From NCBI RefSeq assembly GCF_032854445.1, contig NC_088302.1, forward strand, positions 46,042,645-46,106,644: a stretch of 64,000 bases of DNA, given 5' to 3'. Below are positions 1-64,000 of this stretch, piece after piece. This DNA is from Liolophura sinensis (taxonomy: Eukaryota; Mollusca; Polyplacophora; Chitonida; Chitonidae). The notes under the pieces are model-generated. The model ran no database searches and had not been told where the DNA came from. It saw only the letters and a program-made list of their open reading frames with translations. Position numbers and translations under genes: made by a program. Position 1 is the first letter of the stretch. Each line of letters opens with the position of its first letter.

Positions 1-167
1 GAATCACCAAGTCGTTTCCAAATTATGTAACAGATATTAAATGTCACACAGAATGGAGAAGGCCTACTTAGGCTCGCCTGTATGTCAAGGCCAAAGTCAC
101 ATTCCATCATAAATGCCGGCCTATTGTGGTGGTGGTGCCCTATACATCGAGTTTCATCTTTTTGTCA

Positions 168-685
168 TGTACTCAGTTCTTGTGCTATGTAGCATGTGTA
201 ACACACAGGCCACGTTGTATAATAAACAGTTTATGTCCTCTGGTTGATGTAATAGCATATGAGGCACACGCACAGGTCATGTTCTATACAGTTTTTGTGA
301 TACACAGTTCATGTGATATTCAGCTTATGTAACACACAGTTCATGTGATGTAATAGCATATGTGATACGCGCGTCATGTGATGTAATATATGTAATACGC
401 AGGTCATGTGCCACACAGTTTATGTGACTCACAGATCGTGTGGCATACAGTTAATGAGATACACGGTTCATTTGATGTACAGCTTTTGTGGTATACAGTT
501 TATGGGATGTATGTGCAGGGCATGTGATACATAGAGTATGTGTCACACACCTTATGTGATATACGGATCATGTATCACACAGCTTATGTGACTCACAGTT
601 CATGTGGCATACAGCCTATGTGGTACAGAGTTAATGCGATGTACAACCTATGCAATAGACAGCCTCTGCGATACACAGATTATAA
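168..685. repeat. Degenerate 16-bp minisatellite
   Basis: About 30 tandem units of roughly 16 bp follow the core CAGTTCATGTGATACA. The copies are diverged, for example CAGCTTATGTAACACA and CAGTTAATGAGATACA. A few units are stretched to 18-20 bp. The 16-bp period is not a multiple of three, so open frames through it are artefacts of repetition. Confidence 0.85.
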
Positions 686-2744
686 GCTTTTTTCAGTTAC
701 CACGTTTGGCTGTACTACTGACCGTTTTCGTTTCAGAAGGAAAACATGAGAAGACTCAGTTTAAAGCTATTCATGCACGATCAACGTAGCACTGGTGATG
801 TTCCAGTTTTCTATTCTACATGCAGAGGTACACAGATTTCTAGTTGAACGGTTTTCCAAAATATGAGATGCTTAGCTGAAAGTATAAGGCCGGATGATAC
901 ATATTATGGCTAGAGCAGATGTGGTAACGCGAAGGGGGGGGGGGTCTCTTTTGGTATCAGCAGGCAGATCTAGCCAATATAGTTCAGGGGTAATTACTTC
1001 CGTAATGGTCAACAATTTTCTCGTTGGCATGTGCGTGTAAGCAGCGCCATCTATAAAGGGCACATGAAGTACCGCAATTACTTATTGTTATAGTGCACCC
1101 TACTGGCAAATTGTGCAAGAGGAGAGGAAAAATTGCGAGTCAGACATTTTAGCAAAGGAAATCTTTTAAAAGTTTCCCACACATAAAGGTGTTAAGCAGA
1201 GTCAGGCGACCAGTGAATCAATGACTGTGGAATGAAAGGAAACAAACTTAAGTATATCTGATGCGCTGAGAACTTTATTGCTTCAATATACGACAGCATA
1301 GGCCCTGTTTGATTTGTAGGGACACCCCGGGAGTTCACATGCATTTGTGTTCACATCAAGGAAAGACATCGACACTTCGTACATAATACAGCATTTGCTA
1401 TTACAGAGCATTTATTTGCCATTCTAGCAAATACGTGTTTTATATGACCGTATTGGTTGTCTTGATGACAGTGTTGTCATGGCTGCTATCGTTTAAATAT
1501 TTGCAGCATTGAATAATTGAAAAATACAGAAAGATCCCCGCTGGTCTGTATACTAGTATATTGCACGAACGCCCTGGCAGTCTGTACATTGTAGTTATTG
1601 GCAGACAAGCACAATGCATGTTTTATGGCAGGTTTTCGTGTTTTAACCGATGGGCGTTATCTCGCTACCTTGGCTTCTGTCTAGTACATCATGAACCAAT
1701 CTGGTTTCCATCCGCGGAAGAGCTGTGCAGTGCCTGTGAAGTGTATATTCACACGGCTGTGGTTTCTCCAGCGAAATGTCAGCGTTGGCGAGGCTGACGC
1801 CGTTTGGAGGGAGGGTCAGTCTTACCGTGGAAAGCCGTGGGTACACCTCTATTATTACAACCGGTGTTAGTATATAGACGCTGTGCTTCACATTCGCGTA
1901 TTTTCCTACAAGTTGTTTTTTTATTTAGCTGCTAGTTTTTTCTCCATGTCTCATGATACAGGTACAGGGAATGGGTTATCGCGGACTTAACAAACCAGGG
2001 CCGGGCTGTTCAAAACTGTTTGAAGGCTTAACCGCAGGTTAAGCTGTAAGCCAAGTCTTCCATTTTGTACTTGGCCAAAAAATAATTGCATAACTGTACA
2101 TTAAATATGAACTTAATCCGCTGCTGTTATGCTTTGACTTTGGACAACTGTATTGGCCTCTAAATTTTACTTAAATCCTAAACATAAAATGTGACTTAAT
2201 ACCAGTATTAGCTAATAGACTTTCCAACAACAGGGTCCAGTACCCCTTCAGAAGAAATAAGCCACTACGTGACCACAAAATATTTATGACAGCAGGTCGA
2301 TAAGTTTACGTTGACTATCGTTATATTCAAATGGTTCATATGACTCCAAAGCACAAATTTGCAGGTAATCTTATCGAGATACAGAAAATCTGTATACTGT
2401 GTCTGGGTTTATTAACACGACATTTAGATGTACATAGTAACATTACTATACGTCCTCATCAACTTCTTTATCAATGCCAGTTACAGGATTAAAGGGACTT
2501 AATCCATTGTAGTTGTCACGTGCGATTTTGTTGATGTTAGATTGCCATATTTAAAAGATTTTGCAAATGGCTTTTAAGATGCACTCAGTCCACTTTGTAC
2601 CAAATGCATTTCAATTTATATACTAGAACTATTATTGGAACAACTTCTTGGATAGTTATAAAGAGTATTTCGAGCACATTAGACTTCGGTTTGCGGTGTT
2701 TTAGATGAAAAACGCGACCGTTTACTTCTGAGGCCAGTTCAGAT

Positions 2745-2815
2745 TTCACCGGTTACTATCACACTGTCGTCGCCGCTCTGGGTTTACTCCATGTTTAGTC
2801 TTTTATATTAACAAT
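2745..2815 (-). repeat. Fragment of dispersed repeat family R1
   Basis: The segment with 'caccggttactatcacactg', the 'tcgtcgccgctctgggttta' block and the 'agtcttttatatt' end matches one end of the copy at 37027-37275 in the same orientation. It matches the copies at 7551-7788 and 51950-52200 in reverse. It is a truncated copy of a non-autonomous dispersed element of unknown class. Confidence 0.6.
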
Positions 2816-3334
2816 AAAACCTTTTTTTGTCAATGACATCCAGGCCCCGTTTGGCCGCTTGTCTCTTTGTTTTGCACATGTGTGAATTCTTTACAAACTA
2901 TTTTCCGGCAAACAGAACTCTTCCTTCCAGAGCCAAATAAACAATGCAGTACATATCTTCCTTCCCGAAGACGCTCTTCTGTAGGAATCAAGCTCCCGTT
3001 CTTTGTGGATAAAGGTCAGTGTAGATCTGACATGCATTAGCTGTTATATACAGGGTTTCCACTCATAATGTAATTGATATAAATAGTTTGCTGGTAACGG
3101 TTTTAACTGACCAGGTGCGTGCATGGAAGAAGAGGGCTACTCTCACTGTTACGGCAATGTCAGAATCTTCTTGTTACAGATAAATTGAGAACCTTGTCGC
3201 ATTTTAGGAACCGCTTTCCGGTCCAGTTGTCTTGAGGTGTATTCGATGTTAAACCCTATCATCATCTTCAGTCTAAAGTGCTCATAGTTGTGTATTAGGA
3301 TAAGGCGGTAATTTAAATTTAAGGATGTTTTTCG

Positions 3335-3448
3335 TTTTATTTATTTATTTATCTGATTGGTGTTTTACGCCGTACCCAAGAATATTTCACTTATACGACG
3401 GCAGTCAGCATTATGGTGGGAGTAAACCGGGCAGAGCTCGGTGATTTC
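3335..3448 (-). mobile_element. tRNA-derived SINE, tail-side fragment
   Basis: It starts with an ATTT-rich tail (complement of the AAAT tail) followed by the SINE body motifs 'gattggtgttttacgccgta', 'aagaatatttcacttatacg' and 'cagcattatggtgggag'. It is broken off after about 110 bp, so the tRNA-like half is missing. Longer copies in this window are at 17078-17334 and 24353-24609. Confidence 0.75.
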
Positions 3449-6400
3449 ATTTCAATAAACTTTTTATCAATCGGTTTTGGAGAGTCAAACATACATGTGC
3501 ACTAAAAAGATGTCTCGTGGTGTACATGTCAGATAGTTACATGCAAGTATCTGTAATGATACACCATGTCGGTTTATCACACGGCTTAAACCATCTACCA
3601 TGCAACCAAAAGTACAGTCACAGATAAATCTATCCGCGTATACTAACGACCTCTTACATGCATGCCCCAATTGCTTTGATGCGGGCTATCAAACAGATCT
3701 ACAGGACAAGTTCTGTATTGCAGAAAGTGTCAAAAACTACACACACCCCTCCTTACAAATTGAAATTGGAACAAATAATGAAATATTTTCATTGATTACT
3801 TATGTAAACTAACAATTGGTTGTTTTGCAACTGTTTTTTTTTTCACCATTTCACACATTCTGGCTGCTGATGTGGTCATATGACATTTGCTTTACTTTTT
3901 AAAAGAGTGCCAACAGTATTTCGGAATAAAAGTAACGCTATAGAAATTGTTTTGTTAGAACAGCTAAAGTGTTATTTTGCACCACCCTACAATCCTTGTT
4001 GCCCCCTCTCCCCTCCTCTATGTTTCCACCACTTCAGACACCTTGTAATTGACTTTCCTAGGTGTATGACTCAGATGTGTTCTTATTTCACCAGACATCA
4101 CTACCAAACTGTTCCAACACACCGTGGTAAATATAGCTACTTCGCTTTTTTCACTGAGATTTCGCTTCCACCTTAGACACTCTTTTCACGTCGACCAACT
4201 TCTCCCGACTTACCTTATAGAAAAGGTTAGACTCGTCTCTGACAGGCTTATTTCTCCTCACACATGTTTATTGTACGATTGTTCTTACATCCACCATGTC
4301 TTGAGAGAGCAGACCTGCGATTTTTTAAACAATATTTTTGCGCCGTTATGCTCGAGCCACGGAAATGTCCGATTTGTTCCGAATGGCGGAGCTCAGCATG
4401 GGCTAGTACAAAAGGAGGATCGGATTCTAATACCTCGGAGCGTAAGTCTCTTTAAGGCAGGCTGCTCACAGATAAATGGCGATAATGTTGGCACACTGTG
4501 GTTGAGAACTAACATCGTAATATTACACAATGTTAGCTGTGTTCTTGATGGGTAACTTCATCTCTTCTACCTGTAACTCCCATTTTCTCTTTCACTTGAG
4601 TTATATACCTCAGCTGTTACGTATCCTTCATTTCATATGGCCGAGTGTATTATGTTGTTTTGTGTAACTTTACCTTCTTCTTTTCGTAATTATAATATCC
4701 TGGAAAGATTTAATTGATAGCATACTAATGTGTAATCGTTTTTGGAAAAGGCGAGGGCACATATAGGCCTAATAGCCAGGCCTTGAAAATGTCCCATGCA
4801 ATACTTTCATCTGCTCATATAAGAGAGGCCTATATATACGTGACATAATTAATGTAATTAGTTCCTTATTTTAGGGTAATTTGTTACACAGATAAAAAAG
4901 TTTTGTTTACTGGTATATGTTCACCTCAGTCACATATACACACAGACTGTGATTACCGCGGGCTTTTTCCTTCACCGACTTCATTGCTCGTCTTAGCCCG
5001 CTTCCATATGCTGCTATATAAGGCTGAATAACCACCATGAGAGATTAGGTGAGATTCAGGCCAAAATGTATCCCATGCTATTGTGTGGTAGACGGATGCG
5101 TTGGAAGTGTGCCATGATTTTACTGTCTATGCTGCAGTCAGATACGAAATTTTCGTTTGCCTTAAATCCATAATCTTCATTTTAGAGTTCCGTTTCATGT
5201 TTACAGTAATATTTGGACTGTTTCAGTTGTGACTTCAGGAGGGTTGTCAGGGACTTGTTGGTGTGCTCCAGGCTGTCTTCACTATATGCCTTGACCACCG
5301 TCATGCATATATAAATGAGAAATTGCCGTAAATGAGTACGGCACACATCAGATAAATAAATGAAATAATGTCATGAGGAGTCCATGTATACTTGTATACG
5401 CGGTCATTTGGTACCCTTGGCTTTCTCTGAGAATATCTCACCCGATGAACAGTCAGCTCTGAGGCTAACTGTGATCGGTCATCCGTGTTGATCGTTGAAT
5501 ATGGATAACTCGTAGCTATATGCACATTGCTAAAGACGCCTATAGGCACATGGAATCGCACGTCACGCTGTGCCTTCAGGAATTATTAGCGCAAAAACAT
5601 GTAGCGGAAAAATGTAAAACAATTTATTACTCAAACAAACGCTTTATCTATACATTGTATGATGTATACATATTGTGTATGAAATCCACCTGAACTGGTT
5701 TTTGCTATTTTGGATTCATGATGTGAGATGGTGTAATGGATGTTTTGTGTTTGGCGGTTGTTTGACTGATCGAATATATGACTGATCTGACATTTTCAAG
5801 CGGCTGGTGCACCTAGTCATTATCCAGACGTTATGCAAGTTCTGGCCTGGGGAAAGCTTTGACCCCGACGAGACGGTGCAAATTATATCAGTTATTTTCA
5901 TTGCATAATGCTCAAAGGAAACATTTATCGTACCAACTTTTTCTCTTGTTCGCCTTCGTTAACAATGCCGAAAAACAAGAGACATGCTGATTAGAAGTTG
6001 ATGCTATTCTATCAATCTATAAGGATTGTCATAGTACAGGTACTTTCGATCTAATATACTGTTGAGTGAAACCGCGTTACATTCCCACTGTTGCATGCAG
6101 CACGGTTCACGGATCATTAAATCATGATGTAGAGCAATTTCCAGCTTTTTTTTTAAATGAACATTCTAACTACCAGATAGCCCCATATACCTTATATTTG
6201 CAAGAGCATTACCCTTGCCCTACACAGAAACATTCAAAATGCACAAGTATAGGCCTACATTGTATGAGGGCGTTTCCATTACATGTAAAGGGGACTAGTA
6301 TCGCTTTGCACCGTGACATTTCATATGAAGCCTCAACTTTCCTAAATCTCTATATATCTGATTCCGTTGGAAGTGGAAAGGTCAATTGTGAAGTGAGGAA

Positions 6401-7176
6401 AGTCATCATTCCATGAAGCTTTATACATCCGCTATGTCTAGTTCCGACATATGCGGTTATTTGGTAAGAGACATGCACCCTGGCTGCATGTGCTTTGGTA
6501 TATTGAGCATTATAAATGCTTCCTCCACGCAAACGCCATTGATTGTTGCGTATGCCTAAAAGTAATATGCTTGACATTGTTATTTTTAGTGGAATTGTTG
6601 GGGTTCAGAATTGCTCAAGCTGTCCACAGTGTTGTGTTACATGTTTTGGATCAAGCAGTACCACTTACGCGCCTTTATAGTATAGCACAAATTGTGAATC
6701 CCATGTGCAGTGTTATCGTTGTGCTAGTTTTCCTGTTATATCCAGTTCATCTCCATGAGCTTGTCACATGCACTTCCGCCCGTGGCCTTGTTGAAGTAGT
6801 TTGTCATGACGTGGGAAGTATAATTGTGCATGATTACCGCTGAATTCATTACGTCACGTAATGTCAGACGGAACTGACCAATAAAGTGATGGAAATTCTG
6901 TAGTATACCATAAACAAAATGAACAAACTGTTCGTTTAGTGAAATGGGTCGTATATCACTAAACAGGATGTAAAATGACCACCATAATTTGTTGTTGATT
7001 CGCAATCAGATGACTAGGTTAATTTATTCCTCCCAATATTCATTTACGTTATTAATTCATTGACAGCTTTAATCATTAGTGTGGATAGTAGTTGAACTAA
7101 CTCATTATATGTAAGTTTTAAACGACATACAAAATCAATCTAAACTTAATTGTAATACTTTTTTCTATACTTCCAG

Positions 7177-10100
7177 CGAAGAAGAACAACGCCTGTGAGC
7201 AATGTTTATCGTGTTTGGCTCACGTGCCTTGTCCGTCGCTCTGTTCCTGGATATTGCTTCTGATTGGTCTGGGAGGAATCACTGGCGGCGTTGTCTACGG
7301 TGTTCGAAAAACACGTGACCTGGTTGTAAACAGTGACTTGTAAGTTGAATGTATCCCTGTACACGTCATGCCAAAGACTTTAAAAATGGTGTTTGTTGCT
7401 GATTAGCTTGGTGCTCAGCAGAGAGAAGGTAGAACAAAGAAAAAGGTCTGGTTGTGCTGGTGTCACTATAATGTGATTGGTTTGGGTGTCATGTCTGGTA
7501 TGGACACCTCTTCGTTATATGACTAACAGTTGGTAACATAATTAAAAACGTACAGCATAGAGAGTAAAACCAGAGCAGCGAAGGCATTGTGAGAGCTGGC
7601 AAATATGTAACAGTAATTGGTGAAATACGGCCTCTTGTCATTTTACCTCAGTTAGGGTTTTATTCTAAGTGATCATGTAAAAACTTAAATAGTAGCAAAT
7701 TACACGTCCCTTAGGGCTGTGGCTTATGCAGAATTAGGTTAAAAATGCAGTGATATTAATTGCAATTTATTAGACGTCACTGGTCGTGAACACCCCAAGC
7801 ATACATACATATATACACATCTGCGAAATTGCTACAGCATCGTACAGATGTAAGCACGTGCATAATACAGCCGCATCAAATTACCCACTGTGGACGCGTG
7901 CGTTGTTCAATATCTTGATAAACTTAGGTATATCGTCCTCTCACGAGTTGGCAATCAGGCCCCTGATGTATAGCCCATAGTGGTCCATTTATCAGTCGTT
8001 TCCAGATGACCGTAAGAGAAAGTGAAATACAGGTCAAATATTCCTGACACAATTATTGTGTGGACGTTATGATACTTAATACATGTGACCTTTGTTGCAC
8101 AGATATTTACTCTCCATACTAATGATGGACTCGTGACTCAGTCTGTTATTTCTGTGATCCGCTATTAACACTGCACCAAATTCCCAGCGTTTTTGTCAAT
8201 CTAGTTTCCTGCCTGCATATGTGACAAATAGAGGGACTCTGGTATGCAAGCATGTCCTATGGGATTCGTTTATGTTTCGGTTTCTCTTTGCAACAGATGA
8301 ACTTATACTGCATTATATTTCCCATAGCATACCCAGTTCCAACAGAGAACTGACAATGAATAAAATATAATACTCACATAAAGATACGCGATTCAATACA
8401 TGGATATATATATATATATATATATAGAACTATGCGACGTTGTTGGAACCGCTTATAGTAACATGTAACCCAGCTTAAGTTTAGTGCATATCAAATATCC
8501 TGTACAGGCTTGAGTGGCATATTGTTGCTTGGAAACTAACTTGCAGGCGTTACAGTCACACTTGACTCCCAAAGTCATAAAGTGTGGGTGTGCACACATC
8601 TTTCTGTATAAAGAGACATTATAAAGAAAGCTTGATTATTTGTTTTTAAAACGCAGACCTATTGTTTTTGTTGTTGTAGTTTATTACCGCATCGAGCCCA
8701 TGGGTGATAAGCATACATACATGTAAAATATCACGTTATAAACGTTACCGCTAGTGTTTTGTTTGATAGATGTACATTAAAACCCGAATACAGGCAGGTG
8801 TGAAAGTCATGGTTACACACAATGACTGGTGTTCTGGTACTCTAACCGAAAAAACTGTTCTTGCAAAACAGTACAAACATAGGTAAGTTAAAGTGCAAAT
8901 CCAGTGGAAGTTCTGCTGTTATTTTAAAACAATCCAAATAATGACGTTTTACAAAATGTCAGCCTCGTGTTCGCACGTTTTACCGTTCAAAATCGGTGAT
9001 GAAGTTCCTCAACTTTTTCGAACTTTAGCTCTATAAATAATACAGGTGCGAGTCTGATATTTAGTGAAAGGCAATAATTGAAGCTATTTTAATTCTACTG
9101 GCGAATATGTTATTTTTTTTTGGCCCAAGAAAATCGAGTATAACCAAGAGGGTTTATTTGCAAAGTAATACTATTTGATGTAATGAGAAAACTATCCCAG
9201 GTGGTATAAGTGTTGTACACTTAGGTAACAAGAGCAATACAACGTCGACAGGCAATTGCCTGGCAATATTCCACCAGCTCCAAGCACTGTTAGTTTCTAT
9301 AGTAAACGTGTCTTTAGCCTAATATAACGAGCGGTGAAGTCATTAGCAGATTTGTCTGATACACACGCTCACATAACTTAAACACAACTAGAGTCTAAAC
9401 ATTTTCTCCAGTTTTTGTATAGTCTTCACAACCCTTGTGTGTTCCTAAGTGTGTGGATGGCGGTATAGGTACATGGCGCTGTGTTCACCTTGATTGCAAT
9501 TCAGCGGATGCCCTGGTATGTCTGGTCTTCGCTGGTCCTCATCCCCCCTCCTCCTCCTTCCTCGCGCATTCTCACCCCCCTCAACCACGTAGATACCATC
9601 GTCTCAGTGTAGGCCTTCAGCCAATCTAGAGCTATAGGGTACTTAGGATCCAATTTGTAACTTTAAGTGTCTCAGGCAGTTTAGCAAGGCACGGGCCCCT
9701 GCACCTGGGCCTTCCATCGCATATCTCGCCATAATTAGGCCATGCACCATGTACCTTAACGAAACGACTCGAGCACTCAAAAAATGAACATTTTTACTCA
9801 CGCTGTTTTGGCGCTACCCTGTTTCTGTTACACGGTTTTTTACTATCGTCAGAGGAATCTAGGTCGAAACAGAAATGCTAAAAACCACGCAGATCTAGTT
9901 CGATTTCTGCTGCAGCACGAAAACGTGGTGTAATTTCTCGTAAATAATTTTGTTACCCAGTGTGGTTTCAAAGAAAGATTGTCTGTTGCGTCTACCATCT
10001 TTATTACAAAATGGTTATCAGCCTTTTCCATTTACAACGCGACCGTCTTATATATGATGACTGTTATCTGCTGATGTTTGGTATGCAGATGCAGTTGTAT

Positions 10101-11801
10101 CTCTGAATGCCTGGTCGCCTGCACATTTTCTGGGTTAACTAGTGAGGGTGGAATGTGGGGTGAAGGGTGCGGTGATAAAACCACTTGTCAGTAACATTCA
10201 GACGAGAACACAAACCATGGCTTACAGGTGCAGAATGTAATGTGTATGAAGAAGCATCGCATATGTCTAAACAGTATATCTCGCTTTCTCAATATTTCCC
10301 TTATCCATTGTAAACACGAAAATAACAACAAAAAATGAAGCAAGCATCACCAGAAAGACCACTGAAAGTGTATCTAAAAATATGTGCATTATAATTTTTA
10401 AAGATTTTTTCTCCTTTAGCTACATGTATTTGTACGATTCTCTGAGGTGGTCCTTAGGGATTAAATTCAGTAATGGGATATTTTCATAACATCATTTTAG
10501 ATAGATAGGTAGATTTACTTACATATAACATAACATGAATAGATTTATAGATGAGAAACAGTTTGGAGTGAATAAATGTCTGCACATTATTATCTCAAAA
10601 TATCTGAATAGTCCATTGAATAGTCTTAACGCACTTCTCTCAGTACAAAAAAAATCTTTAAAAAATCGGATAGATTTTCCATGACCCATCTGATAACCTG
10701 CACTTAAATTTCTGTTTTTTTTTCCTTTAAGCTCGTTCATGTTCTGTAGGCAGCAAGATAAAGAAATTCAGCTAGAATATTCTGCCTTTGCCACTAGATG
10801 ACACAGTATATGTACACACACACCTAATGTCTGCTCGGCCTTTTATGGCCAAAACATTGTAAATTAGGGCGTGAAGTCCCCAGCATGCACATAGCCATAC
10901 GTAGAATATTCTGCTACATAGCATAGAATTATACCTGTAATTTGGTTATACAAATAAAATATTGAGGGCGTTATGAAATGCGGGCCGTAGTACCCAAAGA
11001 GGTTTTAAAGGGATGGGTTTTTTTGCGATGGTTCGCTTCTACAACAATGAGTCTAAATGGAGATTAGTTTTGTTCACCTTTGATACAAAGTGTACAACAA
11101 GATTGGACTACTGTGGAAGGTTGTCCGTGGAACGATATGCGAGTGACTCGTTGGACTTTAATATTTTATTTTGCGTAATTCTCTATACTGACAGCTGTTT
11201 TCGTAGAAATGTGTAGGTCTAAATAACATCATGTTTGTTTAATTAGTTTGGACGCCAGACTGACTGCCTAGTGCGATTACGTTAAACATTGTTTATGTTT
11301 TCAGCCTCTGGTTCATCGAGTTTACTCTGGTGGGAGCATGTGTCGGCATGTTTATATTTGGAACCTTCTTCCTCATCCTTTGTCATTATTCCTCTGATCC
11401 TACAAGCCGCCATGTTTTCAACTCCTTCAAGAAAAATGCGTGTGCAAGGGCCATTAACATGGTGGTAAGTTTATACTTTGAAGATTGGATATTATATAAT
11501 ACTTTCCTCAAATTCTGTATCCTTTGCCTGAATCAGTCTATTGACGCGGAACTCTCCACGATTTGCGGTAAAGAACAGTGTGGTAGTTTTCTAAATTCCT
11601 ATGGAGTATCAACAAACGACATTGCTCTCATCTTAATGGTTTTGTTCTCATGTACTCTCTGGGACAACCGTCATCTTTTTGATCACAGGCCCTCGTATCA
11701 ATGCAACAGGCGCACTTTTCTACCGTATCACCAACGTCATATTATGGGAGAGAAGATATTGGCGATGTGTCCAGATAAATCACACTTACACACACTTACA
11801 C

Positions 11802-11863
<62 letters not shown>

Positions 11864-14621
11864 TAGAAACTTTGAACCATATACATTACTTATATCTATG
11901 TCGTGTTTCAGGGGCTCGTACTGGTCTACTTGTTCCTGGTGGCCTGGATAGTTCTTCTATCCACCTTAGTCGTTCCAATCATCGGATACGTGGTACTGTT
12001 GTACCTATACGACAGCGAGGGACGCTGCATAGATCTGAGAAATTACGGTAAGATGCTAAATGACACGGTTAGCGTGAAAACGATGCTTTACACCGATAAA
12101 TGTAACAATAAAGGTGATGTTTTTGTATGAGGTTACAAGCAGGAATCACCTTGTGCACCTTTCTTTTGAATAACTGTCTTGGCTAAGGTATGTAGTCATT
12201 TCCCAAGAACTCCATTGGACCTTGTATGCAATCACTTATATGGTTTAAATATGTTTACGAGCTGGCTTCCTCTCCGGTCGTACGTGGGAAGGTCTCGCAG
12301 CAACATGCGGATGGTCTTGGATTTCCCCCGGGCTCTGCCCGGTGTCCTCCCATCATAATGCTGGCCGCCGTCGTGTAAGTGAAATATTCTTGAGTGCGGC
12401 GTAAATCACCAATCAAATAAATAAATAAAGAAACAGTCAAATACGTTTAGGGAAATATGAAATATATCAACCAGTCAAACCATTGAAATCATGAAAGGAA
12501 CCCTTTTTTTTATCCAATCCTGCTTAAGCCCTCCTTAAACGTGATAGCCAGAAAAGCATTACCTGAAACCAGAGCAGAAATGATGTATAAACGATGATTT
12601 GTTCGTCGGATAGATGACCTTCATGTCTGGCTGTATGACTTACTTTTAGTAATGAGCTCTCATACCATGTTGTAATGAATTTTCCGTTATTGTTTTTCTA
12701 CCCTGTACAGGTCTGTCGGATCATTCGGTGTGTGGCTCAGAATTAACGTTATTCAAAATCGAGGTACGGAGGCAATATGTTGATACCCCGGGTCCATTTT
12801 TACGGTGGATTGCTTTGATCGAAAAAAGAATTTTCTGTACTCCTCTGATTTGGTGTCACGAGAGTGGTCGACGGTGCCCTCGTGTAGTCTTGGATGAAGG
12901 TTACAGGGCACGACTTGTGTTTCACCATGCAATATGATATGCCACATGTGGAAAGAGTCAGCCAGTAACTGGCCAATATAGGCTCAGGGCCCAACAGTTT
13001 CCTCCAATCATAAAACTGGTGGCCATCGTTCAAGTGAAAAATTCTAGAGTACTTACTCGAAGTGAGTAGAGTTGAGTTGATAGAGAGGTGTATATGTCAC
13101 CCGAGGTCAAGTGTCTATTTCTTGATCAATCAGGTCGTGTGTTTGAATCTATATAACTTATCCTGTATGAATACGACCTTCCGTATACCCTTTATCGAGG
13201 TGTGGTTCTGTCCGATTAGTAATGTATGTAATATTCTTCAATCTGGCGCCAGCCACCCATGGAACTAATGCCATGCATTCGCCAATAATGAGGACGACGC
13301 TGCACTGTGGAGTATGGGATTGTGTCAAAAATTGCTATCGTTGCATGAAAGATAGACAGGGGAAGATGCGGAAAGACAAATCTGAAGTGGGTGATGGTTG
13401 TCCACTTTTGTCTATAATAAAAAAAGTCACAAATACACAGGATTTCGTTTCATGAATGGTTTGAAGTAAAGTTGTATTAAGTAGCGTTCCAGTCTTATGA
13501 AAGTAAGTTGCCTAGATACATTACGAGAATCCAGGTCCACGTAATATCTTACCTTATGTTCGGTATTGCTATTATTCATTGCAGGGTCAGGAGGCATTTA
13601 TCAGTTTTTCCGTGGCGTATTTTGCTGCCTTACTGGTTATTATAAGTTTGGTAAGTACAACTGATCCGATACGTGTACTTTTCTTTTAACTCGCTAGTAC
13701 CAAGTATAGCAGCAAAAGCTTAAGCAATGTCAAGGTAAATGTTAAAAATCTTAAGAAGTGCTACATATGCATGTTTACCTCAGGCTTGCAGACATGTAAG
13801 GTACAGTGATACACGATAAGAATATACCATTGTTGGTGAACTGTGTACATATTAACAAACAGTTCCGAATCACAAAATTCACGACTTAGCCTCTAGTGTA
13901 TTAGAATCGGTATTAAGGTAAATGTAAAATGGTAAAATACTGCATGTATCGAACTCATGCAAGTTTTGCAAATATGTAAAGCACAATACAACGAGTTTGA
14001 TGTTCCATCGTTGATACCCTGCATATGAACTAATTACCGTGAATTACAAAATGTCTGGGTTCACGTCCCTTTTGTGTATATAGAATTCATATTAAGGTAA
14101 ATGTCTTTTTGTTTATTTTGCTTAAGGTTTGCACTCATGTGTTAGCTCTCTGGTTCTGGTTCTGCCAAATCTGATTTTAATTCATATCCAAGAATCTGCT
14201 AACTGTTACCCCTACTAGTAGTCTGAGGATGAGGCATTGGTAAGGCCATGTTTTGGTTGCCTTTAATTTGGTAAAAGGAAGCACACGTAAATGCCTTGCG
14301 GGTATACAGCTACATATATCAATAGTCCAATCTAACTGAGATGAACTTTCCTTCCATCTACCCACGAGAAAGTCTGTGCCGGTTGAACTTATGTCAGTAC
14401 ATCAGAGTCCCAAGAAACCAACAACAGCACAGATTCTTTGCCTTTTTTGAATTATGTGTTTACTGATAGTTGCTCTGTGTTTATTGTTGCAGGTAAATTT
14501 CATGATATGTATGACATCAAACTTGATGCATTTGAAAGACTCTCGTTATGCCACACTGAATCCCTATCAAGACGACGAAATCCACACATCTAAACATTCT
14601 ATCCTGGAGACAACCATGTGA
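7177..14621 (+). CDS. M6 / proteolipid protein (PLP-DM20-GPM6 family)
   Basis: Four-span plasma-membrane proteolipid related to vertebrate GPM6A/B and PLP1/DM20 and insect M6. Family members act in neurite growth, glial membranes and cell contacts. Coding exons with AG/GT borders are 7177-7339, 11305-11464, 11912-12047, 12711-12763, 13585-13650 and 14493-14621 (TGA). A first exon contributing ATG plus one base is needed upstream and was not found; with it the protein would be 236 aa. Visible features: an N-terminal Cys-rich stretch ACEQCLSCLAHVPCPSLCSW, likely palmitoylated as in the family; membrane segments near residues 24-44, 58-84, 110-141 and 176-205; two extracellular-loop cysteines (GRC and the family-like SVCGSEL); and a polar M6-like tail ending SILETTM. 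The second coding exon is DM20-length, lacking the PLP-specific insert. The family is clear; the choice between M6 and PLP names rests on the tail. Confidence 0.9.
7551..7788 (+). repeat. Dispersed repeat family R1, near-complete copy
   Basis: About 240 bp in the first visible intron of the M6 gene. It starts near 'gcatagagagtaaaaccaga' and ends near 'tagacgtcactggtc'. The same blocks appear in reverse order and orientation at 37027-37275, and again at 51950-52200 and 53735-53945. It has no coding capacity and behaves like a MITE or short non-autonomous element. Its terminal structure was not resolved. Confidence 0.7.
8403..8427. repeat. (TA)n microsatellite
   Basis: About 12 TA dinucleotides lie in the M6 gene intron. 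Confidence 0.95.
11781..11863. repeat. (CA)n(GA)n compound microsatellite
   Basis: A run of CA repeats (11781-11840) passes into GA repeats (11841-11863). It sits in the M6 intron between exons 11305-11464 and 11912-12047, ending 48 bp before the acceptor. A 178-codon open frame that starts in the upstream exon runs into this repeat; it is exon plus intron, not a real protein end. Confidence 0.97.
12257..12430 (+). mobile_element. tRNA-derived SINE, 3' half with AAAT tail
   Basis: The body motifs appear in sense order: 'gagctggcttcctctccgg', 'cgtacgtgggaaggtc', 'cataatgctggccgccgtcg', 'aagtgaaatattcttgagt', then 'caccaatcaaataaataaat'. The tRNA-like head is missing. It lies in the M6 intron between exons 11912-12047 and 12711-12763. 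Confidence 0.85.
12955..13050 (+). mobile_element. Degenerate SINE fragment
   Basis: A diverged copy of the SINE body: 'cagtttcctccaatcataaa', 'actggtggccatcg', 'caagtgaaaaattctagagt'. It lies in the M6 intron after exon 12711-12763. Confidence 0.5.
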
Positions 14622-17077
14622 TGCTGGCCGCCATATTAGACCGGAAACTTATACGGCAGAGAATCGTTGGCCTTTTTGCTGATCAATACTCACTTCTCTG
14701 ACAGTCAGCAATGATATGCACATGTATCTAGAAAGAATACATGGTTTCTGCACAGAATTGGGAGAGGAGAATCGTTATTAAGAAACAGGAACTGGTAAAT
14801 GATTAGTCGCCATGTTGGTTGCCCTCTTTCAGGCATTGACTACTTCCCAATGGGATCTTTAGAATCCAGTATGCTGAGGATGAACATCACTGATGAGCTG
14901 TAAGAAACTGGTGTGAAGTACAAGTCTTCCATTATTTGGAAGCACTGATGGACGAAAAAAGGATGTTGCGGATGGAGAGGAATGCTTTTGGTGCACACAG
15001 TAACGCACGGAAGAAACAAACGTTTTTATTAACCTTCATGGATCTTTTTAGCAAATATTCATGATACATCCGCATTTTGGATTTGTAATATTATTGATGA
15101 AATTCAATACCGACGTCATTTTTGTTTGGTTTCTGTTTAGTCAGAGGTACAGCACTTTTTCAGATTCTTCAAACATTGTCACTTTGTTGAGTTGGCTTAG
15201 TGGTTTACAAAAGTTAATCGAACATAGTATAAGACATGTTCTAATGTCTTCACTGTCTAAAATGGTAAGTTTTTGAAGGTTGCGTAGGCCTACAGATCAT
15301 ACCTGCACAGCGTTTATTATTTTTCTTCAGGCCACAAATATTGGTAGACGCGCATTTTTGCAAGACGGTAAAACAACGATTTTATCTGCATGTAAATAAT
15401 TCATGGCATGGCATTTGAACAAAAATAATCAAGGAAAACAGCTGTATGTGCATATTTTAATGGTTTTACACTTAGCTGTTGTTAAGAAAACCCACAAACT
15501 CTGAGGACAGTCTTGTGTGATTGCTTTATTAGGCTATATTGTAAAATTGTCATTATACAGCCAGAAGCTCAGATACGTTCACATGATTGGTCATAGTGCA
15601 ATATGTTACCCACCAACACACCATACTCTTTACAGCGCATGTGCCGCTTTACATCACTACCACCATTAGTCAAGCTTGACCTTTGGAGCTTGTGAATCGC
15701 ACGTATGCTTGTTTAGGCAGACCGGGAACTATTTAATCAGCATTCATCAATAAAAGTGTTTTAAGCTTTGGGCAAAATCACGTTGTACATACTCTAGATA
15801 AAGAGGATGCATTTGTACACAGTCTTGTTGAAGACAAAGGTTGAGACGGATTTTTTGTGTTTTTTTTATCCCCCTCACGCATCATGTGCATCATTTCTTC
15901 TTACAAACGGAACAGTTTATATACTCATGATCTGACAGATTATTGGTCTCAAGTCAACACGAGTCGTGTCCCCTGCCTGGTGTCTCCGACCTTAGTGTAT
16001 CTACACAGTACCATATCTGCACAGTTCTATAAAACATCGGGTGTCCTGCATGTCTCGCCCAGTTCAGCCTCACAAGTGTCTCAGATCTGTATTTGTATGA
16101 CAGTCGAACAGCATTTTTTAAATAAATGTTCTAGATTTCCTATAGTGTTTTCTTTTACGATAAAATTAACCCATAATACAAATTTCATCAATATTTATTA
16201 TGTATGTTGTTTGTTGTGTTTTTCTTACCGATAATGTAGGCTGCCTTAATCATTCAGAAGTTGTGAGATGAAGTCGGGTATTTCCTCATGAATTGCATGG
16301 CTCAGCAGTGACTAGTGACCCCTTGACGGGTGTGCCCGCATTTACGAAACCATCGATCACTATTCTGGTCACAGAGTCAGGATTTCTTTGATTGGTGTTA
16401 CCGTCATATACCTTGAATATACCACCGACCACTGGCAAGTTACAGACGATATGTTACTTAGTTACTTTGTACTGGTGAAACGCCTTCAGCGAAGATAATT
16501 TGACTCGTTCATTGTTCAAGGCCAAAACTCGCGTCACGGCCTTCCCCTATCATGTTTTTTCATTTAACTTTCATGTTAGGGACGACTTCGCTAATAATGC
16601 ATTAAGCCTAAGAAAACGGCTTTCTTCATGGGTGTAAACTTAATTACAACCTTTTATGTCAACGTTATTATAAATAACTTCAACACACTGAAAAACTGTG
16701 TAGTGAAAAACGTTACATCACTTGCTAGGAAGTGATTATTTCAATCGAGCAGTCTGGGTAGAGTATGCACAGGAAAAGATAAAATTACTGCGTAAAATCG
16801 ACAAGCTAACAATGACAAGATTACCCGACTGAAATAAATTTCTTTCAAGGCTTAATAAAACGAGAAACTGAAATTATAGTCATATACAGGCGAAATGTCT
16901 ACAGAATGGGGGTTTATAGACTGTTTTGTGTTTTGAACCGTAGTCAAAACTAGTTTACATACACGACAGCGGTCGGGTTTGCGGCTGGTGAAAACCTACA
17001 TGTAGCTTCATGACCAGAGTCCGAAGCAAAGAACTGACGTTCCTCGCGTAATTGATGTACCTCCAACCGTATATTTT
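14622..17077. other. Probable 3'UTR of the M6 gene and intergenic DNA
   Basis: No coding exon is seen. The first 1.1 kb directly follows the M6 stop. A canonical AATAAA at 15749-15754 is a candidate poly(A) signal for that gene. The open frames at 15061-15276 and 15857-16234 are AT-rich, show no family signature, and are judged to be chance frames. Confidence 0.45.
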
Positions 17078-17334
17078 TTTATTTAGTTGATAGGAGTTTT
17101 ACGCCCTACTCAAGAATACTCCACCTATATGACAGCGGCCAGCATTATATGGTGAGAGGAGATCTTAACCAGCGGGGTGAGGTGGAAACCAACGATTATC
17201 TGCAAACTGATGACAGACCTTCACACTTACGAAACCAGCATGAGCTGGACTTGAACTCACAATGATCCCAGCGGTAAGAACCTCCAGGGTCATTGTGTTG
17301 TGCTAGCACGCTAATCACCGCGCCAGGCAGGCCG
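17078..17334 (-). mobile_element. tRNA-derived SINE, full length
   Basis: The complement of an AAAT-type tail (17078-17090) is followed by the body ('ggagttttacgccctactca', 'cagcattatatggtgag'). On the minus strand there is then a tRNA-like head at 17245-17334. Read on the minus strand, the head has an A-box-like 'tggcgcggtgattagcg' and a B-box-like 'gttcaagtcc', the internal RNA polymerase III promoter of tRNA-derived SINEs. At about 257 bp it is one of two complete copies here. Confidence 0.85.
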
Positions 17335-17481
17335 CTTCTGACACATAAACCCACAGCAATATCAATATTCAACGTGTCGTTGAGAATCTAGATCGAGATC
17401 CGCATGCGGGAAGAGATGCAATAAAAAAATTAATCGGTTAATTTTATATATTGGCACTACTTCAGCCACAATAACAACATA

Positions 17482-18290
17482 TTGGAACCAGGAAGCAGTT
17501 ATGGATTTCGATATAAGAATGAATGGATCCAAATGACAACAAATAGGAAAGGATCCTACGAGCGAAAGGTACTTGATTACCTTCAGGGAAAATACGTTAT
17601 TGTTCCTGCGGACAAAGCTCCTAAGAATATTATATTTGTCTGCAAGATTTATCACTATCAGAGTCTTATGGAGGAGCTTGATATCACACAAACAACTGCT
17701 GCAACATCTACGTATAGCATAAGGACATATACTCTGGAGGAACTATTTATAAAACATCAGTCCCTTGTCAAACAGAGGAGTATATCCGCACCTTCCCGTC
17801 ACCTCAACATACTTCAACTTTACTGGATTGCAAAAATGCACCAATCCCTATACAAAGCTTGCTTTATTGCGGGGTCAAAAAGCTTTACAACCAAACTTGT
17901 ATCCACTCTCTTAACAAAGGCACTACAAGGAGTACAGTAATTTTTGGGCAAGTACTGTTGTTCAATTGCCAAAAAATTCAGGCGTCAACTGTGTCTGGAT
18001 ACTTAAAAGTCTGAACGTTTCAAAAAGAGGAAGCTCAGACACATGTATTGTATACATGTATAAAAAAGTCTATTTCTCCACTCTCTATACTACTATTCCT
18101 CACGCGAATTTAATAAAAAGAATTTCATCACCCACTGTTTCGGTTACATTTATATTAACGTCAAAGTCAACAAAGCCTTCTTCATTTCCGCTACAAAGGT
18201 TACCATTCGTGGGATATTTCGATATTGATCGAGTTGCTTGAATTTTTCATTAATAGCATCTATGTGAATTTCGGAGAAACCATATAGGAA
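17482..18290 (+). pseudogene. Reverse-transcriptase relic (Penelope-like retroelement?)
   Basis: Three pieces in shifted frames follow the order of an invertebrate retroelement polymerase. Piece 1 (17482-17940) contains KYVIVPADKAPKNIIFVCK, then LYWIAKMHQSLYKACFIAGS and a conserved TKLVSTLLTKAL. Piece 2 (about 17966-18130) contains SGVNCVWILK and the RT-core motif STLYTTIPHANLIKRI. A third stretch near 18231-18280 reads LLEFFINSIYVNFGE. The order and spacing fit RT proteins of Penelope-like elements, but assignment to that class is from memory of motif style and could be wrong. Frame changes and loss of the catalytic region show it is dead. It begins about 150 bp after a SINE. Confidence 0.65.
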
Positions 18291-19044
18291 CAGTGGACAG
18301 TGTAAGTAAATACATGTATCTCTGACGCCTATCTTCATGATTGCGTCTAATTCCGCTTAATTCAGAGCTAGGGGATTGTATTCATCGTGTTGAATTAGAT
18401 CGCCACGTTGGATGTATGAATAATTGCAACCAAAGCGCAACTGAGATACATATTTAGTTATCGACAACTGAGATTCTAGCATGCTACACGATTTGAATAC
18501 CGATTTCACTCAGTGGCCTAAAACATACCTTGTGTGTTCTCAACATCAATGAAACTGTTGGCTGCTTCTCTTTGCAGGATTCCATCCTGTTTTCGTACGT
18601 TATATACTTCCTTCTTTCTGTGGTGGTTTATGTTAAACGTCATTTTGGGAACGTTATTATTGGTTGACGGCTGGTACACGAATGTCTGTTTCGACGCACA
18701 GATTAAAGCCATTTAATGAGGCAAAATCATTTAAAATGAAAAAAAAAAATATGCATTAAAATTATGTTTGAAAGGACATGGGCTCATTCTGCAAACTAGG
18801 GAGCGCTCTCTAGCTACGTTCGTCACCTTTTAGGTCAATCTTGCGGGCTGAGGCTCTATTCTTTTTACCCCAGAGACATAAGGTGCTATTAGCTAACAAG
18901 TATAAGTGTTGTTCAAGCCAAATTTAGAGCAAGTTATCTACCAGCTATTTTTTTTCTTTCTTTCTTTCTTTTTTGTACTGTATCTTTGGGCGGAAATACT
19001 ATTCCGAAATCTTATAGAAAAAAACATCGTTTTTCAGAGAGTTG

Positions 19045-19160
19045 CATTTATTTATTGGATTGATGTTTTACACCGCACTTAAGGCTAGCGTTATGGTGGG
19101 AGAAAACCGGACGATGCCCGGGTGAAACCCAAGACCACACGCAGATTGCCGACAGTCCTC
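19045..19160 (-). mobile_element. SINE fragment, internally deleted
   Basis: Motifs 'catttatttattggattgat', 'gttatggtgggagaaaaccg' and 'gcccgggtgaaacccaag' occur in the tail-first order of the other minus-strand copies, with the segment between 'accgcactt' and 'aaggctagcg' shortened. A further SINE-like remnant, 'gagctggatttgaactcctg', lies at about 19396-19415, only some 65-85 bp before the AP5B1 start codon. Confidence 0.65.
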
Positions 19161-19479
19161 TAAAGTTGGATCGGAGATGCCAGTATGATCTGGATGAAGA
19201 TTTACAGAATTTTGCACGTAAAAACAAACACATAAATCAGTCTAAGATTCTAAACCGACCATTTATTTTACTTATTTAAAATATTTTAGTGGAAAAAATA
19301 TCGTGACTGCGATGAAAATTTCATCCAATCAGATTTGTTATAAAGGAAAAAGGAAGAAAAAAAAATCCGGCAAAAAAGAAATCACTCGAAGAGCGTGAGC
19401 TGGATTTGAACTCCTGGAGAGCAGCTACAATTACAAACTGTTGTAGTGACGCGATTGTTGTTGTGGCGCGTAAGCTGTC

Positions 19480-22400
19480 ATGGCGGGTAACCGCCCCACA
19501 GAGTTGACAGGTGCTGCGGAATGGAGTGAAACGTTGTATCAGTTGAAACAAGCTTTATCTTTAGGAATCACTGAAAGAAGAATATCTGACGAATTCTTTG
19601 TTTTCGATCTGCTTAAGGTAAGATTATGGGGCTGAAAAAGTTTGACAGCGTTACTCGATCTTGCGCACATTCCCTGAATTTAAGACTTTAACTGATGACT
19701 GGTGAGTAGTGTCACTCACATTTTCGTACGGCGTCATTGAATGCATGGATGTCTTTTCTTTCTCGATGGTGAAAATACGACTGCTGTGCAGACCACCACC
19801 GTGTTCTTGGATAACGGCAGAGTGTTGTAGCAGCGTAGCTTGCATCTGTCATTGCGCTAAAATTACATGATGAACTTCAACCCCATGTATGGGACTCCCG
19901 ATATACATGACACAATCTTAACATCTCTCTTAATGGCCATAATCGTATACAGAAACCCAAGCCGTACTACTAACCCAACATGAGGAGGGTTCCGAGTCCG
20001 GAAGTAGTGATCCATCTAAGTATACAGCTTTACATTGTAATTTATTGCGAAATTACTGAAGGAAACAAACCATAAGAATGCAGTAAACGGCAAAAGCACC
20101 TGCTGTATTATGACCATGTAAAAATAATTAAGGCAGTTACTGGTTTATTGTACTAAAATATAAATTCTGTATATGAACTGCAGATATTTGTATTATTATG
20201 TCACCAGGGTGTGTGTGAAGATGGCGTACAGGAAGTGACCAGAGTCCAGCTGCTTACATTCCTGGAGGAGCATGGGCAACTTCTTATTCAGCAAGACAAG
20301 TAGCCACTCAGTTTATCACAAATTCATTACATTTATTGCAGAAACTTTCTTTTTTGTGAAAAGAAATTCTTCCCTTTATATAATTTCAACTCTGAAGGCT
20401 CGTAAAGACAATATGGATGTGTGCAAGACTGTGTTAGATGTGATTTTTGTTCGGTAAATTCTAAGAACTATGAATGTAATACTCTAATGCCCATTTTTGT
20501 TCGAGATAAATCTGTCTGTATAATCCATTTGGATTCTCATCTGAAAGCTTTAACATTTCTTATTTTGATATTGATAAATCTGTATTTTATTTTTTGCAGT
20601 GTTGAGCAAGTTCTGGCCTCCTTACTTGACATATTTCAACAGGGACAGAAAACAGGAACGAGTGGGCCATTTCTGTGTCAAGTGTTGACCACACTGACCA
20701 CTATACTAGTTGAGTTTGACCAGCTGGTGAGGAGGGTTACTCAATACATTATTTCTGTAATCTGTTAATTAAAAAAACACATGTTTTCATATTATGGCCA
20801 AGTGGGTGAGATATACAAATATTGTTGCGACATAAAGGCATTTAATGCACAGGCATGTTTAGTTTTGGAGATTTCTTTCTTGAGATATCTAGCTCCATAC
20901 CAGGAGCCTGCTCCTCTGTTTTTGAATCCAGCTGTAGGCCCTTGTCAGGTGATTTGTGTGGTGCCTGGCAAAGTACAGTGGTTTCCTCCAAGTTCTCTCA
21001 GATTTCCTCCACACATCAAACTGATGTAAAGTGATGTAAAGTAAAGCTGGTTGTACTAAGACACAAAATTGACATGTTTAGCAATGAAATTAAGAAATCA
21101 AGCACTGTTTCCACAAGTTGGGAGAGATGCTAGGCTGGTGCTAAGTATGGTCACTAAGTTTAAATTTTTTCTTAGTATTTTGATTGGCATGTTTGTGGCA
21201 GTTTCTTTGATAACAAAATAAGTTTGATGTTGAAAGGTGAAATGTATCCTCATCAGTATTTACATCAGTTTTTAGTGTATTATATAACTAAAATATTGTT
21301 ATGAATATGACTCTTATGTGAAAACATGCTACACGTTAAATAATTGCAGGAGTTGTTAATGTTTTGTTAAATGTTCAATTTGAACCTTGATAAACCTCTG
21401 CTTACAGGGTAAGGCTGTTGATATCTGTCAGCGTATATTGGAAACACTGTTAACAATCGTGTCCCAGGTGAATGACACAGCTCAACTTCTCCTCCGCTCT
21501 CATGCCTGTTCTTGTCTTCTAGAACTGGAGATTAGCTATCCTGTAAGTATCCTGAAAAAATAAGTTATCATCATCTAAGAATTGAAACTGTATTCATGCA
21601 AAGGTATTGCATTGAGCATTTTTTAAATGTGTGCATTGTTAAGTGCTATCAGCCATAGATGAGTGATGATATTTGTTATGACTACTTGTATGTCACAGAC
21701 ACTGTTGAGGAACAAACTAGAGTGCCTGTACAGTGCTGTGAAGGCAGAGAGGAGCTGGCTATATGAAGACTATGTATGCCTGTTGACCTGCGTTCTACAG
21801 CATGCCCTGGCTGCCCTGGTTACATCAGGTGACAAGTAAGTGTACTATTATGTGACCAAGGGTCCTTGTTACCACAGGTGACTGGTGAGTGGTTATGTGC
21901 CCTGGCAGTCCTGATTACATAGGTGACTTGTCAGTGGTTATGTGCCCTGGCAGCCGTGCTTACCACAGGTGACTGGTGAATGGTTATGTGCCCTGGCCGC
22001 CCTGGTTACCACAGGTGACTGGTGAGTGGTTATGTGCCCTGGCAGCCCTGGTTACCACAGGTGACTGGTGAGTGGTTATGTGCCCTGGCAGCCCTGGTTA
22101 CCACAGGTGACTGGTGAATGGTTATGTGCCCTGGCAGTCCTGGGTACCACAGGTGACTGGTGAATGGTTATGTGCCCTGGCAGCCACAGGTGACTGGTGA
22201 ATGGTTATGTGCCCTGGCAGCCCTGGTTACCACAGGTGACTGGTGAATGGTTATGTGCCCCGGCAGCCCTGATTACCACAGATGACTGGTGAATGGTTAC
22301 GTGCCCTGGCAGCCCTGGTTACATAGGTGACTTGTGAGTGGTTATGTGCCCTGGCCACCCTGGTTACCACAGGTGACTGGTGAGTGGTTATGTGCCCTGG

Positions 22401-25400
22401 CAGCCGTGCTTACCACAGGTAACTGGTGAGTGGTTATGTGCCCTGGCAGCAAAGGTTACCACAGGTGACTGGTGAGTGGTTATGTGCCCTGGCAGCCTAG
22501 GTTACCACAGGTGACTGGTGAGTGGTTATGTGCCTTGGCAGCCCTGGTTACCACAGGTGACTGATAAGTAGTTATGTGCCCTGGCAGCCCTGGTTACCAC
22601 AGGTGACTGGTGAGTGGTTATGTGTCCTGGCAGTCCAGATTACCACAGGTGACTGGTGAGTGGTTATGTGCCCTGCCAGCCCTGGTTACCACAGGTTACT
22701 GGTAAGTGGTTGTGTGCCCTGGCAGCCCAGGTTACCACAGGTGACTGGTGAGTGGTTATGTGCCCTGGCAGCCCTGGTTATCACAGGTGACTGGTGATTG
22801 GTTATGTGCCCTGGCAGCCCTGGTTACCACAGGTGACTGGTGAGTAGTTATGTGCCCTGGCAGCCTCAGGTAACAGTTAAGCTGTAATGTGCCCTGACAG
22901 ACCTAATTACTTCAGGGAACAGGTGAGCTTTAATGTGCCCTGACAGACCTAATTAACTCAGGGAAAAGTGTGCTGCAATGTGCCCTGACAGATCTAATTA
23001 CTTCAGGGAACAGGTGAACTGTAGTGTATGGTGACACACCTGGTTACCTCAGGGAACAGGTGAGCTGTAGTGTATGCTGCACCACCTGGTTACCTTAGGG
23101 AACAGGTTAGCTATAATGTACCCTGGCAGACCTAATTACTTCAGGGAACAGGTGAGCTGTAGTGTATGCTGACACACCTGGTTACCATGGGGAACAGGTT
23201 AGCTCTAATGTTCCCTGGCAGACCTAATTACCTCAGGGAACAGGTCAGCTGTAATCTGCCCTGGCAGACCTAATTACTTCAGGGAACAGGTAAACTGTAG
23301 TGTATGCAGACACACCTGGTTACCTCAGGGAACAGGTGAGCTGTATGTGCACTGGCAGACCTAATTACCTCAGGGAACAGGAGAGCTGTAATGTGCCCTG
23401 ACAGACCTAATTACTTCAGGGAACAGGTGAACAGTAGTGTATGCTGACACACCTGCTTACCTTAGGGGACAGGTGAGCTGTAATGTGCCCTGACAGACCT
23501 AATTACTTCAGGGAACAGGTAAACTGTAGTGTATGCAGACACACCTGGTTACCTCAAGGAACAGGTGAGCTGTATGTGCACTGGCAGACCTAATTACCTC
23601 AGGGAACAGGAGAGCTGTAATGTGCCCTGACAGACCTAATTACTTCAGGGAACAGGTGAACAGTAGTGTATGCTGACACACCTGCTTACCTTAGGGGACA
23701 GGTGAGCTGTAATGTGCCCTGACAGACCTAATTACTTCAGGGAACAGGTGAGCTGTAGTGTATTCTGACACGTCTGGTCACCTCAAGGAACAGGTGAGCT
23801 GTAATGTACCCTGGCAGGCCTGGTTACCTCATGGAATAGGCGAGCTGTAATGTACCCTGGCAGCCCTTGCTGCATGACGGAAGAGGTGAGCTGTGATGTG
23901 CCTTGCAGCTCTGGTTACATCAGAGAACAGGTGAGCTGTAATGTGCCCTGATGCTAAGTTTTTTTTTATATTTTTGTAGTGTGACAGATAACAAGCTAAC
24001 AGATTTGGTGTGTAACAGAAAAGAGGAAATTAAGGTAAGTTGAACCAATGAAAGCTTTAATATTCTGTCTTGACCAATAATGTGTATTATGGATTGGTAA
24101 TGTCATTTGTGTATGGTATTATCTGACTGCCATACATATATAACAAGATATTCAATCAGTCATTTGCGTCTAATGTTTTCCAGGACTGCCCAGACTTACA
24201 GACTCCCTTTTACACTGTGGTAAGTACTACATGTAAATTGTTTTTAAAGTTAAATCATGTTATAATGTATTGAGATTTATATAGTGTACAGTTCTGTAGT
24301 GTATTGGAGTCTTTTTGTTGATAAATAATTTATATTGATTTATCGATAAATAGATTTATTTATTTATTTCATAGGAGTTTTACACCAATGTCGAGAATAT
24401 TTCACTTACAAAATGCGAGCCAGCATTGTGGTTGGTGGAAACCAAGCAAAAGCGGAGGGAAAACCCAAGGTCATCCGTAGGTTGCTGGCAGGTCTTCCTA
24501 CTTACGACCAGAGAGGAGCTGAACTTGTACTCACAGCACCTGCATTAGTGAGAGGCTTGTGTGTCATTATGCTGGGCTACCATGCTACCCACTAGGCCAC
24601 ACAGGCCTCCAGCAGAATTCAGATTTTCCAGCCATTGTAAAAGATTCAGCTAGTCATAAATACTTATTTTTTACTTCTTTTTTAACAGACAGAAGGTATA
24701 AATACTTTTTGTTTTCTTTTAGACTCATTCTGATGACCTCCCGACCTTTAATCCCAGCGTTGAGGCTAAAGAGGTGCTGCAGATTATCTCCCACATCATG
24801 GAACACTCTGTCATGTTCACGCCTGCTGGACTCGTCACCGTCGTCACTCAGCTCATAAAGATTGTCACACAGATTCCAGCCTTGTCACCTATTGTGAGTG
24901 TTTTGTCTTGCCTTTCATTTATATAAGATATATAGTCCTTCTCTTTATACTTTACATCACTGAACAGTTCATCTACATTTGGATCATATCTAATATTTTA
25001 ATATCAGCAATCTTTGGGCTAGGTCAAGCAGAATCCAGTGTCCACATGTAACTGTGGGCAGGCAGGTGTCTGCTGCATGGCACTCCAGTGGGATGGTATG
25101 GTAAAATGTATTGGTCTATCGATCAACCTGGTACAAGATATCGTCCTTATTCTATTTCTTTGAATGGTTCCCACTTGATGAGATTTTGTTTTGTCAAATC
25201 AAAGTACTGGAATGACATTTAAAAACTTGGATATAACGTGAATGATATTTTCTCTGTTTGTTAACCTTTGTTGTCGTTGTAAGATGAGCACCACAAGACT
25301 TACCAGAAGTCAATCTGTCTCGTCAGTGTAGCAAATGTGAAGTCCATGTACATGTACTTCTTGATGACTTTGTCAGGTGTTTAAGCCAGTTCTACTGCAG

Positions 25401-28400
25401 TATCTTCCCACCATGGACCTTTCACTGTTACAACTAGTTCTTACTCTGAAGGTTAGTGATTTTCACTGTAAGGAGTGGCTTCTAAGCTGAAGGTTAGATG
25501 TTGTCACTGTTAAAGCCAGTGCTTATACAATGTGTCTCAAGTTGCTTGATTTTCTCTCTCATGTTGTACATTTTTTTTACACCAACAAGGATAGGAAGAA
25601 AGGTTGTCACAAACAAAATAAGTTAAAATTTTAAAATAAATATGATTAAAAAATAAGAAAATATTAATAAAAAAAAAAACATATATATAAAAAAAGAATT
25701 ACAATTACATGTATTTTGTTTGAAGACAGTAATAGTTAGTGTTGTTATCAGTAAAGTTACACATTGATTTGTCTGTTCAAGACTGTTGGCATTATCATGT
25801 ATAATGTTGTGAAATATCTATATTTGCAGAGAGTATTTAACGGAGTGCTGTTATCTGAGCTAGAAGAGAAGGCCTTACTCCAGCACTTCATGTTTGCACT
25901 TAACCATCCAGGTTATGCAGCTGCCCATAGACTGCTAATCTACCAGTGGCTATTTCACTACGACTCTAAAACAGGGGTAATATAGAAAAGACCGTACATA
26001 TCATATTCCTTCAGGTCATACCTAACATTTTGATACAAGCAATCTTGAGGCTAGGCAAAGAGTGGTCCAGTATCGCTGTATAACCATGTAACTGTGAATG
26101 AGCAGTGGATCACCACATCAGTATGATGTCTTCTGTATGACATTCCAGTGAGGCAGCACTGTGAAATGATTTTGCCCTAGGGACCAACCTGGTAAAAGGA
26201 GACATAATCATGATAAGACCAGCATAATCGTCAAAGCAACGTTAAACCTCAATCATTCAGTCAATCCGAAATAGTTTAAGAGTTTAATATCCTCTCTCTT
26301 GAGGCAAATGCATTTAATGCTTTGTAATAACTGCATAATTAGTTTTGGATTTCCCTATGTAATGTCACCATGATGTGCATGTACACACAGAGATTGCTAA
26401 TATGGCATAGAACCATAACCATACTTTATCTTCTTGTGTCCAGGTTTCTGAATCTGACCATTTACCTGTGCGCCTGTCTGATCAGAGCTATGATCAGTTG
26501 TTCCCTTCAGTCTTTGATGGAGTGGACACTCAGGTGGTCAAACTACGGTCACTCAGTCTGTGTCTGAAGCCAGGTGCTGAATCAGGTAAGGTAGCTTAAC
26601 AGCTGCTTTGATGTAAATAAGACTAAACTAGACATAACAGAATCAGCAGTGGTGAATAATATGCTAAATGAAAAAGACTTAAAAATAATACACGGACATG
26701 AAACAGTTAAAAATATTGCCCTGACATGAATAAAATTAATGGTGGAAAAGAGTAAAAGCGAAAAAGTGCATGAAAACACATAAAACCACATAAAAGAGCC
26801 TGCTTGCATATGATAACATTTGAAATGAAAATCTTGATTGTTGAAAATGATGAAAATCAAAAAACAAAATTGCTTTTTTTTCTCTGCCTTGGAGCATGAG
26901 GTGCTGAGAAAGTAAATGTGTAAATTTCAAACAAAGTGACACCTCTTATAATTGACTATATGTTGAAATGTACTCATTTGGTGAGCCCTGGTGGTGTGCC
27001 CTTTTCCCAGACATGGCCTCAGCTGTCTTAATGAGCAGCCTGGTGAACTTACACAAAACTGTGCAGCACAATGTCAGCGGGAGGGCCACAGTCGCTCTCT
27101 TCAGGGTGCTCTTCACCTTCTACAGGCAACACCTGGAGAGCTGTCTACCTCAGGACATCAAACAGTGAGTTACCTGCACAGCCAAGTGACTCTGGATTGA
27201 GTGATTGATTGGTGTTTGATCATAATGATGAGAATTACACTAAACTCTTGTTTTAAAACAGCTTTTTGCATTGTCTTTGGCAGATCGTATGTTCAAATCT
27301 TCACCATGCTATGTACAGGTGACTGTTTTCTTGGCTATATATTATGGTTAGTGTCATAACAGTTTTGGCATATTTGATGTCATAAATTATTTATTTTTTT
27401 GTACTCAAATCACAGTTGGGTTAGATGCTGATAAGGCTGTCGTTGGTTCAGTAGTTTAAGAGGCATGTATAAGAGTAACATCACAAAGTTTGTATGTGAA
27501 AAACAACTTCTGATTAGTTTCTTGCAAGGTTTATGTGTACATTCTAACATGGTTATAACGCATTTAAAGAGTCATATAGAAGTTCACATCATTGTTTCAG
27601 GTTTATTATTGGGCTGGTGTCTAACTCCATCCAGCTAGTCCCATATGCCATTGACTTCCTAAACTCCCTGACACAACTGCCACAATCCAGGTATGCTCTA
27701 AGTAGTGGTTGATTCAAATTGGTGAGTCACAAATGCATAAAGTGGGTTAGCATGTTTCTGGTAGAAAGTGTGAAAGGCCTTGGGGGAAGTTGAACTTTGT
27801 GAGAACCTGAAGCAATAGATTTAAAACAGTAACGACATACTGAGAAAGTTTTTGGGGTGAACATTGAAATTCTACATTTTGTACAAGTACAAGTTGTTAA
27901 AACAAACGCTGGTATTTTTTTAAGTATATAAAACTTCACCAATATAGAAGTACATGTATAAGTTACTGAAGAGAAACACTTATAATTTTTCTTTGAGGCC
28001 TTAATTACAAATGTGAATCTTTTTGACATGTCAGGTATTATAATTTAATATGACACTACAGTGTAAATGGTAGAAAAAGACTTCTTTTTCTCCCCCAACT
28101 CCCTGCAACCTCACTCACTCACCTGCCCACCCATCAGTGGTGTACACTTGGAGATACTGAAGGCCTTACACAGACAAGTGGTACAGTCTCCAGCACAGGA
28201 TGTCACTTCACAGTTAGACTATGTGCTGCAGGTCCTGCAGAAAGCTGCCACAGAGAAGCAAATCAACCCCAAGGTATGTGGATCTACCTGTACATGAATA
28301 TCATGAGGGAAATCTTTAGGTTCTGGTACATGAAAGCCTGCTCAATGATTCAGGGTTAATTTAGTGTGGTTTATTAAATCATTCTCAAACAGGGAAAGTG

Positions 28401-31400
28401 TGACCAACTAAAACACAAGATAACAGATTATCTCTGGTGAAATTTGCGAGTAAATGTGGGGGTCAATACATACATATGATATAATAAAAGATAACAAGTG
28501 TACATTAAAAGTAAGAATACTGTATGTCACCTATACTAGTAGTTTGGTACATAAAATGTTCTTTCAGAATCACATCAAGCCCTTACAAAGATACTATTGG
28601 TGGCAACACTTTAAATTTTTTCTGATAAGAAATTTATCAAGCTTCAAACTCAGCTCTTAAGTGGCCCCTGTAAGGTTGATGAATCAGTCAAAATCAACTA
28701 TTAAGTGGCTCCTGTAAGGGGACGAATCAGTCAAAATCAACTCCTAAGTGGCCCCTGTAAGGTTGATGAATCAGTCAAAATCAACTCTTAAGTGGCCGCA
28801 GTAAGGTGGACGAATCAGTCAAAATCAACTCTTAAGTGGCTGCAGTAAGGTGGATGAATCAGTCAAAATCAACTCTTAAGTGGCTGCTGTAAGGTGGACG
28901 AATCAGTCAAAATCAACTCTTAAGTGGCTGCTGTAAGGTGGACGAATCAGTCAAATCAACTATTAAGTGGCTCCTGTAAGGGGAGGAATCAGTCAAAATC
29001 AACTCCTAAGTGGCTCCTGTAAGGTGGACGAATCAGTCAAAATCAAGCAAACTGTGCCACTTATTAATTGTTTAACTGTAGGTGTAATACAGTATGTGTT
29101 TAGTTCATCTAATAGCGAAATATTTAAACCAAGATTTGTTTTTAACTGGTTGTGAAATAAGAAAACAGTGTTGATTTCAGATTGAAATGTTGTAGTATGA
29201 AATTGTAACGCATCTCAGCCAGTGCTTCAGTCTTTATTCTTCCCTTGTTGCTGTAGATGACTTTGAACTTCCTGCAGCGTGTGTTAGAGTGGGCACCACA
29301 GTTGCTCCAGGGAAACTGGGTGCATGGGAATGCTGTGCTGGCCGTGGGCAGGAATATACTGCAGCATCACTCCACTGACCTCATCTACAATGGTTAGTTG
29401 GCGTGCTATGGTGGCTTTTTGGTGTGCTAGGAATTACTGGATCCAAAATCACCTCTGTAAATACAGACCATACGATAACTATAACTGGTAAAGGCATATG
29501 CTGTGGTCTGATGAGGCATTAATGTAAAATTCCATTTATCAATACAACCCATAAATGTAAGATACATATCATTGATAGAAGCATATATTATGAATTAATG
29601 GGGCAGCACTGTTAAACCACCTCTATCAATACAGCCCATAACATACATGTAACTATAAATAAAAGAGGCGTATTCTATGACTTGATGGGGCCTCAGTGTA
29701 AAATCCCACGTTCATGCGGCTAATACCTTATAATCCTGCAATTGTACTACATGATAACCAGACCCCTTTTTAAACCCATGGGTTCTAGCTTAGCTTTGCA
29801 GTGTCACATGCCTTATACACCCTATACATATACAGTGGCATCGACTGGAAGCAGTACGGCCACTTTTCATTAAAAAAAAATTGTAAAAAATAAATAAATA
29901 AAATACATCAAAAGTAATGTCGAAACAAATTTAATGACGACCAACAAAATGAAGGCCAATGCTCGCACTTGAGCAATATAAACTGTTAAGCACATAAAAC
30001 TACTTAAGAAAACTAGGATTTCCTCGCACCTCCAGCCATCTAGCATCTGAAAGCTTCAGGGACACAGGTGGCCTCTGTTCCCTCATCTTTTGTTCTGGGA
30101 TAGTCGACTGATGCCGATGCCACTTTCAAATTGCTTCTGAGGTGCTTGATCTACCAATGTTCTTCTGAGAAAAAATTAAATTCATTTAAAGTTTGTTTAC
30201 ATTGCTTAATTACTGTATCATTTCAGAGTTGGGTCGGCTGTTCCATTCCATGATGACAACATATGACGATGTAGATATAAAGGACAGGGCGAGGTTTTAC
30301 TATGCCTTGTTGACTGGGGCTTCAGATGAGAAGGTGAGCTGGTTTTGTTATCTCTCCAGGTAGATTTGTCATATGTACACCTGCAGACTGTAGTAACTGT
30401 TGATGATTCATCAACCCTGCACATCAATCAGGAGTGTGTAAAATCTGATTGGCAGGTACCTTATGCTTGTATCTTAGTGTATAGATGATTTGTGATCCAA
30501 CTGCAGAGAAATCAGAATCAAATTTGAGACAGAAATCAAGTTTGGCAGGGGATGATTTTGAGAAATCATTTAACCTGTGAGGTGTTGTTGCCTGCAAATT
30601 AATCTTGTTTATATATTTACGTGAACACACTGCTTAATTTGTCAAATGTCTAAGATATGTATGTATATGTATAAAACAGGGATTGTTATAGGACACATTT
30701 TGGGGTTACAGCTGGTAAGCATGTGAGAAAGGTATATTCTTGCTATTCTTAAAGTGAGCAGCTTGGTCGCCGTTGATGAGGGAAACATTTAGTTCTATTT
30801 CTTTCAGATAGGACTGGTACTCACAAATTCAACAGCAAAGAACGGCACCTCCAACAGTAGTCTACAGAGTATAGTGGCAGGTAAAATAGTGGTTCATTTG
30901 TAAGTAAATTAATTGATCGACTGATCAGATATGGTCTGATTTATTATATGCTGTGTGTAAAGTTGTTAGTTGTGTAGTTAGTTGTTAGGATGTACTTTAC
31001 AACTTATAGACTCTAACTTCGTCCTTGCATGTATATATCAAGTACGCTCCTGTGCCTGAAATTTTTTTTACACATTCACAGCTGTTATTATACGGGTAAA
31101 TACTGGTACTAATTCATATACATGTATTGTATCTCCTATTGTTGACATATTTTTCACAATCACTTAGATTATATTTAGATGCACATTAAATATAAATATA
31201 TTTTCAGAATGTGTGTCTTGTTACATACAACCTAGCTGAATAGCTCTAAAACTTAATCATGTCACTGATTGTGTATTGCAAGGCATTGTTGGTAAAAGAC
31301 GGGTTCACATCTTGTACATGTAGCTATGGTATCTGACATCATTTCTCTGAGTGTCGGCTGGAGAAAGATTTTATGTACAGTGACACCTTCATGACCTTTG

Positions 31401-34400
31401 TAGAGACTAGTACTACTAATGACAGCACATATCAGTTAACAGGTGGCATGCTAACCGCCAAATTTAAGCAGCTCCAGAAAAACATACATCATACTGTAGA
31501 AACCAGATCTTATGATCATAAGTCCACCAAGTTCTGCCTGATTTGTTCCCATCACAGCGCTGGGCGCCGTTTTGTCAGTGAAATACAGCATAAAACACCA
31601 ATGAAATAAATAAATCAAATGGAAATGGCGCATTAACATCTTCTGTTACTTCTCTTTTTTTTGTCGGAATGCACCAGAGTAAGAATGTAGTGACCTGGTT
31701 GTGGGTTAAGGCTATTTATTCATTGTTTGTATAGTCTTGTAAAAGAATGACTGATATATCTATTTCCCTTATCCAAAGACAATGACAGTCATCGCTTAAG
31801 GAAATATTGAGCTACTGTAATATGGGTAAATGTTCCTTTACAAATAACAGTCTGGGTAATAAGCTATGTGTATATATTTACAGGACCGGGGGGCTTCCTC
31901 AATCAGACAACACTTACAGAACTGGAGAAATCACCTGTAACATGGACCAGGTGTGTGTTACTGAAACAACTCCTTCATTTACTCCTTATAAAGTTATGTG
32001 TTCGAATGAAAGAGCTTTTTTTTTTAAAAACATGCAATGTCTGCCTTTTTAATTAGCTTAATTCTTCACCTTTTTTAACCACCACTGTAACCCATATTTT
32101 TAAACATTCTGAGAGAACTAAGGGGTGTGGAAAATTATTTGCACAGTTTTATGAAGCTTGTTTCCTTTTTGGCATCATTTTCATAATAATTGCATGCATA
32201 CATTCCACTGGAAAAAGTGGCCGGTGGTTGAAAAGGTGGAAGATTTACAGTAAACTGTCATTGATGTTAGAGAGTTTTTTTCATGAGTAGGCTAGTTACA
32301 ACAGATTTACCAAACTACTGATTTCTGGGTAACATTTCGAAACGTGTATATGTATATGATAATACTCATACATGTTTGTCTCACTGTAGACTGACCCAGC
32401 GTTACAAATGGACACCACAGCCGCCGGCCATCAGTCAGGATTCTGTCACACAACGTGCAGGTTTGTGTCGTAAACATGTCGGGTGTTTAAAAGACTTAGA
32501 TATTGATAGGTTAAAATTGTAGTGTGTGGAAATTGGTATCTCTTTTTGTCTGTCTAAGAACAGAAAGGGGCTTGGAAACATAAATCAGAATAATATTCTT
32601 TGCTGTTTATGAAAACTAAGGATTTTCTTTGCCAGTGGTTCTGATTATATGATTGTCTTGTCATTTCCATGTGACACTGGATCTTCTTAATTCCTAATCC
32701 TGTATCTCAACCTTACTATTCACAGATCCTGTCAGGTTATACCTAGAACAGCTTGACATGCATTCACCCGTCCTGGAGTTCAACTTTCAGCTAAGAATGG
32801 TAAGCCTAATGTATAGTAATTATTAATTTTCTTTATTCAATAACTGTAATAAAAATATAAAGCCAAACAGAATCCACAAAACTTAATAATGCCATTTTAT
32901 TACAGAAATCCACTCAGTACATGTTGTGCATTGTTAACTTCCTGTTAGGATGTTAAAATCTCTTAATTGATTGACTTTTTAAATGTTCAATATAAACATG
33001 AACAAAATGGAAACTTGAACTTGACTTTATGAATATCCTTGATGGTCGTGGGTTTCCTCTGGGCTCTGCCCGGTTTCCTCTTGCCCTTATGCTGGTTGCC
33101 ATCGTATAAGCGAACTATATGTATTCTTGAGTACCGCATGAAACACCAATCAATCAGATAAATAAATAAATATAAAACAGAAATCTATAGAATCATGAAA
33201 TGAACATTTTCAGCCTTATGTAAGGAAGTTTTTACAGTAGCCTGAAAATTATTTTTTTGTCTTGCACAGGTGGACATTTGTGATTTTGACCAACTTTTAG
33301 CTGTTACCATTGAAATAGAGACGAATTCCAACTGTGAACCTGTTAAAGGTACATTGTATGTCTTATGAAGATACTATGAAATAATAGTAAACATAGTAAA
33401 CATGACTTAATGAGTTATTTATTTATTTATTTGATTGTTCTTTGCCATACACAAGAATTTTGCTATGATTTAATGATGTTCTGGTAATCGTATGCTAAAC
33501 TGTGTAAGGCGTATGTTTATTAAAGTTTCTGTAGTCTGTAAAGTTGGTAATTGTTTCAGCTAATTCTTAAGTTTCCATTCTGCAGATCTTATTTTGATAA
33601 CAGTACATGTATATGTGATTATTCCTTGTATATTATTTGTAGATGTCCATCTCTCCTGTTTGCTACCCTCTGGTGAGTTTAGTGACTTTTGTGAGGGAAA
33701 GCACTGTATTGACACTTCATACCACCAACTGATACAATGAAAGAATGTAGATTATCAAATTTTAGCAGTAGAGTACATATGTGCTAAGATATAAATATTT
33801 ACATTTTAGATACATTGTATTTTATTTTGGTCATGAATGTTAGCCTGAGTATGTTTTCCAGTGCATGGGTTATGAGTCAGTTTCAACTAAAATCAAAGTT
33901 TCATTTCATTCATTTTAAAGAAATTTTATTACTCTCAAAACATTTCAGCTGGCACCCCAGTTATAGCACTTTTAAAATTTAAACCCATATATATAATTAA
34001 TGTATGAAAGTCATGGCATTACAGTATGTACTTATTAAGATAAATATATTCATATTTTTTGGCATCATACAAAGACAGTATCATACTAGAAAAGAAATGT
34101 GTTGATTCATAACCAGAAAAATTTGAGGTTTTCAGGTGATATGGCCACCAGTAGCTAAAGACTATCACCAGCATTTATAAAAGCAGCTATTATACATGCC
34201 TAAATAAAAATTGTAGCATAATTTGAAATAACTGTCAAACACTAGTGGTGAAATATGATATGGTGCATAGTAATTATATTCATCATGCAAATAATCCTCC
34301 TGTGTTCAGTTTGCTATCAAAACTAAACTACATAATTTGTGTTAGTACATGTATCTCTCACCTTTTTTGATTCGAGAAAGGTTAAGAAGGAAAAAGGAAG

Positions 34401-37400
34401 TATACATGTGTATATGAATTGAGACCATGTGGGGTGATCTACAAGGTTCATGACATTTAGAGTATGGCACATTATGAATAGACTTTAATGCAGATCATCT
34501 GGTTTATTTCAGAAGAGAAGAGTTTCACTGTTGATTTGATTCCAAAACTGCCATTACCAATGTCTTATCCAGCAAGGTTATCATCTTTTCATTGTTCAGA
34601 ATCCATGCAATTACTCAAAATCGGTTGTCATGCCTGAAAGTATTACCAATGTGTCTCATGTCCTTATTATGAAATCATGAGAAAAATAAAGTAGGCTGCT
34701 AAATACTCAAAAATTCTCTGTAAACCGTTTTGTTAATTCTTTTAATTCATTGAATTTAATAATTTAAAACCAAGGTTATATTTATAAGAGAGATCAGTAA
34801 AAGTATGTTCGATAATTCCATGAAATGTATTCATTTTTTGTAGGTTTATTGTTTCATTGAACTAAACAGTTATTTTATAGGTTCAATATTTAAGTTAATG
34901 ACACAGTATTAAATTTAAAAGTTAAACCCGTTTTGGCATATTTGTTATACATTGTAATAATAATGATGCCCCTTCCCCCCAAGTGTTCTCCGCCTGATAA
35001 CTGTTTTGACAGTCTACACATCCGCCTCACTAACTCTGGCTGTTCTAGCTCATTAGCTATCAGACTAACTGATTGAGCCTCATCTTTCAATTCATTTTTA
35101 CACCTGAAAACGAAGGCTGAAAAACTTATTTTGTATATTCCTACAATTTAGAACATGCCATAAAGTAATTGAACAGCGCGAGAAGTATTTTATATCAGAA
35201 ATCCTTTAAAAAGCTGTAATTTCGAGATTGTATTTGAACCCATCCTTACTGTAATCTTTGCTATGTGAAATTCAAGTTGTTAGAATGAAGGTTGATATTT
35301 TCTGCATTATAGAGTGATGTTTACCTCCCCTGACAGTCGCACCTACTCCTGTCAACTTGAGCCTGTGGACGTTAGATTCGAGGACTATTTTGTTCCTGTA
35401 CCGATCACACTTTGTACTGACACTGACCCAGAACTGTTCTTCAACAGACTGTGGACAGATACTTTACTGGACAAAGTAACGAGTGACAAGTAAGTTGTCC
35501 TACTGATTGCTGCTGTTAACATTGTTAATCTTTCACACGGCCAAATGTGTTAAAGTCACCAAGGTCAGGGGAGGTAACTCTTTAATCCAAAATCTTCATG
35601 GCCTGTATTGTTTCCACTCTAATTCAACTCCAGGCATCGACCACTGTAGTTGTGATTATAGGTATATTTCATTGCACAGATGCGTGTCTATGTTAGTTCT
35701 TGTGTGAATGGACAAAGAATTAATTGCATGTTTAAGTTTAGAACACATTGTTCTTGCTCTAAATGGAAATAATTTTAGATATTTGCCGATGGTCCCTTAA
35801 AACATTGCATCGGAAGTGCAGTATTCCAAAATATATGACCAGTTCTCGTCATGGGTGTATACATTGATAAAACAAAAATTGTTAGAAGTAGAAGTAAATG
35901 GCATGGGCTGCGTCCATTGAAATATTTTTTGCCTGGGTCTACTGTTGTATTTTTTAAACGTGCTTCAGTGTTGACAGTGTCATGGGAAGCTCAGTAGTTG
36001 GAGACGTATGGCATTATGTGTTAAGTTTTGTCCACCTGTTAAGACGTTTGTCACAGTAGGATTAATTTCTTACCTGTCAGCCCTTCGGGGCTTGACAAGA
36101 CATGATGACATTGGGATATGATTCGTATGAATTAAATTCCTCAGAGACCTCAGGATTGCAACCCTTTGGATCTCTTGTCTGACTCTCTACTGTGACTCGA
36201 AAAGGCATGTGGTTGGAAGGTACAAGATCTGGGAGAATGTTCATTGAGATGTGTGTCTTGAAAGCGTGTGTATTATTTGTCTTGCATGAAACATCTTGTA
36301 GACGGACCTTTTTCTTTTCGCACTGTTTGCGGGTCGATAGTTTGTCCGGCTTTTTAAATGGTTTTTTTTAATTGTTGACTTTGACATAACCTTTAGTTGG
36401 ATGGCTCAAACCGGTTGTGGATATTTATTGCAGAAGCACAACTTTCATAATGGTTGTTGTATTGTCTGTTTTTTATGACAGGTAACATCAGTTAGGCCCT
36501 GTTTGCGTTGTTCATGTGTTGTTTATATTCTCTTCCAGTACATCTGGTGAAAGGGGAGTTCAGTCTGTTTACTCACCCAAGTTTGGAATGGAGAAAATGG
36601 AGAAAATTTTATGCGGAAAACTGAAGCCGTTCGTCATAAATTCTAATTCAGGTAAGTACATATTTGATAAATATATTTGTGTCTCTGTTAGTAGGAAGAA
36701 TATAATGATTTATTTAATATTCATTTTGGGAATTGTTGTCTGCTTGATTTATTTATTTGATTGGTATTTTACGTCGTCCTGAAGAATATTTCACATATAA
36801 GACGGCGGACAGCATTATCCTGGGAGGAAACCAGACGGAGCCTTTAGATACCCATATTGAACCGCAATTTCCTGGCACACCTTCCCACGTATGACTGGAG
36901 AGGAAGACAGCATGAGCTGGACTTGAACTCACAGCGACAGAGGCCCCGTTTTCTGTTTGGTATAGATATGTAATTTGGTTTATTTGTGTTAAATGTCCTG
37001 ACAACACACCATTTTGAGTGATTCAAGACCAGTGACGTCTAATAAATAATACAGTTAACATCACTGCAATTTTTGTTGCCTAATTCTGCCTAATCCATGG
37101 TGCTAGGGGCGTGTAAATTGCTGCTATTGAAGCATTTACATGGACAATTGGAATAAAACCCAGAGGTAAACTGACAGGGCCGTACTTCACCGGTTACGTG
37201 TGATCATTTGCCAGTTATTACACTGTCGTCGCTGCTCTAGGTTTACTCTCTATCCTGTAGTCTCTTATATTTCTAATTTTAATGTGTTTCAAAACCTGAA
37301 ACTAAACATTACTTTTATTACTGTATTTTTAGATACCCATGTACATCGTGTGGCCATCCTCTCAAAACCTGAAACTAAACATTACTTTTATTACTGTATT

Positions 37401-37657
37401 TTTAGATACCCATGTACATCGTGTGGCCATCCTCTCAAAACCTGAAACTAAACATTACTTTTATTACTGTATTTTTAGATACCCATGTACATCGTGTGGC
37501 CATCCTCTTACCTGTCCACCATCACCTGCTAATGAAGATTGAACCTGTGGACGGGAGAGTGATCATACACACTGCCACGGATCTCTGGGAAATTTTGGGG
37601 GTTTTACAGACGTTTTTAGACAATTTACACGACGAGGGTACTGGAGATCATTCTTGA
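19480..37657 (+). CDS. AP5B1: AP-5 complex subunit beta-1 (AP5B1), 26 exons
   Basis: Large subunit of adaptor complex AP-5, which works with SPG11/SPG15 on late endosomes and lysosomes in retrieval to the Golgi. Exons: 19480-19617, 20208-20299, 20600-20726, 21408-21542, 21699-21835, 23980-24034, 24184-24219, 24723-24893, 25377-25451, 25830-25976, 26444-26585, 27011-27164, 27601-27690, 28138-28273, 29257-29392, 30227-30333, 30808-30880, 31884-31950, 32390-32460, 32726-32799, 33270-33348, 33643-33672, 34513-34576, 35313-35489, 36539-36651, 37479-37657. All phases join into one frame of 934 aa (human about 878). Family-like segments are RSHACSCLLELE (exon 4), KDRARFYYALLTG (exon 16), PELFFNRLWTDTLLDK (exon 24) and CGKLKPFVIN (exon 25). 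An alpha-solenoid trunk is followed, from about residue 690, by a beta-rich appendage-like end. The start ATG has G at -3 and +4. Confidence 0.9.
21836..23950 (+). repeat. 46-bp minisatellite carrying copies of the exon 5 donor site
   Basis: About 45 tandem units fill intron 5 of AP5B1, starting at the splice donor. Subfamily 1 (about 21870-22865) has the core GTGACTGGTGAGTGGTTATG then TGCCCTGGCAGCCCTGG. Subfamily 2 (about 22866-23950) has GGGAACAGGTGAGCTGTAAT then GTGCCCTGACAGACC. The end of exon 5 plus its donor (GCCCTGGCTGCCCTGG, then TTACATCAGGTGACAA, then GTAAGT) aligns with the same unit. The array is therefore an amplification of the exon-intron junction, and most units keep a good donor (GTGAGT or GTGAGC). 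Confidence 0.92.
24353..24609 (-). mobile_element. tRNA-derived SINE, full length, in AP5B1 intron 7
   Basis: Tail-first orientation: 'tatttatttatttcatagga', 'gagaatatttcacttac', 'ccagcattgtggttggtgg', 'gtcatccgtaggttgctggc', then on the minus strand a B-box-like segment (complement of 'gaacttgtactcacag') and an A-box-like one (complement of 'gctacccactaggcca'). It lies antisense to the host gene between exons 7 and 8. Confidence 0.85.
24970..25170 (+). repeat. Dispersed repeat family R2, copy 1 (AP5B1 intron 8)
   Basis: Blocks 'taatattttaatatcagcaa', 'catgtaactgtgggcaggca', 'gcactccagtgggatgg' and 'caacctggtacaagata' recur in the same order at 26005-26270 in intron 10. It is non-coding and likely a short interspersed element; its end is truncated relative to copy 2. 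Confidence 0.65.
26005..26270 (+). repeat. Dispersed repeat family R2, copy 2 (AP5B1 intron 10)
   Basis: Same block order as the copy in intron 8: 'cctaacattttgatacaagc', 'ccatgtaactgtgaatgagc', 'acattccagtgaggcagc', 'ggaccaacctggtaaaag'. It ends in 'gcaacgttaaacctcaatca' and 'ttcagtcaatc', an end type I associate with molluscan SINEs. Confidence 0.65.
28645..29045 (+). repeat. 44-bp minisatellite in AP5B1 intron 14
   Basis: About nine copies of a 44-bp unit with the core CTTAAGTGGCTGCTGTAAGG followed by TGGACGAATCAGTCAAAATC. It lies well inside intron 14, over 350 bp from exon 14 and over 200 bp from exon 15. It does not resemble either neighbouring exon border. Confidence 0.9.
31530..31616 (+). 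mobile_element. Degenerate SINE tail in AP5B1 intron 17
   Basis: 'gcgccgttttgtcagtgaaa', 'tacagcataaaacaccaatg' and 'aaataaataaatcaaa' match the 3' end and tail of the SINE in sense orientation, with a short internal loss. Confidence 0.6.
33045..33175 (+). mobile_element. SINE fragment in AP5B1 intron 20
   Basis: Sense-orientation body and tail: 'gtcgtgggtttcctctgggc', 'tctgcccggtttcctcttgc', 'gtattcttgagtaccgcatg', 'caccaatcaatcagataaat' with the AAAT tail. The tRNA-like head is missing. Confidence 0.8.
36745..36948 (-). mobile_element. SINE copy in AP5B1 intron 25
   Basis: Tail-first copy: 'gatttatttatttgattggt', 'aagaatatttcacatataag', 'cagcattatcctgggagga', 'cacaccttcccacgtatgac', 'catgagctggacttgaactc'. 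It ends at the B-box region; the A-box end is missing. Confidence 0.85.
37027..37275 (-). repeat. Dispersed repeat family R1, copy in AP5B1 intron 25
   Basis: Reverse-orientation copy of the element at 7551-7788: 'ccagtgacgtctaataaata', 'gttaacatcactgcaatttt', 'gcctaattctgcctaatcca', 'caccggttacgtgtgatcat', 'cactgtcgtcgctgctctag', 'gtttactctctatcctgtag'. It ends about 15 bp before the 73-bp triplication at the exon 26 acceptor. Confidence 0.75.
37289..37508 (+). repeat. 73-bp triplication of the AP5B1 exon 26 acceptor
   Basis: Three almost identical 73-bp units each carry intron sequence, the acceptor 'actgtatttttag' and the first 30 or so bases of exon 26 (ATACCCATGTACATCGTGTG). Acceptor AGs fall at 37331-37332, 37404-37405 and 37477-37478. 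Only the third leads to the open 59-codon final exon. Splicing to either upstream copy shifts the frame and ends early. Confidence 0.95.
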
Positions 37658-39711
37658 TGTTGAATTGAAATGTTCAAATAACACTGAATCACTGGATTCA
37701 ATAGTTTCCTTCACAGGCATGTGTGACATGCAGTGTTTGAAATCCAATCATCCATTCTTCTACTTCATCTTTTTTTGTATTTATGCAAGGATTCGCTAAC
37801 AAAGATGGCGTCCATCACTGAAAGAGATTCGTTTTCATCCGAGCGTCATGCTTGAGTAAGTTAAATGAAGACAACAATAATGATTTAGTGGACAGGAGGT
37901 TAAGAAAGACGGATGAAATAAGGAATATGGAAATAAGGAAGGATGAAGACAAGAATAGATCACGCACTCATCACTTTACCGAAAAAAAGCATTTATTGAC
38001 AAGACTATATGTAACAATCATGTAAAAGATATATAAAATTAAAAGTGTCCATTGGAATGTGTTATATTTATCTGTAACTCATGTGTATGTACATGGTCTT
38101 TATGTGATACAAGTAAGTATATGATTGTCAATGCAACTCAGGAAAGATTTCGTAATGTCAGGATCCTGGCAGTCCTGAACGTTGTTACGGGCTCTCGGTG
38201 GCAAGGTCAAGGTGGTGTGTCAGGTACCTAACAAACGGCATTGATGGAAACCGAGCACCTGCAAACCTCACTGTCATTGTATACACTAAACAGTATTCAG
38301 TACAGGACTCAACGCCAATGAATTAAAGAAGTGCAAGCAATGTTGACATTCCACGGACGGTGGGACAATCTTTCAATACACCGTTAATTCAATGCGTTGG
38401 ATCCAAAGAACCATAGTACCTGTATATGCAAATGGAATAATGGGATAGGAAACGCAATATTGTGTGATGGGCTCATTATAAAGCCGTGCCATTCCTCTCG
38501 GAAACAAAAGCAGTGGAGTTGTGACAAAAAACTGCCACGATTCGACTGATGTAATGTGATACTGATTGCGTGTTCCCGATTGTAATAAAACTTTCTGATG
38601 GTATGAGCGTTCCTCCTCACATGATTAAAACTCAATGATGATATAGGCGTTCTGCCTCACACGATTTAAACCCAGTGAGCTTTCCTCCTCACACGATTAA
38701 AACCCACTGATGGTGTGAGCTTTCCTCCTCACACGATTAAAACCCACTGATGGCATAAGCGTTCCTCCTCACACAATTAAAATCCAGAGCTCCTCCTGGC
38801 ACGATTAAACCCCACTTATGGTATAAGCATTTCTCCTCACACGAATCCCAAAGTCTGTAAGAAAGAACATGCTCTTTGTAGATTTGTCATGCAAGGTGGA
38901 TTGACTTAACACACACATTCATCTATTTGTCAGTTAAGTTGTAGAAAACGATAATGTTAACACGAAGCATTTGATGACATTCAGGAGTCCTATTTGTCAC
39001 TTCAAGGAAACCGCAAACACTGCCTACAGGGTCTCCGTATATCTTTATGATTAGAAGATCAGTTTCGCGAAAACCTAAGGAAACGACTTTCTGTGTGTGG
39101 TATTATACTTTCCATTTGAATGGCTGGCCGATTGGAACATGCCCTTAACACAAGAAACAAGGATGTGTGTATGTGTATACAACACATTAGATTGTTATTT
39201 TCGTAAAAACGTAGACATTAGTTTTTAAATAATCAAAACATTGATATTATGATACAAAACCAGACCTGTACATGTGTACTGGCCAGTAATCCTACCACAA
39301 TGCTACAGATGGTTCCCAGGAGTCGGAAATAGGTTATGTGCATGCCTATTGAATTGTGAATTGATGGGTCTTAGTGTCGTCATGTACCGATCATAATTTC
39401 CTGCCACGGGAAATTGAAAACAACTATACCATAATGTATCAAGCCTTCTGTTAAAAGGCAGATAATTTCTGTGCGAGGATGGAAAATCGCATAATAATGA
39501 AAGGAATGTTTTAATGTGAGGAACTTCCCGCCTAAAATGCAAGGTATTACGCTGCAGTACTTGTGAAATGTGTATTACGTCTTTGCCTTATTATAGCTCA
39601 GCTATACATATACTTTCACGTATTATAGAAACAAACAAGAAAGTATCAAAACCAAAGGCGGGTTATGTTCGCATTGTACGTGTTACATGTATCTTAATAT
39701 CCACAGGAGGA
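37658..39711. other. Convergent intergenic region between AP5B1 and the otopetrin gene
   Basis: The two genes end toward each other with about 2.05 kb between stop codons. The region holds a 40-bp minisatellite (38590-38842) and otherwise no recognisable feature. It should contain both 3'UTRs. AATAAA-like strings exist on each strand, but none stands out as a clear poly(A) signal. Confidence 0.6.
38590..38842. repeat. About 40-bp minisatellite downstream of AP5B1
   Basis: Roughly six irregular units contain CCTCCTCACACGATTAAAAC followed by CCACTGATGGTGTGAGC. Some are shortened (for example near 38680 and 38790). Confidence 0.85.
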
Positions 39712-42700
39712 TTAATTTTTCCAGGCCCCTTTCCAGATATTAGACAAACAGACCGTGGAATGGAAACGGAAAAATATGGCAAGAGGAATGGAAATGTGTG
39801 AGAGAATGTTCCAGGCTAACGCTCCGTAGTAATGCATCTGTACAGGATTAGCCACTGTTCTCTCCGCCTCAAATGTGTTGATGCACCACATAGCAATGTT
39901 AGTGATCAGTAAAAACGTGACATATTCCCGGCCACTCTTTTGTCGACCCTGCTCGGCAGTTCTCGTACATCTCCGGAGACCGTCCAGCACGAACATGGTT
40001 TGTATGGTGGACTGGGTGATACCCAGAAGACAGGCAGCGATGCTGAGGCGACTTGCAAACTGCTCCTTGTCAAATATAGCCGCAACAATACTGAGCATCT
40101 GGAACATGTAATCTCCTGTCAGGGAGATAAGAATCAATACTTCTTCAAAATCTGTGTCGCGCGTAACGTTGAAACGAAGATAGCGCATACGTGTTGCCGC
40201 TATTACCACAGCTATGGTGGACAATGTGAACAGAGTTATTTCTGACAAGTACTCCACCATAATTGCTGACCGATTGTACGTAGGAGTTTTAACGAGGACG
40301 AAAAACACGACCATAGTGATGATAGTGCCGACGAGGATGAGGATTCCCAGGAAGAGGCCTCTGCTGGACTTTGAGCAGTCCACACGGAGGCGATGAACCA
40401 CAGCTCTATCGTCTTTGTCGTCCTCAGATTTGATGGCCATCACACGTTTACCGATGTTCTTCCACAACGTGTACACGATTCCTGAAACAGATATTGAGAG
40501 AACTTTTGAAAAAGAAAATTCCATGTCTCGTGCACTGTTTTGAACAACATGAATCTTATCTGAACATTCCGCTATATACCATTCATATTTTTTGAAATAC
40601 AATGGTTAGTCACTTGATAATGATCCCGGCATGAGGATCGAAAGCTTGTGAAACCTTTTACATTTACGTGGTAGTGCCTCGACTTCATTATTATTATTAT
40701 GAATCATGGAAGAGTTGGTCATATCATTTCAGTTTAAACCCATCTATATTGAAAAAATGTGACAGATGATGTGATTCTTTTAGTGGTACGGACTAGGAAC
40801 ATACAATAACATCGCGGCTCTTCTGGACAACAGTTATTTCTATGTAGCTGCCGAAGGGCAGTCGTTCAATGCGGGCGCACTGGTTTCCTGCTCCCATAAA
40901 CTTGACCGCCACCTTATTGTATTACTGGAAATATTTGGACAAACCACGTTCAACACCCAATTATATAAAAAAATAATATCGCAACGTGTGAACTGTTCTG
41001 TGATTTAAATCTTCTATGGTGCAAATTTTATGGAACATAGACCAGTGGCATTTTTACCCCACTCGGCGTTTCCAAACGGTTGCTACAAATCGTAATTCAA
41101 GAAAGCAGCTTGACACATATGCATGATATATCTAACTTTTAAATTGTTCGTGTATTTCTACCCACATTATCATGTACCTGCATAAATCAAGCTGTATTCT
41201 ATGGAGCAGGGATGCAGATAGGGGCTGACCCGCACATTATCACGTACCAGCACAAATCAAGCTGTATTTTATGGAGCAGGGATGCAGGTACGGGCTGACC
41301 CACACATTATCACGCAGCTCCACAAATCAAGCTGTATTCTATGGAGCAGGGATACAGGTACGGGCTGACCCACACATTATCACGTACCAGCACAAATCAA
41401 GATGTATTCTATGGAGCAAGGATACAGGTACGGGCTAACCCACACATTATCACATACCTGCACAAATCAAGCTGTATTCTATGGAGCAGGGATACAGGTA
41501 CGGGCTGACCCACACATTATCACATACCTGCACAAATCAAGCTGTATTCTATGGAGCAGGGATACAGGTACGGGCTAACTGTTTCCAGGACACTCAGCAT
41601 TAGCTGGCTGGTCTTACAGTCAAAGTGAGTCCCCACGACCGGAAGAACTGGGGAAGGAAAACTTCTCTCTGAAAGACAAAATCTTTATGAAACAGGATGT
41701 AAATGATTTGAGGAAAGTTACTGATAAAAAATATTTTTGCTTGTGGCAAGAATATATATTGACTTGTAGATCTGTTTCTCTTAACTGGAAATCGTTTCAG
41801 TTAGACAAGAAAAACTGTTTTGTGTTAGAGACTGCGACCCTAGTACAATTTGAGTAGAGTTTTCAGAAAACCGAGACAGCGAGTCAGGTGAAGTTCATAA
41901 ATTACAATCTGTTAAGACCCCAAGACACGCTGGGTCTGATTCATATGACTACATATAACTGTGAGCCTATATGTGTTTGAATAAGCACGCTTTACGAGCC
42001 CCACACAAAATGTGCTTTGAAGAAAGTGTCGTTTTACACACGTAATTTGAATGTTTCAACTGACTTTGGGAGGGGAGACATTATCTATTTCAAAAATGGA
42101 CAGTATGAAAAAACATCCCCCAAAACAAGAACAACGCTGGCCTGATCGTTGTTAAATACATTACTTTTGAATCTTGATCAAAAAATGGTTAGGATAATCG
42201 GTCTATAGTTCGGGTCATGGTGGACCATATCAAACTAAAGCGTAGTGTGGGTTAAAATGTTTTGAGGAAAAGGGTAATGAGTTGTTAACACATATGCTTG
42301 TAAACTGTACCTTAAGATATCCACGATAAGCTTTTGATATCTATGTACCTGTATTTTACAGCATAATCCCAAACAGGATTGTATATGGCAAGGGGTTCGC
42401 ATATGAAATAGGAGATCAAACCGTGAAATTTAAACCAAAATCTGAACGAAGTCAAAAGCGAAGGGTCAGACGAACGTACCCGATAGTTTAAAACTATGCC
42501 AAGCAATGAATTATGATAAGGGATTCTCATACCAAATCTGAGACCAATCCTTCATGCCGGAAGGAGGATATCGCACAGTAACAAGGATTTGAACAACCGG
42601 ACAGACGGATGATCCTGAATACAGAAGTAATCCCAAGCAAAGCTCCATTACAAGAAATTCACATACCAACTATGATATGAATCCAGCAAATCGGAGTGAA

Positions 42701-45700
42701 TGTAAGGTGCGGAAACCAACACAATCAGAAGGACAGATGGAAAAACGGACGGAAGGACAGACGGACGGATAGGCTGCCCTCTTTGTACAAAGGTATACAG
42801 ACACGGTTAGGTCGTTAGCTGAGGCCAGCTGAACTTTGCCGATGCGTTCACGTCCACGAAGACGTGACGAAAAACAAGAGCTGAGGTGTTATATAGCAAA
42901 AGTAGAAACTGACCATGGGTCACGTTTTGTGGATTGAGATGACTATGTTTGCGTATGAGCTGAGCTGCAGTTGTGGTCAAGTGAGCAATAGTTCCATGGA
43001 TATCCACTGGTCCGTAATCTCGTCCTCGAGCGGAGACGTTAATGCTGTGGCGTCTGTTGACGTCAGCCAGCAACGTCCGGTTTGGCGTCGGCGTTGTATG
43101 CTCCTGAGAATACAGCACGGCGGCCAAATCGTGGTGGGGTGACGAGTCTATGTTTCCCAGTTGATGTAGGGTTTCCTCTACGATGGTGTTGAACCATACA
43201 CAGATGTTTGTGGCCACCATGTGCATGAGGCCAAACCGGGCTATGGTCTTGTAACGGTTGATGCACATCTAGAAGAAGACAAAACGGAAACGCTTTGACA
43301 AATTTCCGAAAACAGTGTTCAGTTCAAACAATCAAAGAACTAAGAAAAAACATATATACACTTGGAAATTGGGACGGAATCAAGCAATGTGAAACATTTG
43401 CTATGCTAGTACATAACTTTTTTAAATCAAAATATATATCCCAGTTGACCTTTGGTTCGTATATTCATACGCTTCCCCTATAGCCCTTTCTATAACAGTT
43501 TCTTTAGACAATTACCACGCAAGAAACCAAACAATAAATCAGATACACCAAGCAACATGCAGAAATACTGACAAAAGAACAGGTCTGAAATCTTTCTCAG
43601 CGAGTTACAGAAAAATTAAAAATTTACCTTAGAGTTTAAGAAGACAAAGTAAAGCTGGACAAAGGTAAACATCAGGTGTACGATCGGGCGGATGGCGAAA
43701 ACTGCATGTCTACAGGGATCTATTACCTCCACCTCAAAATAGTCTCCAAACTGTAGGCCGCTATGAATCATGGAACCGATGCCAAATGCTGAAAACAATA
43801 GAGAAGAAAAAATAGAAATTATATCAAAAGAGCGAATTCTACAAGCCCTTGAACATTCTTGGTTTGACAAAGAGTGAATCCAGGCGTAGAAACCATTCCT
43901 ATACCAATTTCACTGGACCTTCCTGGTCAATAATGGCAAGACCAATTTCCAAACAAACATTCAACCTTAAATGAGGAGCATATAAAGTAAGAAATTAGAG
44001 CGGATTCAGTATCTACAATCCACGGTCCTAGATTCATAGAAGTACAATGTATTTCTCAAGACAGACACTGTGCTAATAAATAAGTTACCTGTAAACCAAA
44101 AATGTGTGATGACATGTATGATTGGGTATATACGTCTTATACTGTGTGATTATAAAAACCAAGAAACAAGTGTAATGCATTTGAATTTTGTACAGGTTAT
44201 TCAAGGTTAATTTTCGAACTGACAGTATGCTGAATTACCCACAGCACCTAGTCGGAGGTAAAAGCTTCCGGTGTTAGCGGTGGGAAAACTCGTGCTACAT
44301 TATACTCCAAGCTATCACCTTTACTGGTGGAGATTAAACCCAAAATCTTGTACGTTATTCAAAATGCTGGCTTACCCACAGCACCTAGTCGGAGGTAAAA
44401 GCTTCCGGTGTTACTGTTGACTTTGTCTACTGAGACCTTTCGTTTCCGGTGTTTCTTCTTCTGACTTTGACCCGAGGGGGTCGTCTTCTTGGCGGCCCTA
44501 GTCCGTAACAGGTATGTGTACACATAGCCCAGGAAGAGGATGCTGCCACCGTACATGTAGATGTAAAACACCTGAAATCAGAGACGTGTACACATAGCTC
44601 AAGAAGAGGATGCTGCCAACGTACATGTAGATGTACAACGCCTGAAATCAGAGACGTGTACACACAGCTCAAGAAGAGGATGCTGCCGCTGTACATGTAG
44701 ATGTACAACACCTGAAATCAGAGACGTGTACAAATAGCCCAAAAAGAGGATGCTAACAACGTACATGTAGATGTAAAACACCTGAAATCAGAGACGTGTA
44801 CACATAACTTAGGAAGAGGACGCTGCCGCCGTACATGTAGATGTGAAACACCTGAAATCAGAGACGTGTACAAATAGCCCAATAACAGGATGCTGCCGCC
44901 GTACATGTAAAGGTAAAACACCTGAAATCAGATACGTGCACAAATATAACCCAGAAAGATGATGCTACCGCCATACATGTAGATATAAAACAAGCGAACA
45001 ATCGTGTGGAAAGCTACGTCATGACAGGCAAACAAATCAAGGTTAGGCCTATAGTCAGGAAGCGGTCCTGTCGCCGTGCCTGAAGGTAAAGATGTATAAA
45101 ACATTGAAGTAGGAGACGCTTACCATCAGTTCATTTATATGCAAATGTGTGGCAGGCAGTGTGTGAATTTTGCACCTGATTGGGTATTTACAGGGGATCT
45201 GAAAAACTTTCTCTTCTCCGCTCTCTTTGTGTTCAGGGTGTAACAGGGTGACGGATTACTAACCATCTGTGGTGCGTAAGTGTCATGGCATTCAGGCCAT
45301 CGGCTATATTAAGGAGACACATGGATATTGAAGTACTGTTGAAATGTACGTCATTGTTTATGAATCAGAACAAAACCAAGCACCCTCCCCCCTAAAGCAC
45401 ATGAAGTGAGGATACCGATACACTTGAGGCTAATTATAAGAACACAGACTGGAAATGGAACAGTTGTATAGTTCGATGTTGAACTCACCTCAAACAGAAG
45501 AGGATGCTTCTCTTGTGCGAATAATTCTGCAATAGGTAAGACTGCGCCTAAGATCGTGAGGAACATGGCATACATCCCACTGAGGATGGTGAAAATGCTC
45601 TGCCTGGAACAAGATATAGCGGAAAGCCATGGTTATGGGAAATAACAAAAAAATATTCCATGTTTCGGAGTTAACTCCAGTCACAGATTAAATGTTCGTG

Positions 45701-48700
45701 AAAAATGATTTACAATGGTCCGTCAGCTGTCTACATTAATAGGCTTTAGCGTGACATTGTCTCACCTAACAAAAAATCATTGTAATACTGACGAGAACAT
45801 TAACATAAAGTTATTCAACTCACGTGACTTCCTTGTCGATGTACAGTTCATTGGACGTCTTTTGAGGATGGATGGGCTGGGCAAGTCAGTTTTGGGGACT
45901 TGTGGAGGGCCAGTTGATTCCGCAATTGTCGTACCCGCAGTATACTGATCTGTACAAGGGAAAGTGTAGAGGTTTAAGGAACAAAGACACGTACGGTGTA
46001 TTATTTCCAGTAACGGCAAACCTTCAAAGATGGACCAATATGAGTCAACAAAACAACGGTCACTTGTAAAAGAGTAAAAAGAAACAATGCGGCTTCAAGC
46101 TGAAAGAGAAAATCTGTAAGAAGTAAGGCCTACAGATAGCCCATCTGACATGGTGTCAAAAATACAAAGCAAGTTTATTAAGTCTACATACAAAATGCCA
46201 CCGTGACGAACAGAACGGCACGATCGTCAAGAACGACATACCAACATGCGGTTTTACTTTACTTGGGAACTTCCTGACAATCATGTTAAAATCAAACCTC
46301 CTATTGCTCACAAATTTTCCGTATGTATAAAAATAATGTTGAAGGCAATGTTAGACGCAAGATCTGTGTACAAAACCATGTTTATAGCCTTTATTCATTT
46401 TTAATTATCTAATTATTTTACTTTGGCAAGTTATTGGCGAATTTTCCCACGCATAACGTACTGTCTTGCCGGCTGTCTTCAACGAACGTAAGAATGCACA
46501 AACGACGCAACTGTCACCAAGGCCCCACGAACAAGCAGAGAGGGAGAATCTAAAAATTCCGTGTCTTAGGTCGGAATTGAACTCCTACCTCATACATGGA
46601 AATACATGGAAATAAAAACACGGTAAAATGGTACTATTTTCGCTTAACTTTAAATTCTGAAAAAAAATGAAGTCTATAAAACAACTGTAATAGGTACTGC
46701 ATAACGCAATGAAATTTTATTAGCAATACGGCGAAGATCTCCAGGTAAACATGCTTGTTATATGCTGTACTAAATTTCTCAATTCGTTTGTGAAGAAATT
46801 TACGTTCAAATGTACATAAACCATTTGTTATATGCTGTAAACTTTAATCGTTTACGTTGACGTCACGCCATGTCTGCGCAGTAGATTATTTTTCAAGAAT
46901 CCACAATTACGAGTTTGTGGTTTGGGTGGTGATGGGTCCCACAACTTGTACCATCTGATTGCGCCTTCGATTGGTGTTCGGTAGAGCGGGACTCGAACCC
47001 ACGAACACAAGACTAAAACATTTCAATATCCCACTAAGCTATTTGGGAAAACTATACAGCTTTCTCCTTTTAGACAACGATAGACGTTTGTTGTGACGTC
47101 AATCCTCTGTCTAACATAAGAATGTAACATATGAAGGGTCCATTCGTTTCTTTTCAATGTGAAATTTATATTCTGACAGTTTCGTACTTCGCCTTCATTT
47201 CAAATACACCAAATGTGGCCAGTGTGAGTAAAGGCAGAATGGCGTCATCAATTCTCTTAGGCACAAATATGAACAGCAAAACAGAGTTTGTACGAGGGTG
47301 AATTGGTAGATCTAATTTGTGGCATTCTGATTGCAAACATTTTTGATTTCTCGAGGTGTCAATGTGATAGAAATTGTGTAACCTACTATCAGACTTCGCC
47401 AGATTATATGTAAACTTTAATCAATTCAGATTTACTTTTACGCATAACTAATCATAGATCGAGTCACCGTCCGTAATCTTACACACCCAGTGTATGCTCA
47501 AGTAGTAGCCTTCATAGAATACAACGGACTCCCCCCGACTGGCTAAAAGCTCTAAAGTTGGCTAAAAGCTCTAAAAGCTCTAAAGCTCTGTTGGGCTAAA
47601 ACTTCATGTAACACCAAGATGAGCCATGCCACGCATTATTTTCAACACTGCAAATATTGCGGCTCAGCCAGCACGTAAAAGCATTCATTGACGCTAATTG
47701 TTGTGTAACGTTTATTTATCATTTTGCTTTAAATGACACTGCGCGATTCTTGAAACAGAATCGATAATTGTTACGTTACTACAAACACGTTTAAGTTGGA
47801 GAAACAAATAGCACCAGTGGATTCTCCACTACAGAATGTATAATCCTATTTAATTGCGCACATAACTTTTTTTAAAAGATTAACTCAATGTATTGATCAT
47901 ATTTATTTATTACGTTTTCTACTATATTATAAGCTTTTTATCAGTTTAAAACGTCGCCATTCCCGTCAGAAATCGTATAGCAGCAGAGAGCGGGGGTGGG
48001 GGGTGCAGACACACTTTATCATCTATCACGGTGGAGACTTGAGTCCGATGACAGGAATAAAGTGGAAAGACCTGTCAGCGAATGTTGACATAACCAACGT
48101 GAACACAAGTGAATAACGTAAACATAGGCTTAATATACTGTTGGTTTCATTTTATTATTTGTTTACACCTTTGTCTGTTTAGAATGTGGTTAGAAAACAC
48201 ATCTATCTATTTGTTTTCTGCAGACAGCTGACGTTGTCTTTCTGACCTCACAGCGGAATAAACGACTGGCTTCTACGTAGATAGCGCTTTCATGTTTGAA
48301 AGCGAGCTCAAGAGCAGTTGTCCGTTTTTATCTACAGGATGGTCCCAGTCAGCCTGGCTATTCGAAAGGGCAGGGACATTGTCTCAGTCTAAAATCGTGG
48401 AGTTCCCACATTATACAGGAGATTAAAAATAAGGAAAAAACATTACCGGACAAAAAAAGTATTTATAGGCTATAGCGAAATAGGAGCAAATCTGTAATGA
48501 ACAGGATTTAGTAAACAAATTTGCACGGACAAATACCACAGCTGACAGACTCGACATTTGTTTGTAGACAGCGGTAAGCTAAACATTCCTTGAACAACAT
48601 TCCTGATTTACACATAAGGCTAAATTAAGTGACGTCCACGAACCCGCGGCAGAAGCCATTTAATATGTGTATATACCTTGTACGTACTTACAGGCAGTGT

Positions 48701-51145
48701 CCATTCGCAGGTTGCCGTGCTGTGTGCTGCACACTAATATCACAAATACTGCCTACTGATTGTACAGGATTATCACCCCGTCAAATTCAGTTTATGCAAT
48801 GTGGACGAAACGTCGCTTCACATACGATTAGTTCATTTATTTATTTATTTCACTGGATTATCGCAGATCTCAAGATTTTTTCTCTTATATGGCGGAGGTC
48901 AGGTTAATGAGTGGGTGGACAATGCTATGCCCGGAGAGAAACCATTGATTTCCTGACTTAAAGCCGCAGCCAAAACAACAAGACCTGGATTCCAACACGC
49001 GACTTCATAGACCAAGGACCTGGTATAGTGGCAGCGAGGCAGCGCGTTAACCCATGTCAAGATATTGTATATACGATAGCATCGCATCGCCCTGTGCTTA
49101 CAGGTTATCGGCTTACATGGCTTTACCTAGATTTTGGCTCAGCAAATCCCCGAGGCTGCCTTTACGGTAGAAACGGTAAACACGTTAATTGTTCCATGCA
49201 GAAATGTAAACGATTTCCATAAAATCCTAATAGAAATCATTTTTTATCTACTTTAAGTTTTACTTGTATTAGGGACTGCATGGTACCGAATAGTTCATAG
49301 TCTTTAATGTATTTCTGCACTACATACTTATTTTGATTGACTTTAGAAGCCAAAGCCATGATTATTGCACTTGAAGAAAGGTAGTCTGGCTTATTCGTGG
49401 AGGAGTTGCAAAACGCAACCTCACTGGTGAAAGGGCCGTCTTCCGCGCAGACGGCCTACATTGTAACTTGTTTCATTTCTGTGGCCTTAATTGGTGAAGG
49501 CTGCATGTACGCATGTTCTTGGGTGCACGGAAACTTTGAAAAGGTTGCTTAGATAAGGTCATGAAACAAAAAACAATTCGTAGCCATAGACTAATATAGC
49601 AATATCTCAAAAAGAATTAGAGAAATTGAATAAGTAGATTAATGCTTTTAGTCTTATTCGTTCCTCAACAGGCGCCAAAGCATGGCTAAATTAAAGCGGA
49701 ATAGTATACAGAGAACCTCCTTTCGCAAGCTTAGTTTGAGTTAATTTGTTTCTAATCACTCGATGCAGTGTAGTTGATCATAATGGACAAAGGACTTAGA
49801 TATACATGTATATTGATATGGGATTAAATGATTTTAAAGCACAAGAGTTAACCACTGACACTGACAAGCGCAGTTAACTTTGCCACAGTCACGAAATTAT
49901 CTCCACAACACAGATACCCCATAATGTGGTTTTATCGTATTAGAAAACAGTGCTCAAGGCGGTACATTCATTTGTTGACTTTGTTCTACAAGGACATGCC
50001 ACTGGCTTTTTGCATTGGATAATGCAGTACCACGTAAGATAAATATGAACCGTTTGGTAAATAAAAACTGCCAAAGTGTTAGATAACATCCAATTAAATA
50101 TCGTGGCACAAGCTGAAAAATGTACACAAAACCGAGAGCTACATGATGTGTAGTTGTAAACTGGAAAACACATACACGAGTGATGACTGGCTATGTATAT
50201 ATAAACTGTACGTATAATCAGCTTATTAGTGAAGTGACAATACGGCATACCAAAGTCTATATTTAGAGTTTTGTGGTTCGCTGTGTCACCAGTGATGATA
50301 TTTCGAACTGTAGGATTGGGGTTTCCTTAATTTTGATCTTTTCTGGCCGGGCAACTATAGTTCACTAAGGACAGGGAAGGGGTGTTTCCAAGTTAAACAT
50401 GACAATGGCAGGCCTTTACACCACTTGACCTACCTTCACTTGTTTCAACCCGACTTTGCTCCTGATTCTGCCTTTTCATCTTGTATATATCGATACTGTC
50501 CTTTCGTAACCCGGGAAATGGTGCATTGAAAACACGGAGATTTTCCGCCTTCATTGGAGCATTCAGTTTCCCTTTCTTGGTTCTTGCTTCCCTACAATCG
50601 TCTAACGTCTCGGTTGAGGACATTTGAGTTGGAGAACTGGCCCCGTCTGACGGGCCGTTCAATTCCTCAGGGATAGAAACCCAGGCCAAGCTATGACCGG
50701 TAGATTTGTCATCTGCAATAGAATCTCGCGCGCAAACTTCGTCACATCCGGTGCTAGGGCGTGTGGGTAACGTAACTGGTGCGCCATCCTCGCTAGCGCT
50801 TCTCACAGAGCTTCTTTGATTGACATTTAAAAGAGGTACTTCTACCCATTTTACATTCGACTCACTAAGTCTTCTTGGCTGTTTGAATCTTTTAGCGTCT
50901 TCTGTTTGAATAAGGCTTGTGGTAGAAAGCCTTCTAGGCTTTTCGTCCTCTTGTGCATCGTCTTGTGTTTCTCCGGCGCAGGTTATGGAAATGTTGGGAG
51001 GCGTGTCTCCCTGTTGAAGCTTCTCCTCACTAACCAGTTTTACAGTGTCTGGTGTGTCACATAAACTTTCTTTGGAGTCCAGATCTGACTTAGGACCTCT
51101 GAAACATATAACACACATGGGAGAATTATACGACTTTCCACTCAT
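39712..51145 (-). CDS. Otopetrin-family proton channel, 8 exons
   Basis: Otopetrins are 12-segment proton-selective channels used in acid sensing and biomineralisation. Minus-strand exons, 5' to 3': 51145-50434, 45949-45824, 45603-45489, 44571-44376, 43788-43628, 43268-42914, 41668-41528, 40481-39712 (TAA). Twelve hydrophobic segments can be read, from FTILSGMYAMFLTILGAVLP (exon 3) through VFYIYMYGGSILFLG (exon 4), RFGLMHMVATNICVW (exon 6) and YPCSIEYSLICAG (exon 7) to the family-typical YVTFLLITNIAMW, NTFEAER and PLAIFFRFHSTVCL (exon 8). Exon 1 encodes about 237 polar, Ser/Arg-rich residues. Its ATG has a poor context. A strong acceptor (ttatatgtttcag, next base 51098) just inside means the true start may lie in an earlier exon. 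Exon 2 seems to lack one base; with it restored the protein would be about 858 aa. The exon 6 donor (GTCAGT) is weak. Confidence 0.88.
41160..41579 (-). repeat. 70-bp x6 array repeating the otopetrin exon 7 donor
   Basis: Six head-to-tail units of exactly 70 bp. The first on the minus strand is the real 3' end of exon 7 plus its donor (GATTTGTGCAG then GTATGTG). Equivalent positions fall at 41528, 41458, 41388, 41318, 41248 and 41178. Five units keep a GT donor (GTATGTG, GTACGTG or GTACATG); the unit at 41318 has lost it. Each unit repeats the coding segment for SPYLYPCSIEYSLICAG, with minor changes. Confidence 0.95.
44188..44413 (-). repeat. Displaced duplicate of the otopetrin exon 4 donor
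   Basis: The last 38 or so bases of exon 4 plus the donor (44371-44413, complement of TACCTCCGACTAGGTGCTGT then GGGTAAG) recur nearly unchanged at 44234-44276, about 137 bp further into intron 4. The copy keeps a GT (GTAATT). Flanking 'ttgtac..gttattcaa' blocks at 44188 and 44348 suggest that a somewhat longer segment was duplicated and then eroded. Confidence 0.85.
44516..44990 (-). repeat. 70-bp x6 array repeating the otopetrin exon 4 acceptor
   Basis: Six units of exactly 70 bp, plus a diverged seventh partial unit (44941-44990). Each contains the acceptor 'tctctgatttcag' and the first 56 bases of exon 4 (GTGTTTTACATCTACATGTA onward, encoding VFYIYMYGGSILFLGYVY). First bases after the AG fall at 44571, 44641, 44711, 44781, 44851 and 44921. 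Only the one nearest the exon body (44571) gives the open otopetrin frame. Confidence 0.95.
45824..45949 (-). CDS. Otopetrin exon 2, with apparent 1-nt frame break
   Basis: Acceptor 'cccttgtacag' and donor GTGAGT bound a 126-nt exon that is fully open in the frame set by exon 1 (DQYTAGTTIAESTGPPQ...). Exon 3 needs a different frame at the join: NELYIDKEVT then QSIFTILSGMYA. The two frames meet cleanly if one A is missing from the A-run, which is TTTT on the plus strand at 45860-45863. No alternative acceptor or donor with the right phase and without a stop was found. Either a homopolymer error or a true frameshift allele is possible. Confidence 0.7.
45950..50433. other. Intron 1 of the otopetrin gene
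   Basis: About 4.5 kb with no coding exon recognised. It contains a tRNA-like SINE head (46960-47045), a short tandem stretch of 'gctctaaa' type near 47540-47590, and a hairpin-capable inverted repeat GGCCGTCT...AGACGGCC near 49434-49456. The 102-codon minus-strand frame at 49940-50248 shows no family resemblance. Confidence 0.6.
46960..47045 (-). mobile_element. tRNA-like SINE head
   Basis: Read on the minus strand: 'caaatagcttagtgggatat' (A-box-like) and 'gtgggttcgagtcccgctct' (good B box). The tRNA-like half continues toward 46900, without a tRNA 3' end. It differs from the main SINE family here. It is unlikely to be a functional tRNA because no complete cloverleaf is apparent. Confidence 0.6.
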
Positions 51146-51949
51146 GGGTATATCAAATTACAAACTCATGCAACCTGACTCTTTTCCTCACTTATTGTTT
51201 AACCCGTTTATCAATTTGATAACCAGACACATCGGGCTCACCAATTAAAGACCAAGCATAATACACGAGTATGGCCTGCAGCATATAAAACAAATTAACT
51301 GATATAAAAATGTAACTAACATTCATAATCACAGATCACAATTACAAAGCATCTGTCCTGTAAATGCACTATAATAGAATACATGTATAGATAAAAATGA
51401 GAAACTTTCGAAATTACAGCGTCTGGAAGTCAGTGTTGATGGACACTACGACAGGCTGTTCATGGCCGGGCCTCAGCACAGTCGGCATCTTGTCAGCTAA
51501 GTTGTCACAGGGCATCAGGAATCACAATGAACAACGTTAGATAAGGTTTGGTTTATAAAGATCGACATTCTCCTGTGTTTGAGAACTGAGCCGGGGAGCA
51601 ATGGACCAATCGCCATGCTTTAGGGTGAGCATGGAAAGGAAGCGTCTGTTGGGTCTGGCTGGAGATCACGCTGTCCACACATGCCGTGCTGTGGTTATGT
51701 ACAACGTGACTCGGAATTCCTGTGGTGAAATCTTCACACAAAATACAATAACACCTGCATACAGCTGCAGTAGTGATTTAGGCCTACATTTGTACTGAAA
51801 ATGAGATGTGCGTGGTATTGTTTTCAGTTATATCATAACACTAAAAACAATTTTGGCAGGAACTAGTGTGGTTATAAATAGGTTGCTTGAGCCAAGTATG
51901 TTTCATGGAGCTCATTTGATGCTTATCACAATAGATTTTTCCATAGTAG

Positions 51950-52200
51950 TCATATAATACAACAGACTACACCATAGAGAGTAAGTTCAGAACATGGGCG
52001 ACAACGTTATAGCTGGCAAATGAACACAATATGTTACGGATATATTATTATATTGTGAAATCCGGCCTCTTGTCAATTTACCTCAGTCAGGGTTTTATTC
52101 CAACAGCTCATGTAGTCGACATAGCAGCGCAGACAACCCCTAGCAACATGGGTTAGGCAGAATTAAGTAAAACAATATGCAGTGATGTTAGCTGAAACTT
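51950..52200 (+). repeat. Dispersed repeat family R1, near-complete copy
   Basis: 'ccatagagagtaagttcaga', 'agctggcaaatgaacacaat', 'ggcctcttgtcaatttacct', 'cagggttttattccaacagc', 'gggttaggcagaattaagta' and 'atgcagtgatgttagctgaa' follow the order seen at 7551-7788. A second short start fragment follows at about 52235-52300. Confidence 0.7.
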
Positions 52201-53734
52201 CACTGCTCTAGAACTACTCAAATTGCAGGAATACAATATAAGAGACTAAAGTATAAAGAGTAAAACCGAAACACTGACGACAGTGTGAATTAAAGTTGCC
52301 AACTATAACACAACTGTTCCACAACTTCAGCGGATGAAATGCTTATGTGTATGACAAAATCCAAAAATAAATGGGAAAGTGTTGCAATATCAACGTTTGT
52401 GCTTGTAACCTGTATGCAGTTGCTACTCGGCCATGCTGTAAGATATGCATGGATATTACCTTCATTTATGCATGCATCACATCCTTATTTAAAACATTAT
52501 AATACGGTATATACCAAGAGGTGACCCTAAATATCCACCATACAAAATATCTTCAAATACTCTTTTCTTCTGAAAAAAAAATTATGTTTGCAAATAACTG
52601 TTCATGCTCTTTCATCTGATATTTGCATCATTTTTACGTTTTTTTTCTCCTTTAAAGCCATTTTAACGCCTTAAGAAGAAAGTTGTGAAGCTTTTTTTGT
52701 ACTTTTATATGTTAGGCCACTCCATATTTAAAAAATAGCATGTTTCTTTAAGCAGATTCATACAGCCTTCACGGAAGAACTTATTTTTCTTATTAGATTT
52801 TTTGCATGCCCCTTTCACAAAATTTGGTTATATGACGCCGGCCATGTTTATGGACTGGAGAAATCGGCCAGTGTCCACGGGTATAATCAACACACCCACC
52901 GGGATACATCGCTGAAAAGCCCGTGGCGTACGATTGCAAAGCAGTAGCTAATAAACCAAGTCTCTGCAGCATCCTTGCACATTAGTTGGATAAAGACTAT
53001 ATAATGCCCTGGACTAACTCAGGCAGTTCAGACAGCTCGCGATCATCGGGGGCGGTCAGGAAAACTTACAACATCCAATGGTTTTCCCTCGCTTATATGA
53101 ATGTAGACTAAAAGTTCAGTAATACACCAACACGTTGCAGTAAAATAAAAGCTATGTGGCTAGATTCTATGGTGGAGCCGCACTGATTCTCTTGCTTGTA
53201 AACAGATATTTTAATAGCTGTAAAAAGAACCCGTTTTTGAGTATGCGTTCGATCTTTGTCTGCAATTCATCAAGCTGCCATAGGAACGAACATCAAGTGG
53301 CTATATAGAGAATCTACAGTAGATACCCGTCCTTCGAATTTTCATACAAAGGAGGTATTCACTAAAATACCTGGCCGGGTCGCCAGCCGTAACCTCACGT
53401 TGTTAGTGATGCTGGATGTGACACTGGAGAGAATATATAGTAGCTGGTCTCTGAACAAACTATAAGTGTAGACCTATATATACATACATATTTTTTTTTA
53501 TATAAGATGATTTCATATTGGTATTCAGATATAGGCTAAAATACGAATCGGCAGTCATAGATTACTATACACATTTTGGTATGTGTACGTATATACAACC
53601 AGGTACTGTGGGAAGTATTTAAATACTGTGTAACTACTTCATGTGTATACCTGTATGCCAAGTATGCCAAAGTATTGCTTTGTGTCTATATTGCTAATAT
53701 CAACACATCTAAAGGACTAATTTAGCGTGGAAAA

Positions 53735-53945
53735 AGACCCCATAGTGGAAAGTAAAACGAAGAGCATTGTGACAGTGTGATAGTCAGCAAATGGTCACAC
53801 GAAAGCGTGAAATTGGGCTTCTTGTGAATTTCCCTTACGTACGGTTTTATTCTATCATTTCATGTAAATGTTTTATTAGTATAGCAACTTACATGACTTC
53901 ACACATAGCACCATTACCGACAACATGACGAAGGCATTAAAGTGG
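53735..53945 (+). repeat. Dispersed repeat family R1, diverged copy
   Basis: 'catagtggaaagtaaaacga', 'gcattgtgacagtgtgatag', 'gggcttcttgtgaatttccc', 'cggttttattctatcatttc', 'atgtaaatgttttattagta' follow the R1 order with more divergence than the other copies. Confidence 0.6.
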
Positions 53946-56900
53946 GGAGGAGGATATGTAAGCCTACATAGGCCAGTGACATTTTTATGAGAATTTATAG
54001 GCATCTAAAAACCCTAGATATACACACAAATCAACCGCTGCTCCGGTTATACATGTATGCAGATGGTAATGTACTCACGCCTGCACCGCCTGCCTCCCGG
54101 TGTTTTGACGTCGTTTTTTCCACAGGTTAAGCATTGCGTCTATTTGTTCGATACTGTCTCGTTATGCACGTATATGGGTTTGTCCCTTAACATACGTAAC
54201 CCCACTGGGCTACAGCTGTGGTATAACTCGTCTGAGTCGCTATAAGCCGATGTGGATCTTGGTACCGCACTTGGCGCAGAAGCTCCGGCAAACTATTGTT
54301 GATGGATATCTCAACTGGGTCATCCTTTTGAAGCACCTTGATTTCTTGCTCTATTGCTTTAGTGATCAACAGGGCTTAAACTCGGCGGTCATCCGAGGCC
54401 GACCTATGGTGGGCAGTAAAGGTTTGCGGCTGGTGACTGTGCCTTCATACTGTACCCCCAGTCTGCAGCTCCTCCCTCAGAGGCACGTCATCACCGCAGA
54501 CAGAGAAAAAGATTACCACTGAGGTGGAGAATTGAAGTACCTGTAACAAACATATCTCATGCACATGCGGATTCGTTAAAACACCTATTGCTGTTAACCC
54601 CCCCCCTCCCCCCCAGTCAGCCCAAGTCCCCGCTGGCTGTAGTATACTTGTATTACTGTCGACCTGGAGCTGTCACCATAAACGTTTCTCAGCGCAGCCT
54701 GAGGGCATATGCTCTGTGAGAATGTCAGCAAAAAACATCTGTCCAACATTACAGAAAACACTTAACCTTTTTTTCACTCGTTATTAGGCAGTAGGTCGTA
54801 CAGGTTACGTCTATATAGGTCTACAGGATGTCCACGGATTATATACTGAATATCTACATTAAAACGCAACAATAAGCAACGAATGAAGCATGTACGGCGG
54901 TCTGTTAGTGCCATTCGAAACTTCCCAGGTTTGACTTTCAAAATGTACCGGTATCACAAAGAACGGTGTACAGTATTGAATTGCACAAATATGGGCGCAA
55001 ATTGGTAAATTCAGCTGTATAAAATTCGAAACAAACATCGAAAAAGGTCTTGATGCACAGGTTTTCTCCTTTGCATCGCAGAGAAAACTTTTCTACCGTG
55101 GATTAAATGTTTACAGCGCAGAGAAAAATGTTTTCTACCGCGGAAAAAATTTTCCAGTCGGGAATTTTTTCAGTGGTGTAATGATACATTTCGAAGCAAA
55201 ACCTATGAATCATTGTAAATTACGGAGAATGTTAAAATTTGTACGACACTTATGGACTGCTGTGAGCCTGGACTGTCACGAGCACATCCTGCCATCAACC
55301 ATGCAGCCGCTCACAATTACAAATTCCATGTAACATCAGATCTTATATGTGTCTTTCTCGTCAGTGTATCACCGAGTGTTTTAGATCTGGCATCCCGCAT
55401 ATATACATGTACAAGTACCATCTTCATGAACGGGCATTTTCACTTCATATATCATTATAAAAGAGGTGCACTTAAGGTTTAAGCAATGAGCAAATCGAAA
55501 TTTGTAACTGAAACGAAGACAATCAATACCAACCCACCCCACCAAAAAGTCCTTGATTCAGTCAATTTTGATTTTTTGGACCACCAACCACGCTCCAACC
55601 GTACGATCCTACGAGATATCCTCATAATTACACTGTAATGCTGTAACTGCTGTAACTGTGTGTGCAAGTTGGACAAATAAAAAAGCTGCCCTATTTATAC
55701 AGAGATCTACAGCTGTACATCGTTTGAAAAAGAGAAAATCAAAACGGGAATTTATCTGTCATAATTAACAGTATTGTTAATAAATTTTACATTTCTTTAC
55801 TTTCATCTACTCTCATGATGGTAAAGTAGTGCGATCCTATTATATGTTAAAGGTGTAAAAAAACAAAAAACAAAAACAAAACAAGCAAACAATCAAACAA
55901 ACTCCCGTACCCTTTTGCGCTACTTGATAAATATCACCCGGTCCGTATAGAAGATAAATAATGTAGTTGGCATGTTTAGATAGGAACTATATGCGTATAG
56001 ATTTTTTGTTTTTGTTTTTAACATTTTAACTTGTTGACTTATGCACGAAAATGGCAACGACTTACGTCTTATTCATTTATGCTAATAAAAAAAATAAACA
56101 AAATGTAAACAACATTAATAGATTAATTTAAAGCTCTACTGTATTAGTGTTGTATGACAAATTCACAGCTGCTCAGAATGTATAGCCTACCGGTATACAG
56201 ATTAGCTATTTAAAGCTAAGTCCGTGAATTTGTCATTAATGGAATTTTCACTGAAGTAGCACTTTAATTAGAGTGTAAAAGGCCATATATATCATATATT
56301 CTGATGTAACCTAACACATTTTTAGTCCTAGCCTTATGCTAGTCTAATATAGCCTAGTTTCAAGAGATGTGAACAAAATAAAAAATCTTGTCCGTAACAG
56401 TTTCATATATAAGCTGATTTATCATAAATTATTACGATTTACAAGGCTACTGCACCGCAGCATTTACAGTTGTCTCTATTCCTTTCTATTTTGAAACCTG
56501 GGTTAACACTGGTCTGTAACTCAAGTCCCAGTGTCTTTCAGTTGATGTACGCTTGGTCTCCAGATAGTAGTGCCCTCTAGTGGTGGCGATATAGGCAGCG
56601 CACGTGTTGTTGTTGCAGGAGTCCGGGAGAAGTTATAGTATGTTCCTGTTTCTGAGGTTTGTCAACTTATGGATTGAGGTTCACGGGATTTTATACACAG
56701 GTTGCACACGAATGGCTTTAGAAAAGGGTGGGGCCTTAAACTCATCACAAATCTATTTGGGACATGACCCTTTATTAGTATCTGTAGATGAAAAAATAAT
56801 GAAGTACCGCTATAAACTCTAATCTACGCTCACAACTTGACGCCAGCCTGCACGGTGACCCAAGGCTGTGTACATCAATGACAGGTTATAATGCCGTCGA

Positions 56901-57410
56901 TATGTTTGTGGTCAAAACGTATTTTAAAGGTGAGATTTAAACGCCATGTCGATTGAATCTGCTCATGGAAACAGTGTTCGATCAATGCATGTAAGGGACC
57001 GCCACTAAGTAACGGATGTAAGTGTAGACTGGTATGCATGTCAAAAGTTATCCCCCTTTGCTCGCCTGTGACGAAATTCATTTTCGCGCATATTGGGTGG
57101 ATTTCATATTGTTAAAATGCTATTTTGCTTGTTTTCTTATTTTTTTCTGTGAAAGTTAGGTTTAGGAAATGAGGCAAAAGGGGCACGTTGGCAAAGACCT
57201 TGATGGTGTTACTTTTAATAACGTTTATATAACTTATATATTTTATTCATTCTTCTTCCACAGAACCTTCCAGCTTCGTCATAACTGATGCCACATGGGC
57301 TAACCGACGGAAGTCCCGTAGATATAAAGACTTCGCTGTTGGCGTGGATTTATTTTCTTTCGAAACGCATTCTGTGATAATTTTAAAATATATTTTGAAC
57401 TGGAAGAAAG

Positions 57411-59593
57411 ATGTCAGAGCTATTTGCAAAACTTGCATTTTACCCAACCCTTTTGTACACGATTACTATGTCAAAGTTCAGAGGTCGTCCGTGGTACACA
57501 AGAATTGATGACACCGTAATCCTTGGAGCTTTACCCCTGAAGCATATTGCCAGACAGGTAAGTGTAGAAAAACAAAAGACTGCATGAAATACTTAAATTT
57601 TAATCTATTGAATGTAGCTAATATATGACTTTAAAAATCTTTTATTCTCATTATACTGGTTGTCAGTTGATGAAAGTAGTTTAAGTTAATTACACGACTC
57701 TAATTTTAACATTTTAATGTTAAAATTCACGTACACCATGAAGAACGAAAGGAATTTATTCATACACACTAAGTGTAGTTATGAGACTTGATGTTAGTTC
57801 AAGTCCGGCTCATGCTGGCTTCCTCTCCGGCCGTACGTGGGAAGGTCTGCCAGCAACCTGCAGATGGTCGTGGTTCCCCCGAGCTCTGCCCCCTTTCCAC
57901 CCACCATAATGCTGGCCGCCGTCGTTTAAGTGAAATATTCTTGAGAACGGCGTAAAACACCAATCAAATAAATAAATAAATAAATAATATGAGACTTGAA
58001 GTCATATGTATTCCTGTACTTATTTTATTTGCTTGGTGTTTTACGCAGTACTCAAGAATATTTCACTTAAACGACGCAGCCAGCATTATGGTGGGAGGAA
58101 ATCTGTATTCATATATGTGTTTTTTTTTATGACGTTGTTTCCTGAATTTCACTGTTCACAGTTGATAGAGGATGAAAATGTGAAGGGGTTGGTCACTATG
58201 AACCAAAAACATGAAACAAAGCAGCTTATTTATACCACGGAGGTGAGACTGAGACGTTATACTTGCAAAAAGTTTGTTAGTACCGGCATATATTTGAAAA
58301 CGAATATAGAGAAACATGCCATTATAAAGGTGAGAAATTCTTGATTACAATCAAATAGATACATGTATGTAAACGAATGTGGAAAACATCACACTTGTTT
58401 AATATATGTTTTGTTGTTATTGGTAATCAGTCTTTGCAGGATAATTAGCAGTACCCATTTCTGATCGTTTTGTGCTTATTTACTAGGAATGGCAGAAATT
58501 AGGTGTGCAACAGCTGTGGACCAGTGTTGTGGACTTTGTTGGGACACCTGACTCCACACAGCTCCAGCAAGCACTAGACTTCATACAGTATCACAAAGAG
58601 CGTGGGAACAGTGTGTATGTCCACTGCAAGGCAGGCAGGACAAGAAGTACCACCGTGGTGGCTTGCTACCTTATACAGGTAAGGGAATTGAGTCATTGGA
58701 AAATGGTTATGGTGCTTGCCTTACAGCTCCCAGGGCACACGAGACATGGGTTCAATCCCATTCCCTGACAGAGAGTTTTTCAAGAGTTCTCAACGTCTAT
58801 TATTCACAGAACCTTAGTGACAATAAGCAGTCGGCAGTGCTCACTGGTGTAGCCTTGTGACCATATGCCTTTCATGCATCAGAATATGTGACCACATGCC
58901 TTTCATAGATCAGAACATGTGACCACATGCCTTTCATGGATCCGAATATGTGACCACATGCCTTTCATGGATCAGAATATGTGACCACATGCCTTTCATA
59001 GATCAGAATATGTGACCACATGCCTTTCATGGATCAGAATATGTGACCACATGCCTTTCATGGATCAGAATATGTGACACCTGGAAAAGTTCGGCAGTAT
59101 GACGTCTTAAAGATTTCCTTATTTGATATTTTTAATTTATATATTTTCATATTTTTTGTAATAGGTAAAATAGAACATTGCTCTTGGAGGTTGAAGTTAA
59201 CTTATGCCCATGCCATTTGATTATTAGTGACTAGTAACTATTATTGATTAGTGGGTTTATGGTTATCAGATTGGCCTCCTCTATGTATAGTGTGTAATTG
59301 TGAGGTTTCCCAAAAACTCAGATCCTTTACTCACATCGATTGTCAAAGAAGCTAGTCTTCAGTAGAGTGGAAAAAAAGCCCCCAAAAAACATTGGCCTGT
59401 GGCGTGTGTAATTAGGTTGAAAAAATTTGACTATTAGTTTGGTGTCCAGGTATAGTTAAGGTCTTAATTCTTCCAGACCAATCATTGGAGTCCAGAAAAA
59501 GCCGTTGCCTTTATTAAGATGAGGAGACCACATATTGTATTGATGAACGTGCACTGGAAGTGTATACAGCAGTTTTACGATAGGAGTAGATGA
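57411..59593 (+). CDS. PTPMT1: PTPMT1: mitochondrial phosphatidylglycerophosphate phosphatase
   Basis: Dual-specificity-type phosphatase of the mitochondrial inner membrane, matrix side. It converts phosphatidylglycerophosphate to phosphatidylglycerol in cardiolipin synthesis. Exons 57411-57557, 58162-58242, 58487-58678 and 59477-59593 (TGA) join in phase 0 to 178 aa (human 201). The N-terminus has the family FYPTLLYT segment, followed by WYTRIDDTVILGALPL. The P-loop HCKAGRTRS puts the catalytic Cys at 123 and Arg at 129, matching CX5R. Asp92 (VVDF) is the likely general acid. Exon 4 (NHWSPEKAVAFIK) matches the conserved WSPEEAV-type segment. The start ATG has A at -3. A pogo-type transposon begins 284 bp after the stop. 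Confidence 0.93.
57795..57990 (+). mobile_element. SINE copy in PTPMT1 intron 1
   Basis: Sense copy from the B box ('agttcaagtccggctcatgc') through 'gcttcctctccggccgtacg', 'cataatgctggccgccgtcg' and 'gtgaaatattcttgagaacg' to a long AAAT tail. It faces the fragment at 58018-58100 tail-to-tail. Confidence 0.9.
58018..58100 (-). mobile_element. SINE fragment in PTPMT1 intron 1, inverted
   Basis: 'ttattttatttgcttggtgt', 'tttacgcagtactcaagaat', 'atttcacttaaacgacg', 'ccagcattatggtgggagga'. It is the reverse complement of the 3' part of the neighbouring copy and lies 61 bp upstream of exon 2. Confidence 0.85.
58690..58775 (+). mobile_element. tRNA-like SINE fragment in PTPMT1 intron 3
   Basis: 'tggttatggtgcttgcctta' (A-box-like) and 'catgggttcaatcccattcc' (B-box-like), spaced as in a tRNA-derived head. 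Only this head is visible. Confidence 0.5.
58857..59078. repeat. 31-bp minisatellite in PTPMT1 intron 3
   Basis: Seven copies of GTGACCACATGCCTTTCATG followed by GATCAGAATAT, very similar to one another. The array starts about 180 bp after the exon 3 donor and does not resemble exon sequence. Confidence 0.95.
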
Positions 59594-60686
59594 AGGGATT
59601 CTTAACTCAGACGTGTAAGTTGACGTTATTATATTCAGCTGACAAGAAGGTATACGTGCATTATTTAATGTTGGGCTGGTGTACCGCGGTACATTCCTTG
59701 CAGGTATGTGAGGCTTGTCTGTGTGTACAACACAGATCACCCGAGACAGTCGCTATACTTTTGCAACTAATTTCGACATTATTCCATGCCTAAGTGTGAC
59801 TTTTCGACTGCAGTAGCACAATGCAGTGTACTGTAAAGTTACACTGTCTAAAATAGATGTCTTGATCCATAGGCCTAGGGGGAAGGTGGGGCAATGTGGC
59901 ACACTTAACTGTAAACATCTTAGGTGTTACGTATATCCACCAAATTGGAGTTGTAACTAATATTATACTCTAATTTTATAACTATAAAATAATGTTCACT
60001 GTATGTGTATTTGCCAATTTTAATTCAGGTACAAGCACGTTAAAAAAGGAGTGTGAATTTCCCATTTTGCCCCATATATGGGGCAGATTGCTACAACGTC
60101 TGGGGCAAAATGAAACGAATGTTCCATATCGCACAAACCCACAAGAGGACACAAAATGTCAAAATCCGAGGTAGAGTTCAAATTTATTCTCTTCAGCATT
60201 AGCACAAATATGATTGGGATATTCTTCACCTTGGAAATCACTGCTTTGTTTACGTCATTCGGTTTGTTGGAGGAAAAGACAACCAAACAAACGCGCAACA
60301 ATAGGCAAACATTCATTATAAGTTGAAAAAGTCTGATCTTTACTGTTCGCAATCAGACACAAAAATCACAAGTAAAGATGACCTCGACATCACTAATACT
60401 TGCACAAGCTGGGTGCGCCCAGTTAAAGCAAGTAGAACATTGTATCATTCCGTCCTGCATACTTGTGCTCCACAGTTCCAAACAGTAAATACATTCTGTA
60501 TCTTCGTTCACCCTTGTCACTGATCTTTCAGGTATTGGTCACTTCTTCGCATGGTTTCTCCTACTCGCATCCAACGGCGAACTGTTATCAGTTGGCTTAT
60601 CCTTCGTTAAGTTTCTTTTGCCAGATGGATTCTTCCTGCTATTTGTGGTATTTTGTGAGCTACCCTGCGCGTTCATAAAACTTTGT

Positions 60687-63043
60687 TTATATCGCAGCTA
60701 TTCCACAGCTAGAGTTTGGTTTACGTTTTGGTCGAGCAGTAGATATTGGTGGAGGAGAGAAGTTAAATGGGGAAATATATGAAGCATCGGGTGAGTCTGT
60801 TCGCGCTAATGAAGTGGATGACACAGGAGCAGCGGATGGTACGTGAGCACTGGCTGGTACGGGATCCATTGATGGTACGGGAGTTGTGGATGACATGGTG
60901 ACTGTGGATGGTACAGTAGCTAAGGATGGAACAGGAGCAGTGGATGGTACGGAATCTCTGGCTGGTACGGGGTCAGTGGATGGTACGGAAAGTGGATGAT
61001 ACGGAAGTTTTGTGGATGACATGGTGGCTGTGGATGGTACAATAGCTATGGATGGAACGTTTTCACTGGCTGACACGGTATCACTGCATGGCTGGTACGA
61101 GATCAGGGGAAAGTATTGGAGTTGTGGATGGCATGGTGGCTGTGGATGGTACAGCACTTGTGGACGGTAAGGGGTCATTGAATAGTACGGTATCGGTGGA
61201 TGACATGTTGGCTGTGCATGGTACGGGAGCTGAGGACGGCCCAGGAACAGCGAATGGCACGGGATCACTAAATACTGATAGATCTGTGGACGGACCATTG
61301 ATATCAGCAGGAGGTGTGACTGGAACAGGGAGATCTGTACGCTCAGCAGCTGTAAGTTTGTGTGCCTCATATATGTCTCTGTTTGTAGGGAAAATCCCAT
61401 TCTTGCGAAAACGATTAGCAGCTGTTAATGCAGTTGCACACCTAACCAAAAATCTCTGCCACTTGAAATGTTCCAGGAAACTCTTCCAGGATTGTTTCTC
61501 AACAACTTTTCTAGGTGATTATAAAATGTTGATAATGGCTTCAGAAAAGACACATCAAGCGGTTTCATCTTATGGGAACAATGTGGCCGTAAACATAGCA
61601 ACTCAACTCCATTTTCTCTTGTAGGTCGATCACTTCGATATTTTTTGTGCGTGTGGAGTGTCCATCTAGTATTAAAAGGACACGGTCGTCTTCACAAAGT
61701 TGTTTAAACCATTCTTTGAAAATGGACAGTGGCATCCATCCGCTTTGTGGCATGAAGCTATAGAACAAGGTGGAGCCTTGTGGAAGGTGGAATTCATTAA
61801 TTCAGGTTTCATTCTCACCCGTGGAAAAATGAATAACGGCGGAATAAATGAGCCTGTTGCGCTCCTGCAGATTTCCACAGTCTCTAGCTGACCTCTCTCG
61901 GTGGAAACTAAGCTGCCCACTTGACGTCTTCCACGTTTAGCTAGAATCCTAGACGGCTTGCTTTGGATTGTGGTGATTCCAGTTTCATTTACATTGTATA
62001 TGTTGCTTGGAAGAAAAGGGTATTTGTCGACCAGAGGCTCTAGTAGATGAAAAAAAGCGTTTACATGTTCTTTATTAAATGCTCTTGCGCTAGCAGCTGA
62101 AGTAGCTTCTGCTTGCCGGAGAGACTTCGGGGTGGCATTGGCGAAAGTAGTAGGCCCAGTCTCTTCCTGCCATTCTAGTTTCTTTGTTGAATGAGTTGGG
62201 AATACCATTCTTCTCAGCTATTTGGTAAGCGAGGACCGAAGATCGTATGTCGTCAGCCCGAACGTCAAAGATTCCATTTTCAAGGTGTAGTTGACCAGAT
62301 CAGTCTCGACGTTTTCGAGAAAGTGGTCTGAAATGGTTCAAACAAAGGGAGGTGCAGAGCAAGAAACAGATTACTATTGTTGAAGTATTACAAAATTACC
62401 GTACAAAGGATTAAGTGAAGTACTTTACTAAGTTAACTTTTAATTCTTCATACATTTTTTTCATTTTGACATATTGTCAATGCATGACACCCTCTTATTT
62501 GGCACTTACATGTGATTTCGTGTACCAAGCCGGTATAAAACTTTACGCTCAGAAGTTTGCCTTCACAAATTTTGTAATTTGTAATCTTACAAATACCTGT
62601 ACATAAATCGTCCATCATTAACAGAGGTCCTAAAGCGGTTGTGGAAACTTTTATTGTATGGTCTTAGAGGGCAATGTTTTTGAATACCTCAAGCCTGTAT
62701 AAAGGTTTTACGTAGGCTTATATTTTGTGCTAAAGCTGATCTTACAAACATTTCGGTCCTTATTAATGTGTACCTGGTAATACCCTTCTTAATGGATCGT
62801 TTCGCAAGCTTGTTTTTGTCTTTGTTTCTTCTCTGAAGGGTAGCAACAGGAACCTCGTAGGTTCTGCTAGCTTGTCTCAAAGCCATCTTTCAAAGCTTTG
62901 CTCATTCCAGGTTTGTCTTCCTAACGTAGTTGCGGACCTTTTTTGATTTTCGAAAAAAAGGGAGATTGTAATATAACGTCGTTCTTGTCAACATCGTAAA
63001 ATCCAGTATACTGGGAAATGTCAAAACCTTCCTTGGGTGCCAT
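60687..63043 (-). pseudogene. Broken pogo/Tigger-type transposase
   Basis: Minus-strand pieces follow transposase order. The N-terminus begins near 63043 (MAPKEGFDISQYTGFYDVDK), then VRNYVRKTN and, after two stops, the helix-turn-helix-like MALRQASRTYEVPVATLQRR (62886). At 62200-62310 come NYTLKMESL and DLRS in shifting frames. The DDE domain has IYNVNETGITTIQ, ERGQLETVEI and PPLFIFPRVRMKPELM (61672-62208), then in another frame SGWMPLSIFKEW and VLLILDGHSTRTKN (61565-61768). A Pro/Ser/Thr-rich tail ends at 60687. The first catalytic Asp of the family NVDETG motif is Asn here. Stops and frame changes make it a pseudogene. Confidence 0.85.
60790..61310 (-). repeat. Tandem repeats in the transposase tail
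   Basis: Repeats of the type 'gtggatggtacgggagc' on the plus strand encode, on the minus strand, irregular PVPSTxTVPSTxPVPS-like peptides. Period is uneven, with common steps of about 18-30 bp. The expansion lies in the low-complexity C-terminal tail of the transposase, where the frame also changes. Confidence 0.8.
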
Positions 63044-63288
63044 GGTAACCGTTGAACAAATTTGTTCACAGATCAAAAAATAGCTTACAACACATCAGAG
63101 TGTACAAAAATCTTCACCTACGTCCAAATCTATTATGGCTCTTCTATGCCTAGCGACAGTAACGTCTGCGTTCCTCAAATGCGACGCGCAGCAAAGAAAA
63201 ATTACACACCTAACGGCTAAAGTTGCCAGTGGCGGGAATTTCAAAGTTTCATTTTGCCTCACGTTTCCATTTTGCCCCACCTTCCCCT

Positions 63289-63517
63289 TACTTTAAACAC
63301 CTCTGTACTTCCCGTGCTGGCTTCAATACACTACTATTGGCCGCCAAATAATGTCTCTGTCCGTGCTCATAGTATTTTCAGCAATTGATTCCAGCTAGGT
63401 GTCCCCATGTATCATCCCTACTAAATACTCACAAGCAACTGGTGGAAACTGGATAAATTCAAACTCCAACCGCCATTTTTTTTTTTGGGCGGCCAACAGT
63501 AGTGGATTGAAGCCAGC
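63289..63517. other. Short spacer between the transposon and the last exon
   Basis: No gene is seen. It contains a poly-T run near 63476-63486 next to 'gggcggcc', directly before the possible start codon at 63518. Confidence 0.5.
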
Positions 63518-63541
63518 ATGGGAAGTGCAGAGGTGCTCAAG
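63518..63541 (+). CDS. Possible first coding exon of an unidentified gene
   Basis: ATG in a strong context (gccagcATGG, A at -3 and G at +4) opens eight codons, MGSAEVLK, ending in AAG before the near-consensus donor GTAAGC. A possible second small exon is 63861-63880 (acceptor 'ttttactcag', donor GTAACT), which would continue VWWRKLG. The product is not recognised. The call rests only on the start context and splice signals. Confidence 0.35.
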
Positions 63542-64000
63542 GTAAGCTTATGGATCAAGACAGAGCTAGGATAATATATGTAATCACAGCCCTACAGAGC
63601 TAGGTCAAAACATGTTAAAACAATATTTTTAAAATGCAATTTGCTTAAAACAAAGTAAAATATTGTACCTGGAGAACATTCAGTGTGAAGAAAAAGGCTC
63701 TGGAGTTCTCCTTCAAGAAACAGTTTCAAGAAATAAGATTAAGCGTAATTTTGTGGTAAACGAGAAACATGTAACAGTCAGTGTATAACTATGCTTCAGT
63801 GCCTATAGGTTTCATTGATGGTTGTGGTTGTGACGTGTATACCTTTGTATTTTACTCAGGTTTGGTGGCGGAAGCTTGGGTAACTCCTGCAACCATCTGT
63901 ATTAAAACAAAAGTAGCCCATCTCTGACTTACAGGTAAATGATGCAACGCGTAAAGTGTAATGGTGGCACAAGTCAGATATGCATCAATAGATGTAAGAC
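63542..64000. other. Window end, possible intron
   Basis: If the exon at 63518-63541 is real, this is the beginning of its first intron. Apart from the weak candidate exon at 63861-63880, no feature is seen. Confidence 0.4.

Follow-up and report, generated by a model that had tools for sequence, protein, structure and literature searches.

Minisatellite arrays across exon-intron borders in the genome of the chiton Liolophura sinensis

A 64,000-nucleotide stretch of the Liolophura sinensis genome (NC_088302.1, positions 46,042,645 to 46,106,644; the window) carries two adjacent genes, AP5B1 and an otopetrin gene, in which minisatellite units run across exon borders. The locus raises two questions: whether such arrays multiply existing splice junctions or mark the birth of introns, and whether they fall on junctions more often than chance placement would bring them there. 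A preliminary description of the window had listed six junction-spanning duplications in the two genes. Five of these were clear, and the sixth, at AP5B1 exon 9, was marginal (Table 1).

Table 1. Junction-spanning repeats and a comparison array, with positions in the window
Feature	Position	Strand	Remarks	Basis
AP5B1 exon 5	21699..21835	+	final 33 bases form the copy of the 46-bp unit that lies on the exon side	exon model, alignment
46-bp minisatellite across AP5B1 exon 5 donor 21835/21836	21803..23951	+	~45 copies	TRF, alignment
AP5B1 exon 9 donor 25451/25452 and one degenerate copy ~41 bp downstream	25421..25515	+	marginal	
44-bp minisatellite, x9.2, between AP5B1 exons 14 and 15	28644..29046	+	no exon touched; comparison	TRF, exon model
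73-bp unit, x3.0, across AP5B1 exon 26 acceptor	37289..37508	+	100% identity	TRF
70-bp unit, x5.9, across otopetrin donor (exon end 41528)	41163..41576	-		TRF
One extra copy of otopetrin donor 44376/44375, in the exon with the arrayed acceptor (start 44571)	44190..44420	-		
70-bp unit, x6.8, across otopetrin acceptor (exon start 44571)	44516..44992	-		TRF

The AP5B1 model comprised 26 exons (exon 2 at 20208-20299, + strand) with an open reading frame and GT/AG at 25/25 introns, and matched the Pfam families AP5B1_middle (8.5e-78), AP5B1_C (1.2e-11) and AP5B1_N (1.2e-5). Intron 5 consisted mostly of the 46-bp array, which TRF split into two parts (21864-22865, 22.0 copies; 22864-23951, 23.7 copies). 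When the end of exon 5 was aligned with the unit, 33 exon bases were covered and 0/2000 shuffles were as good; for the weak duplication at the exon 9 donor, 2/2000 shuffles scored equally well. In the intron 5 array, 24 intronic GT sites scored at least 4.5 (range 5.0-6.7), the authentic donor scoring 5.7. At exon 26, three identical units placed an exon start at 37333, 37406 and 37479, and the final copy (exon from 37479) was joined directly to the exon. In a genome search this 73-bp array was found in a single place; the exon 26 locus opens with ~80 bases that include a dispersed repeat, past which it matched itself only, and no second haplotype of it was found in the one assembly. Two arrays that had been described as clear of exons were located accordingly, the 44-bp array within an intron and the 40-bp one downstream of the stop codon of AP5B1.

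The otopetrin exons, which matched PF03189, lie on the minus strand, and the donor and acceptor labels given previously agree with that orientation. From the donor at 41528/41527, five further copies ran into the intron and diverged with distance from the exon (69, 66, 65, 64 and 59 of 70 bases identical, going outward; GT lost in one). At the acceptor at 44572/44571, five further copies kept the AG and were identical at 60-62/70 bases. The extra copy of the other donor, at 44238, shared 48/50 bases with its authentic counterpart. A mis-joined overlap could in principle yield three identical 73-bp copies, as seen at AP5B1 exon 26; an assembly artefact is nevertheless a very unlikely source of the arrays, given that the copies differ from one another in most of them, that even the longest junction array (3.3 kb) falls short of the mean HiFi read length in the published assembly (8.3 kb), and that junction arrays recurred in 11/40 of the gene slices sampled as described below.

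In the window, one copy remained attached to an intact exon and the remainder was intronic, and the sampled Pfam-anchored exons likewise continued from the exon-side copy. The gain of introns through tandem genomic duplication of exon DNA containing AGGT, in which splice signals are duplicated, is in print and, in the accessible text, has been suggested for amphioxus globins; the chiton arrays share with it a tandem duplication that includes splice signals. That the arrays are relics of intron birth is, however, extremely improbable. The two arrayed introns that were tested (in a myosin gene, L018 vs L019, and in otopetrin vs L021) were present at the same position in a paralogue that carried no array; the intron position therefore predates the array in both, and the duplications multiplied junctions that were already present and did not create introns, as the preliminary description had proposed. 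Each of the 13 sampled arrays contacted one usable junction only, and in AP5B1 intron 5 the authentic acceptor (score 5.7) lies outside the 46-bp array, whose best acceptor scored 2.5.

For the generality test, 40 gene slices (279.6 kb, 342 usable junctions) were selected by exon matches and not by repeats. The slices were hand-picked from gene clusters by matched-exon count: 20 formed the first sample (slice L012 with three anchors inside it) and 20 a replicate of compact clusters (at least 4 matches in ~7 kb), a choice biased towards genes whose arrays are few or short. A total of 406 exon ends (112 + 91 anchors) was obtained; the 356 with a splice score of at least 0.5 were used and 50 were dropped, the scores coming from weight tables of consensus values that were not trained on the chiton genome. 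Two stretches, L017 4391-5434 and L016 3619-4706, resemble copied junctions belonging to exons that lacked an anchor. The statistics used Pfam-anchored exon ends, and predicted exons were left out because a lax-penalty gene finder had predicted spurious mini-exons throughout the 46-bp array. Two low-complexity arrays were excluded. All 15 initial junction hits were read by eye and three junctions were corrected, which reduced the count to 13: the acceptor of L005 was moved to 8753, where the array merely abuts the exon, that of L043 was moved to 2572, with the array entirely intronic, and the donor of L037 was reset to 1395 and still counts as a hit, the array covering 6 exon bases. The eye-check was applied to the hits and not to the other arrays, so that junction arrays may have been missed.

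Junction-spanning arrays numbered 13/66 in the pooled slices, against 3.55 expected under random unit placement (P = 3e-5). They occupied 13/342 sampled junctions (3.8%; 8 donors, 5 acceptors) on six scaffolds of 28-96 Mb. The signal was carried by the first sample (10/45 arrays vs 2.12 expected, P = 2e-5); the replicate alone was not significant (3/21 vs 1.43, P = 0.16), and with at least 10 bases demanded on each side of the junction it gave 1/21 vs 1.11 expected. The size of the excess depended on the choice of null model. The pooled expectation rose to 4.6 under GC-matched placement (P = 2e-4) and to 7.9 when the unit was doubled (P = 0.04), and random placement of whole arrays gave 11.9 expected vs 11 counted (P = 0.70; main sample, before the three junction corrections). 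The whole-array null was judged unsuitable because under it long arrays come to cover entire exons. The enrichment of tandem repeats over exon borders that the preliminary description had raised was seen in the pooled slices, as a modest and null-dependent excess.

Arrays occupied ~14% of the sampled genic DNA, and the majority (53/66) spanned no usable junction; junction arrays were found in 0/6 slices of SNF transporters, and 0/3 arrays in the three slices of otopetrin paralogues lay at a usable junction. It is conceivable, if rather unlikely, that there is no true excess and that the window is a lucky cluster in a minisatellite-rich genome. The whole-array null, the replicate taken alone and the otopetrin paralogues fit such a reading; the main-sample and pooled counts under unit placement argue against it, and selection against harm to exons should, by our reasoning, bring the count below chance.

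A mutational process aimed at splice junctions (for example breaks, R-loops or stalled forks at exon borders, mended by tandem duplication) could instead raise the birth rate of arrays there. The pooled excess over the unit and GC-matched expectations is consistent with this, as is the involvement of both donors and acceptors, and array edges peaked just within exons: 11 fell 0-40 nt inside exons, vs 1-5 (mean 3.3) per 40-nt intron bin (600 nt, 356 junctions). We nevertheless consider such a process doubtful, as most arrays lie away from junctions, the excess is weak under the doubled-unit null and not significant in the replicate alone, and a retention bias could yield an equal excess. Among the 56/69 arrays away from junctions (three otopetrin paralogue slices included), splice motifs showed no sense-strand bias: the donor score was higher on the sense strand in 25 and on the antisense strand in 30, and 2/56 had a strong sense donor. 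A splice motif is therefore not needed for duplication, and the idea that duplication generally targets such motifs was unsupported. A causal role of G4 was likewise unsupported, the motif occurring in 1/69 arrays (L035, a junction array).

With moderate confidence, we favour the view that these arrays, which are minisatellites of the type called mirages in amphioxus, probably arose by tandem duplication of the ordinary, local kind in a genome rich in arrays, and that they are tolerated at junctions, where they show a modest unexplained excess. A duplicated unit (25 to 109 bp in the observed cases) would happen to include an exon border and would then expand to between 2 and ~45 copies, the births being due to common duplication events in place, with slippage or unequal repair. 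The copy attached to the remainder of the exon would serve as the working exon end, and the other copies would become intronic. Units of this kind are presumably tolerated, and splicing presumably correct, because a single copy adjoins the rest of the exon and splicing to any other by mistake would usually run into a stop codon: in-frame read-through of the authentic junction reached a stop within 66 nt in 11/13 sampled cases. The excess at junctions hints at an additional bias in birth or retention.

A broader proposal, that a duplication process favouring exon-intron borders is ongoing throughout chiton genomes and has left junction-spanning minisatellites, in their thousands, in AT-rich DNA, is tentative and at present improbable. 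If it were true, a GC-rich dot-chromosome setting would be unnecessary, and exon borders themselves would be fragile or favoured. The published Liolophura japonica annotation lists 28,010 protein-coding genes, and a rough extrapolation of the 13/342 rate across them would give far more arrayed junctions than the 236 introns reported for chicken. Each junction array places one authentic splice site next to a series of nearly identical competitors. This rare gene structure, hitherto described in lancelets and chicken, is thus a natural test of splice-site choice; the selection of the exon-joined copy by the spliceosome and the proneness of exon borders to tandem duplication are now directly testable.

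The structure itself is known. In the accessible text on amphioxus mirages (Adh3, globins, troponin C and PGBD5; PMC3087553, PMC3902484), repeat units of 10-72 bp in Adh3 and 150-160 bp in globins cross an exon-intron border on the donor or acceptor side, the authentic exon is intact, AG/GT signals are present in many of the additional copies, RT-PCR supports regular splicing and length instability is reported. The chiton arrays, in the window and in the sample, resemble them: the unit takes in sequence from both sides of a true exon-intron junction, the authentic exon is intact and the extra copies are intronic. The amphioxus cases, as far as that text goes, are gene-by-gene descriptions from a chordate, whereas the chiton cases come from a many-gene sample of a mollusc, evaluated against a null model. 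No published report of junction arrays in chitons or other molluscs was found in the accessible part of the open-access literature. In chicken exon stuttering, as described in the available text (PMC12954441), imperfect local tandem copies of an exon edge and its splice site, most of them crossing the exon border, extend through the adjacent intron, and an ohnologue without copies serves as contrast, much as the chiton paralogues lack repeats at the two matching introns. The suggestion that the arrays are a lineage-specific trait was only partly right because amphioxus mirages and chicken exon stuttering are already published; the chiton arrays do recur in unrelated genes of their genome. New are the mollusc host, the AT-rich DNA, the six scaffolds and the proportion of sampled junctions affected, and the distant lineages showing the structure would be three: lancelet, bird and chiton. 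In chicken 190/236 introns lie on dot chromosomes, where high GC and G4 are suspected by the authors of that report; the 13 chiton cases, in contrast, are spread over large scaffolds in DNA of 39% GC, with G4 motifs nearly absent from the arrays.

The arrays listed in the preliminary description were recovered by Tandem Repeats Finder (TRF). Five of the six junction duplications claimed there, in which the repeated unit includes both exon and intron sequence of a splice junction, were clear cases, and the sixth, at the donor of AP5B1 exon 9, was marginal (2/2000 shuffles equally good). Junction duplications are a real feature of this genome.

The 26-exon model of AP5B1 had an open reading frame and GT-AG borders in 25/25 introns. 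The 33 terminal bases of exon 5 aligned with the 46-bp unit of its donor array (0/2000 shuffles equally good). In intron 5, 24 intronic GT sites scored at least 4.5 and 22 of these exceeded the authentic donor (5.7), so strength of sequence alone would not pick the right donor; we infer that correct choice depends on the position closest to the exon's own acceptor. The authentic acceptor of this intron scored 5.7 and the best acceptor inside the array 2.5, and the extra copies would therefore hardly be usable as mini-exons. When used as genome query (609,464,459 bases, 632 contigs), the exon 26 locus was found at one place among the matches listed, the remaining 70 listed matches hitting a dispersed repeat that lies within roughly the query's first 80 bases. 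The short dispersed repeat adjoining the exon 26 array had dozens of genome matches among those listed; some were grouped at even spacing (e.g. C3:3225941-3226663, on another contig), so pieces of the element may themselves build tandem arrays.

Copies in the otopetrin donor array were more diverged the farther they lay from the exon, with 69, 66, 65, 64 and 59 of 70 bases identical. Just outside the window, a second otopetrin gene of the same strand (slice L021) had no array at any usable junction (the end of a Pfam-anchored exon passing the splice-score cut-off). Together, the otopetrin paralogue slices L021-L023 held 3 arrays, 0 at usable junctions.

Elsewhere in the window, at a degenerate repeat with a period divisible by three, one Pro/Ser/Thr-rich minus-strand frame was open across all 600 bases read, and the repeat may for that reason be coding. 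Two SINE-like segments presumably resemble elements of bivalves and other lophotrochozoans. On the same contig, eight consecutive haemocyanin beta-sandwich matches on one strand fit a molluscan haemocyanin gene.

Features in the window (plain coordinates), on its contig NC_088302.1 (C8) and in gene slices from elsewhere in the genome (L numbers, slice-local coordinates)
Feature	Location	Strand	Description
AP5B1 gene	19480-37657	+	Pfam AP5B1_middle, 8.5e-78
AP5B1 exon 5 donor array		+	46 bp, ~45 copies; TRF and unit alignment; clear
AP5B1 exon 9 donor duplication		+	marginal
AP5B1 exon 26 acceptor array		+	73 bp, 3 identical copies; clear
Short dispersed repeat	37209-37287		
Otopetrin donor array		-	70 bp, authentic + 5; clear
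Otopetrin acceptor array		-	70 bp, authentic + 5 + diverged part copy; clear
Donor of the otopetrin exon with acceptor array		-	1 extra copy, 48/50 identical; clear
Second otopetrin gene	C8:46109834-46113205		
SINE-like segments	24350-24620, 36740-36950		
Degenerate repeat	60814-61224		18/54/108 bp
Haemocyanin matches	C8:37880506-37891931		
CCT junction arrays	L001, L005		two in L005
Adaptin junction arrays	L009, L012		
Myosin junction arrays	L013, L015, L018, L020		two in L018
Kinesin junction arrays	L031, L035, L037		
Excluded array	L017:4391-5434		82 bp x12.7
Excluded array	L016:3619-4706		121 bp x9

The window had been chosen because of its junction pattern and was thus unfit to test chance. 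Gene slices were therefore chosen by exon matches to Pfam families, before the repeat scan of those slices: 20 in the first sample (L001-L020; myosin head, CCT chaperonin, adaptin) and 20 in the replicate (L024-L043; kinesin and SNF transporter). The three otopetrin paralogue slices formed a separate set. Exon borders were called only at Pfam-anchored exon ends with a splice score of at least 0.5, giving 202 usable junctions in L001-L023 and 154 in the replicate (342/356 within the 40 slices). Arrays were accepted from a period of 20, a score of 70 and 1.9 copies upwards; rows that overlapped were merged, and two low-complexity arrays were left out. Spanning arrays reached at least 6 bases to each side of a junction. 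For the main null model, surplus copies were collapsed, then one unit per array was placed randomly within the slice.

The count was 15/66 before inspection and 13/66 after the matches were read and three junction calls corrected. Against these 13, the main null expected 3.55 (P 3.3e-5), GC-matched placement 4.58 (P 2.3e-4) and a double-length unit 7.94 (P 0.041); with a stricter cut of 10 bases each side, the pooled count was 10/66 (2.78 expected). The first sample alone gave 10/45 vs 2.12 expected (P 2.3e-5), and the replicate alone 3/21 vs 1.43 (P 0.16), or 1/21 vs 1.11 at the stricter cut; 0/6 SNF transporter slices had a junction array. The proposed enrichment over random placement thus held in the pooled slices but not in the replicate by itself: the excess is modest and carried mainly by the first sample. 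Placement of full-length arrays in the main sample gave 11.9 expected vs 11 counted at that stage, a null considered unsuitable because an exon overlain in this way would not be replaced by the expanded array.

The 13 junction arrays lay in 11/40 slices on six scaffolds, at donors (8/13) or acceptors (5/13); those in L015, L035 and L037 took in merely 6-9 exon bases. Unit length was a multiple of three in 4/13, showing no preference, and an in-frame read across the authentic junction reached a stop within 66 nt in 11/13. Two arrays excluded from the count, in L017 and L016, have units resembling an exon end with its donor and are probably junction copies of exons without a Pfam anchor; only that of L017 scored as a strong sense donor.

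The claim that existing junctions are multiplied was borne out in two cases. One intron, matching in residue position and phase, is common to myosins L018 and L019 and carries an 18-copy array in L018 and none in L019, and the otopetrin donor bearing the 70-bp array has an array-free counterpart in the tandem paralogue L021; the intron therefore predates the array in both. Array edges numbered 1-5 per 40 nt (mean 3.3) over 600 nt of intron, and within exons 11 in the first 40 nt and 3 in the following 80. A mutational process directed at junctions may be at work; among the 56/69 arrays without a usable junction (otopetrin paralogues included), splice motifs had no sense-strand bias (25 vs 30), which argues that duplication itself is independent of the splice motif, and a strong sense donor was present in 2/56. 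Most likely, the arrays arise by local tandem duplication that is tolerated.

Searches of an open-access library listed no report of junction arrays in chitons or other molluscs. The Liolophura japonica assembly is described as built from PacBio HiFi reads (mean 8.3 kb, 14x) (PMC11068029). Two reports describe minisatellites across exon borders of amphioxus genes, called mirages, with regular splicing apparently unharmed (PMC3087553, PMC3902484). Chicken exon stuttering is described for 236 introns in 115 genes, 190 of these introns on dot chromosomes; more than 90% of the exon fragments copied lie no farther than 1 base from the border (PMC12954441). In the chiton, arrays occupied 13.9% of the 279.6 kb sampled and 1/69 had a G4 motif. 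The setting differs, with large scaffolds and 39% GC in the chiton and dot chromosomes in chicken, but the anatomy of the junction arrays is the same as that of amphioxus mirages and chicken exon stuttering, and the chiton is a further case of an anatomy already known.
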